DNA of 64,000 bases from Corynebacterium sp. P4-C1 (GTDB taxonomy: Bacteria; Actinomycetota; Actinomycetes; Mycobacteriales; Mycobacteriaceae): NCBI RefSeq assembly GCF_030503595.1, contig NZ_CP129966.1, positions 124,001 to 188,000 on the forward strand, read 5' to 3'. This document shows positions 1-64,000 of the stretch, piece by piece. Below the pieces are notes generated by a model that did no database searches, had not been told where the DNA came from, and worked only from the letters and a program-made list of their open reading frames with translations. A program made the translations under genes and the position numbers. Numbering within the stretch: the first letter of the stretch is position 1; each line of letters begins with the position of its first letter.

Positions 1-319
1 CAAGACTCGTTCTGAGGCAGCCAACGCGGTCCGCGCCGGGCACGTCAAGCTCAACGGGGCCGCGGTGAAGCCGTCGGCGCAGGTTGTTCCCGGCGACCGC
101 GTCAAGGCGTGGAAGGACTACCGCGACATCGAATACGAAGTGGTGCAGACCCTGCGCAAACGCGCCGGGGCTCCGGTGGCCCGGCAGTGCTACATCGACC
201 ATTCGCCGCCACCGCCGCCGAAGGAGTACTTCTACTCGATGCCCAAGCGCGACCGCGGTGCCGGGCGCCCCACCAAGAAGGAGCGCCGCGAGATCGACCG
301 CTTGCTCGGGCGGCGTTGA
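1..319 (+). CDS. S4-domain RNA-binding protein (Hsp15-like), 5' end missing
   Basis: The reading frame is open from the first complete codon at position 2 and stops at 317-319, so the N-terminus lies outside the window. The visible part reads as the second half of an S4 RNA-binding fold (segment RAGHVKLNGAAVKPSAQVV), followed by a basic tail rich in Lys, Arg and Pro (PPPPPK, GRPTKKERRE). This pattern fits the Hsp15/YrfH ribosome-associated heat-shock family, which binds stalled 50S subunits. The family assignment rests on the S4 half and the basic tail only. No downstream gene is co-directional within its own operon: a separate promoter for the MMPL gene lies just after its stop. Confidence 0.75.
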   Translation, partial: KTRSEAANAVRAGHVKLNGAAVKPSAQVVPGDRVKAWKDYRDIEYEVVQTLRKRAGAPVARQCYIDHSPPPPPKEYFYSMPKRDRGAGRPTKKERREIDRLLGRR

Positions 320-346
320 TTCGCGGAGGCGACGCGAACTTTCAAA

Positions 347-383
347 TTGCACGGATTGTGCAAAGTTGCATAGACTCTGCAAC
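347..383 (+). promoter_or_regulatory. Promoter overlapped by two TetR-type inverted repeats, leaderless start
   Basis: A -35 TTGCAC (347-352) and a -10 TAGACT (371-376) are separated by 18 bp. Seven nucleotides after the -10 comes the ATG at 384, with no Shine-Dalgarno, so the mRNA is probably leaderless. Two inverted repeats cover the promoter: TTGCAC-N5-GTGCAA (347-363) and GTTGCA-N7-TGCAAC (365-383). Both share TTGCA/TGCAA arms. They are likely operators for the TetR regulator encoded at 2754, inferred from position and symmetry. Confidence 0.7.
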
Positions 384-2750
384 ATGTCACAGTTTTTGTA
401 TCGCCTAGGTAGTTGGTCCTACCGGAAAATCTGGCCATTTCTCGCCGTATGGCTCATCCTTCTCGCGGGGCTCGGTTTCGGAGCCGCGAATTTCGCGAAA
501 TCTCCGAGTCCCACATTCAGCATGCCCGACATGGATTCCACCGTCACTCAGAAGGAAATGAACGAGCGCTTCGGCACTGACGAGGACGCCACGACCATTC
601 CGTCGGGCACCATCGTCGTCCAAGCCCCCGAAGGCTCGACACTCGCCGATCCTGATGTGTCGGAACAGGTCGACGAGATGATTGGGGACTTGAAGGCCAC
701 CGGCGCTCTGCGCGATGCCGAGGGCGCCGAGGGCATGGTCAACCCAGTCCTCGCCGCCGGCGGTATGGCGAAGCAGATGGGCGAGGCGAAGGCCGCCCAG
801 GGAATTCCGCAGGATCAGATCGACGCAGACCTCGCCGCTCTTTCCCCGCTCAGCTCCGACCAGCGCACAGGCACGATCTCTATCACGTTCAACGAAGCGA
901 ACGTGATGGAGATTCCTGATGAGAATCTCGAGGAAGTCAAGGGCATCCTCGACCGTTACGATGCTTCGGACCTCACCGTCAAGTACAACGGCAACGCCTT
1001 TTCCGGCGCCGGCGAAATGGACGGGACATCTGAGCTGATCGGTATGGCAGTTGCTGCGATTGTCTTGCTGGTGACCTTCGGTTCTCTCGTCGCCGCCGGT
1101 CTGCCACTGATTGCGGCGGTGATCGGAGTCGGTGTCGGTCTCCTCGGAGTGCGTCTTGGCACCTTGCTCACCGACTCGATTTCGGATATGACCCCGATGC
1201 TCGCCTCCATGATCGGCCTCGCCGTGGGCATCGACTACTCCCTGTTCATCGTCGCCCGGTTCCGCAACGAACTGATCGCCTCGTCCGGCTTGAACGATCT
1301 CTCACCGAAAGAGCTCGCCCGGGAATTGAGGAAGATGGACAAGGACACCCGTGCCCACGCAATGGGAATGGCGCTCGGCACGGCCGGCGGATCGGTCGTG
1401 TTCGCCGGAACCACGGTGCTGATCGCGCTGGCTGCGCTGTCGATTATCCGCATCCCGTTCTTGACCACAATGGCGCTCGCCGCCGCAGGCACAGTCTTCA
1501 TCGCTGTCCTTGTGGCGCTGACGTTCTTGCCGTCGTTGCTCGGCCTGCTGGGGACCCGGGCTTTCGCGATCCGCATTCCGGGGCCGAAGGTCCCGGATCC
1601 TGAGGACGAGAAACCGACGATGGGCCTGCTGTGGGCACGCCAGATTCGCGCCCGGCCCTGGTTGAACCTGATCGCGGGCGTGCTGCTGCTGGGGATTCTC
1701 GCGATTCCCGCCGGCAATCTGCGTCTGGCTATGCCGACCGACGGCACGGCGAAACTCGGTTCGCCGCAGCGCGACGCATACGAAATGGTCGACGAGGCGT
1801 TCGGCCCGGGCCGTAATGCCCCGATGGTCGCGTACGTGGACACAGCGAACGTGGCCGAGCAGGACCGCATGGGCGCCTACCAGGACATCCTGCAGAAGTT
1901 CTCCGGCACCGAGGGCGTGGTCAACGCCCAGATCGTCCAGACCACCGACAATATGGACGCGGCTCAGGTCCTAATCACTCCGGACTCCGGAGCCACCGAC
2001 GAGGCCACCACCGCGACTTTGGAGAGGCTGCGCGACCTCAAGCAGCCCTTCGAGGACAGCACCGGTGCGACCTTCGGCATCACTGGCATCACGCCGATCT
2101 TCGACGACATCTCGGAGAAGCTCTCGGACGTGCTCGTACCGTATATCGCCATCGTGCTCGGGTTGGCGTTCATCGTCCTGGTCCTTGTCTTCCGCTCCAT
2201 CTGGGTGCCGCTCATCGCGGCGCTCGGATTCGGGTTGTCGATGGCGGCGACTTTCGGCGTCACCGTCGCAATTTTCCAGGAAGGCAAGTTCGGCCTGATC
2301 GAGGATCCTCAACCGCTGCTGTCGTTCTTGCCCATCATGCTCATCGGCCTGACCTTCGGCTTGGCGATGGACTACCAGGTCTTCTTGGTGACACGCATGC
2401 GGGAAGGCTTCGTGTCCCGGAACAAGACGGCCGGAAACGCAGTGTCCAACGGCTTCAAGCACGGGGCGCGTGTCGTCACCGCTGCGGCATTGATCATGAT
2501 CTCCGTCTTCGCCGCATTCATGCTTATCGACGAGCCGTTCATCAAGGCGATGGGCTTCGCCCTCGCGGCAGGCGTTTTGATCGATGCCTTCGTCGTGCGC
2601 ATGACGTTGATTCCCGCCACCATGTTCCTGCTCGGCGACCGCGCCTGGAAGATCCCGGCGTGGTTGGACAAAGCTCTGCCCAACTTGGACATTGAGGGCG
2701 AGAAGCTTCACCGTGAGCAGGCCGCGGATAAGGCTCCCGTTACGGTGTAG
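384..2750 (+). CDS. MMPL/RND-family membrane transporter
   Basis: 788-aa inner-membrane protein of the MMPL (RND superfamily) class, which export lipids or drugs using proton-motive force. An N-terminal membrane segment (about residues 18-38) is followed by a large extracytoplasmic domain, a cluster of membrane segments near 190-390, a second soluble domain, and a second cluster near 590-760. This duplicated architecture is typical of the family. The Asp-Tyr motifs GIDYSLF and AMDYQVF in the two halves match the conserved proton-relay positions. The start at 384 was chosen because it lies 7 nt after a good -10 box; frame-compatible codons farther upstream would overlap the S4 gene. The gene is followed after 3 bp by a TetR gene, so self-regulated efflux or lipid export is likely. 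Substrate unknown. Confidence 0.9.
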   Translation: MSQFLYRLGSWSYRKIWPFLAVWLILLAGLGFGAANFAKSPSPTFSMPDMDSTVTQKEMNERFGTDEDATTIPSGTIVVQAPEGSTLADPDVSEQVDEMIGDLKATGALRDAEGAEGMVNPVLAAGGMAKQMGEAKAAQGIPQDQIDADLAALSPLSSDQRTGTISITFNEANVMEIPDENLEEVKGILDRYDASDLTVKYNGNAFSGAGEMDGTSELIGMAVAAIVLLVTFGSLVAAGLPLIAAVIGVGVGLLGVRLGTLLTDSISDMTPMLASMIGLAVGIDYSLFIVARFRNELIASSGLNDLSPKELARELRKMDKDTRAHAMGMALGTAGGSVVFAGTTVLIALAALSIIRIPFLTTMALAAAGTVFIAVLVALTFLPSLLGLLGTRAFAIRIPGPKVPDPEDEKPTMGLLWARQIRARPWLNLIAGVLLLGILAIPAGNLRLAMPTDGTAKLGSPQRDAYEMVDEAFGPGRNAPMVAYVDTANVAEQDRMGAYQDILQKFSGTEGVVNAQIVQTTDNMDAAQVLITPDSGATDEATTATLERLRDLKQPFEDSTGATFGITGITPIFDDISEKLSDVLVPYIAIVLGLAFIVLVLVFRSIWVPLIAALGFGLSMAATFGVTVAIFQEGKFGLIEDPQPLLSFLPIMLIGLTFGLAMDYQVFLVTRMREGFVSRNKTAGNAVSNGFKHGARVVTAAALIMISVFAAFMLIDEPFIKAMGFALAAGVLIDAFVVRMTLIPATMFLLGDRAWKIPAWLDKALPNLDIEGEKLHREQAADKAPVTV

Positions 2751-2753
2751 TCC

Positions 2754-3341
2754 ATGAACATGCGCGAAGAGAAGAAGGCGGCGACTCGTCTCGCGATTTC
2801 AGAGTCCGCGGCGACATTGCTCCTCGAGGACGGGATGAGCGCACTCACTGTCGCCCGTGTGTCCGAACGGGCGGGTGTGTCGCCGCGCACCTTCCACAAC
2901 TATTTCGCGGACATCGATGAAGCCCTCCTCGAATTCGTGGGCAAGGTGTTCCGCGCCATCGCCGAGCAAATCGACGCGCTCCCACCTGAGTTCTCGGCGG
3001 TGGAAGCGCTCGAGACGATCGTGCTCGACTCCATCGATGAGGAAGGATCAGGACTCTATTCCGCTTCGACGCTGATTTTCCTGGTCGAACAGGCCCGTTT
3101 GGGATCGTCTCGGCCGCCCGCGAAGGAAGCCGTCAAGAATCTCACGGATCCGCTCGTCGAAAGTATCCGCAGGCGTTTTCCCGGAGCAACACGGTTCGAT
3201 GCCGAGGTTCTCCTCACCGCCTTGGGCACCGCGGGTGCTACCGCTGTGGACGCATACCGGGCGCTGCCTGAACCGAGGGAGGCTTCTGAAGGGCGCGCGT
3301 TGGTGCGCCGTGCTTTCGAATTGCTGCGCGAGGCGCACTAG
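2754..3341 (+). CDS. TetR/AcrR-family transcriptional regulator
   Basis: 195-aa protein with an N-terminal TetR helix-turn-helix at about residues 25-50 (LTVARVSERAGVSPRTFHNYF) and a C-terminal all-helical ligand-binding domain without recognisable family signature. The ATG at 2754 is 3 bp after the stop of the MMPL transporter; an alternative in-frame ATG is at 2760. Because it is co-transcribed with the transporter and two inverted repeats sit on the operon promoter (347-383), it is most likely the local repressor, relieved by a transporter substrate. That role is inferred from the arrangement. Confidence 0.88.
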   Translation: MNMREEKKAATRLAISESAATLLLEDGMSALTVARVSERAGVSPRTFHNYFADIDEALLEFVGKVFRAIAEQIDALPPEFSAVEALETIVLDSIDEEGSGLYSASTLIFLVEQARLGSSRPPAKEAVKNLTDPLVESIRRRFPGATRFDAEVLLTALGTAGATAVDAYRALPEPREASEGRALVRRAFELLREAH

Positions 3342-3372
3342 CGCTCGCGCCTACTCTGGACCTCCGGTCGCT

Positions 3373-5871
3373 CTAGTTCTCCGTGTGCTCGGCGACGAGT
3401 AGCGCCGTCGGCAACACGTCGAGCACATCCAGAACCGGCACGGTGCCGGTAAAGGTCGTGCCGGTGAGCCGGTCGGTCCACGTGCCCTCCGGCAGTGTGA
3501 CGGTGGTCTCGCCCCAACCGCCGCGATCTTCCAATGCCAGAGGGCGGCGGGTGGCCAGCGCCACGACATCGAGACCGGAGATGCCGCGGGCCATGCCGAC
3601 AAGATGGCTGGCGGCCTCCCCGACACCGAAGACTGCCTGGTATTCGCCCTGCAGGAAGATATCGGGGTGCTGGCGGCGCAGATAAACACCCTCATGCACG
3701 ACGGCTTGCTTCGCGCGGTCGGCGAGGGAGACCAAGTGCGGGTAGAGGCCGGGGAGTGCTTCCTCGCGCGCAGCGTCGCGCGCGGAGCACAGTTCCCGGT
3801 GAATGTGGCCGGACAGCGCCCTTTCTTTGAACTGCCCAAGTGTCTGTGTGCGGTTGACGTAGTCGACGAAGCGGCGGTTATCCGGGTCCACCAGGGAGAG
3901 ATCGAAAAACTCTTGCCCCTGGTAGGTATCCGGGATGCCCGGTCCGATCAGCTGCAGCACCTTGCGGCCCAAGGATAGTTGCACGGCGCCTCGGTGGATC
4001 TCGCCGACGAAATCGTCGATGATGCCGGTGGCGGGGCCATCGATAAGCGCGTCGACCCAATCCACGATGGCTGTTTCGAAACGCTCGTCGTTGTCGAACC
4101 AGGAGGTGCGCAGGCCTGCCTCACGCACGGCTTTGACGGCGTAGTCCCTGAGCCGTTCACGGACGCTGTCCATGCTGTCGCCGCCGTCGGTGGGCCACAC
4201 ACCGATCACGTTCTGGAGGAGGAAGTGCGCCGTCGCGTCGTCCGGAGCGGGCACTAAAGCGTGGACTTGGTGCGCCACTTCCGCGAAGTCTTTGTGGCGT
4301 TCCGTGATCTCGATGATGCGGGCACGGGTGTCTTCACTGCGCTTGGTGTCGTGCGTGGTCAACGTGGTCATCGCGTGCGGCCACAGCATGGAGCGCTCCT
4401 GCTGTAGCAGGTGGAATTCCGCGGCGGAGACCCCGAAGCGGCCCGGTGCGCCGCCCACTTCCTGGAGGGCGACGAGACGGCCGGCCCGGTAAAAGAGGGT
4501 GTCCTCCACTCCCTTGGCCATCACTGCGCCGCATACCTGGGCGAAACGGACCTTCGCCTCGCCGTTAGCCAAGAAAGCGGCGGAGATGAGGTCGAGTGCC
4601 GCCCGCCGGGACGGGAAGCGCCGCACCATGTCGGCCACGATGGTGGAGGTGAGGCGGGACAGGGAGATGTAGTCCGCGCGGTAAACCGGAATGGCCGCGA
4701 CCATGTCGATGACGGTGCGCTCGAGGTCCTCGTCGGAGACATCGGCGCCTGCGGTGGAGAAATTATCGCGGCGGATGGCGCGGGTCAGTCGGCGGATCTC
4801 CGCGGCGAGCTCGGACTGGGCGACGTCCCGCTTGAGCTCGTGCTCCGCGGCCGTGATGGCAGCTTCATCCCACGTGGAGCCGGACTGCTGGAGGGAGAGC
4901 ATGCTCAGCGAGTCCTCTGCTTCGCGGAAGACGAAGATGCCGTCGAGCTCGCGCAACGCGTCGTAGCCGGTCGTGCCGTCGACGGCGAGGCGCGGGTCGA
5001 GCGGTTCAGTGACACCGAGAATCTTCTCGGCCACCAGCCACCGGTCTTCGCCGATCAGGTCGCGCAGGCGGTTGAGGTACGTGAACGGGTCAGCCAACCC
5101 ATCCGGGTGGTCGACGCGCACCCCGTCGATCAGATCTTCCGCGATGAGCTGCCGCAGTGTGCGGTGCGTGTGCTCGAAAATCAGCGGGTCTTCTTGGCGG
5201 ATTCCGGCCAAGCCGTTAACGGAGAAGAAGCGGCGGTAGGAGATCACTCCGTCGCGCCAGTACATCAGGCGGTAGCTTTGACGGTCGTACACCTCGCGCG
5301 GGTCGTCGTCGAGGCTGTCGAAGGAACCCGGGGCTAGAGGGAAGTAGTTGTCGAAGTAGGCGAGCACCGGCTCGTCGATCTCGTCGAGATGCGTCAGCGT
5401 GAACTTGTCCTCGTCGCCCGGCTGCCCGAGCACCGGCAGGCCGAGTTTTCCGCCGGCGCCGTTGTCCTCGTGCCAGTCGATGTCGAAGTAGCTCTCGAAT
5501 TCGGATTCGCGCCCGTTCTTCAGCACGTCCCACCACCATTTATTCAGCTGCGGGGTTTCCACGCCGAGGTGGTTCGGCACGATATCCAGGATGAGTCCCA
5601 GCCCCGCCTCGTGCGCTGTGGCGGCCAGGTGGCGCAGCCCCTCGATACCGCCGAGCTCCGGATTGACCACGGTCGGGTCCGTCACGTCGTAGTTGTGGTT
5701 GGACTCCGGGTAGGAGGTGAAGATCGGGGACAGGTAGAGGTGGGAGACTCCCAGTTCTTTCAGATACGGGACGAGGTCTGCGGCGTCCGCGAAACCGAAA
5801 CTGCGCCCCGCCGGGTCTGCTTTCGATCCCCTCAATTGCAGGCGGTACGTCGATGTGATCGGGCGGAACAT
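3373..5871 (-). CDS. treY: Malto-oligosyltrehalose synthase
   Basis: 832-aa GH13 enzyme that converts the reducing end of malto-oligosaccharides to an alpha,alpha-1,1-linked maltooligosyl trehalose, the first step of the TreYZ trehalose pathway. GH13 signatures are visible: DIVPNH at residues 96-101, RVDHPDG at 252-258 (nucleophile Asp), and the VAEKIL acid/base region after it. The internal THDTKRSEDTRAR segment is typical of TreY. The start at 5871 has an AAGGAG Shine-Dalgarno 9 nt upstream. It is last in a minus-strand series that includes glgX (7986-10244), which supplies suitable glycogen-derived oligosaccharides. The partner treZ is not in the window. Cytoplasmic; trehalose is needed in corynebacteria for mycolate esters. 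Confidence 0.96.
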   Translation of the reverse strand: MFRPITSTYRLQLRGSKADPAGRSFGFADAADLVPYLKELGVSHLYLSPIFTSYPESNHNYDVTDPTVVNPELGGIEGLRHLAATAHEAGLGLILDIVPNHLGVETPQLNKWWWDVLKNGRESEFESYFDIDWHEDNGAGGKLGLPVLGQPGDEDKFTLTHLDEIDEPVLAYFDNYFPLAPGSFDSLDDDPREVYDRQSYRLMYWRDGVISYRRFFSVNGLAGIRQEDPLIFEHTHRTLRQLIAEDLIDGVRVDHPDGLADPFTYLNRLRDLIGEDRWLVAEKILGVTEPLDPRLAVDGTTGYDALRELDGIFVFREAEDSLSMLSLQQSGSTWDEAAITAAEHELKRDVAQSELAAEIRRLTRAIRRDNFSTAGADVSDEDLERTVIDMVAAIPVYRADYISLSRLTSTIVADMVRRFPSRRAALDLISAAFLANGEAKVRFAQVCGAVMAKGVEDTLFYRAGRLVALQEVGGAPGRFGVSAAEFHLLQQERSMLWPHAMTTLTTHDTKRSEDTRARIIEITERHKDFAEVAHQVHALVPAPDDATAHFLLQNVIGVWPTDGGDSMDSVRERLRDYAVKAVREAGLRTSWFDNDERFETAIVDWVDALIDGPATGIIDDFVGEIHRGAVQLSLGRKVLQLIGPGIPDTYQGQEFFDLSLVDPDNRRFVDYVNRTQTLGQFKERALSGHIHRELCSARDAAREEALPGLYPHLVSLADRAKQAVVHEGVYLRRQHPDIFLQGEYQAVFGVGEAASHLVGMARGISGLDVVALATRRPLALEDRGGWGETTVTLPEGTWTDRLTGTTFTGTVPVLDVLDVLPTALLVAEHTEN

Positions 5872-5936
5872 GTGCGGGCACTCCTTATCGTCGCCACTGG
5901 TACACCCTCACACCCTAGTGAGACGCAAGTGAGCTT

Positions 5937-6614
5937 TCACCGGTCTTTGACTTTCTGTGCTTTTGAGCGCTGGTGCGGCACAGATGGGCTGACGGGGAAG
6001 CCCAAGGAGTACGTCATCACCGCCGCGTCCGGGAAGATCAGACGGACATCCGCCGCGTGTGCGTCGAAGACGAAGAGCTCCTCGTGATCGCGGCTGAAAA
6101 ACACAAGGCCTTTGGCCGGGGAGAGGATTTCCGTGAAATGGGCGTGAAGCACCTTGAACGTCCGCGGGTGAGCCAGCCAGGCAGCCGCGGGATGCGAGGT
6201 TCCCTGCACCTCGAGGCCGCGCGGCGCGATGTCGCCCAACGCGAAAGAGGCGTTGCGCACGGTGAATTCAATCTGACCGATCTGCGTGCGCAGGAGGGTG
6301 TCCGCCGCGGTGTCCCACGCCTGCTGGGTGCTGAGCTCCATACGTCCCAGGTCAATCGGTGTGAGCAAGCGCCCGTCCGGAGACTTCAGCACGGCCACGT
6401 GGTCCCGGGAGAGGGAGATGTAGGCCGGTGACGTGGAGGTGCCCGGGCTAGCCCAGTTCTTCGCTTTCACAGTCAGGGAACGTGGTGCCGGGATCGCGTG
6501 CAGGGATGCCACCGGCCCCGGGGCGGTGAGCTTCGGGGACGGTGCGGGCGTGGAATCGGGGATTGGAGCGTGGATAGCGGTGCCAGCGGGCGCGGGATGC
6601 AGAGCAGTCTTCAT
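5937..6614 (-). CDS. Conserved-type hypothetical protein (225 aa)
   Basis: 225-aa protein, unrecognised. Residues 1-50 are Pro/Ala-rich and probably disordered. The rest looks like a compact beta-rich soluble domain (DHVAVLKSPDGRLLTPIDL; LVFFSRDHEELFVFDAH). There is no signal peptide, membrane segment or cysteine motif. It lies between treY (65 bp downstream) and the exonuclease gene (44 bp upstream) on the same strand, so it may be co-transcribed with either. The coding frame is supported by its length, high-GC codon pattern and lack of a competing frame. Function unknown. Confidence 0.75.
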   Translation of the reverse strand: MKTALHPAPAGTAIHAPIPDSTPAPSPKLTAPGPVASLHAIPAPRSLTVKAKNWASPGTSTSPAYISLSRDHVAVLKSPDGRLLTPIDLGRMELSTQQAWDTAADTLLRTQIGQIEFTVRNASFALGDIAPRGLEVQGTSHPAAAWLAHPRTFKVLHAHFTEILSPAKGLVFFSRDHEELFVFDAHAADVRLIFPDAAVMTYSLGFPVSPSVPHQRSKAQKVKDR

Positions 6615-6658
6615 GAATACTTAGACTGCGTCCGTGCCCAGAAGGTTCCGTCCAACGC

Positions 6659-7978
6659 CTAAAACGGCGGCTCCTCATCCAGTCCGAGAATGCCGAGCAG
6701 CTTCTCCGCCGGCCAGATCTCGATGTCCTGGCCCTTGTCCATCAGCTCGCGGGCGCGCTTCTCCTTCGACGTCATGCTCGCCCATTCCCCCACGACGAGG
6801 ATCGTCGTTTTCTTTGTGACGTTCTTGCCCACCTGGCCACCGCGGGCGGCGATACCGTCCCACAGCTGTCCCTTGTCGAAGGGCTCGAACTCGCCGGTGA
6901 GGGTGACATTCTGCTCGTAGAGCGGCGAATCCGGATCGGCGTCGACTGCCGGTTCCGGAATGGTGTCCGGGGTGGCCACCGACTGCCAGGGCGCCGGACC
7001 GCGTTTCGACGCGCCGTCGTTGGCGGTGTCTTTACTGTCGGCGGTGGCAGCGACCTGCAGCGCAGTCTGGGCGCCGGAGAGGTCCTTGAGAACAGGAGTG
7101 ACACGCCCCTGTCCGACCGAGCCCATCGCGAAGCCGGTGGAGTGCACGTACTCGGCCACCGTTCCGGTGTGCTCAGCGCGGCGTGCCAGTGCCACCATCA
7201 CGCCAGCGCACGCCTCGGCGTCCGCGCAGGCATCATGGTGGTTCTCCAGCGACACCCCGAAGTGCTCGGCCACGGTAGGTAGACGGTGGTTGGCCACGCC
7301 GAGATCCGCCGCGCGCGACTGGGCCAGTGTGCACGCGAACGTGATCTCCGGTGCCGGCTGACCCGACTCGAGCGCCGCGTAACGCAGCGCGGAGGCGTCG
7401 AAATATGCGTTGTGAGCGACGACTGGGAGGTCACCGACGAACTCCTTGAACCGCCCGACCAGCTCGCCGACTCTCGGCTCGTCAGCGACCGCGTCGGCCG
7501 TGATGCCGTGAAATTCCACGTTGAAATCGTCGAAGTGGTCGTGTCCCTCAGGCGGCCGGCACAGCCACGATGCCCGCTCGGTGATCTCCCCGTCGATGAC
7601 GCGCACCAGGCCCATCTGGCAGACCGAACCCCAGAACTGGTTCGCCGTCTCCACGTCGAAGGCGACGAAACTGAATGCGGGGATGCCGTCGGTACTGATC
7701 TTCTTGCCTGACCGTGCGGCCTCAACGATGGTCCGCAGCTGTTCCGGGCCTTTCTCATCGCCCGGTGCAAACCGGATGGCTCTTTCGCCGCCGTCGGCGG
7801 CGACCACGACGCGTGCCCCATCCCAGTCGTCGCCGGGCAGCACGTTCACCTCCGTGACGTCCCCCAGCGTGATGACCGTGGGCTCCGAGCTGCCGGTCAA
7901 CGCCGCTTCGAGTGGATCGGGGTGAATCTCCAGTGCGGTCTCGGTGACCAGAACCCTGGCTCCGTGAGCACTAATCAT
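6659..7978 (-). CDS. DEDDh 3'-5' exonuclease with C-terminal BRCT domain
   Basis: 439-aa protein. Residues 1-100 form an actinobacterial N-terminal domain. Residues about 105-275 are a DnaQ-type exonuclease: the DEDDh residues are seen as FDVETA (Exo I), HNAYFD (Exo II) and HHDACADAEA (Exo III). A linker of about 80 residues leads to a BRCT domain at about 350-439 (VTLTGEFEPFDKGQLWDGIA, then an ILVVGEWAS segment). This architecture is annotated in actinobacteria as DNA polymerase III epsilon-like or a repair exonuclease; it is probably a DNA repair or proofreading-type nuclease rather than the replicase subunit. The start at 7978 has a GGAGG 12 nt upstream and lies only 7 bp after the glgX stop, so both share a transcript. 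Confidence 0.9.
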   Translation of the reverse strand: MISAHGARVLVTETALEIHPDPLEAALTGSSEPTVITLGDVTEVNVLPGDDWDGARVVVAADGGERAIRFAPGDEKGPEQLRTIVEAARSGKKISTDGIPAFSFVAFDVETANQFWGSVCQMGLVRVIDGEITERASWLCRPPEGHDHFDDFNVEFHGITADAVADEPRVGELVGRFKEFVGDLPVVAHNAYFDASALRYAALESGQPAPEITFACTLAQSRAADLGVANHRLPTVAEHFGVSLENHHDACADAEACAGVMVALARRAEHTGTVAEYVHSTGFAMGSVGQGRVTPVLKDLSGAQTALQVAATADSKDTANDGASKRGPAPWQSVATPDTIPEPAVDADPDSPLYEQNVTLTGEFEPFDKGQLWDGIAARGGQVGKNVTKKTTILVVGEWASMTSKEKRARELMDKGQDIEIWPAEKLLGILGLDEEPPF

Positions 7979-7985
7979 CTACGTT

Positions 7986-10244
7986 CTACGCCTCCGCTTC
8001 CTTCGCTGCGCCGCCCTGGGGTGTATCGTCGTGCGCCGCTTCACTCTGCGTTTCCGTGTCGGCCGTTTCAGCGGTGTCGTCGAAAATCGGCGGTTCGATC
8101 TGGCGCAGCACAATCGTGGAGCGTGCGGGCACATTCTTGGTGCCGTCAGCCGCGATCTCCTCGGTCTCGGCCGGGTGCCCCAACGGCTCGGTGGTGTCGA
8201 TGAGAACCTCCCACTTCGCGCCGAGGTTCTTCGGCGGCAGGGTGAATTCGATGTCTTCGTGGAAAGCGTTGAACATCAGCAGGAATGAGTCATCCGTGAC
8301 CTGCTGGCCGCGGGAATCAGGCTCCGCGATCTGGCTGCCGTTGACATAGGCTTGCAATGCCTTGCCGAAGGCGAAGTCCCAGTCGTCCTGCGTCATCATC
8401 TTGCCGTCCGGGGTCAGCCACGCGACATCGCGGTCCTGGGCGTCCGTGCCCAGCGGGCCGCCAGCCAAGAAGCGGCGGCGGCGGAACACCGGGTGGTTCT
8501 TACGGATCGCGATCAGCCGGCGGGTGAAATCGTGGAGATCGTCGCCCACCTCCAGGCGGTCCCAGTTCATCCAGGATGTTTCGTTGTCCTGGCAGTAAAC
8601 GTTGTTGTTTCCGCCCTGCGTGCGGGCGAACTCGTCGCCGTGCGCGATCATCGGGGTGCCCAGGGACAGCAGCAGTGTGGTCAGGAAGTTGCGGCGCTGC
8701 TGCGCACGCAGAGTCTGGACCTCCGGGTCATCAGTCGGTCCCTCCACACCGCAATTCCAGGAGCGGTTGTGGCTCTCGCCGTCGCGGCCGTCCTCCTGGT
8801 TTGCTTCATTGTGTTTCTCGTTGTAACTGACCAGGTCGTTGAGGGTGAACCCGTCGTGCGCGGTGATGAAGTTGATGGACGCCGTGGGACGGCGGCCGTT
8901 GTGGTTGTACAGGTCTGACGAACCCGTCAGGCGGGAGGCGAACTCACCCAGCGTGGCAGGTTCGCCGCGCCAGAAGTCGCGAACGGTGTCGCGGTACTTG
9001 CCGTTCCACTCGCTCCACAGCGGCGGGAAATTACCCACCTGGTAGCCGTTCTCGCCCACATCCCACGGCTCGGCGATGAGTTTGACCTGGGAGACGACCG
9101 GGTCCTGCTGCACGAGGTCGAAGAAGGTGGCCAGGCGGTCCACGTCGGAGAACTCGCGGGCCAAGGTGGAAGCCAGGTCGAAACGGAATCCGTCCACGCG
9201 CATCTCAGAGACCCAGTAGCGCAGGGAATCCATGATCAGCTGCAGGGAGTGCGGGTCGCGGACATTGAGCGAGTTTCCGGTACCGGTGTAGTCCATGTAG
9301 TGGAACCGGTTGTCGTCGACAAGCCGGTAGTACGCCTCGTTGTCGATACCGCGGAAAGCGATGGTCGGGCCCAGGTGGTTGCCCTCGGCCGTGTGGTTGT
9401 ACACCACGTCGAGGATGACCTCCATGCCCGCCTCGTGGTAGGCGCGGACCATGCCCTTGAACTCGGCGACGGCATCGCCCGGTTTCTTGCTCGCCGCGTA
9501 ATCCTGGTGCGGGGCGAAGAACCCGAAGGTGTTGTAGCCCCAGTAGTTGCGCAGACCCAGATCGCGCAGGCGATCATCCTGCAGGAACTGGTGGACCGGC
9601 ATGAGCTCCACCGAGGTCACGCCGAGATCCTGCAGGTAGGAAATGACGCTCGGGTGCGCCAGTCCTGCGTAGGTGCCGCGGAGCTCGTCCGGGACATCCG
9701 GGTGCAGCTGCGTCATGCCCTTGACATGCAGCTCGTAAATGATCGCGTCGTTCTCCGGGATGCGCGGAGCGCGGTCGTCGCCCCAATCGAAGAACGGATT
9801 GATCACCACCGACTTCATCGTGTGCCCGAGAGAGTCCTCTTCATTGCGGCCGGTACCCGGCTCCTCGGCGTGGATGTCATAGGAAAAGAGCGACGAATGC
9901 CCGTCGAACTCGCCGTCAAAAGCGCGCGCGTACGGGTCGACCAGCAGTTTGGAGGGGTCGCAGCGCTTGCCGTTCGCCGGGTCCCACGGTCCGTGGACGC
10001 GGTAGCCGTAGCGCTGGCCCGGCAGAACGCCTGGAAGGTAGGCGTGCCAGACGTGGTTGTCCACCTCTTCGAGGTTCACGCGGATCTCATTTTCTTCGCG
10101 GTCGATCAGGCAGAGTTCCACTTTCTCGGCGACATTGGAGAAAATGGCGAAGTTGGTGCCGGCACCGTCGTAAGTGGATCCCAGAGGGTAGGAGGATCCA
10201 GGCCACACCTGGATGGTCTGCTCGTGCGCACTCGGATTTGTCAT
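7986..10244 (-). CDS. glgX: Glycogen debranching enzyme
   Basis: 752-aa GH13 isoamylase-type enzyme that hydrolyses alpha-1,6 branches of phosphorylase-limited glycogen. An N-terminal CBM48-like domain (residues about 15-110, [20 protein letters not shown]) precedes the catalytic barrel: [22 protein letters not shown] (nucleophile Asp), LIAEPWD (acid/base Glu) and [15 protein letters not shown] are all present. The C-terminal tail is acidic and low-complexity. The start is placed at 10244, 8 nt after a -10-like TAACAT on the same strand (10253-10258), with no Shine-Dalgarno. It heads the minus-strand run glgX-exonuclease-hypothetical-treY. With glgP (26922) it forms the glycogen breakdown branch. 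Confidence 0.96.
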
Positions 10245-10252
10245 GAGACCCG

Positions 10253-10258
10253 ATGTTA
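10253..10258 (-). promoter_or_regulatory. -10 box of glgX
   Basis: TAACAT on the minus strand ends 8 nt before the glgX ATG. There is no Shine-Dalgarno between them, consistent with a leaderless transcript. No convincing -35 is seen. Confidence 0.45.
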
Positions 10259-10289
10259 ATAGATAACGGGGTCAGCGACCTGCCTAGCG

Positions 10290-10817
10290 TCAGCCCGCGC
10301 GCAGCCCGGCGAGAAGGAGGTCCACTGCCTCATCCACAGCCTCGGCGGAACCGTGCGGAATATTCGTTTCACCTGCTGTTAATTGCTGCAACTGTGCTCC
10401 GGCCTGGTGCATGTTCGCCGCCCCTAACGTGAGATACAGAAGCCCGGCTGCCGCCGCGTCAGAGGCGTTCCCGTCGAACGCGGCACGAAGGCCGGACATG
10501 AGGTCGGGGAAGACAGGAGAGTCTGGTTGGGCGGCGGCGGTGGAGACCACGTCGGCGCCGTCGGTGTGCGCGAGCAAGGCTCTGCGGAGAGCGGAGCAGA
10601 AAGCTTTCGGGCCGTCGTGCCTCACAGCCAGGACGGGAGCGATGATTTCTTCGGCCATCGCCGCGATGAGCGCCTGCTTGCTGTCGATGTGCCAGTACAA
10701 GGCACCGGGAGCGACACCCAGGGAACCCGCGACCCGGCGCATGGACACATCGGCGAGGCCGTAGGCGCCCAGGATCTCAACGGCGGCGCGCGCGATGACC
10801 GGGCGGGACAACTGCAT
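10290..10817 (-). CDS. TetR-family transcriptional regulator
   Basis: 175-aa protein with a TetR helix-turn-helix in residues about 22-48 (DVSMRRVAGSLGVAPGALYWHI) and a short helical C-terminal domain. The SLGVAPGALYWH recognition helix is like the TetR/AcrR class with a C-terminal TetR_C-type domain. It is transcribed divergently from the lipoprotein gene at 11082 that leads into the his genes, with 264 bp between them, so it may regulate itself and that unit. The start at 10817 is 8 nt after a minus-strand TACCCT -10 box, suggesting a leaderless mRNA. Target unknown. Confidence 0.88.
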   Translation of the reverse strand: MQLSRPVIARAAVEILGAYGLADVSMRRVAGSLGVAPGALYWHIDSKQALIAAMAEEIIAPVLAVRHDGPKAFCSALRRALLAHTDGADVVSTAAAQPDSPVFPDLMSGLRAAFDGNASDAAAAGLLYLTLGAANMHQAGAQLQQLTAGETNIPHGSAEAVDEAVDLLLAGLRAG

Positions 10818-10825
10818 GGCTAAAA

Positions 10826-10831
10826 AGGGTA
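10826..10831 (-). promoter_or_regulatory. -10 box of the TetR gene
   Basis: TACCCT on the minus strand lies 8 nt before the ATG of the TetR gene, with no ribosome-binding site, indicating a probable leaderless start. Confidence 0.45.
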
Positions 10832-10887
10832 CACCCAGCTCCCCGGCTTTTTCACAGCGAGTTCATGGCATGTTCAACGTCCTGGAA

Positions 10888-10918
10888 TTGATGGCCGCGT
10901 CAAGGGGATTGTTATGAT
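10888..10918 (+). promoter_or_regulatory. Candidate promoter upstream of the lipoprotein gene
   Basis: TTGATG (10888-10893) and TATGAT (10913-10918) are separated by 19 bp. This is the best -10 in the 264-bp divergent region and would give a leader of about 155 nt before the ATG at 11082. A second weaker candidate nearer the gene is TTGTCG (11027-11032) with GATAAC (11051-11056). Position 10964-11002 could encode a 12-residue peptide, but it has only one His and no attenuator-like hairpin was found. Confidence 0.4.
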
Positions 10919-11081
10919 TTGATGTGCACTGAAAGCAGCACAAAGTAATTTGCGTTATCAAAGATGTTCCTGCGTCACTCGTCACTCGGCGCGGTGGCTT
11001 AGTGCCTGAGCATCACGTGGCCCAGATTGTCGTTTTCAAAGAGGGCTCTGGATAACGGAACAGTTGGAGGAGACTTCTTTT

Positions 11082-11807
11082 ATGACGTTGACCATCGCTT
11101 CGAAGAAGGCGATTGCGGCAGTGGCACTCGTGGCACCTTTGACACTCGCTGCCTGCGGTTCCAACGAGGAAGAGAACACTGCATCGGGGCTGGCTACGGA
11201 AACCAACGTGGTCACTGTCGCACCTGATGCAGGCAAGGCTTCCGACGAGAAGAAGGACGACAAGGACAAAAAGGACGAGGCGGCCAAGAAGGACCAGAAA
11301 TCCGCGGACCAGGCCAACCCGGATGATCCGCAGGCCCAGGGTGTGCCGAACGAGGGTGCGGCCGGCGTGGTCAACCCGTTCGAGGACGGCACTCTGCCCA
11401 CCGCCGAGGTCAAGCCGGTCGAGGGCGGCCAGGCGGCCAGCGAGGCCGACATCAAGGCCATGACCGACACCATGAACAAGATCTACAACCCGAAGGATCT
11501 CGTTTCTTGGTCCCGCGTGATCATGGACAACTCCTGCAAGAAGGTTGTGGATCAGACCAACCAGGAGCTCGCCAGCCAGGGAACCTCCCTGGACCAGACG
11601 GAGCGCGAGATGCAGCAGGCTATCGACGCAGCTAAGGCCGCAGGTCGCCCGATTCCGCCGGTTCCGCAGACGCAGGCGCAGCTTAGCGACGTCCGCGTGA
11701 ACGGCGATACCGCCTCCGCCAATGTGACCGTAAACTCCAACGGTCAGACCGAGTCTGGTGTCCAGCGCTTCCAGCGTGAGGGCAAGCAGTGGAAGGTGTG
11801 CAACTAA
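11082..11807 (+). CDS. Secreted lipoprotein, hypothetical
   Basis: 241-aa predicted lipoprotein: a Lys-containing N-terminus, a hydrophobic stretch and a lipobox LTLAAC with the acylated Cys near residue 24. A Lys/Asp/Glu-rich low-complexity linker (about residues 50-90) leads to a folded C-terminal domain (about 125-241) with one Cys in DNSCKK and the last in KVCN, possibly a disulphide. The ATG at 11082 was chosen over an in-frame codon at 11064 because GGAGGA lies 10 nt before it and the signal peptide then starts correctly. It overlaps the next gene by 19 nt. It is probably anchored on the outer face of the plasma membrane; function unknown. Confidence 0.82.
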   Translation: MTLTIASKKAIAAVALVAPLTLAACGSNEEENTASGLATETNVVTVAPDAGKASDEKKDDKDKKDEAAKKDQKSADQANPDDPQAQGVPNEGAAGVVNPFEDGTLPTAEVKPVEGGQAASEADIKAMTDTMNKIYNPKDLVSWSRVIMDNSCKKVVDQTNQELASQGTSLDQTEREMQQAIDAAKAAGRPIPPVPQTQAQLSDVRVNGDTASANVTVNSNGQTESGVQRFQREGKQWKVCN

Positions 11808-12344
11808 GCAGGTCCCCGCGTTCTACCCGGCCGTTCGGCTGGGGCGCGGGGATTGTTGCGCTTGGAGGCAGCGTCGGCGCGGTCGCCGGTGCTTTATGGG
11901 GACTGACCCGGCCCGGCTACACCGCCACGGTTGAAGGCGGCGCCGCACGAATCGATCCGGCGGCGAACCCGGAGAACGTCGAGTTCATTTCGTTCGCCGG
12001 TTTCACCGGGCTCACGGCACTGCTCGGACTCTTCATCGGGCTGACCGCATTCGCCACTGCAGTAAGGCGCGCCAACGCTTGGCGCATGCTTTTCGCGGTG
12101 GCGGTCGCCGCTTTTTCCAGCTGGACCCTTTATGTTCTCGGCACTTGGTCGGCCGACATGCTCAACGGCGTGCCCGACCCCCACGATTTGAAAGAAGGGG
12201 AGACGCTCACCTTCGTCCCTCTCCTGCGGCCGGGGGCAGCGTGGCTGGCGGGACCGTTCGTGGCGGCGCTGGCGTACTGGCTCGGACTCGCAGTTTCTCC
12301 GGGACTTGGCCCGGGAGACTCTGGCGGCGCATATGATGAGCGCC

Positions 12345-12361
<17 letters not shown>
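11789..12361 (+). CDS. Membrane protein of unknown function upstream of hisD
   Basis: 190-aa protein with four predicted membrane segments (about residues 18-40, 68-88, 98-118, 148-168). A conserved-looking loop after segment 1 ([20 protein letters not shown]) resembles small actinobacterial DUF2567-type membrane proteins; this family assignment is tentative. Starts at GTG 11789 or GTG 11798, both inside the end of the lipoprotein gene, which suggests translational coupling. Its 3' end overlaps hisD by 17 nt and contains the hisD -10 box. Not known to act in histidine synthesis; linkage may be positional only. Confidence 0.75.
12332..12337 (+). promoter_or_regulatory. -10 box of hisD inside the preceding gene
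   Basis: TATGAT lies 7 nt before the hisD ATG (12345), and no Shine-Dalgarno is present. This suggests an internal promoter driving a leaderless hisD transcript. No clear -35. Confidence 0.5.
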
Positions 12362-14806
<2,445 letters not shown>

Positions 14807-14808
14807 CC

Positions 14809-15411
14809 ATGGCTGACCGGATCGGCACCGCGACCCGCACCACCAGCGAGTCTGACATCACCGTGGAGATCAACCTCGACGGCACCGGAAACGTCGAGGT
14901 GGACACGGGCCTTCCGTTTTTCGACCACATGCTCACCGCATTCGGCACCCACGGCAGTTTCGACCTGAAGGTCGCGGCCAAGGGCGACACTTACATCGAC
15001 GCGCACCACACCGTCGAGGACACGGCGATCACGCTCGGCTGGGCGCTCATGGATGCGGTGGGGGACAAGATGGGCATCCGCCGCTTCGGCTCCATGTCCC
15101 TGCCGATGGACGAAACGCTCGTCGAAGCCGTCGTGGACATCTCCAACCGCCCGTACTTCATCATGAATGGTGAGCCGGAGAACATGGAATGGCAGATCAT
15201 CGGCGGCCACTACGCCACGGTCATCAACCGCCACTTCTTCGAGACCTTGGCGTACAACGCGCGAATCACCCTCCACGTCAACGTCCGCTACGGCCGCGAC
15301 CCGCACCACATCACGGAAGCCGAGTACAAGGCCGTCGCGCGCGCCTTGCGTCAGGCTTACGAAATCGACCCGCGTGTGAAAGGCGTACCCTCTACCAAGG
15401 GCGCGCTTTAA
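14809..15411 (+). CDS. hisB: Imidazoleglycerol-phosphate dehydratase
   Basis: 200-aa monofunctional HisB, which dehydrates imidazole glycerol phosphate to imidazole acetol phosphate using two manganese ions. The paired metal-binding motifs are clear: FFDHML, then [14 protein letters not shown] near residue 65, and a second set in the C-terminal half ([26 protein letters not shown]). There is no fused phosphatase domain as in E. coli, in line with actinobacteria, where a separate phosphatase is needed. The gene starts 2 bp after hisC and is followed by a strong terminator at 15429. Confidence 0.97.
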
Positions 15412-15428
15412 AAACGCGCTTATCGACG

Positions 15429-15465
15429 TCAGCGTTATCCGGCCCGCCGGACAACGCTGATTTTT
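15429..15465 (+). terminator. Rho-independent terminator after hisB
   Basis: Arms 15429-15442 (TCAGCGTTATCCGG) and 15447-15460 (CCGGACAACGCTGA) pair with one A-C mismatch over 14 bp around a 4-nt loop, followed by TTTTT. An exact CGTCGATAAGC-motif copy (reverse orientation) lies directly in front at 15418-15428. It separates hisDCB from the MFS gene. Confidence 0.9.
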
Positions 15466-15581
15466 CGGGCTGTTTCCAGCTGTGATTGTTCGCTGCTGGT
15501 GTGGCCTGATTTTTCTTGTTGGAACCGTCCGGTTCCTTTTTTGTTTGTGCAGTCGATGTGAGTTCTAGGAGGGTTTTCACC

Positions 15582-16814
15582 GTGGGTTCCCCGCAAGGGA
15601 CTGGTCAGTCCAGCTCCGCGGCCGAGGTCAACTCGGTCTGGGAGGCATCTGGCTTCATTCCGACATTGGTGGCTGTTGCCGCCGCTTTCGGTTCGTGGGC
15701 GCTGTTGCTGCCGGTCGTTCCGGTGGCTGTGCTGGATGCGGGCGGTTCCCACGCGCTGGCGGGTGCGTCGACAGGCGTGTTCATGGCGGCGACGGTGCTC
15801 ACGCAGGTGTTCATGCCTCGGCTTTTGCGCCGTTTCAGCTACCGCTCCGCGATTGCGTTCTCGGCGGTGCTGCTCGGTGTCCCGGCGTTGGCGTTCATCT
15901 GGAACATGGACCCGGCGGTTGTGCTCGGAGTGAGTGTGCTGCGTGGTGTCGGCTTCGGTGCCATGACGGTCGCCGAAGCGGCCATCATCGCAGAGCTCGT
16001 GCCGCGCAAGTTCCTCGGCAAAGCCTCGGGTGTCTTCGGCGCCTCGAGTGGGTCAGCCCAGATGGTCGCCCTGCCGTTGGGGTTGTTTGTCGCCGAGCGT
16101 TTCGGCTATGGCCCCGTCTGGGTCATCGCCTTGGTGGTCGCAGCGATCGGTGGCTTGGCCTGTGCGGGAATCCCGCCACTGAAGGGCGCCCAACCCGATG
16201 CCGTGACCAGCGGCGCCGTGTCAGCCCCGACCTGGAAGCTCGTGCTCGTGCCGACTCTGGCCTTGGCCATCGCGGCGATGGCGTACAGCCTGATCGCCAA
16301 TTTCCTGCCGGACGCCATCCGCGGGGTCGGCATCACCTCCGGCACTGCGCTCGGCGGTCTGATCCTGGCCGTGATCAACCTCGCCGTCATGTCGGCGCGC
16401 ATCTTCACCGGAGTCATCGCCGACCGCCGCGGCGAGCCCGGCACACTGATGATTCCGTTCCAGGTCGCGGCCGCCATCGGCATGTTCGGCTTCGCCGCCT
16501 GCCTGGCCGCCGGCGCCCACCCGGTGTGGCTGGTCGTCTCCGCTATCTTCTTCGGCGCCGGCTTCGGTGCGGTGCAGAACGAGTCTCTGCTCAGCATGTT
16601 CTACCGCCTGCCTCAGTCCAAGGTCAGCCACGCTTCCGCCGTGTGGAACGTCGGCTTCGACGGCGGCCAAGGCGTCGGTTCTTTCTTGTTCGGCGGCATG
16701 ATCGCCGGTCTCGGTGCCGCGGGCGCTTTCGCCGCCTCCGGTGCGGTGGTCATCGCCGGCATCGTCATGACCACAGCCGATTGGGCGGTGGGGCGGCGTC
16801 GCCTGCGCCGCTAG
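15582..16814 (+). CDS. Major facilitator superfamily transporter
   Basis: 410-aa integral membrane protein with about 12 hydrophobic segments in two halves and the MFS loop feature RLLRRFSYRSA between segments 2 and 3. It resembles the efflux-type MFS carrier often found between hisB and hisH in corynebacteria. Substrate is unknown; the position suggests but does not prove export of a histidine-related compound. GTG 15582 was chosen since TAGGAGGGT ends 8 nt upstream; an in-frame ATG at 15516 lacks a binding site and would add a poorly matching N-terminus. It is preceded by a terminator, so it has its own promoter or depends on read-through. Confidence 0.87.
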   Translation: MGSPQGTGQSSSAAEVNSVWEASGFIPTLVAVAAAFGSWALLLPVVPVAVLDAGGSHALAGASTGVFMAATVLTQVFMPRLLRRFSYRSAIAFSAVLLGVPALAFIWNMDPAVVLGVSVLRGVGFGAMTVAEAAIIAELVPRKFLGKASGVFGASSGSAQMVALPLGLFVAERFGYGPVWVIALVVAAIGGLACAGIPPLKGAQPDAVTSGAVSAPTWKLVLVPTLALAIAAMAYSLIANFLPDAIRGVGITSGTALGGLILAVINLAVMSARIFTGVIADRRGEPGTLMIPFQVAAAIGMFGFAACLAAGAHPVWLVVSAIFFGAGFGAVQNESLLSMFYRLPQSKVSHASAVWNVGFDGGQGVGSFLFGGMIAGLGAAGAFAASGAVVIAGIVMTTADWAVGRRRLRR

Positions 16815-16821
16815 CCAGCGC

Positions 16822-16827
16822 TAAACT
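16822..16827 (+). promoter_or_regulatory. -10 box of hisH
   Basis: TAAACT lies in the 21-bp MFS-hisH gap, 8 nt before the hisH ATG, without a Shine-Dalgarno. Probable leaderless internal promoter. Confidence 0.5.
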
Positions 16828-16835
16828 TCCGTGGC

Positions 16836-17474
16836 ATGAGCAACGTGGTGGCCCTACTGGATTACGGTGCCGGCAATCTCCGTTCGGCGCAGCGCGCACT
16901 CGAGCATGTCGGTGCAGACGTGGTGGTGACGCGGGATCCGATGATCGCCGTGGAGGCCGATGGCCTGGTGGTGCCAGGGGTCGGCGCGTACGACGCCTGC
17001 ATGCGCGGGCTGCGCGCGGTCTCCGGGCCGCGCCTGATCGGGCAGCGCCTGGCGGGCGACCGGCCGGTACTGGGCATCTGCGTCGGACTGCAGGTCATGT
17101 TCGATAAGGGCGTCGAGCACGGCATTGAGTCGGAAGGCTGCGGGGAGTGGCCGGGGGTCGTCGATAAGCTCGATGCCCCTGTTCTCCCGCACATGGGCTG
17201 GAACACCGTCGATGTGGCGGACGGATCCGAGATGTTCGCCGGACTGGATGCTGACACGCGGTTCTACTTCGTCCACTCCTATGGCGTGCAGAGCTGGGAG
17301 ATGGAGGCGGACGACTTCATCGCCGCGCCGAAGGTGTCCTGGTCCACGCACGGTAACTCGCGCTTTGTCGCGGCGGTGGAGAACGGGCCGTTGTGGGCCA
17401 CGCAATTCCACCCGGAGAAATCCGGTGACGCCGGGTTGACGTTATTGCGGAACTGGGTAGGTCATCTCCATTAG
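16836..17474 (+). CDS. hisH: Imidazole glycerol phosphate synthase, glutaminase subunit
   Basis: 212-aa class I glutamine amidotransferase. It releases ammonia from glutamine and passes it to HisF, which makes imidazole glycerol phosphate and AICAR. The catalytic triad is intact: Cys82 in GICVGLQ, His192 and Glu194 in [21 protein letters not shown] at the N-terminus and PHMGWN are typical. The start at 16836 is 8 nt after TAAACT. The partner hisF is at 19054, separated by hisA and the inositol-phosphatase-like gene. It contains a CGTCGATAAGC motif at 17159-17169. Confidence 0.96.
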
Positions 17475-17477
17475 ACT
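17472..17477 (+). promoter_or_regulatory. -10 box of hisA
   Basis: TAGACT overlaps the hisH stop codon and ends 6 nt before the hisA ATG at 17484; no Shine-Dalgarno is visible. Possible leaderless internal start. Confidence 0.4.
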
Positions 17478-17483
17478 GCGGAT

Positions 17484-18230
17484 ATGAGTTTCACTGTTCT
17501 GCCCGCAGTAGACGTCGTCGACGGCCAGGCTGTCCGCCTTGACCAGGGGGAAGCCGGCACGGAGAAGAATTACGGTTCGCCGCTCCAGGCGGCGCTGCAG
17601 TGGCAGGAAGCTGGCGCGCAGTGGCTGCACTTCGTCGACCTGGACGCGGCTTTTGGGCGCGGCTCGAACCATGAAATGATGGCGCAGATCACCCGTGAGT
17701 TGTCCATCAACGTCGAGCTCACCGGCGGCATCCGCGACGACGCCTCGCTGGATCGCGCGCTGGCGACAGGGGCGAAGCGCGTGAACATTGGTACGGCGGC
17801 TTTGGAGGACCCGGATTGGGCGGCGGAGGCCATCGCGAAGCACGGCGAGGCGATCGCTGTCGACATCGCGGTGCGCGAGGAGGACGGTCAGTGGCGCACC
17901 AAGGGCCGTGGCTGGACCTCCGATGGTGGGGACCTGTGGGAGGTCCTTGAATTCTTCGATTCCGCCGGGTGCGCGCGCTTCGTGGTCACGGATGTGAGCA
18001 AGGACGGCACCCTGGCCGGACCGAATCTGGATCTGTTGCGCGAGGTCTCCGCCGCCACCGACGCGGCCGTCACGGCATCGGGCGGCGTGTCCTCGCTTTC
18101 CGATATTGCCGAGATCGCGCGCTTCGCTGACGAAGGAATCGACAGCGTCATCGTGGGGAAGGCGCTGTATGAGAAGCGCTTCACGCTGCGCGAGGCCCTG
18201 GAGACTGCAGCCGCCCCGGGAGACGAGTAA
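17484..18230 (+). CDS. hisA: Phosphoribosylformimino-AICAR-phosphate isomerase
   Basis: 248-aa (beta-alpha)8 barrel isomerase converting ProFAR to PRFAR. The N-terminal [19 protein letters not shown] carries the catalytic Asp (near residue 10) and the half-barrel repeats with phosphate-binding Gly loops are visible ([21 protein letters not shown]). The second catalytic Asp is in [15 protein letters not shown]. In many actinobacteria the homologue (PriA) also does the TrpF step; in corynebacteria it is usually a HisA only, and the sequence alone does not decide this. It is 9 bp after hisH. Confidence 0.95.
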
Positions 18231-18236
18231 GCGGCG

Positions 18237-19046
18237 ATGCAACCGGACGAGTTGAACAGGTTCCTCGCAGTCGCCGAGGAGGCCGCGGATATCGCGCACC
18301 GGCAGTTTGTCGAGGGCATCGGTGCGGCACCGGCGATGTACAAGGGGGCCAACGACTTCGCAACAGAAGTCGACCTGCAGATTGAGGCCTCTCTACGTGC
18401 GCACCTCACCGAATCCACCGGCATACCTGTTCTCGGTGAGGAAAAGGGCGGCCGGAATTCCGGGGAAGCCTTGTGGGTCGTCGACCCGATCGACGGCACC
18501 GCGAATTTCTCCTCCGGAAACCCGAATTGCGCTGTGCTGATCTCTCTCGTGGTCGACGGCCAGCCGGTCGTGTCCGTCACGGACGTTCCCATGCTGAACA
18601 TGCGCCTGACCGCTGTCGAGGGTTCGTGCGTCACGCTCAACGGAACGCAGCTTCCGCGTCTCGACGAAGCGGCGCCGGTGAGCAACCAAGTCGGTGTCGG
18701 AACAGTGGGCACCGACGACACGAGCCGAGTGCCGCCGGACAGCCGGCTGAAGCTGATCAAGGCGCTGGAGTACTCCAACATGCGCCCGCGGATCAGCGGT
18801 TCGGTGGGGTTGGACCTGGCCTTCGTCGCGCAGGGCATTTACGAGGCTGCGGTGAGCTTTTCGCCCTTCCCCTGGGATAACGCCTCCGGTGTGCTGTTGG
18901 CGCGCTGCGCCGGTGCCGTCGTCACGGATGTGGACGGCGAGCCGTGGGCGTTGGGGTCCCTCGGAGTCATTGCGGGGTCCGCCGATGTGCATGCGTCGGT
19001 CCTGCGTACCATGAAGTCCATTCAGCGCGAAGCCGGAAGGAAGTGA
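18237..19046 (+). CDS. impA: Inositol-monophosphatase-family phosphatase
   Basis: 269-aa Mg2+/Li+-dependent phosphatase of the IMPase family. Metal-binding motifs are intact: GEEKGG (Glu), [15 protein letters not shown] (DPIDGT with both Asp) and [15 protein letters not shown] (Asp of the third motif). Members located between hisA and hisF in corynebacteria have been named impA and annotated as inositol or fructose-1,6-bisphosphatase-like. The gene starts 6 bp after hisA and ends 7 bp before hisF. Because the HisB here lacks the fused phosphatase domain, a histidinol-phosphate phosphatase of this family is a tempting role, but the true substrate cannot be read from the sequence. Confidence 0.88.
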
Positions 19047-19053
19047 TGGGGCA

Positions 19054-19830
19054 GTGGCCGTAGCAACCAGGGTCATTCCGTGCCTGGACGTGGACAACGG
19101 CAGAGTGGTCAAGGGTGTCAATTTTGAGAATCTCCGCGATGCTGGCGACCCCGTGGAGCTGGCGAAGCACTACGGCGAGCAGGGCGCCGACGAGCTGACG
19201 TTCTTGGACGTGACAGCCTCCAAGCAGGGGCGCGGCACGATGCTCGACGTCGTGCGCCGCACCGCCGACCAGGTCTTCATCCCGCTCACCGTGGGAGGCG
19301 GCGTGCGCACCGAGGAGGATGTGCGCGAGCTGCTGCGCGCCGGCGCGGACAAGGTTTCTGTCAACACTGCTGCGATCGCGCGGCCGGAGTTGCTCCGGGA
19401 GCTTTCGCAGATCTTCGGCGCACAGTGCATCGTGCTGTCCGTCGATGCCCGCCGCGTGCCCGAAGGGGGCACACCGCAGCCGTCCGGTTTCGAGGTGACC
19501 ACCCACGGCGGCACCCGCTCGGCTGAGCTCGACGCTGTGGAGTGGGCGAAGACGGGCGAGAAGCTCGGGGTGGGGGAGATCCTTCTCAATTCCATGGACG
19601 GCGACGGCACGAAGGAAGGCTTCGACATCGAGCTCATCGAGCGCGTGCGCGAGGCGGTGTCGATTCCGGTGATCGCGTCCGGCGGCGCAGGAACGGCCGA
19701 GCATTTCCCGCCCGCGGTGAAGGCCGGCGCGGATGCTGTGCTCGCAGCGTCGATCTTCCACTTCCGCGAAGTGGGCATTGGCGAGGTCAAGCAGGCGCTT
19801 GCCGACGCCGGCTGCGAGGTGAGCCTCTAG
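19054..19830 (+). CDS. hisF: Imidazole glycerol phosphate synthase, cyclase subunit
   Basis: 258-aa (beta-alpha)8 barrel that joins PRFAR and ammonia from HisH to give imidazole glycerol phosphate and AICAR. The conserved first strand [18 protein letters not shown] includes catalytic Asp near residue 12, and [13 protein letters not shown] carries the second Asp. Starts with GTG at 19054, 7 bp after the phosphatase gene. Its TAG stop overlaps the GTG start of hisI by one base. Length is normal. Confidence 0.96.
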
Positions 19831-20225
19831 TGAGCACCGGAAACAACGAACCTCTGCGTCCCGAGGACGCGCAGCTCGATAGCGCGGTCCGGGATCGCAT
19901 CCGCTTCAACGACGCGGGTCTCGTGCCCGCCGTCGTGCAGGCGGCCGGCACCGGCGAAGTGCTCATGATGGCGTGGATGGATGAACATGCGCTGGCCTAC
20001 ACCCTGGCCACGCGCCGGGGCACCTATTTCTCCCGTTCGCGCGCCGAGTACTGGGTGAAAGGTCTCACGAGCGGCAATACCCAGCGGGTCACCGAGGTGC
20101 GCCTCGACTGCGACGGCGACACGGTGCTCGTGAAAGTCGAGCAGCGTGGAGGGGCCTGCCACACCGGCGATCGCACTTGCTTCGACAACGACCTGCTGCT
20201 GGCTCCGCAGGAAGGACAGCGATGA
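19830..20225 (+). CDS. hisI: Phosphoribosyl-AMP cyclohydrolase
   Basis: 131-aa monofunctional HisI, which opens the adenine ring of PR-AMP with zinc. Family motif [19 protein letters not shown] and the Cys-containing metal-binding region LDCDGD...[12 protein letters not shown] are present. There is no fused HisE domain, as usual for actinobacteria. The GTG start at 19830 shares a base with the hisF stop; its own TGA is inside the ATGA overlap with the next gene at 20222. Both features indicate tight translational coupling. Confidence 0.95.
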
Positions 20226-20932
20226 CAGGGACGGCGTCACAGACCGAAACAGAGACGCGCACCAGCAAGCGCACCTCGCGCCTCGGTGCACTGCTGATGG
20301 GTGCCGGTGCGCTGGTGCTGTGGTTGGCATCGCGCGCGAGATGGATGACGGTGAGCTACACCGACGACCGGACCGGCAGCGGTGAGGTGGCCGTCAACGG
20401 TGCGACGTGGTCGACGGAGGTCACCGCTGTGGTCCTGCTGCTGCTCGCCGCCACGATCGCGGGCTTGGCGCTGCGGCGTTGGGGGCGCCGCATCGTCGGT
20501 GCTGTGGGCGCTGTCGCCTCCGCCGCGGTCCTCATCCCGCCGGTGATGCTGTTGGTCGGGTCCCCGGATCCAGCGCGCGCCAAAGCTCTGCTCACGCTCG
20601 GCGGGGAGGAGACCACGATCGGAAGCACTGAGGGGCAGGCGGCGATCCCGGAGTGGGCGGATATCTCCGGCATCGATGTCTCTGTGCTCGGTCCGGCGGG
20701 TGCAGTGCTGGGAGCGCTCGTCGCCTTAGCGGGCGGCCTGATCTTGGCTGTGCGTCCCGGCCGCGACACCGCGACAGTGAATAAATACGAGAAGGCATCG
20801 CAGCGCCGCGAGAAGATTGAGCAGGACCTGGCTTCCGAGCCGGATTCCGGCCGTGTGCTGTGGGATGCCATCGACGCGGACATGGATCCGACAGATACCG
20901 CGGATCGTTCTTCACAAAAGGACTCGAATTGA
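20222..20932 (+). CDS. Trp-biosynthesis-associated membrane protein
   Basis: 236-aa protein with four membrane segments (about residues 20-38, 66-84, 94-112, 160-180) and an acidic cytoplasmic tail. It matches the Trp_oprn_chp family, which in mycobacteria lies inside the trp cluster beside trpC. Its function is unknown. The ATG at 20222 overlaps the hisI stop by 4 nt (ATGA). Loop residues [12 protein letters not shown] after segment 1 fit the family. In this window the usual trp neighbours are missing, apart from the degenerate TrpC homologue downstream. Confidence 0.85.
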
Positions 20933-20992
20933 CCTCCCAGTTCGATCTGGCCCCGAAACGCCGGTTGATTTCGTGGACAGGACTTTAGCGGA

Positions 20993-20998
20993 TAACCT
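20993..20998 (+). promoter_or_regulatory. -10 box of the TrpC-like gene
   Basis: TAACCT lies 7 nt before ATG 21006 with no Shine-Dalgarno, suggesting a leaderless mRNA. TTGATT at 20965-20970 is 22 bp away, too far for a good -35. Confidence 0.45.
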
Positions 20999-21005
20999 CA
21001 TATGC

Positions 21006-21845
21006 ATGACCGCGGTGCAGGGGAAACGGCAGCTGGTCACCGACGCGACACTCAATCCCGTTGTCGCGGGGGTGCTGGCGGACGTCGCCGCGCGTGAAGC
21101 GAATATCCCTTTCAAGGAGATCAAGGCCCGCTCGCGCAACATGCCCGACACGAGGGACGTGCGCGCCGCCCTCCTCGGTCCAGGTTGCGGGGTGATCGTG
21201 GAGATCAAACGCACCTCGCCCGTCTTCGGCCCGACGGGGGTGATCGACTCGATGGCGCAGCTCGCCACGGAAATCGAGGCGGGAGGTGCCGCGCTGATTG
21301 CGTGCCAGACGGAACGCCTGCGTTTCGACGGCTCTCTTGAGGACATGGAGAAGGCGCGCACGGCCACCAGTCTTCCGATGGTGTGCCGCGATGTGATCGT
21401 CGACCCTTATCAGATTCACGAGGCCCGCTGCTACGGCGCCGACATGGTGCCGTTGCAGGTGGGCCTTTTGGAGCAGGCGCGCCTTGAAAGCCTGCTCGAC
21501 CGCGTGGAATCCCTCGGCATGGTCGGCATGGCGGAGGTGCGTACCGTGGAGGAGGCGGACCGTGCGCTGCGCGCGGGCGCATCGGTGATCGGCGTTAACT
21601 CGTGGACATTCGACACCAACGACTTGAACCGCGAGGCTTTCGGGGAAATCGAACCCGGCCTGCCGGAAAGTGTTCTGCGCATCAGTCTCGGCGGCGTGCG
21701 CAACGCCCGCGACCTGATCTCCGCCGCCTCCATCGGGGCGGATGCCGTGCTCGCCGGTGAAGCCGTGATGACGAGCACGAATGTCACTGCGGCCACCCGC
21801 CGCCTGGTCGCCGCGGGCCAGCACCCGGCCTGCCCGTCGCGTTAA
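21006..21845 (+). CDS. Indole-3-glycerol-phosphate synthase-like protein, catalytic residues altered
   Basis: 279-aa TIM-barrel protein clearly homologous to TrpC. EIK at residues 66-68, [10 protein letters not shown] at 132-141, Glu177 in MAEVRT and Asn198 in GVNSW align with IGPS motifs. Two key positions differ. The general-acid Lys of the KDF motif is Arg128 (CRDVI), and the Glu-Ser of the SESGI motif is Leu228-Gly229 (ISLGGV). It may therefore not make indole glycerol phosphate. Corynebacteria normally carry a fused trpCF elsewhere. The ATG at 21006 lies 7 nt after TAACCT. In mycobacteria trpC sits between the Trp-associated membrane gene and trpBA-lgt; here trpB and trpA are absent. Role unknown. 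Confidence 0.85.
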
Positions 21846-21933
21846 CTGCCCCACCGCGCAGGTCTCGACGGGGCCGCAGGCTTTCCGCGTGCGCTGTCGC
21901 CAACGACGGGCTGTATCGGGCAAACTGTTCTGC

Positions 21934-22839
21934 GTGGTAACTGAGATTCTGGCTAATATCCCGTCGCCCCCGCAGGGCGTGTGGCACATCGGGCCGATCC
22001 CGATCCGCGCCTATGCGCTGTGCATCATCACCGGCATCATCGTTGCGATGACGCTCACGCTGAAGCGCTACAAGTCGCGCGGCGGCAACACGGACATGGT
22101 GTGGGATGCGGCGATCGTTGCTATTCCCGCCGGCATCATCGGCGGCCGCACGTACCACGTGGTCACCGACTACGACAGCTACTTCGGGCCGGGCAAGGAT
22201 CCCTGGCAGGTCTTCAATTTTTCCGCCGGCGGGCTGGGCATCATGGGGGCGGTGGCGCTCGGCACGCTGTGCGTGTGGGCGCTGTTCGCGTACCGCAAGG
22301 TGCCGCTAGCGCCGTTCGCCGACTCCGTCGCCCCGACGATCATTCTTGCGCAGGCGATCGGCCGGTTGGGCAACTATTTCAATCAGGAGCTCTACGGCCG
22401 CCCGACGGATGTGCCGTGGGCGCTGGACATCTACTACCGCGTCGACGGGAACGGGAATTTCGCTCCGTTGACCGGGCATTCAACCGGGGAGATCGTCACC
22501 AGTGTCCACCCGACATTCCTGTACGAGATGATCTGGAATGTCGCCGCGTTCGCGTTCCTGCTGTGGGCTGAGCGCCGTTTCCGTCTCGGCCACGGGCGCG
22601 TGTTCGTCCTCTACATCGCCTCCTACACGCTGGGCCGCATCTTCATGGAGACCATGCGCGACGACGCCGCGAACACCATCTTCGGCCTCCGCGTGAACTT
22701 CGTGGTTTCCTCGGTGATCTTCGTCGCCTCCGTGATCGTGTTCTTCCTCATGCGCCGCGGCCGTGAAGCCCCGGAGGAGGTCGACCCGCACGGGGAGACG
22801 GAAGACGCGGAAGACGCGGAGCAACGGCGAAAGCCATAG
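21934..22839 (+). CDS. lgt: Prolipoprotein diacylglyceryl transferase
   Basis: 301-aa polytopic membrane enzyme that transfers diacylglycerol from phosphatidylglycerol to the lipobox Cys of prolipoproteins. The signature [16 protein letters not shown] is present, as are the essential His in [10 protein letters not shown] and the Arg/Glu-rich motifs. Seven membrane segments are recognisable. The GTG at 21934 ([17 protein letters not shown]) was chosen because it fits the family N-terminus; upstream in-frame codons extend into the trpC-like region. No Shine-Dalgarno is present and CAAACT 7 nt upstream is only a weak -10. The C-terminal tail is acidic ([16 protein letters not shown]). Lipoproteins for it include the one at 11082. 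Confidence 0.95.
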
Positions 22840-22926
22840 TGTTTCGGTAGCGTGGGCGGCGTAGCCAATTCCTATCCGGTCCAGCTGAAACCACGGCTGG
22901 GCCGCACAGACCAGAAGAAGGAAACT

Positions 22927-24354
22927 GTGGATAGACGCACCAAGATTGTTTGCACTCTCGGACCTGCAGTAGCCAGCAAGGACGCAATCCTTGGACTCGT
23001 GCGTGACGGCATGGATGTCGCTCGCCTGAACTTCTCGCACGGTGATTACCCGGATCACGAACAGAATTACAAGTGGGTGCGCGAAGCGACGGATGAGACG
23101 GGGCACGCGGTCGGCATTCTCGCCGACCTGCAGGGCCCGAAGATCCGCCTCGGCCGCTTCGAGGGCGACGGCAAGACGTATTGGGAGACGGGTGAGACCG
23201 TCCGCATCACCGTCGACGACGTGGAGGGAACGCACGACCGCGTGTCCACCACGTACAAGAATCTCGCCCAGGACGCGAAGCCGGGCGACCGACTGCTTGT
23301 CGACGACGGGAAGGTCGCCCTCGTTTGCAAGGACGTGGACGGCAGCGATGTCGTCTGCGAGGTCACCGAGGGCGGCCCTGTGTCCAACAACAAAGGTGTC
23401 TCCTTGCCGGGCATGGATATCTCCGTGCCGGCGCTGTCCGAGAAGGACAAGGCGGACCTGCGCTTCGCGCTGAAGCTGGGCGTGGACTTCATCGCCTTGT
23501 CGTTCGTGCGTTCCCCATCCGATGTCGATCTCGTGCACGAGATCATGGATGAAAAAGGCCGCCGCGTCCCGGTGATCGCGAAGCTGGAGAAGCCGGAGGC
23601 AGTCGATGCTCTCGAATCCATCGTGCTGGCTTTCGACGCAGTGATGGTCGCCCGCGGCGACTTGGGCGTGGAGATCGCTCTCGAGCAGGTCCCGCTGGTG
23701 CAAAAGCGCGTGATCCAGATCGCGCGCGAGAACGCCAAGCCGGTGATCGTGGCGACGCAGATGCTCGATTCCATGATCGACAACTCGCGCCCGACCCGCG
23801 CGGAGGCCTCCGATGTGGCGAACGCGGTGCTCGACGGCACTGACGCGGTCATGCTCTCCGGTGAGACGTCGGTGGGCGTGGACCCGCACAATGTCGTGCG
23901 CACCATGGACCGCATCGTGCGTGTTGCGGAGTCGATGGGCTCTGTCCCGCCGCTGAACCACATTCCGCGCACGAAGCGTGGCGTGATCTCGTACTCCGCA
24001 CGCGATATCGCTGAGCGCCTCAACTCCCGCGCGCTGGTGGCGTTCACCAGCTCCGGCGAGACCGCGCGCCGTCTGGCACGCCTGCACTCGCACCTGCCGC
24101 TGCTCGTCTTCACGCCGAACCAGGAGGTGCGTTCCCAGCTCGCGTTGACGTGGGGCGCGGAGACTTTCCTGTGCCAGCACGTGGACAACACCGACCAGAT
24201 GATGCAGGTCGTGGACGAGGCGCTGCTGCACCTGGACAAGTACAAGGAAGGCGACATGATGGTCGTGGTCGCCGGCACCCCGCCGGGGGTCGCGGGCACG
24301 ACGAACATGATTCACGTGCACCAGTTGGGCGAGGACACGCGCGCCCCGCGCTAA
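22927..24354 (+). CDS. pyk: Pyruvate kinase
   Basis: 475-aa glycolytic enzyme making pyruvate and ATP from phosphoenolpyruvate and ADP. The A domain begins with DRRTKIVCTLGPA; the active-site signature VIAKLEKPEA contains the catalytic Lys, and MVARGDLGVE and ATQMLDSM follow. A B domain is inserted near residues 70-170, and a C-terminal allosteric domain covers about 355-475. GTG 22927 is chosen: AAGGAA lies about 5 nt upstream, and it gives the 475-aa length I recall for C. glutamicum. Upstream codons would add an unrelated leader. It is followed 27 bp on by the UvrA-like gene. Confidence 0.97.
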   Translation: MDRRTKIVCTLGPAVASKDAILGLVRDGMDVARLNFSHGDYPDHEQNYKWVREATDETGHAVGILADLQGPKIRLGRFEGDGKTYWETGETVRITVDDVEGTHDRVSTTYKNLAQDAKPGDRLLVDDGKVALVCKDVDGSDVVCEVTEGGPVSNNKGVSLPGMDISVPALSEKDKADLRFALKLGVDFIALSFVRSPSDVDLVHEIMDEKGRRVPVIAKLEKPEAVDALESIVLAFDAVMVARGDLGVEIALEQVPLVQKRVIQIARENAKPVIVATQMLDSMIDNSRPTRAEASDVANAVLDGTDAVMLSGETSVGVDPHNVVRTMDRIVRVAESMGSVPPLNHIPRTKRGVISYSARDIAERLNSRALVAFTSSGETARRLARLHSHLPLLVFTPNQEVRSQLALTWGAETFLCQHVDNTDQMMQVVDEALLHLDKYKEGDMMVVVAGTPPGVAGTTNMIHVHQLGEDTRAPR

Positions 24355-24368
24355 CTGCCCGCTCTCGT

Positions 24369-24374
24369 TACGCT
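24369..24374 (+). promoter_or_regulatory. -10 box of the UvrA-like gene
   Basis: TACGCT is 7 nt before ATG 24382. A GGAGG directly after it is only 2 nt from the ATG, too close to work as a Shine-Dalgarno, so the transcript is probably leaderless. Confidence 0.45.
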
Positions 24375-24381
24375 GGAGGGC

Positions 24382-26811
24382 ATGCCTGAAACAACGGAAG
24401 CTTCCGACGGAATCAAAGTCAGGGATGCCCACCTGCACAACCTGAGGGATGTCGATGTCGACATTCCCCGCGGCACGCTCGTCGCAGTGACGGGGGTGTC
24501 CGGCTCCGGAAAATCTTCCCTCGCCTTCGGCACCATCCACGGCGAGGGGCAACGGCGCTACCTTGAATCGGTGGCGCCGTTCGCGCGCCGGTTGATCGGT
24601 TCCGCGGTCGATCCACAGGTCGGCGACATCGAGGGACTCCCGCCGACAGTGGCGTTGCAGCAGTCCACCTCCGGCGGCGGGGCGCGCTCCACAGTGGGCA
24701 CCGTCTCGGCGCTGTCCAACAGCATCCGCCTGCTGTACTCCCGCTCCGGGGACAACCCGAAGGGGTTGTACTCCGACTCCTTCTCGCCCAACACGCCGGA
24801 GGGGATGTGCCCGGAATGCCAGGGCACCGGTGTGGTCCATGAACCGACGGAACAATCCATGATCCCGGACCCGACGCTGTCCATCGAGGACGGAGCGATC
24901 CAGGCCTGGCCTGGGGCGTGGGCAGGGAAGAATTTCCACGACATCCTGCAAACACTCGGTTACGACCTCGACTCGCCGTGGCAGGACCTGCCGAAGAAGG
25001 ACCGCGACTGGATCCTGTTCACCGATGAACGCCCCGTGGTCACCGTCAAGCCCCTGCGGGGAGCGGACCAGATCCAGCGCAACTACGAGGGCACGTGGCG
25101 CTCCGTGGCGAGTTACCTGACGAACACGCTGGCCGAGACCCAGTCGGACACGCTGCGCAAGCGCGTCCTGTCCTACATGGAATCGCGCACGTGCGAGACG
25201 TGCGGTGGCCGCCGCCTCAACCCGGAGGCACTCAAGGTCACCTATGCGGGAATGCCCATCGACGAGCTCGGCGCCCTGCCCCTCGAGCACGTCCACGCCG
25301 TGCTGGCCGAGCAGACACCGGCGGAGAACTCAGCGGAGGACTTGCTGCTCAAGCAGATCCTTCCGGCCCTGCAATCCGCGCTGGACCTCGGCTTGGCGCA
25401 CTTGAGCTTGGACCGGCCCGCACCCACCTTGTCGGCGGGGGAGCTGCAGCGCATCCGTCTGTCGGCACAGCTGCGCTCGGGGCTATTCGGTGTGGCGTAT
25501 GTGCTCGACGAACCCTCGGCAGGCCTGCACCCGGCGGAGAGGGGAGCGGTGCTGGATATTTGCCGCCGATTCATCAATGCGGGGAACTCGGTGCTTCTTG
25601 TCGAGCACGACATGGACCTCGTGGCACAGACAGACTGGCTCGTTGATGTCGGTCCCCGCGCGGGCGAGCGAGGCGGCGAGGTGGTTTACTCCGGGCCCAC
25701 AAAAGACTACGCGGCGGACACACCGACTGCGCGTGCGCTGAACAACCGCACGCTTTCGCTCAACGACGACCCGCGCGATGCCGCGGGAACCCTGTCGCTC
25801 AAGGGGGTCCGTTCCCGGTCCATTGATGGCCTCGATGTCGACTTCGGTCTCGGCCAATTCACGGCAGTGGCCGGTGTATCCGGTTCAGGTAAGTCCACGC
25901 TGGTGAGCACCGTTCTTGCAGGAGCCTTGCGTGAAACAGCCTCAGCCGTCGCCGAGAACGACGAGGACAGGGAGCAGGAGACGGGGGAGTGGAGCGTCGA
26001 TGAGCGCGCTGGGTTCGACGCTGTGAGCCGCGTCGTGCAGATCACCCAGAAGCCGATCGGCCGCACGCCGCGCTCGACGCTCGCGACCTACACGGGGCTT
26101 TTCGACGGCGTCCGCAAGCTCTTCGCGTCCACCCCTGAGTCGAAGAAGCGGAAGTGGACGGTTTCGCGCTTTTCCTACAACGTCAAGCAGGGGCAGTGCC
26201 CCACCTGCGGAGGTGCGGGCAAGATCGAGGTTGAGCTCGTCTTCCTCCCTGGTTCGTACACCACGTGCCCGGACTGCGGAGGCGCCCGCTATAACGACGA
26301 GACGCTCGAGGTCACGTGGGAAGGCCGCACGATTGCCGATGTCCTCCAGTTGACCGTCGATGAAGCAGCGGAAGTATTCGCCGACGAGCCGAAGATTCGC
26401 CGCGCGGTGGCGACCCTGCAGGCAGTCGGGTTGGGGTATCTGAAGCTGGGGCAGGGCGCACCGGAACTCTCAGGCGGCGAAGCACAACGCATCAAGCTCG
26501 CCACCGAACTCCAGCGCTCCCGCAATTCGCGCCGGGGCCACACGGTCTACCTGCTCGACGAGCCGACGACCGGCTTGCATCCCGCCGATACCGAGTTGCT
26601 GGTGAACGAACTGAACGGGCTCGTTGACGCGGGCCAGACCGTGATCGTGGTCGAGCACGGCCTATCGGTCATCGCCCAGGCAGACCGCGTGATTGAGATG
26701 GGGCCGGGGGCAGGTGCCGACGGCGGACGGATCATCGCCGATGGGACCCCTGCTGAAGTGGCCGAACGAGAAACCGCGACGGGGCGCGTGCTCATCGCTG
26801 GCGCAAGGTAG
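24382..26811 (+). CDS. UvrA-like ABC ATPase (short class, no UvrB-binding domain)
   Basis: 809-aa protein with two UvrA-type ABC ATPase halves: Walker A GVSGSGKSSLAFGTIHGEG near residue 38 and GVSGSGKSTLVSTVL near 495; signatures TLSAGELQRIRL and ELSGGEAQRIKL. Zinc-finger Cys pairs are present (CPECQGTG, CETCGGR, CPTCGGAG, CPDCGG). After LLYSRSG the protein goes straight to SFSPNTPEGMCPEC, so the UvrB-binding and insertion domains of real UvrA (about 950 aa) are absent. This fits the UvrA-like class linked to drug tolerance (DrrC-like), not core excision repair. Its stop precedes a bidirectional terminator and the convergent glgP. Confidence 0.88.
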   Translation: MPETTEASDGIKVRDAHLHNLRDVDVDIPRGTLVAVTGVSGSGKSSLAFGTIHGEGQRRYLESVAPFARRLIGSAVDPQVGDIEGLPPTVALQQSTSGGGARSTVGTVSALSNSIRLLYSRSGDNPKGLYSDSFSPNTPEGMCPECQGTGVVHEPTEQSMIPDPTLSIEDGAIQAWPGAWAGKNFHDILQTLGYDLDSPWQDLPKKDRDWILFTDERPVVTVKPLRGADQIQRNYEGTWRSVASYLTNTLAETQSDTLRKRVLSYMESRTCETCGGRRLNPEALKVTYAGMPIDELGALPLEHVHAVLAEQTPAENSAEDLLLKQILPALQSALDLGLAHLSLDRPAPTLSAGELQRIRLSAQLRSGLFGVAYVLDEPSAGLHPAERGAVLDICRRFINAGNSVLLVEHDMDLVAQTDWLVDVGPRAGERGGEVVYSGPTKDYAADTPTARALNNRTLSLNDDPRDAAGTLSLKGVRSRSIDGLDVDFGLGQFTAVAGVSGSGKSTLVSTVLAGALRETASAVAENDEDREQETGEWSVDERAGFDAVSRVVQITQKPIGRTPRSTLATYTGLFDGVRKLFASTPESKKRKWTVSRFSYNVKQGQCPTCGGAGKIEVELVFLPGSYTTCPDCGGARYNDETLEVTWEGRTIADVLQLTVDEAAEVFADEPKIRRAVATLQAVGLGYLKLGQGAPELSGGEAQRIKLATELQRSRNSRRGHTVYLLDEPTTGLHPADTELLVNELNGLVDAGQTVIVVEHGLSVIAQADRVIEMGPGAGADGGRIIADGTPAEVAERETATGRVLIAGAR

Positions 26812-26862
26812 CAATGCACAGGTCTCGTCCCGTATTTCTGCCTGAATAACGGGAAGTAGAAA

Positions 26863-26894
26863 ACGCGCTAGCCCCGGGTGCTGGGCTAGCGCGT
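26863..26894. terminator. Bidirectional terminator between the UvrA-like gene and glgP
   Basis: Perfect 12-bp stem ACGCGCTAGCCC / GGGCTAGCGCGT around an 8-nt loop, lying between convergent genes. On the minus strand it is followed by TTTCTAC, serving glgP; on the plus strand by a short T tract after CAATTCCG. Confidence 0.85.
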
Positions 26895-26921
26895 CAATTC
26901 CGTTTTCGCCGCGTTTACGTC

Positions 26922-29315
26922 CTAAATCTCGGCGATCGGGGTCGGCTTGATCTTCCAGACCTCGTCCGCGTAATCGCGGATCGTGCGGTCGGAGGAGAAG
27001 CGGCCGGACTCGCAGATGTTGATCCAGCACATGCGCGCCCAGTGCAGCGGGTCGGCGTAGTACTCGGCGGCCATACGGTCGCGGGTCTCCCTGTAGGACT
27101 CGAAATCGCCCAAGACGTAGTAGGGGTCCGGCGTGTTCCAGCCGCCGTCGACGAGCAGAGAATTACGCAGGTCGGAGAAGATGCCCGTGTGGTTGTCGTC
27201 GAGAGTGCCGTCGATAAGCGCATCGAGCGCGCGCTTGATGGACGGATTGTTCTTGTAGATCTCGTTCGGGTCGTAGTTCTTCTTCAGCTCCGGCAGCTCC
27301 TCCTCGCGGGCGCCGAAGATGTAGGCGTTGTCCTCGCCGACGGAATCAACGATCTCCACATTCGCGCCGTCCATCGTGCCGAGGGTGAGCGCGCCGTTCA
27401 TCATGAACTTCATGTTGGAGGTGCCGGAGGCCTCTTTGCCCGCCGTGGAAATCTGCTCGGAGACATCCGTGGCCGGAATGATGTGCTCGGCGGGAGAGAC
27501 GTTGTAGTTCTCGATAAAGACCACCCGCAGGTACTTCGATGCCTCGTCGTCGTTGTTGACCAGGTCGCCGATGGCGTTGATCAGCTTGATGATCGCCTTG
27601 GCGCGGTCGTAGCCCGGAGCCGCCTTGGCGCCGAAGATGAAAGTGCGCTTGGGGATGTCGGTCTCGCCGTCCTTGATGCGGAAGTACAAATCGAGGATGT
27701 AGAGCGCGTTGAGCAGCTGGCGCTTGTACTCGTGGAGGCGCTTGATCTGCGTGTCGTAGACCGACTCCGGGTCGATCTCCACATGCTCGTGCACGCGCAC
27801 CCAGTCGGCGAAATCCTTCTTGTTCGCCGCCTTGATCTCCCGCAGCTCCTCCATCACCGCGTCGTCCTCGGCGTAGCGGCGCAGCTCCTTGAGCTTGTCC
27901 ATGTCGGTGACCCATTCGTCGGAGCCGACGAGCCGGTCGAGCAGGCCGGACAGGCGCGGGTTGCACATGCGCAGCCAGCGGCGCGGGGTGACGCCGTTGG
28001 TCTTGTTGTTGAACTTCTCCGGGTGCAAGTCGTGCCAGAAGCTCAACGTGTCCCGCTTCAGGATGTCGGTGTGGATCGCCGCGACACCGTTGATGGAGTA
28101 GGAGGCGTAGCAGGCGATCCAGGCCATGTGCACCTTGCCGTCGTGCACCGGGGAGTAGTGGTGCGCCGTCTCCGGGGCGATGCCGCGGGACTCCATGTCC
28201 AGTCGGTAGCGGCGGTCAATCTCCTCCACGATCTCCCAGATACGCCAGAACAGCTTCTTGAAGATGGACTCTTCCCAGGTCTCCAGCGCCTCTTCTAGCA
28301 CCGTGTGGTTGGTGTACGCGAACGTCTTGGTAGTCACGTCCCAAGCGTCTTCCCACGTCATACCGTGGTCGTCGAGAAGCAGGCGCATGAGCTCCGGAAT
28401 GCCGAGCACCGGGTGGGTGTCGTTGAGCTGCACGGAGTTGTACTCGGCGAAGCCGCGCAGGTCCTCGCCATGGTGCGCGATGTAGTTGTCGATCATCTCC
28501 TGCAGGGAAGCGGAGACGAAGAAGTACTGCTGGCGCACGCGCAGAACCTTGCCCTCGTACGTGGTGTCGTTCGGGTACAGCACGCGGGTGAGGTCGTGGA
28601 CAGCCTCACGCTCCAGGATCGCGTCGGAGAAACGCTGGGAGTTGAATGCGTCGTAATCGAATTCGGCCATCGGGGAGGCGTCCCACAGACGCAGTGTGCC
28701 CACGTTGTCCGTGCCGTAGCCGGTGATCGGCATGTCGTGGGGGATCGCGCGGACGTGCATGTCGTCAAATTTCACGATGCGCTGCTGAGTGCCGCGGCGG
28801 ACCGCGAACGGGTAGAAGCTCTCGCGCCACGCGTCCGGGTGCTCCTTCTGGAAACCGTCGGCAATCTCCTGGCGGAACAGGCCGTAGCGGTAGAGCAGGC
28901 CGTAACCGGTGACCGGGTAATCCTGCGTGACGGCGGAGTCGAGGAAGCACGCGGCGAGACGGCCCAGACCGCCGTTGCCCAGCGCCGCGTCGTGCTCGGC
29001 TTCGAGAACGTTGAGGAGATCGTGGCCGTTGGCCTCGGCGGCTTTGACCGCGTCCTCAACAAGGCCCAGGTTGGTCAGGTTGTTCAGCAGGGCGCGGCCC
29101 ATGAGGAATTCCGCGGAGAAGTACGCCTGCTGGCGGGTTTTAGCGTAGGCGTTGCGGGTGGCATCCCACTTGTCCGCGAACTGCTCCATTGTGGCCAGGG
29201 ACAGACCGGTCCAGAACTTCTTCCGGCTGGACGCGTCGGGGGTGGAGCCGGAAACCGAACGGACGTGGCCGCCGACAGTGTCGATGAAAGCAGGGGGATG
29301 CGCTGGCAAATTCAT
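26922..29315 (-). CDS. glgP: Glycogen phosphorylase
   Basis: 797-aa PLP-dependent GT35 enzyme that phosphorolyses glycogen or maltodextrin to glucose-1-phosphate. The PLP-lysine motif EASGTSNMKFMMNGALTLGT is present near residue 640, and the N-terminal AYFSAEFLMGRALLNNL and GNGGLGRLAACFLDS segments are typical. The start at 29315 (MNLPAHPPAF) has a CGAGG about 10 nt upstream; an earlier TTG at 29348 adds 11 residues without a better signal. It acts with GlgX (7986) and supplies limit dextrins for TreY (3373). A strong terminator lies 28 bp beyond its stop. Confidence 0.95.
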   Translation of the reverse strand: MNLPAHPPAFIDTVGGHVRSVSGSTPDASSRKKFWTGLSLATMEQFADKWDATRNAYAKTRQQAYFSAEFLMGRALLNNLTNLGLVEDAVKAAEANGHDLLNVLEAEHDAALGNGGLGRLAACFLDSAVTQDYPVTGYGLLYRYGLFRQEIADGFQKEHPDAWRESFYPFAVRRGTQQRIVKFDDMHVRAIPHDMPITGYGTDNVGTLRLWDASPMAEFDYDAFNSQRFSDAILEREAVHDLTRVLYPNDTTYEGKVLRVRQQYFFVSASLQEMIDNYIAHHGEDLRGFAEYNSVQLNDTHPVLGIPELMRLLLDDHGMTWEDAWDVTTKTFAYTNHTVLEEALETWEESIFKKLFWRIWEIVEEIDRRYRLDMESRGIAPETAHHYSPVHDGKVHMAWIACYASYSINGVAAIHTDILKRDTLSFWHDLHPEKFNNKTNGVTPRRWLRMCNPRLSGLLDRLVGSDEWVTDMDKLKELRRYAEDDAVMEELREIKAANKKDFADWVRVHEHVEIDPESVYDTQIKRLHEYKRQLLNALYILDLYFRIKDGETDIPKRTFIFGAKAAPGYDRAKAIIKLINAIGDLVNNDDEASKYLRVVFIENYNVSPAEHIIPATDVSEQISTAGKEASGTSNMKFMMNGALTLGTMDGANVEIVDSVGEDNAYIFGAREEELPELKKNYDPNEIYKNNPSIKRALDALIDGTLDDNHTGIFSDLRNSLLVDGGWNTPDPYYVLGDFESYRETRDRMAAEYYADPLHWARMCWINICESGRFSSDRTIRDYADEVWKIKPTPIAEI

Positions 29316-29424
29316 ACGTTGAATACCTCGGGGAGTCAGATCGTCCAATAGATCGCTAACGCCCGCCCACTGTACCGGTATTGCACCCGGGAGTGACCGG
29401 AGGTCCCGGAACGCCGCGCCGCGT

Positions 29425-30732
29425 CTAAGGCTGGCGCTCGAGCGGGTTCGCCAAGTAGGTCAGCACCGCCGCGGCGGCGGCGTTGGTGGCGGCGTAGACC
29501 GTGGGCTCGTACTCGGGCAGGAAGGTGGGCATGTGGTTGACCGGAACATCGGTGATCACGCGGTCCTCGGCGACTGCCTTGTCCCACACGGTGCGCGGGG
29601 TGGAACCGATGAGCCAGAAAATGTACGGCACACCGAATGCGAGCGGGATATTGGAGAAATCCTCCGAGACCGTCGACGGCTGCGAGTCCACCGAGTCCGG
29701 GCCGAACACCTCGTCGAAGGTTTCGCGCACGGTCATGAACGCCCCGCGGTCGTTGTCCAGGAGCTCGCCGTGGGCGAAAAACTCGAAGTGCGGCTCGTCT
29801 TTGATGCCGGAGGCCTCGCACTCGGCGATGACGACGCGCTGGATCGCTTCGTAGACCTTGTGCTTGACCGTGTCGCTGTAGAAGCGGCAGTTGAGCACCA
29901 GCTCTGCGTGGTCCGGGATGATGTTGTTCGTTGTTCCGGCGTTGATCTGGCCGACGGAGACCACCGCGAAGTCCTTCGGTGCCACCTCGCGGCCGACAAT
30001 GCCCTGCAGGCGCAGGATGATGTGGGCGGCGGTATACGTAGGGTCCACCGCGGCGTGCGGCATCGAGCCGTGGGCGCCGCGGCCGGGGATGCGGATGCGG
30101 ATGGAATCGCACGCGGCGAACTGGGGGCCGGGCTTCGTCTGCACCTGGCCCGCGCGGCCCGGCATCACGTGCTGGCCCAGGCAGATATCCGGCCGGGGGA
30201 CGCGGTCGGTCAACCGGTCGGTGATCATCTCGGTGGCGCCGCGGCCGATTTCCTCACCGGGCTGGAAGAGGGCGACGAACGTGCCGGACCAGTGTTCCCT
30301 GTTGTTGTCCATGATGTCGCACAGGCCCAGCAGGGCAGTCACGTGCATGTCGTGGCCGCAGGCGTGCATGAGGCCGACCTCGGTGCCGTCGGCGCGCTTG
30401 GCGGTGTCGCGCGACGCGTACGGCGCGCCGGTGGTCTCTGTTACCGGGAGGCCGTCGAAATCCGCACGGAAGAGCACCGTCGGTCCCGCGGAGCCGTGCG
30501 TCGGCTCGCCGTTGTGGAACACGGCGACGATGCCGTACCCGCCGATCGGTGCGATGACCCGGCAGTCGAAGCGCTCGAGCTCCTTGAGGATGCGGTTGTG
30601 GGTGTTCTCTTCCTGCATGGACAGCTCCGGGTGCGCGTGCAGGTACTCGTACAGCTCGCGCTGCCATGCGGGATCAACTGTGTAGTTCCGCAGAATCTCC
30701 TTGATCGCGCTCAGATCAGCATGGGCGGGCAT
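29425..30732 (-). CDS. M20-family amidohydrolase (hippurate hydrolase type)
   Basis: 435-aa dinuclear-metal peptidase/amidohydrolase of the M20D group. Metal-binding motifs are clear: ACGHDMHVTALLG (His, Asp), LFQPGEEIGRGA (Glu-Glu), LGQHVMPGRAGQ (His) and GRGAHGSMPHAAVDP, which marks the lid domain of amino-acylase/hippuricase members. A C-terminal EFFAHGELL...VSEDFS region carries the last His/Asp-type ligand. Family members release amino acids from N-acyl or N-aroyl conjugates; the exact substrate cannot be read. The start at 30732 has GAGGAGG 9-10 nt upstream, the best ribosome site in this stretch. It stands between glgP and the DUF4921 gene, both on the same strand, with gaps of 109 and 101 bp. 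Confidence 0.9.
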   Translation of the reverse strand: MPAHADLSAIKEILRNYTVDPAWQRELYEYLHAHPELSMQEENTHNRILKELERFDCRVIAPIGGYGIVAVFHNGEPTHGSAGPTVLFRADFDGLPVTETTGAPYASRDTAKRADGTEVGLMHACGHDMHVTALLGLCDIMDNNREHWSGTFVALFQPGEEIGRGATEMITDRLTDRVPRPDICLGQHVMPGRAGQVQTKPGPQFAACDSIRIRIPGRGAHGSMPHAAVDPTYTAAHIILRLQGIVGREVAPKDFAVVSVGQINAGTTNNIIPDHAELVLNCRFYSDTVKHKVYEAIQRVVIAECEASGIKDEPHFEFFAHGELLDNDRGAFMTVRETFDEVFGPDSVDSQPSTVSEDFSNIPLAFGVPYIFWLIGSTPRTVWDKAVAEDRVITDVPVNHMPTFLPEYEPTVYAATNAAAAAVLTYLANPLERQP

Positions 30733-30833
30733 GTATTTCAGGTCCTCCTCGGTAGTGGTGGGGGTGGATAGACGGTCTTGGTCGTGCGACAGCCCAGTCT
30801 AGGCGTGGCTCCGGTTGTGGGGGCGCTGGTCGG

Positions 30834-32183
30834 TCAGCGCCAGAGAACCGGGTTGTACCGCAGCACGTTGCGGGCGGGCGCGCACTCGGTGGCGATACGG
30901 ATGTCGGCCGCGACCTTGCCCTCGTCGCGGAGGCGGTACAAGCTGCTGACCATGCGGTCACGGAGGTCGTACGGGGAGATGGTGTTCACGTTCACTTTCG
31001 TGCCGCCTTCGAAGCCGGCGAGGACGGACACGCGCCACTTGATGTTGATGCGCCACGGCATGGGCACATCCAAGTCGACCGGTTTGTGGTGCCATTCCTC
31101 GTTGCACGGAACCTCCGGGCCGGTGCCGGCGTGCGCGGCGTGCAGGAGATCCGACATGCCACGGACCTCTTCGTCCGTTTGCAGCCAGGGCTCAGGGACC
31201 GCGGACTTCGAGTACACGCTGATCGTGGGATAGCGGTGGCCGACACCGGCGCACATGACCGCGTGGTCGTTCTCCGCGATGACGAGGTTGTGGTAGCTGG
31301 CGTAGTTCACGCCCCACTCGTTGTACATATTCGGGTTCTGCCGCAGTTTGGCGATTTCGAGCTCGGTCTGGACGCCGCGTTCGTCGATAGCCACGAGCTG
31401 CTTGTGGAGGTGCTCGAACGAGGCGCCCGCGGGCGCCAGCCAGTTCTGGAACACGGAGACGTACGGCGCATAGCGGTTGTGCTCGTAGAGGTCGCGCAGC
31501 GAGTCGATGGTGAAAACGATGAACGCGTTGTGCTCGGCGAGAGGCAGAGTGCCCGACGACGCCAGCTGCGTGGATTCCGTCGCGCCGTCCACGTAGTGGC
31601 GCCGCGCGACGATCACGTCGTGCCCGCCGCCGAAATACGCGGGAGCGTGGGAGAGCAGCTCTTCTTCGCTAACGTTGTCGTCCTGGCCGGAAGCGGTCAA
31701 CCGCATGCGCACGATGTCGAGGACATGGCGGCGCCCTTCGTCGTCGGCGAGGTAGCGCTCCATCTGGTTGTGGCGGGCCTCGTCCATGCTGAAGCCGTAA
31801 TTCTGGGCCCAGTAGTCGTAAGAGACGATCTCAAACAGGTTGGGCACGCGGCGGAATGCGGCCTCGGTGTCGCCGAGTTGGTCGGGGAGCAGGTCCCGCA
31901 GAATTTCCCAGCCGCCGTCGCGCCGCACCATTCGGGATTTTTCCGGTGGCGTGCGAAATTGCTTATCGACGCAGAAATTGCACTTATCCGTGAAGTCTTT
32001 CTCCCCGAGCTTCTCCGGCTCCTTTTTCGGCACAGACAGGGGACGGTTGCCGCGGCCGGGCACTGTCCACACCTGCGTGCCCGAGAACGGGTTGAGCTGC
32101 TTGAGGGTCCCATCCGCCATCCGCTGCAGCGGATCGCGCGAGGCCGATAGAGGGGGCGACAGAGGAAACGTCGGGTGCGTCAT
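30834..32183 (-). CDS. DUF4921-family protein (GalT/HIT-like)
   Basis: 449-aa protein of the DUF4921 family, distantly related to galactose-1-phosphate uridylyltransferases of the HIT superfamily. It carries CNFCVDKQ near residue 63 (zinc-type Cys pair), the HIT-like FEHLHKQLVAID (His-x-His-Lys-Gln) near residue 270, and paired C-terminal segments WRINIKW and TKVNVNTISP. It is probably a nucleotidyl transferase or phosphorylase, but the reaction is unknown. ATG 32183 is chosen: TAGCCT lies 8 nt upstream; a TTG at 32192 would overlap the -10. The gene is divergent from 32215 with only 31 bp between. It carries a CGTCGATAAGC motif at 31961-31971 (coding Val-Asp-Lys). Confidence 0.85.
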   Translation of the reverse strand: MTHPTFPLSPPLSASRDPLQRMADGTLKQLNPFSGTQVWTVPGRGNRPLSVPKKEPEKLGEKDFTDKCNFCVDKQFRTPPEKSRMVRRDGGWEILRDLLPDQLGDTEAAFRRVPNLFEIVSYDYWAQNYGFSMDEARHNQMERYLADDEGRRHVLDIVRMRLTASGQDDNVSEEELLSHAPAYFGGGHDVIVARRHYVDGATESTQLASSGTLPLAEHNAFIVFTIDSLRDLYEHNRYAPYVSVFQNWLAPAGASFEHLHKQLVAIDERGVQTELEIAKLRQNPNMYNEWGVNYASYHNLVIAENDHAVMCAGVGHRYPTISVYSKSAVPEPWLQTDEEVRGMSDLLHAAHAGTGPEVPCNEEWHHKPVDLDVPMPWRINIKWRVSVLAGFEGGTKVNVNTISPYDLRDRMVSSLYRLRDEGKVAADIRIATECAPARNVLRYNPVLWR

Positions 32184-32191
32184 GCATTCCA

Positions 32192-32208
32192 AGGCTATTC
32201 GCTACTCT
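32192..32208. promoter_or_regulatory. Divergent leaderless promoter pair in a 31-bp gap
   Basis: Minus-strand -10 TAGCCT (32192-32197) serves the DUF4921 gene, 8 nt before its ATG. Plus-strand -10 TACTCT (32203-32208) serves the gene at 32215, 6 nt before its ATG. The two boxes are 5 bp apart, so each -35 region must lie inside the opposite gene's coding start. Confidence 0.5.
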
Positions 32209-32214
32209 GTCCTC

Positions 32215-32610
32215 ATGCCGACGATCCAGTTTGACGTGCTTGTTCCCGATGACGCAGCAGGAAAGCGGGTGGAGGAGGCGTTCGCCAGTGCCGTGGAGAT
32301 CCTCGTCCGCCACGAACGCCTCACCTCCGGCTCCGTGACGCGAGTGGCGGAACCCGACGTGCCCGAGGAAACGACCGCGCAGCTGCGCCGGGTCTACGAG
32401 GAGGAGCGCGGTGTGGAGCCCGGCGACGCGGCCGTGCAGCGGTACCTCATCGAGTCCGAGGGCGCGGGCTCCGTCAACCAGCTGGCCATGGGCCTGTCCC
32501 GGGTGCTCACGCCGAAAGCCGAGCTGCCTAAAGACCCCGTGGCGCTGGAGCGCCAGATGGATTTCGAACTGCCCGCGGTCTATCCCTGGGCCGTCGAGGT
32601 ATTGAGGTAG
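32215..32610 (+). CDS. Small hypothetical protein (131 aa)
   Basis: 131-aa soluble acidic protein, unrecognised. It is rich in charged residues, with a helical centre (ETTAQLRRVYEEERGVEPGDAAV) and C-terminal LERQMDFELPAVYPWAVEVLR. No membrane segment, signal peptide or Cys. Starts with ATG 6 nt after a TACTCT -10, with no Shine-Dalgarno. Its last 31 nt overlap, tail to tail, the 3' end of the glycerate kinase gene on the other strand. The codon pattern is coding-like, and the shared promoter gap with the DUF4921 gene suggests joint control, but no function can be given. Confidence 0.7.
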   Translation: MPTIQFDVLVPDDAAGKRVEEAFASAVEILVRHERLTSGSVTRVAEPDVPEETTAQLRRVYEEERGVEPGDAAVQRYLIESEGAGSVNQLAMGLSRVLTPKAELPKDPVALERQMDFELPAVYPWAVEVLR

Positions 32611-33773
32611 TCGACCGCGGCTTGGGCTCCCGCACGGGTGAGCTGTTCGCGCACATCGTCGGTCTGCTCGCCGATCTCGACCGCCAGCACGCCTTCCGGA
32701 AGGTCGGCCTCGAATGCGCCGGCGAGCACGGCGACCGTGGCGCCGGTTCCCTCGGCGAGTTCGGCGACCACTGAGACGACCTTGCCCGCGGCGGACTGCT
32801 CGTCATATTTTCCTTCGCCGGTGACTACGAGATTGGCTTCGGCGATTTTCTCGCGCAGTCCTTGCGCGGCGGCGACGGTGCGCGCGCCGGAGACGACGTG
32901 GACGTGGTCGCGGTTGCCGTGCATCAGTTCGGACAGCCAGGTGATGCCGATGGGTAGGCCACCGGCGGCGCCGTAGCCGGGCTGCTCCGGGTCGATGCCG
33001 GTGACCTCGCAGAGGTGGGCGAGTGCGGCGTCGACCTTCTCCGCCTCTTCGGGTCCCGCACCTTTCTGCGGGCCGAAGACCCGCGCCGCGCCGTGCGGGC
33101 CGGTGGCGGGGAACTCGGAATCCGCCAGGAGAATCCACTCGACGGAGGCAGCAGGAATATTCACCTTGGCGGTGTCGAAATCCGCCAGGTCGCTCAGGGC
33201 TCCGCCGCCGTGCCGCAGGGGATGGCCGTCGGCGTTGAGGGGGTTGGCGCCAAGGGCGACGAGGATGCCGGTGCCGCCGTCGATCGTTGCGGTGCCGCCC
33301 AAGCCGAGCACGATGCGCCGGGCGCCGCGGGTTTGCGCGTCCGCGATGAGAACGCCGGTGCCGTAGGTGTCGCCGGTGAGCGGGACCGGATTGTCTTTGA
33401 CAGCGGGCAATCCTGTTGCCGCGGACACGTCGATATAGGCGGTTTCTTCCGCCGCGCTGTAGACGTAGCTGGCCTCGGTGAGGCGCCCCGCGGCGTCCGT
33501 TGTCGGCAGAGTGATTACCTCGCCACTGAAGAGTGCCGATGTTCCTTCGCCCCCATCTGCCATAGGAATGTGCTCAATGTCACAGTCGCGGATAATGGAC
33601 TGGATGCCTTCGGCGATCCATTCCGCCGCTTGCTGCGCTGTCGCGGATCCCTTGAAGGAATCGGGGGCCACGGCGACACGCAGGGTTTGTGCGTCGGCGA
33701 CGAAATTCGCTGGTAATCCCGCGCTTTCATCTTCGGGGATGCCCGGATCGGGAATCGGGCGGGAACTGAACAT
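32580..33773 (-). CDS. glxK: Glycerate kinase
   Basis: 397-aa glycerate kinase of the GarK/GlxK type, phosphorylating D-glycerate with ATP. Family features: VAVAPDSFKGSATAQQAA near residue 35, the MADGGEGT motif, LGLGGTATIDGGTGILVALG (glycine-rich nucleotide/substrate loop) and TGEGKYDEQSAAGKV near the C-terminus. The start at 33773 has AAAGGAGC 9 nt upstream; codons farther upstream (to 33860) extend without a binding site. It lies divergent from gdhA and overlaps convergently with the 131-aa gene at its 3' end by 31 nt. Whether the product is 2- or 3-phosphoglycerate is not decidable here. Confidence 0.92.
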   Translation of the reverse strand: MFSSRPIPDPGIPEDESAGLPANFVADAQTLRVAVAPDSFKGSATAQQAAEWIAEGIQSIIRDCDIEHIPMADGGEGTSALFSGEVITLPTTDAAGRLTEASYVYSAAEETAYIDVSAATGLPAVKDNPVPLTGDTYGTGVLIADAQTRGARRIVLGLGGTATIDGGTGILVALGANPLNADGHPLRHGGGALSDLADFDTAKVNIPAASVEWILLADSEFPATGPHGAARVFGPQKGAGPEEAEKVDAALAHLCEVTGIDPEQPGYGAAGGLPIGITWLSELMHGNRDHVHVVSGARTVAAAQGLREKIAEANLVVTGEGKYDEQSAAGKVVSVVAELAEGTGATVAVLAGAFEADLPEGVLAVEIGEQTDDVREQLTRAGAQAAVDYLNTSTAQG

Positions 33774-33911
33774 GGAAACTGTGCTCCTTTGACTTCCGGT
33801 TGTTCTCGGCGGCTCGACGGTGCGCATGTCTATCGCGTTTGGCTCCTCGAATGCTAACAATTTGCTTGAGAAGAGAACTCGATCACTCTTTCCGCGACTA
33901 TAGTTTTTTAA

Positions 33912-35288
<1,377 letters not shown>

Positions 35289-35320
35289 CGCCTGAACTTC
35301 ACTGCCCATCGCAGGACACG

Positions 35321-35351
35321 CGCCCCGGCTTGCCGGGGCGTTCGTTGTATT
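35321..35351 (+). terminator. Terminator after gdhA
   Basis: Perfect 9-bp GC stem CGCCCCGGC / GCCGGGGCG (35321-35329, 35332-35340) with a 2-nt TT between the arms, followed by TTCGTTGTATT. Confidence 0.8.
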
Positions 35352-35356
35352 ACCAG

Positions 35357-35362
35357 TACTGT
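35357..35362 (+). promoter_or_regulatory. -10 box of sepIVA
   Basis: TACTGT lies 7 nt before ATG 35370, directly downstream of the gdhA terminator, with no Shine-Dalgarno. Probable leaderless start. Confidence 0.5.
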
Positions 35363-35369
35363 TGGGCTC

Positions 35370-36164
35370 ATGTACCGCGTATTTGAAGCTCTCGATGAAC
35401 TGGTCAACACCGTCGAACAGGCCTACGGCGTTCCGATGACGTCGAACTGCATGGTTCCGCGCAATGAAGTGCTTGCGCTTCTCGACGACATCCGCAACGC
35501 CTTCCCCGTCGAGATCGACGACGCGCAGGACGTGCTGGATAAGCAGGACGAGATCCTGCGCGGCGCCGAGGACCGCGCGGACGCGATTATCGGGGACGCG
35601 GAAGGTGAAGCCCAGCGCCTGGTCGGCGATGCCCACAATGAATCCGAATCCATGCTGAGCGATGCCCAGCAGCGTTCGACCCTGATGGTCGCCAATGCGG
35701 AGGAGGACGCCAACAACACGGTCACCCGTGCGCGGGACGAGGCGGAACAGCTGGTGGAGCGTGCTCGTCGTGAAGCGGAGCGACTCGTCGCAGACGGCAA
35801 CGAGTCCTACGACCGCTCCGTTGCTGAGGGTCTGGAGGAGCAGCAGCGCCTGGTGACCGAGGCTGAGGTCACCCGCCGCGCCGACGAAGAAGCCCACCGG
35901 ATCGTCGAGTCCGCCCACGCGGAGTCCAGCCGCCTGCGCAACGAGTGCGACGAGTACGTCGACGGGAAACTCGCCGAATTTGAGGAGACCCTCACCGGTG
36001 TTTTGCGCACCGTCACCTCCGACCGCTCCGCCCTCCGCCACGGCGCGGGTGCCTCCGGCCGCTACGAGCGCGGTGCGCGCGATGTCCGTGAAGTCCGTGA
36101 CACCCGTGACGCCCGTGACGCTAGGGAAGTCCGCGACGACCGCGGCTACCCGCGCGGGCACTAA
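35370..36164 (+). CDS. sepIVA: DivIVA-like septum protein (SepIVA homologue)
   Basis: 264-aa coiled-coil protein. N-terminal residues 1-55 form the conserved DivIVA-like head (YRVFEALDELVNTVEQAYGV). Residues about 60-210 are a long Glu/Ala/Arg heptad coiled coil (EDRADAIIGDAEGEAQRLV). The tail carries a degenerate Arg-Asp repeat (RDVREVRDTRDARDAREVRD). It resembles mycobacterial SepIVA (Rv2927c), needed for septation and cytoplasmic membrane domain organisation, and located likewise just before the yceD-rnc-mutM genes. Start at 35370, 7 nt after TACTGT. It is followed by 71 bp with the yceD promoter candidate TATTCT (36220-36225). Confidence 0.82.
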   Translation: MYRVFEALDELVNTVEQAYGVPMTSNCMVPRNEVLALLDDIRNAFPVEIDDAQDVLDKQDEILRGAEDRADAIIGDAEGEAQRLVGDAHNESESMLSDAQQRSTLMVANAEEDANNTVTRARDEAEQLVERARREAERLVADGNESYDRSVAEGLEEQQRLVTEAEVTRRADEEAHRIVESAHAESSRLRNECDEYVDGKLAEFEETLTGVLRTVTSDRSALRHGAGASGRYERGARDVREVRDTRDARDAREVRDDRGYPRGH

Positions 36165-36235
36165 AACCGCTTTTCCCGGCGGCATCCCGGCGTGGATGAG
36201 CCGCAGGTTTTCCTCAATGTATTCTGGGGTGCGTT

Positions 36236-36829
36236 ATGGCTACTAACCCGTTTATTGTGGATGTCTCGGCCGCCCAGCGCGGCGACGGGCTTCCGGTGAC
36301 CACCACCCAGACAGGCCCGTCGCCGTCGCGCATCGGCCCGGAAATGATCGCCATCCCGGAAGGGCAGGAAATCAGCGTCGAATCGACTGTCACGCCGCTC
36401 GGTGAGGGCGTGCTTGTCGACGCTACGGCGACGGTACAGCTCAAAGGCCAGTGCGTGCGCTGCCTCCGTGAGCTGACCCCGACAGAGACCATCACCGTCT
36501 CCCAGGTGTTCTCGGGTTCCGACGACTTCATCACCGGCGATGACGTCACCTCCGAGGACGAAGGTTCCGGCGACGATGTCCCGCAGATCATCGACGACAC
36601 CGTTAACTTGGAGCAAGCGTTCGTCGACGAGGTCGGGTTGAGCCTGCCGTTCAACCCGGTGTGCGAGCCGGAGTGCCCGGAGGATTCCGAGGTGCCGAGC
36701 GCCGACGGAGTGTCGGGCGAAGAGAACGATCTGGTGGATCCACGCTGGGCCGGCCTGGAGAAATTCCTCACCGGCGGCGATGGCGGTGACAGCACGAACG
36801 CTGGCGCTGAAACAGGCTCCGGGAAGTAA
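36236..36829 (+). CDS. YceD/DUF177 family protein
   Basis: 197-aa protein of the DUF177 family, linked to 23S rRNA metabolism. The family CXXC pair is present in GQCVRCLRELTPTETI near residue 75, and a second Cys pair in CEPECPEDSE near 142. The middle region is strongly acidic. In many bacteria the gene precedes rpmF (L32); here, as in mycobacteria, it leads directly to rnc 11 bp later. ATG 36236 is 10 nt after TATTCT, leaving at most a few untranslated bases. Confidence 0.85.
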   Translation: MATNPFIVDVSAAQRGDGLPVTTTQTGPSPSRIGPEMIAIPEGQEISVESTVTPLGEGVLVDATATVQLKGQCVRCLRELTPTETITVSQVFSGSDDFITGDDVTSEDEGSGDDVPQIIDDTVNLEQAFVDEVGLSLPFNPVCEPECPEDSEVPSADGVSGEENDLVDPRWAGLEKFLTGGDGGDSTNAGAETGSGK

Positions 36830-36840
36830 CTGGGGGTCAC

Positions 36841-37599
36841 GTGCCACGCGCGAAGAAGAACAAGATTCCCGGCGACCAGGCCTTGGCCGAAGCGTTCGCC
36901 GCTGTTGACCACACACCGCTGCTGGACAAGCTCGGTGTCGAGATCGAACCGGACATCCTGCGCCTTGCGTTGACGCACCGCTCGTTCGCGAACGAGCACG
37001 GGACACTACCGAACAACGAGCGCCTCGAGTTCGTCGGTGACGCGGTGCTTGGTCTGACCATTGCGAACGCGCTGTTCGAGCGCTTTCCGTCGCGCCCTGA
37101 ATCAGACCTGTCGCCGATGCGCGCCCGCATCGTGTCCCGCTACGGTCTCGCCGACGTCGCCCGCGAAATTGGGCTCGGCGCGCACATTCTGCTGGGCAAG
37201 GGCGAGGAGACCACCGGCGGTCGCGACAAGGACTCGATCCTCGCGGACACAACCGAGGCAGTCCTCGGCGCGATTTACCGCCAGCACGGTTTCAACTGCA
37301 CCCGTGACGTGATCCTGCGCCTCTTCAAGGACAAGATCGACAACGCACACTGGATCCAGGACTGGAAGACGGAGTTGCAGGAGCGCGTCGCAGAGCTGGG
37401 CGGCCACCCGCCGGTCTACACCGCCACCGCCGAAGGCCCGGAGCACGAGCAGGTCTTCACCGCGCACGCGCTTATCGACGGCACCTCCCGCGGCACCGGA
37501 CGCGGCCACAACAAGAAGACCGCCGAGCAGAACGCGGCCCGCGAAGCCTTCTTCTTCCTCAAAGACCACCCGGAAACCATCGCTCTTAGGCGGGAATAG
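36841..37599 (+). CDS. rnc: Ribonuclease III
   Basis: 252-aa endonuclease cutting double-stranded RNA in rRNA and mRNA processing. The signature NNERLEFVGDAVLGL near residue 60 holds the metal-binding Glu/Asp; EAVLGAIYRQHG carries the second acidic site (DTTEAVLGA). A dsRNA-binding domain covers about 175-245 (PVYTATAEGPEHEQVFTAHA; KKTAEQNAAREAF). GTG start at 36841 follows yceD by 11 bp and its stop is 3 bp before mutM, so yceD-rnc-mutM form one operon, as in other actinobacteria. It contains the motif GCTTATCGACG at 37470-37480 (coding Leu-Ile-Asp). Confidence 0.96.
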   Translation: MPRAKKNKIPGDQALAEAFAAVDHTPLLDKLGVEIEPDILRLALTHRSFANEHGTLPNNERLEFVGDAVLGLTIANALFERFPSRPESDLSPMRARIVSRYGLADVAREIGLGAHILLGKGEETTGGRDKDSILADTTEAVLGAIYRQHGFNCTRDVILRLFKDKIDNAHWIQDWKTELQERVAELGGHPPVYTATAEGPEHEQVFTAHALIDGTSRGTGRGHNKKTAEQNAAREAFFFLKDHPETIALRRE

Positions 37600-37602
37600 G
37601 CT

Positions 37603-38451
37603 GTGCCGGAACTTCCCGAAGTGGAGGTGGTGCGCCGCGGCCTCGACACCCACGTCGTCGGCGCGGCATTCGGTGAGATCAACGTGCTCCACCCCCGCGC
37701 CGTCCGCGGCAACGAAGTCGATCTTGCCGAGGTGCTGCCCGGCCTGACCATCACCGGGACCGACCGCCGCGGAAAATTCCTGTGGCTGACGCTTTCCGAC
37801 GGTGCCGCGCTGCTCGTCCACCTCCGCATGTCGGGGCAGATGCTGGTGGGGGAGCCTGGTGTGGTGGACAGCCCCCATCTGCGCATCCGTGCGCAGCTGC
37901 ACAGCCCTGATGGAATCAAGGAGCTCGACTTCGTCGACCAGCGCACCTTCGGGTCGTGGCAGTATGTGCCGCTCACTGTTTCCGGTCGGGGCCGCCCCAT
38001 CCCCACCACCATTCCGCACATCGCGGCCGATCCTTTTGAACCCGACTTCGATCCGGTGGCCACCGCCCGCGCCATGCGCAAGAAGAATGTGGCTGTGAAA
38101 TCGCTTTTGCTGGATCAGTCTGTGGTCAGCGGAATCGGCTCCATCTACGCCGATGAGGCGATGTGGGCAGCAGGGGTCAAGCCCACACGCAAAGGCAAGG
38201 CGCTGCGCCAGCGCGATGCCGTTGCCCTGCTCGAGGAATCGCACGCTGTCATGGCCCGCGCGCTCGAAGCGGGCGGCACCAGCTTCGATTCCCTCTATGT
38301 GAACGTCAACGGCGCTTCCGGCTACTTCTCTCGTTCCCTGAACGCTTACGGCCAAGCCGGTGAACCCTGCGCGCGCTGCGGTACGCCGATCATCCGCACC
38401 GTCGTCAACGGCCGATCGAGTTATTATTGCCCGTCTTGCCAGACGCGCTGA
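37603..38451 (+). CDS. mutM: Formamidopyrimidine-DNA glycosylase
   Basis: 282-aa base-excision repair glycosylase/AP lyase for 8-oxoguanine and formamidopyrimidines. The catalytic N-terminus MPELPEVEVVRRGLDTHV is intact after GTG initiation (Pro2 nucleophile, Glu3). The helix-two-turn-helix (LLDQSVVSGIGSIYADE) and the C-terminal zinc finger (CARCGTPIIR...YYCPSCQ) are complete. The gene follows rnc by 3 bp. Lysine near residue 57 (GRRGKFLWL) fits the lesion-opposing contact. Confidence 0.96.
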   Translation: MPELPEVEVVRRGLDTHVVGAAFGEINVLHPRAVRGNEVDLAEVLPGLTITGTDRRGKFLWLTLSDGAALLVHLRMSGQMLVGEPGVVDSPHLRIRAQLHSPDGIKELDFVDQRTFGSWQYVPLTVSGRGRPIPTTIPHIAADPFEPDFDPVATARAMRKKNVAVKSLLLDQSVVSGIGSIYADEAMWAAGVKPTRKGKALRQRDAVALLEESHAVMARALEAGGTSFDSLYVNVNGASGYFSRSLNAYGQAGEPCARCGTPIIRTVVNGRSSYYCPSCQTR

Positions 38452-38501
38452 CTCTCCGCTGACCGGCCGCCGAGAAATCGTTGGCACGCCCTAGGGCCGT
38501 A

Positions 38502-38507
38502 TAGAAT
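38502..38507 (+). promoter_or_regulatory. -10 box of the symporter gene
   Basis: TAGAAT, embedded in TATAGAAT, lies 7 nt before ATG 38515. The geometry marks 38515 as the original leaderless start of the now frameshifted symporter. Confidence 0.5.
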
Positions 38508-38514
38508 TCCCCGC

Positions 38515-40065
38515 ATGAAAAAATTGAGTCGTTCGTGACGGATATCGTCAACGACAACCTGTGGAAGGTGATCCCGTTCCTGCTTCTCGCGGCGGGTATC
38601 TATTTCGGGCTGCGCACCATCTTCGTGCAGCTGCGCATGCTGCCCGACATGTTCAAGGCCGTGGCGGAGAGCCCGAAAGGCAAAGACCACGACGGCCGCG
38701 ACCTCGACGAGGAATACGGCGGTATCTCCGCTTTCAAGGCCTTCACCATCTCCGCCGCTTCGCGCGTGGGAACTGGCAATATCGCGGGTGTGGCCCTCGC
38801 GATCACCATGGGCGGCCCGGGTGCTGTGTTCTGGATGTGGATCATCGCCCTAGTCGGCGGCGCGACGGCCTTCGTCGAGTCGACCCTGGCCCAGCTGTGG
38901 AAGACCAAGGATGCCCAGGGCAATTACCACGGTGGCCCTGCTTTACTACATCACGCGCGGCCTCGGCGAGAAGTGGAAGCCGCTGGCCGTCATCTTCGCC
39001 GTGGCCATCTCGGTTACCTACGGCTTCGTCTACAACGCCATCCAGACCAACTCCATCGTGGAGTCCGTCGGCGGCTCCCTGGGCACTGATTCGAACACAC
39101 TGAAGAGCGCCGTCGCCGCCGGCGTGGCCATCGTGACTGCCTTGGTGATCTTCGGCGGTGTCACCCGCATCGCCAACGTCACCCAGATCGTCGTTCCGTT
39201 CATGGCCGGCGCCTACATTCTCATCGGCCTGGTGGTTCTTGTGGTCAACTACCGCGAGATTCCCGGCATGTTCGCCCTCATCGTCGAGCACGCCCTCGGA
39301 ATCAAGGAGGTCGCAGGCGCGACTGTCGGCCACGCCTTCACGTACGGCATGCGCCGTGGCCTGTTCTCTAACGAGGCCGGCCAGGGCTCCGCCCCGAACG
39401 CCGCCGCGACCGCGACGGTGTCCCACCCGGTCAAGCAGGGCCTGGTCCAGACACTGGGCGTCTACTTCGACACCCTGATCGTCTGCTCGATCACCGCTTT
39501 GATCATTCTTCTCGGCCCGGCACCGATCTACGGCGAGGAAGTGCAGGGCGCCGCCCTGACGCAGGCTTCGCTGTCGGATTCCGTCGGCGCATGGGGCACG
39601 CACTTCATCACCTTCGTGTTGTTCTTCCTGGCGTTCTCCTCCGTGATCGGCAACTACTACCTCGCGCAGGCGAATGTGGAGTACCTGACCAAGAAGAAGT
39701 CGGTGCTGACCGTCTTCCGTCTGGGCGTGATCGGCTTCGTCATCTTCGGCGCCTTCGGCTCCCTGCCGCTCGTGTGGGCGCTCGGCGACACGATGGCCGC
39801 CACGATGGTGTTCATCAACCTGATCGCGATCGTCCCGCTCGGCGGTATCGCCTTCAAGCTGCTGAAGAACTTCAGCGAGCAGCGCGCTCAGGGCCTTGAC
39901 CCAGTCTTCCACCGCGACATGCTGCCGGAGCTCAAGAACGTCGAGTTCTGGGACGGTTCCGACCCGGTCACCCGCCGCAGCGCCGAGGACCGTGTGGCCG
40001 TCGACGAGGCGCGCCGCGAAGGTGCGGCCGACGGCACCGACGAGGGCGGGCTCACCCGCATCTAA
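38515..40065 (+). pseudogene. Na+/alanine-glycine symporter (AGCS family), two frameshifts
   Basis: Homologue of AGCS sodium:amino-acid symporters (about 516 codons), with membrane segments throughout. It is split into two frames. From ATG 38515 (7 nt after TAGAAT) the frame stops at 38536 after MKKLSRS; adding one A in the A6 run 38518-38523 would give a continuous start reading MKKIESFVTDIVND. A GTG at 38535 opens the second frame but has no ribosome site. That frame (…GNYHGGPA) fails near 38943, where one extra T in TTT is present; removing it gives GGPAYYITRGLGEKW, the family motif, continuing to 40065. Internal motifs ISAASRVGTGNIAGVALAI and RGLFSNEAGQGSAPN are intact. It is either a recent pseudogene or has two homopolymer sequencing errors. 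Confidence 0.8.
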
Positions 40066-40068
40066 GGC

Positions 40069-40074
40069 TAGTGT
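40069..40074 (+). promoter_or_regulatory. -10 box of acyP
   Basis: TAGTGT lies in the 16-bp gap after the symporter and is 7 nt before ATG 40082; there is no Shine-Dalgarno. Confidence 0.5.
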
Positions 40075-40081
40075 GGTGCGC

Positions 40082-40366
40082 ATGAGCACCACACGAATGA
40101 CAGCTTTCGTCTCCGGCCGCGTCCAGGGGGTCGGCTTCCGCTGGTGGACGCGCAGCCGCGCCCTCGAACTCGGACTCGCCGGCTACGCGAAGAACCTGCG
40201 CGACGGACGCGTGGAAGTGGTGGCGGAAGGGGAGCAGGCGGACATCGACAAGCTCCTCGCCCTACTTGAAGAGCAACCCTCGACAGCTAGGCGTCCCGGC
40301 GAAGTGCGCGCCGTCGTGCCGCAGTACAGCGAACCGCGCGGCGCGACCGGCTTCGAAGAGCGGTAG
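40082..40366 (+). CDS. acyP: Acylphosphatase
   Basis: 94-aa enzyme hydrolysing acyl phosphates. Family motif [13 protein letters not shown] holds the phosphate loop with catalytic Arg; [17 protein letters not shown] holds the second signature with catalytic Asn. The ATG at 40082 is placed by a -10 box 7 nt upstream; longer in-frame readings start inside the symporter. It precedes smc by 176 bp, an order also seen in other corynebacteria. Cytoplasmic, length normal. Confidence 0.93.
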
Positions 40367-40506
40367 GCCTACCGCTTCAACAGGTCCAGAACCAACGCCG
40401 GAAGGCCCATCCGGCGCGTGGCATCCGAAATGTACTCGCGTGCATACGGGTAGATCGCGATCAGGTTGTAAAACGTGGCGTGACACAGCCGCCGTGTCCG
40501 GAGAAG

Positions 40507-40535
40507 TTCAAGGTCGGGGCGCGATTCGGTAATAT
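40507..40535 (+). promoter_or_regulatory. smc promoter
   Basis: -35-like TTCAAG (40507-40512), 17-bp spacer, -10 TAATAT (40530-40535), then 7 nt to ATG 40543 without a Shine-Dalgarno: a leaderless promoter. Confidence 0.6.
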
Positions 40536-40542
40536 TGGTGCA

Positions 40543-43500
40543 ATGCACCTGACTTCGCTGACGCTTAGAGGATTCAAGTCTTTCGCGTCTGCGACGACGA
40601 TGAAATTCGAGCCGGGCATTTGCGCGGTCGTCGGTCCGAACGGATCCGGTAAGTCGAACGTGGTGGATGCTCTTGCCTGGGTGATGGGGGAGCAGGGCGC
40701 GAAGAATCTGCGCGGCGGGAAGATGGAGGACGTCATCTTCGCTGGCGCGGGGGAGCGCAAGCAGCTCGGACGAGCGGAAGTGACGCTGACTTTCGATAAC
40801 ACTGACGGCAGGCTGCCGATCGAGTATTCGCAGGTGGCCATCACGCGTCGCATGTTCCGCGACGGAGCCAGCGAGTACGAGATCAACGGGGCGAAGGCGC
40901 GCCTGATGGATATCCAGGAGCTGCTGTCCGACTCGGGCATCGGCCGTGAGATGCACATCATCGTCGGGCAGGGAAAACTCAACGAGATTCTCGAGTCGCG
41001 CCCGGAGGACCGCCGCGCGTTCATTGAGGAAGCGGCTGGCGTGCTCAAGCACCGCCGCCGCCGCGAGAAGGCCCAGCGCAAACTCACGGGCATGCAGGCG
41101 AATCTCGACCGCCTGACAGATCTCACCGACGAGCTGGGGAAGCAGCTCAAACCGCTGGCGCGCCAGGCCGAGGCCGCGCAGCGCGCAGCGACCGTGCAGG
41201 CGGATGTCCGTGATGCGCGTCTGCGTCTTGCGGGCCACAAGGTGGTCACGCTCCGGGCATCGCTTGACGACGCCGCGCGCACCGCCAACCTCCATGCCCA
41301 GCAGGTCGAGACCGTGACCGGGCAGCTCGCCGACGCTGAAGCGCACCAGGGGGAGGTGGAGGAACTGCATTCTGCTGCAGCGGTGAATTCCGAGCATGCG
41401 CAGCAGTTGTGGTTCGGGTTGTCGTCTCTGGCGGAGCGCACGTCCGCAACCCTGCGTATTGCCACCGAGCGCGCCTCGCATGTGGGGGACACCACCGAGT
41501 ACCGCGGCCAGGACCCCGACGATCTGGTCGCACGTGCGGAGCGCGCCGAGCAGCAGCACGCCAACGCTTTGGCCGAATACGAGAAAGCCGAGCAGAAGCG
41601 CAAAGACATCGCCGCCCGCGTTGAGGAACTGGCTGAAAAGGCCCGCGCCGCGGAGGCGGAACATATGGCCCAGGTACGCGCGATCGCCGACCGGCGTGAA
41701 GGCGTGGTGCGCCTGCTCGCCCAGGAGGAGAGTCAGGTCGCAGCTGTCGAGAGCGCGAAGCAGGAGATCGAGCGGCTCGCAGCCGCAGCCGACGAGACCC
41801 GCGCGCGGGCCCAGGAAGCTGATGCGGAAGCACAGTCCGCCGCGGAGAAAATCGCCGAGATTGCCCGCGGACGCGAACCACTGGAAAACGCCCATGTGCG
41901 CGCTGCCGCGGAGGCGGAAGCAGCCGAACAGCGCCTGGAGCAGCTGCGCGCAGAGCAGAAGTCGAGGGAGAAGGCGGTGTACTCGTTGTCGGCGCGCATC
42001 GCGACGCTCAGCGAGACCGCTCCCGTCGCCGAGGCCGCCGATGTGCTCGGCGCGGCCTTCTCGCCTGTCGCCGACCGCATGAAACCAGCCAAGGGGATGG
42101 AGAAGGCACTCGCGACGGCCCTCGGCGCGCATGCGGAGGCACTCGCCGGCGACGTCGACACAGATATGATCGCTGAGCAGCTCGGCGGGGCCTCGCGCGG
42201 CGTGGTAGTGGACACAACTTCAGGCGGCCGCTCGTGGCGCCTCGACGGTACCCCGCCTGCCGGCGCCACTTGGCTGCTCGACCACGTCACGCTCGACGAC
42301 GAGGTTGTCGGCCCCATCACCCGCATTCTCGTCGACGTCGTGCTTGCCGACGATGTGGCCGCCGCCCGCCGTGCCGTCGCCGATGACCCGCGCCTGCGCG
42401 CGGTGACCCTCGACGGCGTCGTCGTGGGCGAAGGCTGGCTCGCCGCCGGTTCCGGCGGTGCGTCGAGCGTGGAGGTCGCCGCTCAGATTGAATCCGCTAC
42501 TTCCGAGCTGGAAAAAGCACAGGCGCAGCTGGATGAGCTTTCCGGCACCCTCGAAGGCGCGAAGATCGCCGCGGAGGAGGCCCGCGTGGCCGCCGCATCC
42601 GCCAAGGCCGCGCTCAAAGAGCACGACGCGCAGGCCGATTCGTGGAAGCGCGACCACCAGCGTTTGATCAAGCAGGCGGAGCAGGCGCAGAAGCAGCATG
42701 CCAGTTCCGCGAAACAGGCCAACGAGGCGGATATCCGCCTCAGCGGACGCGAGAAGGCCCTGGCCGAGACCCGCGACCGCCTCTCCCGCGTGGAGCGCCC
42801 CGACTCGGACGAGGAGGCCGACGCGACCGCCCGCGACGAAGCCAACGCCGCACTGACCGAGGCCCGTTCCGCGGAAATGGAAGCCACGCTCGCGGCGCGT
42901 TCCGCCCAGCAAGCGGTGGACAATGTTGCGGGCAGGGGAGCGGCGCTTCGTCGTCAAGCGGAGCACGAGCGCCAGGCGAAAGCCCGTCACGACGCCGCGA
43001 TGGCGCGTAAACGTGCTCAGGCCGAGCTCGCCGAGGCTGTCGCCGGACATGCCCGCGACCTCGCCTCGCGCATCGCCGACTCCCTCGAGCGCGCCACGCA
43101 TCGCCGCGACACGTTGGCCGCCGACGTGAAACAGCTCGCCGCACGCCAATCCCAGGCCCGCGAGAAGGTCAGCGCTTTGCGCCAGCAGCTCGCCCGCCTC
43201 GGTGACACCTCGCACGCCGCCGACATTGCCCGTGAGCAGGCGCAAGTGCGCATCGACGAGGCCGAAACGAAGATCGTCGAGCAGCTCGGCATCGCCATCG
43301 ACGATCTCCTCGCCGATTACACGCCCGCTGAGGACTTCGACGAAGCCGAGGAGAACAAGCGCCTCAAGAAGGCGGAAAGGGACCTCGCCGCGCTCGGCAA
43401 AGTCAATCCCCTGGCGCTGGAGGAGTACAAGGCGCTCGAGGAGCGCTACAGCTTCCTGTCCACCCAACTCGCCGACGTGGTCCAGGCGCGGAAGGACCTG

Positions 43501-44019
43501 GCGGGGGTGATCGAGGATGTCGACAAGCAAATTCTGCAGCTCTTCACCGACGCGTGGCACGACGTCGAACGTGAATTCCCGCGGGTGTTCCAGACGCTGT
43601 TCCCCGGCGGCGAGGCGCGCCTTCTGCTCACCGACCCCTCCGACATGCTCACCACCGGCATCGAGATCGAAGCGCGCCCGCCCGGCAAGAAGGTCAAACG
43701 CCTCTCGCTTCTGTCCGGCGGCGAGAAATCGCTCACCGCGCTCGCCATGCTCGTAGCCATCTTCCGCGCGCGCCCCAGCCCGTTCTACGTCCTTGACGAG
43801 GTCGAAGCAGCGCTTGACGACGTCAACCTCCGCCGCCTCATCGCTCTCCTCGAAGAACTCCGCGAAGACTCGCAGCTCATCGTGATCACCCACCAGAAAC
43901 CCACGATGGATGTCGCGAACGTGCTCTACGGTGTGACTATGCGCGGCGACGGAGTGACCCGCGTGATTTCCCAGCGCATGAGCCCCGCGCCGCGCGAAGC
44001 CGCGGAGTCTACGGAGTAG
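40543..44019 (+). CDS. smc: Chromosome segregation protein SMC
   Basis: 1158-aa condensin ATPase. Walker A GPNGSGKS is at residues 31-38; two long coiled coils flank a hinge at about 500-650 (ATALGAHAEALAGDVDTD; GAKIAAEEARVAAASAK follows). The C-terminal head has the signature LSGGEKSLTALAML and Walker B FYVLDEVEAALDD, and the QLGGA...ITHQKPTMDVAN end is typical. ATG 40543 (MHLTSLTLRGFKSF) is chosen; in-frame codons from 40480 are upstream of the -10 box. It acts with ScpAB (not in window) to organise the chromosome. ftsY follows 30 bp on, as in other actinobacteria. Confidence 0.97.
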   Translation: MHLTSLTLRGFKSFASATTMKFEPGICAVVGPNGSGKSNVVDALAWVMGEQGAKNLRGGKMEDVIFAGAGERKQLGRAEVTLTFDNTDGRLPIEYSQVAITRRMFRDGASEYEINGAKARLMDIQELLSDSGIGREMHIIVGQGKLNEILESRPEDRRAFIEEAAGVLKHRRRREKAQRKLTGMQANLDRLTDLTDELGKQLKPLARQAEAAQRAATVQADVRDARLRLAGHKVVTLRASLDDAARTANLHAQQVETVTGQLADAEAHQGEVEELHSAAAVNSEHAQQLWFGLSSLAERTSATLRIATERASHVGDTTEYRGQDPDDLVARAERAEQQHANALAEYEKAEQKRKDIAARVEELAEKARAAEAEHMAQVRAIADRREGVVRLLAQEESQVAAVESAKQEIERLAAAADETRARAQEADAEAQSAAEKIAEIARGREPLENAHVRAAAEAEAAEQRLEQLRAEQKSREKAVYSLSARIATLSETAPVAEAADVLGAAFSPVADRMKPAKGMEKALATALGAHAEALAGDVDTDMIAEQLGGASRGVVVDTTSGGRSWRLDGTPPAGATWLLDHVTLDDEVVGPITRILVDVVLADDVAAARRAVADDPRLRAVTLDGVVVGEGWLAAGSGGASSVEVAAQIESATSELEKAQAQLDELSGTLEGAKIAAEEARVAAASAKAALKEHDAQADSWKRDHQRLIKQAEQAQKQHASSAKQANEADIRLSGREKALAETRDRLSRVERPDSDEEADATARDEANAALTEARSAEMEATLAARSAQQAVDNVAGRGAALRRQAEHERQAKARHDAAMARKRAQAELAEAVAGHARDLASRIADSLERATHRRDTLAADVKQLAARQSQAREKVSALRQQLARLGDTSHAADIAREQAQVRIDEAETKIVEQLGIAIDDLLADYTPAEDFDEAEENKRLKKAERDLAALGKVNPLALEEYKALEERYSFLSTQLADVVQARKDLAGVIEDVDKQILQLFTDAWHDVEREFPRVFQTLFPGGEARLLLTDPSDMLTTGIEIEARPPGKKVKRLSLLSGGEKSLTALAMLVAIFRARPSPFYVLDEVEAALDDVNLRRLIALLEELREDSQLIVITHQKPTMDVANVLYGVTMRGDGVTRVISQRMSPAPREAAESTE

Positions 44020-44049
44020 CTGCGCCCCGCCACCGGATCTGGTGGCACT

Positions 44050-45906
44050 ATGGGGGACATGATGAATTCAACTGCACTGTGGGTCACCATCGCCGTCGTC
44101 GTGGCGCTGCTCATCATTTTGGGCATCATCATCGTCGTCGGTAAGAACCGTAAGAAGTCCAAGACCGTCTCCTTCGAGAAGAAGGAGCCGGAGCAGCAGA
44201 AGGAACTCACCCAGCAGGAGAAATCCGGGAACTACCAGGCCAAGGGCGGGTTCAATTTTGCTCCCGCCGGCGCGCCGACGGCTGAGAAAGAGCCTGTGCG
44301 TGTCGACGAACCGCTGAAGCGCGACACCCCCTCCACCTCCGCTAAAGCAGCAGGCGCTGGTGCCGCTGCCGCTGGAGCTGCTGGTGCCGCCGCAGCTTCG
44401 GCAGCAAAGCCTGCTGATGCTTCCGATTCTTCTGACGTATCCGATACCACTGGCACCACCGAGATGGAGCAGATCGCGCCGGCACCGACTGCCGCAGACG
44501 AGGTCGACCCCGTCGAGCTTGGCGAGACCGAGACCGAAGTGATTGAGCCGGATCCGGCCGAGATCGAGCCGGCGAAGGACCCCGCCCCGGAAGCACAGGT
44601 TGATCAGGGGAAGGCTGCACCGCCTGCTAAACCGGAAACCCCCGCTGAGCCAACGGGCAAGCCCGGCGGCATTGCTGGCGCCGACCACTTGGTCGAACCC
44701 GAAGTCGCCGCGGATGACTCTCGGGCAGAAGCCGAAGCAGAAGCAGAAGCGAAGGAAGCGGCCGAGGCGGCACGAACGACCGCTGACGCTGCCGAAGAGG
44801 CGCGCGAACAGACTCCGGCACCGAAGCCGGATGCCGCTGCTGGTACTACCGGTGCGGCTGGTGCGGCTGCCGCCGGTGCCGGCGCTGCGGCGGCGGGCAC
44901 CGCAGAAGCAAACGAGGCCGCGGAAGAGACGCAGGCCAGCGTCATCGAGACCGAGCCAGTACCCGACGAGCAGCTGGACGACATTGAGCCGGCAGCGGGC
45001 CGCATCGGGAAGCTGCGCGGGCGCCTGTCACGCTCCCAGAACGCGATCGGCCAGGGTCTGCTGGGCATTCTCTCCGCAGGCGACCTCGACGAGGACGCCT
45101 GGGAAGAAATCGAGGACACGCTGATCATGGCGGACCTTGGCGCGGAACTGACTATGAAGGTCACCGAATCCCTGCGCGAGAAAATCGCCGAGCGCGGCGT
45201 GTCCAGCGAGGAAGAAGCGCGCGCGATGCTGCGCGAGACCCTCATCGAGGCGGGCAAGCCGGAACTGGACCGCTCCATTAAGGCGATGCCGAATAACGGC
45301 AAGCCGGCAGTCATCCTCGTCGTCGGCGTCAACGGCACCGGCAAGACCACCACGACCGGCAAGCTGGCGCGCGTGCTCATCTCCATGGGCCACAGCGTGG
45401 TGCTCGGTGCAGCGGATACTTTCCGTGCAGCCGCAGCAGACCAGCTGGAGACGTGGGGCCGCCGCGTGGGCGCTTCCACCGTCCGCGGCAAGGAAGGCGC
45501 AGACCCTGCGTCCGTCGCTTTCGACGCGGTCAAGACCGGTGTGGAGCAGCAGGCTGACGTCGTGCTCGTCGACACCGCAGGCCGCCTGCACACCTCCACC
45601 GGCCTGATGGACCAGCTGGGCAAGGTCAAGCGCGTTGTGGAGAAGAAGTCTCAGGTCGACGAGGTTCTGCTGGTGCTCGACGCCACCGTTGGCCAGAATG
45701 GCCTGACCCAGGCGCGCGTGTTCAAGGACGTCGTCGAGATCACCGGTGTCGTCCTGACCAAGCTGGACGGCACCGCCAAGGGAGGCATCGTCTTCCAGGT
45801 CCAGGAGGAACTTGGCGTGCCGGTCAAGCTCGTCGGCCTCGGCGAGGGCGCGGACGACCTCGCTCCGTTCGAGGTGGAGGGCTTTGTCGACGCGTTGCTC
45901 GGCTAG
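44050..45906 (+). CDS. ftsY: Signal recognition particle receptor FtsY
   Basis: 618-aa SRP receptor GTPase that docks Ffh-ribosome complexes at the membrane. Residues about 8-28 form an N-terminal membrane segment (TIAVVVALLIILGIIIVV). Residues 30-310 are a very acidic, Ala/Glu/Pro low-complexity A domain. The NG domain at about 320-618 has the P-loop GVNGTGKTTTTGKLA, DTAGRLHTS, TKLDGTAKGG and the C-terminal GLGEGADDLAPFE. The N-terminal anchor and long A domain are usual in actinobacteria, though the Ala/Glu tracts here are long. In-frame ATGs at 44059 and 44062 are alternative starts. A terminator follows. Confidence 0.95.
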   Translation: MGDMMNSTALWVTIAVVVALLIILGIIIVVGKNRKKSKTVSFEKKEPEQQKELTQQEKSGNYQAKGGFNFAPAGAPTAEKEPVRVDEPLKRDTPSTSAKAAGAGAAAAGAAGAAAASAAKPADASDSSDVSDTTGTTEMEQIAPAPTAADEVDPVELGETETEVIEPDPAEIEPAKDPAPEAQVDQGKAAPPAKPETPAEPTGKPGGIAGADHLVEPEVAADDSRAEAEAEAEAKEAAEAARTTADAAEEAREQTPAPKPDAAAGTTGAAGAAAAGAGAAAAGTAEANEAAEETQASVIETEPVPDEQLDDIEPAAGRIGKLRGRLSRSQNAIGQGLLGILSAGDLDEDAWEEIEDTLIMADLGAELTMKVTESLREKIAERGVSSEEEARAMLRETLIEAGKPELDRSIKAMPNNGKPAVILVVGVNGTGKTTTTGKLARVLISMGHSVVLGAADTFRAAAADQLETWGRRVGASTVRGKEGADPASVAFDAVKTGVEQQADVVLVDTAGRLHTSTGLMDQLGKVKRVVEKKSQVDEVLLVLDATVGQNGLTQARVFKDVVEITGVVLTKLDGTAKGGIVFQVQEELGVPVKLVGLGEGADDLAPFEVEGFVDALLG

Positions 45907-45955
45907 CTGCGGTTGCGGTTCTATGACTGGCTCATAGGTCCAACCGAATGAATTT

Positions 45956-45992
45956 AAAATGCGGCATAGGCGTGACCTATGTCGCATTTTTT
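45956..45992 (+). terminator. Terminator after ftsY
   Basis: Arms 45956-45970 (AAAATGCGGCATAGG) and 45976-45990 (CCTATGTCGCATTTT) pair over 15 bp with one G-T wobble around a 5-nt loop, ending in a T run. Confidence 0.88.
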
Positions 45993-46093
45993 GCGTTTTG
46001 CCGGATTTACGCAGGGTCTGCAGGTTTACGGTTTAAACGGTTGCTGAGACCAGCACCGATAACCGAAAGAGATCTTGTGAGGTGATGAAGGTG

Positions 46094-47548
46094 ATGCCCG
46101 AACAGACAGCCACTATGGCAGGTAACACAAGCTGGATGCTTGTGTCAGCGGCGCTGGTGTTGCTCATGACACCGGCGCTTTCGCTTTTCTACGGGGGAAT
46201 GTCTTCACGCCGAAGTGTTCTCAACATGATGATGATGTCCTTCACCGCGCTCGGAGTCGTGCCGGTGGTGTACGTGCTCTGGGGGTGGTCGGAGTCCTAC
46301 GGAAGCCAGTCCGTTGCCGGCCTCTTTGCCAACCCGGTCGAGTTCTTCGGTCTGCGCAATTCGATCGTCGATGCGAACGGATCGTATCTCGAAGGTGCTA
46401 ACGGCTACGCGAATGTTGTCGACATCGTTTTCCAACTGACATTCGCCGTGATTTCAGCGGCGATCATTTCGGGTGCGATTGCAAGCCGCGTGAAGATCGG
46501 CGCCTGGATCGCATTCGTCGTCGCGTGGGTGACGCTCGTGTACTTCCCGCTTGCCCACATGGTGTGGGGAGGAGGAATCCTCGGCGAGGGCGAGAACTCG
46601 CTTTCTGCTCTGCTATTTGGGCACGAGAACGGTGAAGCCACAATCGTGCCCATTGATTTCGCGGGAGGCATCGTGGTGCACATTTCTGCGGGCACAGCAG
46701 CGTTCGTGCTGGCACTGGTTATCGGGCGCCGTCAGGGATTCCCGCATTCCAACTCCCGTCCACACAATCTGCCGTTGGTCATGATCGGCGCCGCCCTGCT
46801 GTGGTTCGGGTGGGCCGGCTTCAACGGCGGGTCGGCTTTCGCCGCTGACGGTCTTGCGGGGCTGGCATGGTTGAACACAGTCGCCGCGGCAGCCGCGGCG
46901 ATGCTCGGCTGGTTGGCGATTGAGCGCCTCCGTGACGGTTACGCGACCTCGCTCGGTGCTTCCTCAGGTCTAGTGGCCGGTTTGGTGGCCATCACACCCG
47001 CGGCGGGCGATATCAGTCCTGTCTCTTCTCTCGTTCTGGGGTTCATCGGCGGCATCTTCGCGTGCTTCGGTGTGGGATTGAAATACACCTTCAATTACGA
47101 CGACTCGCTTGACGTCGTGGGCGTCCACTTGGTGGCAGGTATTTGGGGCACGGTGGGTGTGGCGTTCTTCGCCGATAAGAGCGGAATCTTCACCGGCGGT
47201 GGAGCTGACGGGTGGAAGCTTCTCGTCGTGCAGACCCTCATTGCTGTGGTGGCCATGCTGCTTAGCGGTGTCATCACGCTGCTGATCGCGCTCGCGATCA
47301 AGCACACTATCGGCTGGCGCATTACCCGCCAGCAGGAATTCGAGGGAATCGACTACTCGATACACCGCGAAACGGGCTACGACTTCGGCGGCCCCGGCAT
47401 GCGGCCGGGAGGTCTCCCCGCCGGCAATAAACCGGCTGCGGACCTCGGTTTGAACGAGTCCCGGGAGCACCACGAACCGCATTCCGGCAAAGCGGGTACA
47501 ACTCAGAAGAAAGAGGTCGCCACTCGCGAGAAGGAGATTGAACGATGA
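46094..47548 (+). CDS. amtB: Ammonium transporter AmtB
   Basis: 484-aa membrane protein with 11 predicted segments, conducting ammonium. Conserved Amt features: MTPALSLFYGGM near residue 30, the LVYFPLAHMVWGGG segment, and IDFAGGIVVHISAGTAAFVLAL with the twin pore His (HISAG). AGGTGA lies 8 nt before ATG 46094; GTG 46082 and ATG 46085 are alternatives lacking a better site. The C-terminal cytoplasmic tail of about 65 residues is longer than usual. Its stop overlaps glnK by 4 nt (ATGA). Likely induced under nitrogen limitation and controlled by GlnK. Confidence 0.93.
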   Translation: MPEQTATMAGNTSWMLVSAALVLLMTPALSLFYGGMSSRRSVLNMMMMSFTALGVVPVVYVLWGWSESYGSQSVAGLFANPVEFFGLRNSIVDANGSYLEGANGYANVVDIVFQLTFAVISAAIISGAIASRVKIGAWIAFVVAWVTLVYFPLAHMVWGGGILGEGENSLSALLFGHENGEATIVPIDFAGGIVVHISAGTAAFVLALVIGRRQGFPHSNSRPHNLPLVMIGAALLWFGWAGFNGGSAFAADGLAGLAWLNTVAAAAAAMLGWLAIERLRDGYATSLGASSGLVAGLVAITPAAGDISPVSSLVLGFIGGIFACFGVGLKYTFNYDDSLDVVGVHLVAGIWGTVGVAFFADKSGIFTGGGADGWKLLVVQTLIAVVAMLLSGVITLLIALAIKHTIGWRITRQQEFEGIDYSIHRETGYDFGGPGMRPGGLPAGNKPAADLGLNESREHHEPHSGKAGTTQKKEVATREKEIER

Positions 47549-47889
47549 AACTCGTCACCGCAGTCATCAAACCTTTCACCCTTGAAGACGTTGTCGTCGC
47601 GCTGGAAAACGCCGGCATTCAGGGCATCACGATCACCGAAGCGCAGGGCAGGGGCAGGCAGCGTGCCGGCGTCGAGTTTTACCGCGGAGCACAGTACTCA
47701 TCGCCGTACGTGGCCAAGCTCAAGCTCGAAGTGCTGGTGACTGATGCGCAAGAGGCTGCGGCGGTCGACGCGATTTTGGGTGCGGCTCACACTGGCGAGG
47801 TCGGGGACGGAAAGATTTGGGTGTCGCAGGTCGAACGCGCCATCCGTGTCCGCACGGGTGAAACCGATGAGGACGCGATCGTGGATTAG
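47545..47889 (+). CDS. glnK: PII nitrogen-regulatory protein GlnK
   Basis: 114-aa PII signal protein that binds 2-oxoglutarate and ATP and gates AmtB. The N-terminus MKLVTAVIKPFTLEDV is typical. The T-loop (FYRGAQYSSPY) keeps Tyr51, the usual nucleotidylation site; the C-loop GDGKIWVSQVERAIRVRTGETDEDAI is intact. Coupled to amtB by an ATGA overlap. In C. glutamicum glnD, which adenylylates this Tyr, follows; here the next gene is ffh 104 bp away, so glnD must be elsewhere or missing. Confidence 0.95.
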   Translation: MKLVTAVIKPFTLEDVVVALENAGIQGITITEAQGRGRQRAGVEFYRGAQYSSPYVAKLKLEVLVTDAQEAAAVDAILGAAHTGEVGDGKIWVSQVERAIRVRTGETDEDAIVD

Positions 47890-47993
47890 CGGTACCGGAA
47901 CCCCTTCACTTATGGGCGTTGAGTGTCGGCGCGCTAGGGTATAGGGAAGTTTCTGTCTTATCCCTCTACCGTTCTCCAAGGAGCGTGCCACAC

Positions 47994-49640
47994 GTGTTCG
48001 AGTCATTGTCCGACCGCTTGCAATCAGCGCTCAAAGGCCTGCGCGGCAAGGGCAAGCTCACGGAAGAGGACATCAACGCCACTGCCCGTGAGATCCGCAT
48101 CGCCCTGCTCGAGGCAGATGTCTCCCTGCCGGTCGTCCGCGCCTTCATCAAGCGGGTCAAAGAGCGCGCGCTCGGTGCCGATGTCTCCGAGGCGCTGAAC
48201 CCGGCGCAGCAAGTCATCAAGATCGTCGACGAGGAACTGACCAACATCCTCGGCGGCGAGACCCGCCGGCTGAATCTGGCCAAGAACCCGCCGACGGTGA
48301 TCATGCTTGCCGGCCTGCAGGGTGCCGGTAAGACGACGCTGGCGGGCAAGCTTGCCCTTCACTTGACCAAGCAGGGCCACACCCCGATGCTGGTGGCCTG
48401 TGACTTGCAGCGTCCGGGTGCGGTGCAGCAGCTGGAGATCGTCGGCAAGCGGGCTGGCGTTCCCACCTTCGCGCCGGACCCTGGCACCTCCCTAGATTCG
48501 AGCGAACATGAGATGGGCACATCCCACGGCGACCCGGTCGAGGTGGCCCAAGCCTCGATCGAGGAAGCCCGCCGCACCCACGCCGACGTGGTCATCATTG
48601 ATACCGCAGGCCGTCTCGGCATCGACGAGACGCTGATGACCCAGGCGCGCAACATCCGCGACGCCGTCAACCCGGACGAAGTCCTCTTCGTCATCGACGC
48701 CATGATCGGCCAGGACGCCGTCGCCACCGCACAGGCCTTCGCCGACGGTGTCGATTTCACCGGTGTCGTGCTGACCAAGCTCGACGGCGACGCGCGCGGC
48801 GGTGCCGCCCTGTCCATCCGTGAGGTCACCGGCAAACCGATCCTCTACGCGTCCACCGGCGAGAAGCTCGAAGACTTCGACATCTTCCACCCGGACCGCA
48901 TGTCCAGCCGCATCCTCGGCATGGGCGACCTGCTCTCCCTCATCGAGCAGGCCGAGGCGACCATGGACCAGCAGAAGGCGGAAGAAGCCGCCATGAAGCT
49001 CGGCTCCGGCGAGCTGACACTCGAGGACTTCCTCGACCAGCTGCTGATGATCCGCCGCATGGGCCCGATCGGGAATCTGCTGAAGATGATGCCGGGCGGC
49101 AAGCAGATGAACGAGATGGCCGACATGGTCGATGAGAAGCAGCTCGACCGCATCCAGGCCATCATCCGCGGCATGACCCCGCAGGAGCGCGAGGACCCGA
49201 AGATCCTCAACGCTTCGCGCCGCAAGCGCATCGCCAACGGCTCCGGCGTCACTGTCGCTGAGGTCAACCAGCTCGTGGAGCGCTTCTTCGAGGCGAAGAA
49301 GATGATGGGCAAAATGGCCAACCAATTCGGCCTGTCCGGCATGCCGGGGATGGGCGGGATGCCGGGCATGGGCCGTTCCGCGACGAAGAAGAAGCCGAAG
49401 GGCCGCAAGGGCAAGAACGGCAAGCGCAAGCCCGCGAAGAAGCGGGGCGGCGGCCCGAAGATGCCGGGAATGCCGGGCAAGGGCGGAATGCCTGGAATGC
49501 CCGGGATGCCGGGCATGGATCAGCTCGATCCGGCCCAGCTGAAGAAAATGCAGGAACAGCTCCCGCCCGGAATGGACGGCATCGACCTGAATAACTTGGA
49601 CTTCAACGAAGCCATGAAGCGCATGGGCCGGGGCAAGTAG
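47994..49640 (+). CDS. ffh: Signal recognition particle protein Ffh
   Basis: 548-aa SRP54 GTPase that recognises signal sequences and 4.5S RNA. N domain from VFESLSDRLQSALKGLRGKG; P-loop GLQGAGKTTLAGKLA; DTAGRLGIDE; TKLDGDARGGAAL; and a Met-rich M domain at about 330-450 (QLLMIRRMGPIGNLLKMMPGG). The C-terminal 100 residues are Gly/Met/Pro repeats with basic patches. GTG 47994 is chosen: AAGGAGC lies 9 nt upstream and the reading gives the canonical N-terminus; earlier in-frame codons lie in a promoter-like AT stretch. A terminator follows. Confidence 0.96.
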   Translation: MFESLSDRLQSALKGLRGKGKLTEEDINATAREIRIALLEADVSLPVVRAFIKRVKERALGADVSEALNPAQQVIKIVDEELTNILGGETRRLNLAKNPPTVIMLAGLQGAGKTTLAGKLALHLTKQGHTPMLVACDLQRPGAVQQLEIVGKRAGVPTFAPDPGTSLDSSEHEMGTSHGDPVEVAQASIEEARRTHADVVIIDTAGRLGIDETLMTQARNIRDAVNPDEVLFVIDAMIGQDAVATAQAFADGVDFTGVVLTKLDGDARGGAALSIREVTGKPILYASTGEKLEDFDIFHPDRMSSRILGMGDLLSLIEQAEATMDQQKAEEAAMKLGSGELTLEDFLDQLLMIRRMGPIGNLLKMMPGGKQMNEMADMVDEKQLDRIQAIIRGMTPQEREDPKILNASRRKRIANGSGVTVAEVNQLVERFFEAKKMMGKMANQFGLSGMPGMGGMPGMGRSATKKKPKGRKGKNGKRKPAKKRGGGPKMPGMPGKGGMPGMPGMPGMDQLDPAQLKKMQEQLPPGMDGIDLNNLDFNEAMKRMGRGK

Positions 49641-49655
49641 CCCTCAGAGTTCTGT

Positions 49656-49684
49656 CCCTCCCGCACCGCGCGGGAGGGATTTTC
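49656..49684 (+). terminator. Terminator after ffh
   Basis: Stem CCCTCCCGC (49656-49664) / GCGGGAGGG (49670-49678) with a 5-nt loop, followed by ATTTTC. It overlaps the stop of the convergent acyltransferase gene. Confidence 0.85.
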
Positions 49685-51947
49685 ATTGCTCACCGAGTTC
49701 GGGGAGGATGTCCGGGTTCGCCTCGACGCTCGGCTTGCCGACGTCTTCTGCGTCCACACCTTCACCCTGCCGCAGTGTGGGAGCCCCGTCTTCAGGGTCG
49801 AGATCTGGGGAGGCCCCGTCGACAGGGATGCCCAGGGCAGTGAAGACCTCCTGGAGTTTCGCCCACAGCAGCGGGGCGGTGGTGGCGGCGAATGCGTTGG
49901 AGACGTGGTTCTGGTCGCGGTAGACATACACGTTGCCGATGATGGGCGGGCAGAGCTCTGCATCGCAGTACCAGTCGGCGGTGTCCAAGCCCCACTGCTT
50001 GTTCTCCGGGAAGAGGTATTCCTGCGACGGATCGGCATCGCCGTAGACCGTCTGGCGCAGGGTGGAGCAGGCCTCGAAGTCGTTTCCGGCGAGCAGACAC
50101 TCGTTGGGGTCCATGTGGTCGCCTTCGCGGCTGAACACCCACGGGTTATCCCGCAGGCCCAGGAACGGAATGTCGTTGGCCTGGAGCTCCTCCCACACCG
50201 TCGCGTAGGAGCTGGGCACCATGTCGGGGCCGGGGTTGCCCTCGCCGGCGCGGCCCTCGGGGCGGGTGGCGGTGGAAAGCGTCAGGTCCGGGTGCATCTC
50301 GATGATGCGGTTGAACGCCAGGCGCGACCACTCCGCGCACTCGGGGCTCACGGTGTCCAAGTCGTCGAGGATCAGCGGGCACGCCTGGCGCACGATCGGC
50401 ATCACCTTGAAACCGTGTTCGCGGCCGAGCTTATCCAGCGGGATCAGCCACGGTTCGGAGTGGGAACCGCCGAAGATGACAACGGTGGTCTCAGCTTCCG
50501 GGTCGCCCCACACACAGTGGGGGCCGGGCAGCATGTCGGCCGGCTGGTCCATGAAGATGATGCAGTTGTCATCCGCCGTCGGCGGGAAGATATCCGCGAT
50601 CAGGTTGGGATCCGGCTGCGCGGGGGCCTCGGGCACGTCCGCGCCGAAATGGGCCATGGCGCCCGGGTAATTCTCGGAGGCGAGGTCGAAGTCGGCGTCA
50701 TTCACCTGGCGCGCGTAAACCGGCTGGATAGCCAGCAAGCCGACGAGGAGGGCACCGATCAGGGCGCCGCCGACGGCGCGGCCGCGCCCCTCAGGCGTCG
50801 ACAAGCTCGCCTTCGCGTTGCGCACCGGCGTGTCACCCGCCTTCGGGCGCTTGCCGTGCTGGCGAAGCGGATCCTCGACCAAGGTGTAGGTCAGGTGCGC
50901 CAGGCACAGCGACAGGGCGATGACCAGGATGCCGAGGCCCACCGTCGGCGTCGGGCGACCCGACTTCACCGTGAATAGAATCAGCAGCGGCCAGTGCCAG
51001 AGGTACAGCGAATACGCCACCTTGCCCAGCCACAGGATCGGGCCCGACGACAGCACGCGCGCCACCGGTTGGTCAGGTCCAGCCATGACAACGAGCGCCG
51101 CACCCAGCAGCGGAATCAGCGCCGCCGGGCCGGGAAATGCCAGGGAGGTAGTGATGATTGCGCCGGTCATCGCGATCGCCGCCACGCCGAGCCCCGCCGC
51201 GAAACCGCGGAATTTCTCCGGGATCAGATTCGTCACCGGCAGCATCGCCAGCAGGGCACCGAACGCCAGCTCCCACAAACGCGAGGGGAACTCGTAGTAG
51301 TTCTGCGGCGTGCCCACCAAGCCGAAGCGCGAAGCGTACGTGAACGATGCCACTGCGAGCACCGCGAGCACACCGATGATGCCGCGGCGCAGTTTCTGGT
51401 TGCTCACGCCGACGCGCGACGCCAGGAACGCCACGATCACACCGGACGTGATGGCGAAGACGTAGAACTGCCCCTGCACTGACATCGACCACAGGTGCTG
51501 CAGGGGAGAGGTCTCCGCGCCCGCCGCTGCATAGTCCAGGTTCTGCGAGGCCAGCTCGTAGTTCTGGTAGTACAGCACCGCGGCGGTGAACTGCTTCGCC
51601 AAATCAGCGCTCATGATCTCTGGCGTCAGCCACCTGATGCCCGCGTAGATCGCCGCCAGCACCACCGCCAGGGCAGGAAGCAGGCGGCGCGCTGTGCGCC
51701 AGAACGGCCACCACGGATTCAACGATGGATTCGGCCGCATCGCGTACCGCAGCTGCGAGCCCATGAAGAAGTAGCCCGACAGCAACAGGAACACATCGAC
51801 GCCGCCGGACACGCGCCCGACGAAGACATGGAACAGCACCACCAACCCGATCGCGATGCCGCGCAGACCGTCCAGGTCGTTGCGGTACGCAGTCTTCAGC
51901 GCAGGCATTGCGGCCTTCTCCTGCTTGGTGGTTACCGTGGTCGTCAT
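49683..51947 (-). CDS. Acyltransferase-3 membrane protein with C-terminal SGNH domain
   Basis: 754-aa O-acyltransferase of the OafA/YrhL type. Residues about 15-380 form the acyltransferase-3 domain with roughly 10 membrane segments (RNDLDGLRGIAIGLVVLFH contains the catalytic-region Arg/His). After a further segment, residues about 480-754 are an extracytoplasmic SGNH domain: VVIFGGSHSEPW (nucleophile Ser), LGLRDNPW, and RDQNHVSNAFAAT (Asp-x-x-His). Such proteins add acyl groups to cell-surface glycans; in corynebacteria possible acceptors include arabinogalactan or trehalose mycolates, but this is inference. The start at 51947 has no clear ribosome-binding site. It is convergent with ffh and divergent from rpsP. 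Confidence 0.9.
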   Translation of the reverse strand: MTTTVTTKQEKAAMPALKTAYRNDLDGLRGIAIGLVVLFHVFVGRVSGGVDVFLLLSGYFFMGSQLRYAMRPNPSLNPWWPFWRTARRLLPALAVVLAAIYAGIRWLTPEIMSADLAKQFTAAVLYYQNYELASQNLDYAAAGAETSPLQHLWSMSVQGQFYVFAITSGVIVAFLASRVGVSNQKLRRGIIGVLAVLAVASFTYASRFGLVGTPQNYYEFPSRLWELAFGALLAMLPVTNLIPEKFRGFAAGLGVAAIAMTGAIITTSLAFPGPAALIPLLGAALVVMAGPDQPVARVLSSGPILWLGKVAYSLYLWHWPLLILFTVKSGRPTPTVGLGILVIALSLCLAHLTYTLVEDPLRQHGKRPKAGDTPVRNAKASLSTPEGRGRAVGGALIGALLVGLLAIQPVYARQVNDADFDLASENYPGAMAHFGADVPEAPAQPDPNLIADIFPPTADDNCIIFMDQPADMLPGPHCVWGDPEAETTVVIFGGSHSEPWLIPLDKLGREHGFKVMPIVRQACPLILDDLDTVSPECAEWSRLAFNRIIEMHPDLTLSTATRPEGRAGEGNPGPDMVPSSYATVWEELQANDIPFLGLRDNPWVFSREGDHMDPNECLLAGNDFEACSTLRQTVYGDADPSQEYLFPENKQWGLDTADWYCDAELCPPIIGNVYVYRDQNHVSNAFAATTAPLLWAKLQEVFTALGIPVDGASPDLDPEDGAPTLRQGEGVDAEDVGKPSVEANPDILPELGEQ

Positions 51948-52337
51948 CTCGTGAATAATCCGTAAGCTCTGGGGAATCGGGACGAATCGAAAGAAAACAA
52001 TGCGGAAAGAAAAACAGACTCGCTAGCGTTGACTGTCTGTTTCTCCCGTTCTTCCTGTGGAGACTCTACCGCCGATACCCTCGAACACTGTTAACCCGCG
52101 CCTCGTTTTGGTGTGCCGCTAATGGCGGGGGTAGTGTATTCGGGGTCGAAGCGCGTCCGCATGGCGGTGCGCGCGGCGGCACCGACTGCGTAAGCGCCGG
52201 AACCGGCACCATTTTCGCGGAAGCGGGGATGCCACCGACCGGCCTCGTCACACGCAGATTAAATCTAAGGGTTGAACCGGCCCGTCGATAAGCGGCGGGT
52301 GACTGAACTGCCCAGTGACCAAGTAAGGACTTTCAAC
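51948..52337. other. 390-bp intergenic region before rpsP
   Basis: No convincing protein gene is present; a 61-codon minus-strand frame at 52066-52251 has no start signal. The stretch holds a promoter candidate (52108-52137), hairpins at about 52150-52174 (GCGCG...CGCGC type) and 52195-52206 (GCCGG-AA-CCGGC), and one CGTCGATAAGC motif at 52283-52293. It may be a structured leader of rpsP. Confidence 0.4.
52108..52137 (+). promoter_or_regulatory. Candidate rpsP promoter
   Basis: TTGGTG (52108-52113) and TAGTGT (52132-52137), 18-bp spacer. A transcript from here would have a leader of about 195 nt before rpsP. Confidence 0.5.
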
Positions 52338-52862
52338 ATGGCTGTGAAGATCAAGCTGCAGCGCGTGGGCAAGATCCGCAACGCCCAGTACCGCGTTGTC
52401 GTCGCCGATGCCCGCACCCGCCGTGACGGCCGCGTCATCGAGAACATCGGCATCTACCACCCGAAGGAAGAGCCGTCGCTTATCCAGATCGACTCTGAGC
52501 GCGCCCAGTACTGGCTCGGTGTCGGTGCTCAGCCGACCGAGCCGGTGCTCGCACTGCTCAAGGTGACCGGAGACTGGCAGAAGCACAAGGGCGAGGAAGG
52601 CGCCGAGGGCACCCTCAAGGTCGCCGAGGAGAAGCCGTCCAAGCTCGACCTGTTCAACCAGGCCCTCGAGGAAGCTTCCAACGGCCCGACCGCCGAGGCC
52701 ATCACCGAGAAGCGCAAGAAGGCCAAGGAAGAGGCAGAGGCTAAAGCAGCTGCCGAGGCTGAGGCCGAGGCCAAGGCGAAGGAAGAAGCTGAGGCCGCTG
52801 AGGCTGAGGCTGAGGACACCCCGGCCGAGGAAGACAAGGCTGAGGAGTCTGAGGAGAACTAA
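52338..52862 (+). CDS. rpsP: 30S ribosomal protein S16
   Basis: 174-aa S16. Residues 1-85 are the conserved fold ([34 protein letters not shown]). The tail from about residue 95 is an extension of Lys/Ala/Glu coiled coil, common in actinobacterial S16. ATG 52338 follows AAGGAC. A terminator at 52878 separates it from the next gene, so unlike the usual rpsP-rimM-trmD unit transcription may end here. Confidence 0.97.
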
Positions 52863-52877
52863 GCTCCCCGCTCTCGT

Positions 52878-52903
52878 GCCCGTACACCGCAAGGTGTGCG
52901 GGC
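52878..52903 (+). terminator. Terminator after rpsP
   Basis: Stem GCCCGTACACC / GGTGTGCGGGC with one T-G wobble around GCAA, a stable tetraloop. The following sequence ATCTTGCTTATC has only a broken T tract, and the CGTCGATAAGC motif (reverse) lies at 52909-52919. Confidence 0.65.
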
Positions 52904-52940
52904 ATCTTGCTTATCGACGTCACGCCTCGTCCCGCCCACG

Positions 52941-52946
52941 TACCGT
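52941..52946 (+). promoter_or_regulatory. -10 box of the 671-aa gene
   Basis: TACCGT is 7 nt before ATG 52954; no Shine-Dalgarno. Probable leaderless start. Confidence 0.45.
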
Positions 52947-52953
52947 GATAGAC

Positions 52954-54969
52954 ATGCCGATCACGCTGCACATCTTGAAACCGCCCGCGTCCGTCATCGC
53001 CGTGCACCACGAACTGGTCAACGCCCTTTATTCCGCTGACCTTGACAACCTCCACACCCCAGACCCGTCAATGCGGGATGCCGCCGTGAAGCTGAGCCAG
53101 ATCGTGGGGTACGAGGTCCCCGCCCACAAAGTCATCACTCTGGAGATCGATCCGGCAAACGCTGACCGGCAGATCGGGCAGATTGAGCACCTGGCGTTCG
53201 TCGATAAGCTCCTCGTTTTTCTCGGCGATGCGGGCTTGTACGTCAACGCGTCGGGCCTCGATCTCCAGGAGACGTTCGTGCCGGTCCAGATGACCAGCTC
53301 GACTGGCACGGTGTGGCGCCAGGTCGGGGAGCGCACCGTCGACATTGCTTTCGAGGACGCTTTGCGCGCACCGGATCCTGTCGGCGCGTGGATCCTCATT
53401 GTGACGACGTACGGGAATGCGGACTCCTACGGCGGTTCGCTCAGCATGCGCCTCGAGGCTGACGGCGAGTGGACGCTGATTCTCCGCTACGCGCCAGCTG
53501 AATCCGGCGAGCAGAAGCCCGCCCAGACCCTGCGTGTGCTCACCTACGAGGAGGCGCGGGCCATCCTGCTGGCGTTCGCCGACATCTGCGAGGAGATCCA
53601 CGAGCTCGACTGGCGGGACGCCGCGCCCGGCGAGGCCACGCTCCGCCCGATGGCGTACCAGCAGAACATGCCGCTGCGTCGCCTCGACGCCGTCGCCGAC
53701 CTGCCCGCAGGCATCATGATGCGGCTCCACAACTTGAGTTGGGGCGAACTGCGATACGGCCGTGACGCCAGTGGTGCATGGAACGCCACAGAAACCGGCC
53801 TTTTGGGTGTGCGTATCAGCCGAGATTTCGACACGCTCGATGAATTGATGGCGCTTGTCTACGCATACGTGACCCGACAAGGCAGCGAAGTTTCAGAGAT
53901 GATGCAGAATCATTCCCGGGCGCGTACCGAATTCGTCTGGGATAAAGACGTGGTGGAAGCCACCGCCATGGTGCTTCCTGAACGCAGCGCCCCGTTCATG
54001 AACTCGACGATCCGCTTTCTCCACCACAACCGTGCCTGCCGTAACCGTCCCGCCTCAGCGCGGATGCGCGACTTCGTCGACAGCGTCAACCGTGAACTGG
54101 TTGACTTTCTCGTTGACGGCCCTGCAGAGCCAGCAGACCTGACGAGACTGCGGTTGCGCAATCCCGGCGCCATACCTCAGCTTTACGCCCTTGCTAAAAG
54201 AAGTGGCGTTTCTGTCGTGGTTCACGGCGACCATGTCTTATACAACTCCTCCGGCGAGTACGAGGAAGGGCATGAACCCGATCCAGTCGTGGTGTTCAAC
54301 AACGGCCTGCCGTTTCTCGGGTGGAAAGTCCCTTCACTGAACGCGTTTATGGAGGGAATCGGGAAAGTCGCCGCTGGGTGCGTTCTCTCCGTCCTTGTCG
54401 AGGGCACCTTCGGCACCCGCGGGCACCGCGCTGATTACCAGACGATGATCTTTGAGAAAGACGGGCAGCTCACCACCACATTGCTTTACCCGGACGGCAC
54501 CTACTTCGAGCGCGACAACATCAGCCTCGACGATGCCTCGTGGATCTTCTCCATCGCAGGAGATTTCAAACGCATCACGGACCCGTCCCTGTGGGGGCGG
54601 TCCGGCAAAATTCAGGTAGAGGAAAATCGCCGTCTACTGCAGGTTCTGAAGATCGGGCCCACTGAGTCTGCCGGGAGATTTCACCCCGTGGCGATCGAAA
54701 GAATCCTGAGTAACGGGTTGAACAACGCTGGTGACCGGTACTGCATTCTCGACGTCACCGGCGATGACGCCTTCGTCGAGATTCGCCGCGTCGACCAGGA
54801 GGAGGCCTTGCCGTATATCGTCGAGGCCCATTACGTCGGCGATGACGACGTGACCCGCAATTATTCATTCCGTTTCGCCGACCTCCAGTTCGCAATGCGT
54901 GCCGTATCCTCCTTTGCCGCGGGTGATATGGACCAGGTCATGACGGAAGCAGGTCTCTTTAAACTGTGA
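52954..54969 (+). CDS. Large hypothetical protein between rpsP and rimM (671 aa)
   Basis: 671-aa soluble protein of unknown function, with no signal peptide or membrane segments. Its sequence appears to hold four loosely similar alpha/beta units, each with a hydrophobic strand pair, a Tyr/Gly-rich turn, a strand after an acidic tip, and a closing helix: about residues 120-210, 230-310, 450-540 and 575-665 (e.g. ILIVTTYGNADSYGGSLSMR; VLSVLVEGTFGTRGHRADYQ). This resembles tandem repeats of small chaperone- or immunity-type domains (TY-Chap-like), a guess only. Start at 52954, 7 nt after TACCGT; codons upstream lie in the terminator. In many actinobacteria a KH-domain protein gene occupies this place. 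CGTCGATAAGC motif at 53199-53209. Confidence 0.78.
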   Translation: MPITLHILKPPASVIAVHHELVNALYSADLDNLHTPDPSMRDAAVKLSQIVGYEVPAHKVITLEIDPANADRQIGQIEHLAFVDKLLVFLGDAGLYVNASGLDLQETFVPVQMTSSTGTVWRQVGERTVDIAFEDALRAPDPVGAWILIVTTYGNADSYGGSLSMRLEADGEWTLILRYAPAESGEQKPAQTLRVLTYEEARAILLAFADICEEIHELDWRDAAPGEATLRPMAYQQNMPLRRLDAVADLPAGIMMRLHNLSWGELRYGRDASGAWNATETGLLGVRISRDFDTLDELMALVYAYVTRQGSEVSEMMQNHSRARTEFVWDKDVVEATAMVLPERSAPFMNSTIRFLHHNRACRNRPASARMRDFVDSVNRELVDFLVDGPAEPADLTRLRLRNPGAIPQLYALAKRSGVSVVVHGDHVLYNSSGEYEEGHEPDPVVVFNNGLPFLGWKVPSLNAFMEGIGKVAAGCVLSVLVEGTFGTRGHRADYQTMIFEKDGQLTTTLLYPDGTYFERDNISLDDASWIFSIAGDFKRITDPSLWGRSGKIQVEENRRLLQVLKIGPTESAGRFHPVAIERILSNGLNNAGDRYCILDVTGDDAFVEIRRVDQEEALPYIVEAHYVGDDDVTRNYSFRFADLQFAMRAVSSFAAGDMDQVMTEAGLFKL

Positions 54970-55109
54970 TCTCCGCCCTGGGGGCGGGCTATCCGCAGTC
55001 CCAACCGAAGAACACCCGGTCGAAACTGCGGGCAGCCAGATCGTCGGGGGGAGGATGCAGTCATTCACGCACTTCGGGTAGCCGCCCAGGCGTCTGACGT
55101 CCGCGCTGG

Positions 55110-55115
55110 TAGCCT
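55110..55115 (+). promoter_or_regulatory. -10 box of rimM
   Basis: TAGCCT, 7 nt before ATG 55123, no Shine-Dalgarno. rimM-trmD therefore probably has its own leaderless promoter, separate from rpsP. Confidence 0.5.
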
Positions 55116-55122
55116 GAGCTGC

Positions 55123-55623
55123 ATGGAAATCCGGATCGGCAGGGTTGTGAAGTCGCACGGCGTGCGCGGCGAGGTCGTCGTGGAGCCGCTCGCGGACGAC
55201 GAGGACGTCTTCTTCGCGGTGGGCGAGGTGCTGCACGGCCGCCAGGCGGGCAAGGAGCAGGACCTGACCATCGCGGCGGTGCGCCCGCACCAGAAGCGCC
55301 TGCTGGTCACATTCGAGGAGGTCGCCGACCGTACGGGCGCGGACTCGTTGCGGGGCACGCAGTTCTTCGCGGAGCCGCTCGCGCGCGACGAGGATTCAGA
55401 CGAGTACTACGACCACGAGCTCATCGGCTTGCGCGTGCTTATCGATGGCTCCCACGCCGGCGATGTCACCGGTGTGACCACCATGCCGAACCGGAAGCTG
55501 CTCGAGGTGGACTACAACGGCAAGGAGGTCCTGATCCCGTTCGTCATGGATATCGTGCCGGAGATCGACTTGGACGAGGGATACCTGGTGATCACCCCGC
55601 CGGAAGGGCTGCTGGAACTGTGA
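55123..55623 (+). CDS. rimM: Ribosome maturation factor RimM
   Basis: 166-aa 16S rRNA-processing factor binding S19 in 30S assembly. N-terminal RimM domain (IRIGRVVKSHGVRGEVVVEPL) and C-terminal PRC-barrel ([52 protein letters not shown]). ATG 55123 is 7 nt after TAGCCT. It overlaps trmD by 4 nt (GTGA), indicating translational coupling. Length is normal. Confidence 0.95.
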   Translation: MEIRIGRVVKSHGVRGEVVVEPLADDEDVFFAVGEVLHGRQAGKEQDLTIAAVRPHQKRLLVTFEEVADRTGADSLRGTQFFAEPLARDEDSDEYYDHELIGLRVLIDGSHAGDVTGVTTMPNRKLLEVDYNGKEVLIPFVMDIVPEIDLDEGYLVITPPEGLLEL

Positions 55624-56801
55624 GCGCGATGAGGCTCGACATCGTCACGATCTTCCCGGAGTACTTGGACCCGCTGCGCCACGCGCTGCTCGGCAAAGCG
55701 ATCGAGCAGAAGATTCTCTCGGTCGGCGTGCACGACCTGCGCGACTGGGCGATGGGAAACCACAAGTCCGTCGACGCGCCGCCGCTCGGCGGGGGACCGG
55801 GCATGGTGATGCTGCCCGAGGTGTGGGGGAGAGCACTGGACGACGTCGCCGCCGGCCGCACAGGCACCGAACTCGACACCGCCGCCGCCCACCGCAACGA
55901 CAAGCGGCGCCACGACGAGGTCGCACGTGTTGCGCCGCGCCCGTATGCAGCCGATACCGCTGGCGAAGTGGACAAACCCTTGTTGCTCGTCCCGACCCCA
56001 GCCGGACAACCGTTCACGCAGGCCGACGCGCAGGCTTGGTCGCGGGAAGAGCACATTGTCTTCGCGTGCGGCCGATACGAGGGCATCGACCAGCGTGTCT
56101 TCGAGGACGCGGAGAAGACGTACCGGGTGCGGGAGGTCTCCATCGGGGACTACGTGCTCATCGGGGGAGAGGTCGCGGTGCTCGTCATCGCCGAGGCCGT
56201 CACGCGTCTCATCCCCGGGGTTCTAGGCAACACAGAGAGCCACGAGGAGGACAGTTTTTCCGACGGTCTGCTCGAGGGTCCGTCGTTCACGAAGCCGCGT
56301 CACTGGCGCGGCATCGATGCGCCGGAGGTCCTGCTCTCGGGTGATCACGGGAAGATCGCGCGGTGGCGCCGCGACCAGTCGCTCGAGCGGACCCGTCGCG
56401 TGCGCCCAGAGCTCATCGCCAAAGCGCGGGCGGAAGGGACGCTCGATAAGGACGACCTGTTCACGCTCGATGCGCGCGACGCCACCACCGATCTCCACGT
56501 CATCATGAACGCCACCGCGTGGGAGAAGGCGCAGAACAAGGTCGCCAAAAAGCTCAGGCGCGCAGGCTTTATTGCGGAGCTTATCGATGTCGCCCCCATC
56601 GACGACCGCTGCCACCCAGATAACTCATTGGTGAACCAGTACTTGGCTGCCGAGGAAGGCCCGTTGCTGGATCCCGTTTACCGTGTCGTGGTCAAGGGGC
56701 GCACCGTCTTAGAGCCCGCGCGGGCCACAGCTGCTGTGGTCAACGCGCTACCGCAGGTCGAGTACTGGCAGGGAACGACGGCGCTGGCGGGGCGTCGATA
56801 A
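55620..56801 (+). CDS. trmD: tRNA (guanine-37-N1)-methyltransferase, C-terminally extended
   Basis: 393-aa TrmD that methylates G37 of tRNAs with SAM. The knotted SPOUT domain has [26 protein letters not shown] and [20 protein letters not shown]; the C-terminal tRNA-binding domain follows (PRHWRG...SGDHGKI). Two oddities: an insert at about residues 80-120, shared by corynebacterial TrmD in my recollection, and about 130 extra residues after 265 ([39 protein letters not shown]). Typical TrmD is about 250-275 aa. GTG 55620 overlaps rimM; ATG 55629 is an alternative start. The CGTCGATAAGC motif at 56793-56803 includes the stop codon. Confidence 0.93.
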
Positions 56802-56932
56802 GCGGATTTGGGAAGCTACCGGCCTGTATGCAAGAATGTCTGGGTCATGTAGCCGACATGAACCAGTTGAGCGTGCGCCGAAACGGTGCCGCCGCTAGGG
56901 TCCTCTGTCCAAATCTGAAAAGGAATACTGCC

Positions 56933-57280
56933 ATGTCCAACGGCATTATCGATAAGGTCGACGCAGGCCAGCTGCGCGACGACATCCCGGCTTTCCGCCC
57001 CGGTGACACCCTCGGCGTCCACGTCAAGGTTATCGAGGGCAACGTCACCCGTACCCAGCTCTTCGAGGGCTTCGTCGTCCGTCGTCAGGGCTCCGGCATC
57101 CGCGAGACCTTCACCGTCCGCAAGATCTCCTTCGGTATCGGCGTTGAGCGCACCTTCCCGGTGCACTCCCCGAACATCGACCACATCGAGGTCCTGCGCC
57201 GCGGCCGCGTCCGCCGTGCGAAGCTGTACTACATGCGCGACCTGCGCGGTAAGGCAGCCCGCATCAAGGAGCGCCGCTAA
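56933..57280 (+). CDS. rplS: 50S ribosomal protein L19
   Basis: 115-aa L19, located at the 30S-50S interface. The sequence [34 protein letters not shown] and [19 protein letters not shown] is typical. ATG 56933 has AAAAGGA about 9 nt upstream; an in-frame ATG at 56828 has no site. The 131-bp gap after trmD holds no terminator that I can see, so read-through from trmD is possible. Terminator at 57295. Confidence 0.97.
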
Positions 57281-57294
57281 ACAGCGGTACTCCA

Positions 57295-57350
57295 CGCCCC
57301 CTCCCCGTTGACAGCCTTTTCTAGGCGAGCGGGAGGGGGCGTTTCGTTTT
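57295..57350 (+). terminator. Terminator after rplS
   Basis: Outer stem CGCCCCCTCCC (57295-57305) / GGGAGGGGGCG (57331-57341) with a 25-nt loop region, then TTTCGTTTT. Confidence 0.85.
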
Positions 57351-57372
57351 CACGCTGATAAGGTGATTCGCC

Positions 57373-58146
57373 GTGACAGAATATTCGCAACCGCGCCCCC
57401 GGCCCCGTCCAGCCCGCCGACGCCGCGACGATGAGGACAACGCCACACCGTGGTACATCGAGATCCCCCTGGTGATCGTGCTGACGTTGGCCTTGATCTT
57501 CGTGCTGCAGACGTTCGTCGGCCGCGTCTACCTGATCCCGTCGGCGTCGATGGAGCCGACGCTGCACGGCTGCGACGGCTGCAACGGCGACCGCATCTTC
57601 GTGCAGAAGGTCAGCTACTACTTCTCTGACCCGGAGCCGGGCGATGTGGTGGTCTTCGAGGGCGCTCCGTCCTGGAACACCAACTATGTCTCCAACCGTT
57701 CCGATAACCCCCTCGTTGCGGGGCTGCAGCAGCTCGGTTCGTACGTGGGGCTCGTCGCCCCGGACGAGAACGATCTGGTCAAACGGGTGGTGGCCACCGG
57801 CGGCCAGACCGTGTCGTGCCAGGCCGGCGACCCGGCTGTGATGGTGGACGGCAAGCCGATCGACCAGTCCTACGTCCTCGACCCGCCGGCCAACCCGGTC
57901 GTGGGTGAGGACGGTTCCGCCGAGTGCGGCGGCGCATTCTTCGGTCCTGTCACGGTGCCGGACGGCAACATCTTCGTCATGGGCGACAACCGCACGAATT
58001 CTGCCGATTCGCGCTACCACATGGGCGACGAGTTCCAGGGCACGATCCCGGTGGACAACGTCCGCGGCAAAGTCTCCTTCATTATTTTGCCGTTGACCCG
58101 CATTGGACCGGTGAAGGACGGCGACGTCGAACTGCAGCAGCAGTAG
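57373..58146 (+). CDS. lepB: Signal peptidase I
   Basis: 257-aa membrane serine protease removing Sec signal peptides. An Arg/Pro-rich cytoplasmic N-terminus leads to one membrane segment (about residues 30-50). The catalytic Ser59 is in [12 protein letters not shown] and the general-base Lys137 in [11 protein letters not shown]; the [18 protein letters not shown] box closes the site. A Cys pair (HGCDGCNGD) close after the Ser is a feature not usual in E. coli LepB. GTG 57373 follows AAGGTGA; transcription probably starts after the rplS terminator. rnhB follows 17 bp on. Confidence 0.95.
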
Positions 58147-58163
58147 CTGCCCGCGCTGTGCAC

Positions 58164-58817
58164 ATGCGCACGTTGAAGCAGCTGCGCACCTACGAGGTAG
58201 CGCTGGACAAGGCGGGATTCGGCCCCGTCGCGGGCATCGACGAGGCGGGGCGCGGAGCGTGTTTCGGCCCCATCACCATCGCGGCGTGCGTGCTCCCGCC
58301 GCAGCCCCTCGCGGCGCTCGACGGCCTGACGGACTCCAAGAAGCTCACGGCGAAACGGCGCGAGGAGCTGTACGGGGCGATCGTCGATACGGCGCTCGCC
58401 CAAGCGGTCGTGCACATCCCCGCGGCGGAGATCGATTGCCGCGGCATCCAGAACGCCAACCTCGACGGCGCACGCCGCGCAGTCGCCGCGCTCGGCACCG
58501 ACCCAGGCTACGTGCTCGTCGACGCTTTCCGCGTCCCCGGTCTCACATCTCCGCAACTGCCCGTCATCGGTGGGGACTACACCGCCCGTTGCATCGCCGC
58601 CGCCAGTGTGCTGGCCAAAGTCAGCCGCGACCGGTTGGTCACACAGATGGGGGAGGAGTACCCGGGGTACGGCGTCGAGAAGCACAAGGGCTATTCGACG
58701 CGCGCCCACATGGACGCGGTGCGCCGCCACGGCGCGAGTGCCGAGCATCGCTACACTTATGCCAACGTTGCTGCAGCCCACGAGATGTACATGAGGAGCA
58801 CACACGATGAGCGCTGA
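58164..58817 (+). CDS. rnhB: Ribonuclease HII
   Basis: 217-aa RNase H type 2 removing RNA from RNA-DNA hybrids and single ribonucleotides. Signature [21 protein letters not shown] (Asp-Glu), [13 protein letters not shown], and VDAFRVPG (Asp); the [11 protein letters not shown] and [20 protein letters not shown] segments are typical. ATG 58164 is chosen; GTG 58158 six nt upstream is also possible. It overlaps the DUF2469 gene by 11 nt. A cluster lepB-rnhB-DUF2469-yraN-comM-dprA of this type is common in actinobacteria. Confidence 0.94.
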
Positions 58818-59112
58818 GGACCTGGACAATTACGAGGCTGAGGTTGAACTGTCCCTCTACCGCGAATACCGCGATGTCGTGAGCCAGTTCTCCTACGTCG
58901 TCGAGACCGACCGCCGCTTCTACCTCGCCAACGCCGTGGAGCTCATCCCGCACACCGAGGGCAAGGATGTCTACTACGAAGTCCGTATGTCCGACGCCTG
59001 GGTGTGGGACATGTACCGCGCCGTGCGTTTCGTGCGCTACGTGCGCGTGATCACGTACAAAGACGTCAACATCGAGGAGCTGGATAAGCCCGAAATGGTC
59101 ATCCCCGAGTAA
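58807..59112 (+). CDS. DUF2469 family protein
   Basis: 101-aa acidic protein of the actinobacterial DUF2469 family, function unknown. It is highly conserved in sequence: [20 protein letters not shown] at the N-terminus, [16 protein letters not shown], and a C-terminal [18 protein letters not shown]. No membrane segment. Its start lies inside the end of rnhB (11-nt overlap), implying coupled translation. A hairpin of 23 bp lies between it and yraN. Confidence 0.9.
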
Positions 59113-59156
59113 ATTTTTCGCTTCTCGACGGATCCATCCGCCCCTTCCCCTCGTCT

Positions 59157-59179
59157 AACTAAGTGCACGCACTTCAGTT
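59157..59179 (+). promoter_or_regulatory. Inverted repeat before yraN-comM-dprA
   Basis: AACT-AAGTGC-AC-GCACTT-C-AGTT: perfect 6-bp inner arms AAGTGC/GCACTT and outer AACT/AGTT with a single bulged C. It lies 17 bp before the yraN ATG (59197) and could be a repressor operator or a weak terminator hairpin. There is no T tract directly after. Confidence 0.4.
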
Positions 59180-59196
59180 GACAGAGGGGATTTTTC

Positions 59197-59589
59197 ATGC
59201 ACGCGAAAACGAGTGGGCACGACCAGCAGGACCAGTTCATGCTGGGCCGGTGCGGCGAAGCAGCCGCCGCAGCCTGGTACGAGGACCTGGGCTACGAGAT
59301 AGTCCAGCTACGTTACCTGGCCAAAGGGGGTGAGATCGACGTCATCGCCCGCGCGCCTGACGGGACGGTCGTCTTCGCCGAAGTGAAGACCCGGCGGGGG
59401 AGAAGCTTCGGGGCCGCGGAAGCCGTCACGGCGACGAAACTGCGCCGCATCCGCACCGCCGCCGCCCAATGGCTGGACGTGCAGGACGGCGGCTACTCGC
59501 CTGTGCGTTTCGACGTCATAGAAGTCATCTACGACGGCGTCAACGTGTCCACCCGCATGTACCAGGGGGTCGACGATGCCGCTTGCTAG
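59197..59589 (+). CDS. yraN: YraN family protein (UPF0102, restriction-endonuclease-like fold)
   Basis: 130-aa protein with a PD-(D/E)XK nuclease-type core. GRCGEAAAAAWYEDLGYEIV is followed by GGEIDVIARAPDGTVVFAEVKTRRG, where Glu/Asp, Glu and Lys of the nuclease motif are conserved. Family members accompany comM and dprA, suggesting a role in DNA processing. ATG 59197 after a GAGGGG; it overlaps comM by 14 nt. Function not established. Confidence 0.9.
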   Translation: MHAKTSGHDQQDQFMLGRCGEAAAAAWYEDLGYEIVQLRYLAKGGEIDVIARAPDGTVVFAEVKTRRGRSFGAAEAVTATKLRRIRTAAAQWLDVQDGGYSPVRFDVIEVIYDGVNVSTRMYQGVDDAAC

Positions 59590-61108
59590 CACCTTCTCCG
59601 CCACCGTCGAGGGCGTCGGCGCGCACTGCGTCACCGTTGAAGCCAACGTCGGGCCCGGACTGCCCGGCATGCACATCGTGGGCTTGGGTGACAAGGCCGT
59701 CGGTGAATCGCGCGACCGCATCCGCACAGCCGTGGCCAACTCGACGCTGCCGTGGCCCCGGACCAAGATCATGGTGTCGCTCTCGCCCGCTAACCTGCCC
59801 AAGGCCGGCTCCCAATTCGATCTGGCCGCAGCGTTGGCGGTGCTCGCGAGCATGGACCCGCGCGCCGAACGCCGATTGAAGCGCAGCCTCATCGTCGGCG
59901 AGCTCGGCCTCGGCGGGCAGCTACGGCGGGTCGACGGGATCCTCCAGATCATCCTCGAAGCCCTCCACGGCGACGAGCGGACGGGGATCGAGCACGTCAT
60001 CATTCCCGCCGGCAACGCCCACGAAGCTGCCCTGGTCGGGCATCCAGCGGTGAAGATCGCCGGCAGTCTCACCGACGCGTGGCACTGGGCGGTCGGGGAG
60101 CGCGAATTGCCCGGGCTCGAAACAGTGAGCCACACAGTCCACCCCGTCCACGTTCCCGATTTCCGCGACATCGTGGGCCAGGAGCATGAGCGCCGCGCTA
60201 TGGAGATCGCCGCAGCCGGGGGACACCACGTGCTCATGATCGGTTCGCCAGGCTCCGGGAAATCCATGCTCGCCGAGCGCCTCCCGTCGATCCTGCCGGA
60301 CCTTACGCCCCAGCAGGTCGTGGAGGCCACAGCCATCCACTCCATCTCCGGAAACTCAACGGGGGAGGTGATCATGCAGGCCCCGTTCGTCGCCCCGCAC
60401 CCGTCGCTGGGGCGCGCCGCCCTCATCGGAGGCGGCTCGGGAATACCGCGTCCCGGTGCTGTCAGCCACGCCCACCACGGTGTGCTCTTCCTCGACGAAG
60501 TCAGCGAGATCGACGCCCACACCCTCGACGCACTGCGCGTCCCGCTGGAAAAGGGCGAGGTGCGCCTGACACGCGCGCGCCGGGAGGTGGTCTACCCGGC
60601 TAATTTCCAGCTCGTCATGGCGGCGAATCCGTGCCGCTGCGGAGTGGACAACGCCGCGAAGTGCACGTGCCGGTCCTCCGAGCGGGCCACATACCTGCGC
60701 AACCTGTCGGGTCCGCTCCGCGACCGCATCGACATCAGCCTGACCACCACATCCGTCGGTGCGTTGGTGACCAACGGTGACAACGAATCCTCCGCCGCCA
60801 TCGCTGAGCGGGTCCTCGCCGCGCGTGACAGGGCGCGGCGGCGCTGGTCCCAGGCAGGACTTCCGGCCACCACCAACTCCCGCGTCCCCGGAGCTGTCCT
60901 GCGCAGACACTTCCCGGCCGACGAGGATGGCATGGGAGTGATCGGCAAAGCACTCAGCGACGGCATCATCACCCAGCGCGGCGTCGATCGGCTCCTGCGG
61001 TTGGCGTGGACGGTGGCGGACCTCGGGGGCGTCGATAAGCCGCGTCTCGCCGAGGTAATGGACGCCCTCGACCTGCGCGCCACACAGCACGCGGAGGTGA
61101 TGGCATGA
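59576..61108 (+). CDS. comM: ComM/YifB family Mg-chelatase-like AAA+ ATPase
   Basis: 510-aa ATPase. An N-terminal Lon-like domain (GLPGMHIVGLGDKAVGESRDR) precedes the AAA+ core with Walker A GSPGSGKSMLAERLPSILP near residue 220 and Walker B GVLFLDEVSE near 310. A Cys cluster (CRCGVDNAAKCTC) follows at about 355. The C-terminal Mg-chelatase-type helical domain contains HAEVMA at the end. ComM helicases promote branch migration in natural transformation in some bacteria; the family is widespread in non-competent species. It overlaps yraN and dprA (ATGA). CGTCGATAAGC motif at 61030-61040. Confidence 0.93.
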   Translation: MPLASTFSATVEGVGAHCVTVEANVGPGLPGMHIVGLGDKAVGESRDRIRTAVANSTLPWPRTKIMVSLSPANLPKAGSQFDLAAALAVLASMDPRAERRLKRSLIVGELGLGGQLRRVDGILQIILEALHGDERTGIEHVIIPAGNAHEAALVGHPAVKIAGSLTDAWHWAVGERELPGLETVSHTVHPVHVPDFRDIVGQEHERRAMEIAAAGGHHVLMIGSPGSGKSMLAERLPSILPDLTPQQVVEATAIHSISGNSTGEVIMQAPFVAPHPSLGRAALIGGGSGIPRPGAVSHAHHGVLFLDEVSEIDAHTLDALRVPLEKGEVRLTRARREVVYPANFQLVMAANPCRCGVDNAAKCTCRSSERATYLRNLSGPLRDRIDISLTTTSVGALVTNGDNESSAAIAERVLAARDRARRRWSQAGLPATTNSRVPGAVLRRHFPADEDGMGVIGKALSDGIITQRGVDRLLRLAWTVADLGGVDKPRLAEVMDALDLRATQHAEVMA

Positions 61109-62289
61109 GCACCCTCGAATCCTGGGCATACCTCAACCGCGTCGTCGAGGGACCGAACCGCCACGTGCTCGCGCTTCTCGACGCCGGACGAACCCCCGAC
61201 GAACTCGCCCACGCCATCCGCACCCGCGCCAGCTGGCTCGGCGAGCTCGGTCCCGCCACCGAAACCCGCTACACCTGGGACCAGCCGGCCGAAGACCTCG
61301 CCATCGCCGAAGAACACGGCTACACCCTGCTCACACCCGACTCACCGGAATGGCCGCGCGAGGCCATCGAGGCATCATTCGGGGCGGCGTTGGCGGGGGC
61401 GTCGAAAAGCGATGGTGCTCTACCGTCCGACGCATACGCCCCGCACGGACTGTGGGTGCGCGGCAACACGAACCTCGCGCAACTTTTCGCCCGGGCCGCC
61501 GGAATCGTGGGCACCCGTGCCGCGTCCTCGTACGGACACCACGCCGCCGCCGACCTGTGCCGGGGGCTGACGCGCCACCAGCACACCATTGTCTCTGGCG
61601 GGGCGCTCGGCATCGACACCGTCGCCCACACGACGACCCTCGACGCCGGGGGAGCCACTGTCGTCGTCGCCGCGTGCGGCGCCGGGCAGACCTACCCCCG
61701 GCGCAACGAGCAGCTCTTCGACCGCATCGCCGCCTCCGGGGGCGCCGTCATCACCGAATACCCGCCAGGAGCTACGCCGGACCGCCACCGCTTCCTCACC
61801 CGCAACCGCCTCGTCGCCGCACTGACGCAGGGAACCGTCGTCGTGGAAGCGGCGTTCCGGTCCGGCGCGCTCAACACCCTAAAATGGGTCGAGGCGTTCA
61901 ACCGCGTCGCCATGGCCGTGCCCGGCCCCATCCTCGGACCCGGCTCCCTGGGCACCAACCTCGCCATCCGCGACGGCCGGGCCTCCATGGTGCTCAGCGC
62001 CGACGATGCCCACGAGCAGCTCAGCGCAATCGGCACCTCCGACGTCGACGGCCAATACGAGATCGACTTCGCCGCCGATGCCGTGCAGCGACTCTCCCGC
62101 AACGAACTCCGCGTCTACGACGCCCTGCCGCTCGCCGACACGGGAGGGCTCGAAGCGGCCGAGATCGCCGCGGCCTGCGGGTTCACCATCGGACTGACCG
62201 TCCATCTGCTCATGGACCTCTCCGGGAAGGGCCTGGTATCCCGGAAAGGGCAGCTGTGGGAACGCAGCGACCGGGAAAGGGCCTCGTAA
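61105..62289 (+). CDS. dprA: DNA-processing protein DprA
   Basis: 394-aa DprA, which loads RecA on incoming single-stranded DNA. The Rossmann-fold motif GTRAASSYGHHAAADLCRGL, VSGGALGIDTVAHTTTLDAGG, YPRRNEQLF and SEYPPG-type segment (VITEYPPGATPDRHRF) are all present, with RNRLVAALTQGTVVVEAAFRSGAL typical. A winged-helix-like C-terminus follows. An extended N-terminal SAM-like region is also seen. ATGA overlap with comM. Its stop lies in a tandem duplication GGCCTCGTAA (62279-62299). No other com genes are in the window, so competence is not shown. Confidence 0.94.
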   Translation: MSTLESWAYLNRVVEGPNRHVLALLDAGRTPDELAHAIRTRASWLGELGPATETRYTWDQPAEDLAIAEEHGYTLLTPDSPEWPREAIEASFGAALAGASKSDGALPSDAYAPHGLWVRGNTNLAQLFARAAGIVGTRAASSYGHHAAADLCRGLTRHQHTIVSGGALGIDTVAHTTTLDAGGATVVVAACGAGQTYPRRNEQLFDRIAASGGAVITEYPPGATPDRHRFLTRNRLVAALTQGTVVVEAAFRSGALNTLKWVEAFNRVAMAVPGPILGPGSLGTNLAIRDGRASMVLSADDAHEQLSAIGTSDVDGQYEIDFAADAVQRLSRNELRVYDALPLADTGGLEAAEIAAACGFTIGLTVHLLMDLSGKGLVSRKGQLWERSDRERAS

Positions 62290-62452
62290 CGGCCTCGTAA
62301 GGGCCACGCGACGACACGTAACGGCCGCCCTACGTTCGTAACCCCTTCCGCCGAGTTCGTTCTCGTTCCTCGTTCGCGCGAGTCCACCGCGCAGTCATAT
62401 ACTTCCCGGTGGAATACCGGTAGTTGACGGCAACTGGAAGGCAGGGCGTGCG

Positions 62453-63367
62453 ATGGCTCAGCTCGAAGCGGCGATTGACGATTTCGCCGACTACGCCCTG
62501 CTCGTCAAAGGACGCTCGCCGGCCACGGTGAAGGGCTACCGCAGCGACCTGCGCACGCTGGTGCCCTTCGCCGGGACATTCGCCGACTTCACGCTGCCCA
62601 CCCTGCGCGCCTGGCTGGCGGACGCGCTCCGCGCCGGGCTCGCCCGCTCCACGATGGCGCGGCGCACGGCCGCGGTACGGGCCTTCTCCACGTGGGCGTA
62701 CGAGCGCGGGCACCTCGATTCCGATGTCGCCGCGCGACTCGCCACCCCCCAGGTCAACCGCCACCTTCCCGACGTGGTCACGCCCGCGCGCGCCGAGCAG
62801 CTCGTCGAGGCGGAGATCAACGCCGACGCTGCCTCGCCCGAAGCGGCTCGCGACCGCGCGATGCTCGAGCTCCTCTATGCCACGGGCATGCGTGTCGCGG
62901 AGCTCACCGGCCTCGACACCGGAGATATCGATGCCTCCCGGCGCCTCGCCCGCGTGACAGGCAAGGGCAACAAGCAGCGCGTCGTGCCTTTCGGCGACAA
63001 CGCGGCCGCAGCTATCGACACCTGGCTCGCCCGCCGCGGCGAACTCCTCAACAACGGCGCGGGTAGCTCTGCGGCTGCGTCGGCAGATGCCACAAAGGCG
63101 CTGTTCCTCGGCTCCCGAGGCGGGCGTATCGACCAGCGCCAAGTGCGCCGGGTCGTGGAGCGCGCAGCGCAGCGCACCGGCGACAGCGACCTAAGCCCCC
63201 ACGCCCTACGCCACAGCGCCGCCACCCACATGCTCGAGGGAGGAGCGGACCTGCGCGTGGTGCAGGAGCTGCTCGGGCATTCGTCGCTGCAGACGACGCA
63301 GATCTACACCCACGTCTCAGCGCAGCGGCTCAAGAGCGTGTACGACCGTGCGCATCCACGGGCTTGA
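62453..63367 (+). CDS. xerC: Tyrosine recombinase XerC
   Basis: 304-aa site-specific recombinase resolving chromosome dimers at dif with XerD. N-terminal core-binding domain (YALLVKGRSPATVKGYRSDLR) and the catalytic domain carry the RKHRHY residues: Arg in YATGMRVAELTGL, Lys in GKGNKQRVVPFG, and HALRHSAATHMLEGG, LGHSSLQTTQIYTHV with Tyr nucleophile. ATG 62453 has AAGGCAG 14 nt before it. It overlaps the M23-type gene convergently by 38 nt. No dif-like sequence was noticed in the window. Confidence 0.93.
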   Translation: MAQLEAAIDDFADYALLVKGRSPATVKGYRSDLRTLVPFAGTFADFTLPTLRAWLADALRAGLARSTMARRTAAVRAFSTWAYERGHLDSDVAARLATPQVNRHLPDVVTPARAEQLVEAEINADAASPEAARDRAMLELLYATGMRVAELTGLDTGDIDASRRLARVTGKGNKQRVVPFGDNAAAAIDTWLARRGELLNNGAGSSAAASADATKALFLGSRGGRIDQRQVRRVVERAAQRTGDSDLSPHALRHSAATHMLEGGADLRVVQELLGHSSLQTTQIYTHVSAQRLKSVYDRAHPRA

Positions 63368-63875
63368 GGCGGATCTGGGGAGCGTCGAGAAGCGTGAGCG
63401 GATTGATGTACGCATCCGGACCCGTGCGCGCACCCCAGTGAAGCCCGTCGTGACCGCCCGACGACGGTGCCAATCGCCCGATCACCTCTCCCTCCTCTAC
63501 CTCGTCGCCCACCTTGACCGTCGCGTGGACAGGCTGGTAGGTGGTGCGGATGCCGTCGGCGTGATCCACCGACAGCACCGGCACGCCCGCGACCACCCCG
63601 GTGAAAGCGACGACACCGTCCTCCGCAGCAAGAATGTCCTGTCCCGTCCGGGCGGCCAGATCCACGCCGCGGTGGCCGGCCAGCCAATTGTGCTCTGGGA
63701 TGTCGGCGGAACGGGTGACATGCGCCGCCGTCGGTGAACCGGTTGTCGGGTCGACGTACGCGGCCGCGGGACCGGCCCCGGCCCCGGCGGCGAAGGCGGC
63801 GAGCGGAAGGAATATGGACAGCAGGAGGAACGCGGAACGGGGAAGGGGAGCAGCACGTAAACGGGAAGTGTTCAT
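63330..63875 (-). CDS. Secreted M23-like peptidase, active-site His missing
   Basis: 181-aa protein with an N-terminal signal peptide (about residues 1-38: Arg-rich then FLLLSIFLPLAAFAAG). An M23/LytM fold begins near residue 65: HRGVDLAARTGQDILAAEDG carries the first zinc His and Asp. The last motif reads DGLHWGART: the first His of the usual His-x-His is Gly. Some actinobacterial homologues have CLHWG at this place, so this may be a stable non-canonical subfamily with altered or lost hydrolase activity. It lies just upstream of a promoter that likely drives rpsB beyond the window. ATG 63875 lacks a clear Shine-Dalgarno. Confidence 0.85.
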   Translation of the reverse strand: MNTSRLRAAPLPRSAFLLLSIFLPLAAFAAGAGAGPAAAYVDPTTGSPTAAHVTRSADIPEHNWLAGHRGVDLAARTGQDILAAEDGVVAFTGVVAGVPVLSVDHADGIRTTYQPVHATVKVGDEVEEGEVIGRLAPSSGGHDGLHWGARTGPDAYINPLTLLDAPQIRLKPVDAHGRTRS

Positions 63876-63970
63876 AGGGCTATTTTTAAGGGAGGGAGGA
63901 CCACAGAGCGCCGCAATGCGGAATGCCCTGTGGATAACTCCGCTGCATCCACAACCTTGCGCGCCTCGAA

Positions 63971-63999
63971 TTGGCGCGCACGCAGCAACGATGTAAGCT
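63971..63999 (+). promoter_or_regulatory. Promoter reading out of the window (probably rpsB)
   Basis: TTGGCG (63971-63976), 17-bp spacer, TAAGCT (63994-63999). In corynebacteria rpsB-tsf usually lies beyond the M23 gene, so this may be its promoter. The gene is not in the window. Confidence 0.5.
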
Positions 64000-64000
64000 T

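Follow-up and report, generated by a model that had tools for sequence, protein, structure and literature searches.

A candidate DNA-uptake sequence with a gapped core and a G-rich flank in the genus Corynebacterium

An 11-mer, CGTCGATAAGC, recurs on both strands of a 64-kb stretch of a Corynebacterium chromosome (the window), and an earlier note on this DNA had likened it to DNA-uptake or nucleoid-organising sequences. The locus raises the question of whether the word is a by-product of composition or codon use and, if not, what kind of site it marks. The clearest instance of bacteria selecting whose DNA enters is provided by uptake sequences, which the literature that we found names in two proteobacterial families only, the Neisseriaceae (DUS) and the Pasteurellaceae (USS).

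Abundance and anatomy of the signal

All twelve exact copies (7 forward, 5 reverse) were found where the earlier note had placed them, nine of them inside a called gene or across the end of one and the other three intergenic (Table 1), against 0.01 in dinucleotide shuffles; its figure of five one-mismatch copies was too low, as the window holds 29 matches including the exact ones, that is, 17 with one mismatch. The note had also proposed a genome-wide count and a comparison with a third-order Markov model, and had regarded a count no higher than that model, or confinement to the window, as outcomes that would undo its claim. The word is not so confined: the 2.31-Mb genome carries 493 copies (248 forward, 245 reverse) and 2 of the reversed word, and a 464-kb sample of the same genome, composed of the window and 20 stretches of 20 kb, carries 112, with 0.41, 8.0 and 30.7 expected under Markov models of order 3, 5 and 6, respectively. 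The over-representation is genuine and genome-wide. Composition and codon usage are ruled out as its source by the Markov models, by half-motif controls and by codon choice, which agrees with the note's statement that more than a codon or Val-Asp-Lys (VDK) effect is at work: VDK is spelled GTCGATAAG in 34 of 48 cases, and LID is spelled CTTATCGAC in 48 of 93, although CTT makes up 7.2% of Leu codons. Codon choice at these residues reflects constraint at the DNA level.

The 11-mer, correctly recognised in the earlier note, is the commonest spelling of a broader signal that the note did not describe, namely a gapped core, C[G/A]TCG-NN-AAGC, preceded by a G-rich tract. The CGTCG form of this core, CGTCGNNAAGC, has 1,304 copies in the genome and its reversed control 76. 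Averaged over cores, the tract is bounded, about 30 bp long, G-rich and C-poor, and lies directly 5′ of the core on the core strand; upstream of 275 cores, G and C make up.465 and.219 of the adjoining 32 bp, compared with.331 and.318 for 3,865 other CGTCG words. Intergenic sites, 30 in number, have the G-rich flank too and show little three-base phase, and in the window G exceeds C in the 5′ flank of 28 of the 34 CGTCGNNAAGC cores. Outside the core, conservation is a matter of base composition only.

Table 1. Signal sites and associated genes in the window; gene names were read from translations, and YraN, ComM and DprA were the ones compared with family models
Feature	Position	Strand	Remarks
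Exact core	2522..2532	-	antisense in mmpL, LID codons CTT ATC GAC
Core variant CGTCG-AC-AAGC	9314..9324	+	
Core variant CGTCG-CT-AAGC	11681..11691	-	
Exact core	14539..14549	+	sense in hisC, VDK codons
Exact core	15418..15428	-	intergenic, after gene ending at 15411
G-rich, C-poor 5′ tract (example)	17127..17158	+	belongs to core at 17159
Exact core	17159..17169	+	sense in hisH; 5′ tract 19 G, 5 C of 32
Core variant CGTCG-GC-AAGC	19797..19807	-	flank not G-rich
Core variant CGTCG-AC-AAGC	23295..23305	-	flank not G-rich
Core variant CGTCG-AA-AAGC	26097..26107	-	
Exact core	27209..27219	+	antisense in glgP
Core variant CGTCG-AG-AAGC	28370..28380	+	flank not G-rich
Exact core	31961..31971	-	sense in DUF4921 gene
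Core variant CGTCG-AG-AAGC	35477..35487	-	
Core variant CGTCG-TG-AAGC	35766..35776	+	
Core variant CGTCG-AC-AAGC	36412..36422	-	flank 10 G, 10 C
Exact core	37470..37480	-	antisense in rnc
Core variant CGTCG-GA-AAGC	37791..37801	-	
Core variant CGTCG-TC-AAGC	41262..41272	-	
Core variant CGTCG-GC-AAGC	42342..42352	-	
Core variant CGTCG-TC-AAGC	42949..42959	+	
Core variant CGTCG-TC-AAGC	43812..43822	-	
Core variant CGTCG-GC-AAGC	48440..48450	+	
Core variant CGTCG-GC-AAGC	49733..49743	-	
Core variant CGTCG-AC-AAGC	50796..50806	+	flank not G-rich
Exact core	52283..52293	+	intergenic; flank 8 G, 8 C
Exact core	52909..52919	-	intergenic
Exact core	53199..53209	+	sense in 671-aa gene
Exact core	56793..56803	+	over trmD stop codon; 5′ tract 16 G, 7 C of 32
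Core variant CGTCG-AG-AAGC	58673..58683	+	
Core variant CGTCG-AG-AAGC	59120..59130	-	intergenic
comM/YifB homologue	59576..61108	+	family linked to the handling of taken-up DNA; context only
Exact core	61030..61040	+	sense in comM; 5′ tract 18 G, 7 C of 32
dprA homologue	61105..62289	+	context only
Core variant CGTCG-AG-AAGC	61173..61183	-	
Core variant CGTCG-AA-AAGC	61400..61410	+	
Core variant CGTCG-AG-AAGC	63383..63393	+	

Placement of the sites along the chromosome

Sites were found in all 21 sampled stretches of the genome, with a mean gap of 1.56 kb over these 464 kb and a spacing more even than random (CV 0.854 vs 0.973; 1.15% of 2,000 simulations were as low). Intergenic sites number 31 of 276 in a sample that is 87.6% coding, so that there is no intergenic bias and most sites lie in genes; CGTCGNNAAGC is missing altogether from one low-GC stretch that is probably mobile (L012:1-8800). 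As in DUS and USS, the signal is a short, non-palindromic word found once per 1–2 kb, far above chance. Gaps below 200 bp make up 7.5% (11.7% in simulations), frequent inverted pairs were not found, and the 464 kb contain 4 opposite-facing pairs within 90 bp. This scarcity of close inverted pairs, which are common in DUS and USS without defining them, lends no support to a terminator role.

Across the 140 genomes rich in it, CGTCGNNAAGC occurs 76,255 times forward and 76,215 times in reverse, and the leading-to-lagging ratio in the sample is 140:136, with replichore borders guessed from GC skew. The ratio rules out a polar signal: neither KOPS-type strand polarity from ori to ter nor a Chi-type orientation bias to replication was found in the 464 kb, as the earlier note had anticipated in setting the word apart from KOPS-like signals and suggesting a strand-bias test around ori and ter. 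Equal orientations without replication polarity, to the extent that the skew-based borders hold, are again a property of DUS and USS.

Chi sites are asymmetric, over-represented and G-rich; they are also short and orientation-biased to replication, and have no long flank. The signal shares the first three properties, with its G-rich flank on one strand, and might accordingly be imagined as a Chi-like hotspot of recombination or repair, read on one strand by a nuclease of the RecBCD/AdnAB type. Such a role is, however, quite improbable given the balanced strands, a gapped core plus 30-bp tract far longer than Chi-type words, and spellings that vary inside one genus. HIP1 of cyanobacteria, a very abundant short word of unsettled function, resembles the signal in being mostly genic, whereas it is palindromic and has no asymmetric flank; the core here is not a palindrome of the HIP1 type. 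A chromosome-organising role has been proposed for HIP1, matS and Noc sites, and a nucleoid or segregation protein that bound core and flank chromosome-wide would be in keeping with even spacing on both strands, with sites in every sampled stretch and with their conservation over short distances. The core is nevertheless not palindromic and shows no replication or strand pattern, and the distribution among species, described below, also speaks against this role, which is unlikely overall.

Dialects and turnover within the genus

In the 201 genomes of Corynebacterium compared, the CGTCG spelling is abundant in 140 and the CATCG spelling in 11 (one, G143, is rich in both); 7 are weak, and 44 have neither. 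A few genomes without the two main spellings carry a third, GGTGGCGTCGA. Outside the genus, 140 genomes from 30 genera in this family showed no comparable excess. The CATCG genomes cluster on an Ffh tree with a support of 84/95, which is below the tool's star. Lineage-specific dialects of this kind are known from DUS and USS. A core chromosomal protein, in contrast, should keep its site everywhere, yet 44 of 201 genomes lack both main spellings, and dialect switching and site turnover, both seen here, are unusual for structural sites.

Site conservation, which the earlier note had suggested examining in related species, was followed by alignment to 17 relatives with gapped sites counted. Near relatives keep more sites than expected (12 of 14 vs 3.0; 5 of 13 vs 1.8), and 14 farther relatives keep 7 of 83 (4.6 expected), the signal being present elsewhere in those genomes. 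No gap or insertion was found at any of 36 window sites aligned in the three nearest relatives; in the 14 farther ones, where the alignment is unsure, 12 of 95 sites are gapped and a further 6 have an insertion in the partner. An insertion element or spreading repeat is excluded by the gap-free sites of the nearest relatives and by the purely compositional conservation beyond the core. In these three relatives copies have arisen by substitution, not insertion, as in DUS and USS.

The Neisseriaceae DUS is described as a 10-mer core with about 1,900 copies in N. meningitidis and N. gonorrhoeae, with eight lineage dialects, two of them in the S. muelleri genome, and with some species having no obvious DUS (PMC3630211). 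As far as that description goes, the Corynebacterium signal is alike in its short abundant core, its lineage dialects, its two-dialect genome (here G143) and its members without the signal; it differs in its unrelated sequence and phylum, and in having two free bases and a 30-bp G-rich flank. The Pasteurellaceae USS is described as having a 9-bp core, a long AT-rich flank, a proven uptake preference and a spacing of about 1 kb; it originates by mutation and has two spellings in different subclades, and most species retain their competence genes (PMC1626085, PMC7811141). For H. influenzae, DNA fragments, degenerate or genomic, have been sequenced once taken up and recovered (PMC7811141). Within the scope of these accounts, the two share a core with a long compositional flank, spacing on the 1-kb scale, origin by mutation, spelling variants and mostly kept competence genes; the Corynebacterium flank is G-rich rather than AT-rich, the sequences are unrelated, and the uptake preference, proven for USS, is a prediction for the Corynebacterium signal.

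A bipartite core with two free bases, missing from a low-GC island and restricted to one genus of its family, might also suit another self-marker, such as a methylation target or a site used in defence or in DNA transfer of a conjugation-like kind. Genomes tend to avoid restriction targets rather than enrich them. The enrichment seen here runs against that trend, and methylation would leave the 30-bp compositional tract unexplained; this explanation is very doubtful.

Competence genes and a model of uptake

The earlier note's YraN-ComM-DprA group was borne out by comparison with family models; its remark that uptake machinery is missing holds for the window and fails for the genome, which carries Tad-pilus, ComEA and ComEC genes elsewhere (L071, L072). 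ComEC is present in all 201 genomes, which rules out its presence or absence as the cause of signal loss, and of 14 genomes in which the signal is poor or weak, 13 are free of stops and frame changes in the aligned parts of comEA-comEC. A missing signal is therefore not accompanied by missing com genes, and intact com genes in signal-poor species call for caution on the uptake reading. Among signal-rich genomes, comEA of G043 aligns in two frames and ComEC of G001, G112 and G114 gives two separate matches each, so that these genes are possibly broken; apart from these possible breaks, carriers have pilus and DNA-translocation genes, as in DUS and USS. Among the 150 of 201 genomes listed, a ComEC frame of at least 640 aa occurs in 16 of 32 with at most 5 exact copies; above 100 copies the figure is 4 of 77. 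The ends of ComEC are, however, variable among signal-rich genomes too.

A Tad-locus match was obtained in 38 of 38 signal-rich genomes examined, and of 42 genomes in which the signal is poor or weak, 11 also have two separate Tad T2SSF frames. In the two signal-rich genomes with no T2SSF match (G071, G075), the Tad matches sit at contig ends. The genomes of one clade, whose Tad gene is divergent and fused, carry either a different spelling or none at all, and on the tree the link between Tad and signal amounts to few independent events, mainly one clade. A DUF4244 pilin, present in 79 of 80, does not discriminate, and TadE-like proteins gave no match to DNA-binding families.

Lineage dialects, 1–2 kb spacing, conservation followed by turnover, the lack of strand or replication polarity, the one-sided flank and the Tad, ComEA and ComEC genes favour uptake over a nucleoid role, so that of the two readings in the earlier note the former is supported and the latter is the weaker. 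The signal is probably (at roughly 0.7) a DNA-uptake, or self-recognition, sequence for natural transformation in Corynebacterium, a process of which we found no report in the literature for this genus. Binding of free double-stranded DNA at C[G/A]TCG-NN-AAGC would fall to a protein of the cell surface, the likeliest being a minor pilin of the Tad pilus or one of its partners, which would also read or bend the G-rich 30 bp beside the core. The candidate pilus is Tad, whereas DUS involves a type IV pilus with ComP, and we know of no counterpart of the G-rich flank among known uptake sequences. The Tad pilus would then draw the DNA through the mycomembrane, ComEA would hold it and ComEC pass one strand inward, and DprA, ComM and RecA would recombine the incoming strand. 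Since signal-bearing fragments would enter better, chance mutations towards the signal would be spread by transformation, and such a molecular drive could fill both strands with copies, mostly in genes, at a density of about one per 1.6 kb; a changed reader protein would give rise to different spellings.

The balance tips towards a genus-wide uptake-sequence system, the first outside the Neisseriaceae and Pasteurellaceae and the first in Actinobacteria, with a bipartite signal in at least three dialects that would be read at the cell surface by a Tad-pilus machine crossing the mycomembrane, species-specific uptake then having an independent origin in a second type of double-membraned cell. If so, this third independent case, which differs in pilus type and envelope and has a G-rich flank, would reveal which features are general; natural dialect pairs would permit receptor discovery, the signal added to donor DNA would be a ready tool, and natural transformation could be put to the test in a genus that includes skin commensals, pathogens and industrial strains.

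The gapped core and its 5′ tract

The genome consists of one contig of 2,313,418 bp, from which a 464-kb sample (the window and 20 further 20-kb stretches) was analyzed. The window holds 12 copies of the 11-mer CGTCGATAAGC (7 forward, 5 reverse; 0.01 in shuffles), exactly where the earlier note placed them, and the five one-mismatch copies counted there are in fact 17 (29 copies at one mismatch or fewer). Its claimed over-representation extends to the genome, where it has 248 forward and 245 reverse copies and the reversed word just 1 on each strand, and withstands Markov modelling of the sample (112 observed; 0.41 expected at order 3, 8.0 at order 5). One-mismatch neighbours number 125 versus 13.9 expected, 70 of them changed at position 7, and the 11-mer is a single spelling of a gapped core. 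CGTCG-NN-AAGC is found 276 times in the sample (12.0 expected) and CATCG-NN-AAGC 22 times (7.8 expected), and forms with C or T at position 2 are at or below chance there. At NN, AT is the most frequent pair (112), followed by AC, AA, GC, TC and AG. Genome-wide, CGTCGNNAAGC has 1,304 copies (reversed control 76); 34 of these lie in the window, together with 8 of CATCGNNAAGC. As to codon spelling, VDK is written GTCGATAAG in 34 of 48 cases and LID CTTATCGAC in 48 of 93.

Read on the core strand, the 30 bases 5′ of the core have a G fraction of 0.45-0.52, up from about 0.33, and a C fraction reduced to 0.19-0.22; in these data from 108 sites, composition is near background past about -40. Among 275 5′ flanks of 32 bp, 252 have more G than C and 15 more C than G; for 3′ flanks the figures are 140 and 107 of 276. 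A dip near -9 to -7 is visible in 774 pooled sites. The tract recurs in the four other CGTCG-form genomes sampled (G122, G029, G178 and G043) and in the two CATCG-form genomes sampled (G144 and G006). CGTCG by itself does not produce the tract, which is absent before 3,865 CGTCG lacking the second half (G.331, C.318) and before core violations such as CG[ACG]CG, CGT[AGT]G and C[CT]TCG. Nor does it follow from reading frame, since the G excess at intergenic sites (n = 30) shows little periodicity of three bases. At genic sites the excess falls mainly on codon positions permitting G. Taken together, these patterns make it likely that the tract is shaped at the DNA level, subject to a coding filter. 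Sites altered at core position 9, CGTCG-NN-ACGC (50 sites) and -AGGC (17 sites), also have the G-rich flank, which suggests that the second half tolerates some change. Because the tract precedes them, these and the CATCG sites are probably weaker functional forms.

Placement, turnover and dialects

With genes called by a simple codon-model finder, the 276 sites divide into 165 antisense, 80 sense and 31 intergenic in a sample that is 87.6% coding, and into 140 leading and 136 lagging when replichore borders are guessed from GC skew. The mean gap is 1.56 kb, and spacing is more even than random. In the thinnest stretch, L012, the first 8.8 kb or so are mostly low in GC (see the table).

Single sites were followed over a 21-kb region around comM in 17 relatives, with expected numbers of kept sites derived from flank identity. 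In Corynebacterium sp. p3-SID1145, which is almost conspecific, 8 of 9 sites are kept; C. sp. Marseille-P3884 (86% identity) keeps 12 of 14 aligned sites versus 3.0 expected, and C. urinipleomorphum (82%) 5 of 13 versus 1.8. The 14 farther relatives keep 7 of 83 versus 4.6 expected, barely above chance, after exclusion of the 12 gapped sites among the 95 covered; at 6 more sites the partner carries an insertion. These farther relatives carry CGTCGNNAAGC of their own: 13 of them have 9-15 per 21.5 kb, and the remaining one has 3 within 7.4 kb; the two nearest relatives have 18-19 per 21.5 kb. Alignments to the three nearest relatives are free of gaps and insertions at all 36 window sites, and the NN bases vary within kept sites. 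Retention nearby, chance-level retention afar, separate sites there and the lack of gaps nearby fit sites that would arise by substitution, be maintained and then turn over.

Among 201 Corynebacterium genomes, 140 are CGTCG-rich (280-1,964 copies, median 1,095; minimum set at 200 copies and three times the reversed control), 11 CATCG-rich (625-1,337), 7 weak and 44 neither, G143 being in both rich classes. Of the 44, G073 reaches 213 CATCG copies and G084 159. G143 (stretch L075), with 1,337 CATCG and 352 CGTCG, is possibly a dialect in transition. Outside the genus, in 140 genomes from 30 genera of the same family, CGTCG-form counts lie close to or under their controls and reach about 2.6 times the control at most. 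All 17 relatives found for the window's ComM are Corynebacterium, p3-SID1145 being nearest (100% in ComM). The signal is real, genus-wide and bipartite.

Four signal-poor genomes were searched for enriched word pairs, and a third spelling emerged that lacks the AAGC half. G015 has GGTGGCGTCG 24 times in 140 kb versus 2.2 expected (16 versus 0.5 with a following A), and G148 has TGGCGTCGA 17 times in 116 kb versus 2.2. The 5′ flank is G-rich in G015 (G.411, C.247; genome.317) and weaker in G148 (G.320, C.239; genome.276). GTGGCGTCGA is high in signal-poor G015 (301), G010 (218), G135 (181), G148 (130), G033 (127) and G072 (96), with reversed controls of 15-28; G095 has 83 (control 3). It is also raised in several CGTCG-form genomes, among them G104 (250), G189 (193), G050 (135) and G176 (134), perhaps through their own G tract. 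No word of similar strength emerged from the word-pair search in G128, which has some moderately enriched pairs, or G152, nor from 40 to 64 kb of G014. In G033 (L035, L036), some words are strongly repeated, CCAGCAGCTCC and CCGGGTGCTCC for example numbering 13 and 12 within 40 kb, which may reflect a repeat-containing gene.

Tad and com genes

Features of the genome of strain P4-C1 (L numbers denote stretches examined)
Feature	Location	Content
Start of thinnest stretch	L012:1-8800 (genome 322001-330800)	no CGTCGNNAAGC; apparent transposase and PIN/HTH pair, identified from translations only
Tad locus	L071	TadA, two T2SSF genes, DUF4244 pilin, two TadE-like proteins, CpaE-like (by position and translation; no Pfam match)
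comEA-comEC	L072	
ComEC	L072:9326-10888	
YraN, ComM/YifB, DprA homologues	window (genome 124001-188000)	

ComEC was found in all 201 Corynebacterium genomes, and Tad was examined in 80. Two T2SSF matches are present in 36 of the 38 signal-rich genomes, and in G071 and G075 Tad matches lie only at contig ends. Of 42 signal-poor or weak genomes, 13 have both matches in apparently one open frame (353-539 aa), 15 have one match and 3 none; however, 11 retain two separate frames, which speaks against the uptake reading. In three of the 13 (G148, G066, G054), TadB and TadC queries match a single frame and TadA is more divergent. The third spelling occurs in five of the 13 (six with G095). An Ffh tree of 30 genomes places five fused-Tad genomes and G033 in one clade (100/99), probably with G128 (85/82), and clusters CATCG genomes with signal-poor G014 (84/95); CGTCG genomes occupy the remaining branches, deep ones included. 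G152, G163, G039 and G014 look like separate losses. From this grouping, signal and Tad type appear to change together, but in few independent events.

Also against the uptake reading, the aligned parts of comEA-comEC are free of stops and frame changes in 13 of 14 genomes with a poor or weak signal, and these genes are possibly broken in some signal-rich ones: comEA aligns in two frames in G043 (L157), and ComEC yields two matches in G001, G112 and G114. In these carriers uptake may have been lost, or the sequence may contain errors. The exception among the 14, G195 (L149), has an in-frame stop in comEC together with a low signal count (102), a combination suggestive of signal decay following the loss of uptake. 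In many species looked at, the tail of ComEC (also in L138-L157) is conserved, reading GIPVLYP.RDG...DGTQ.AADGRF, and in others the protein is cut short at about residue 445; open frames of at least 640 aa are commoner among signal-poor genomes.

The signal as a candidate uptake sequence

Judged from sequence, an uptake sequence fits better than the alternatives considered, and the signal behaves like DUS and USS. Five computationally testable features of uptake sequences were found; terminator-type pairs were not. Neisseriaceae DUS have about 1,900 copies and eight dialects, with one two-dialect genome and relatives without the signal (PMC3630211). Pasteurellaceae USS have two subclade spellings, AT-rich flanks and a mutational origin, and three of the eight species have defects in competence genes (PMC1626085); their spacing is about 1 kb, and uptake has been mapped directly (PMC7811141). 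In the transformable actinobacterium Micrococcus luteus, tadA1, tadA2 and comEA are treated as competence-related (PMC6667448). The open-access papers searched yielded neither a report of natural transformation in Corynebacterium nor one of this signal; the literal 11-mer appeared in three papers with unrelated titles. For its Corynebacterium genomes, main-text passages of a spaced-word-pair survey of 569 genomes give CRISPR-derived pairs alone (PMC5217627). A 2023 paper describes uptake sequences as known in Pasteurellaceae and Neisseria and unreported for mycobacteria (PMC10526031). If the signal is a true member of the DUS/USS class, it would be an independent case and a new form of uptake sequence.
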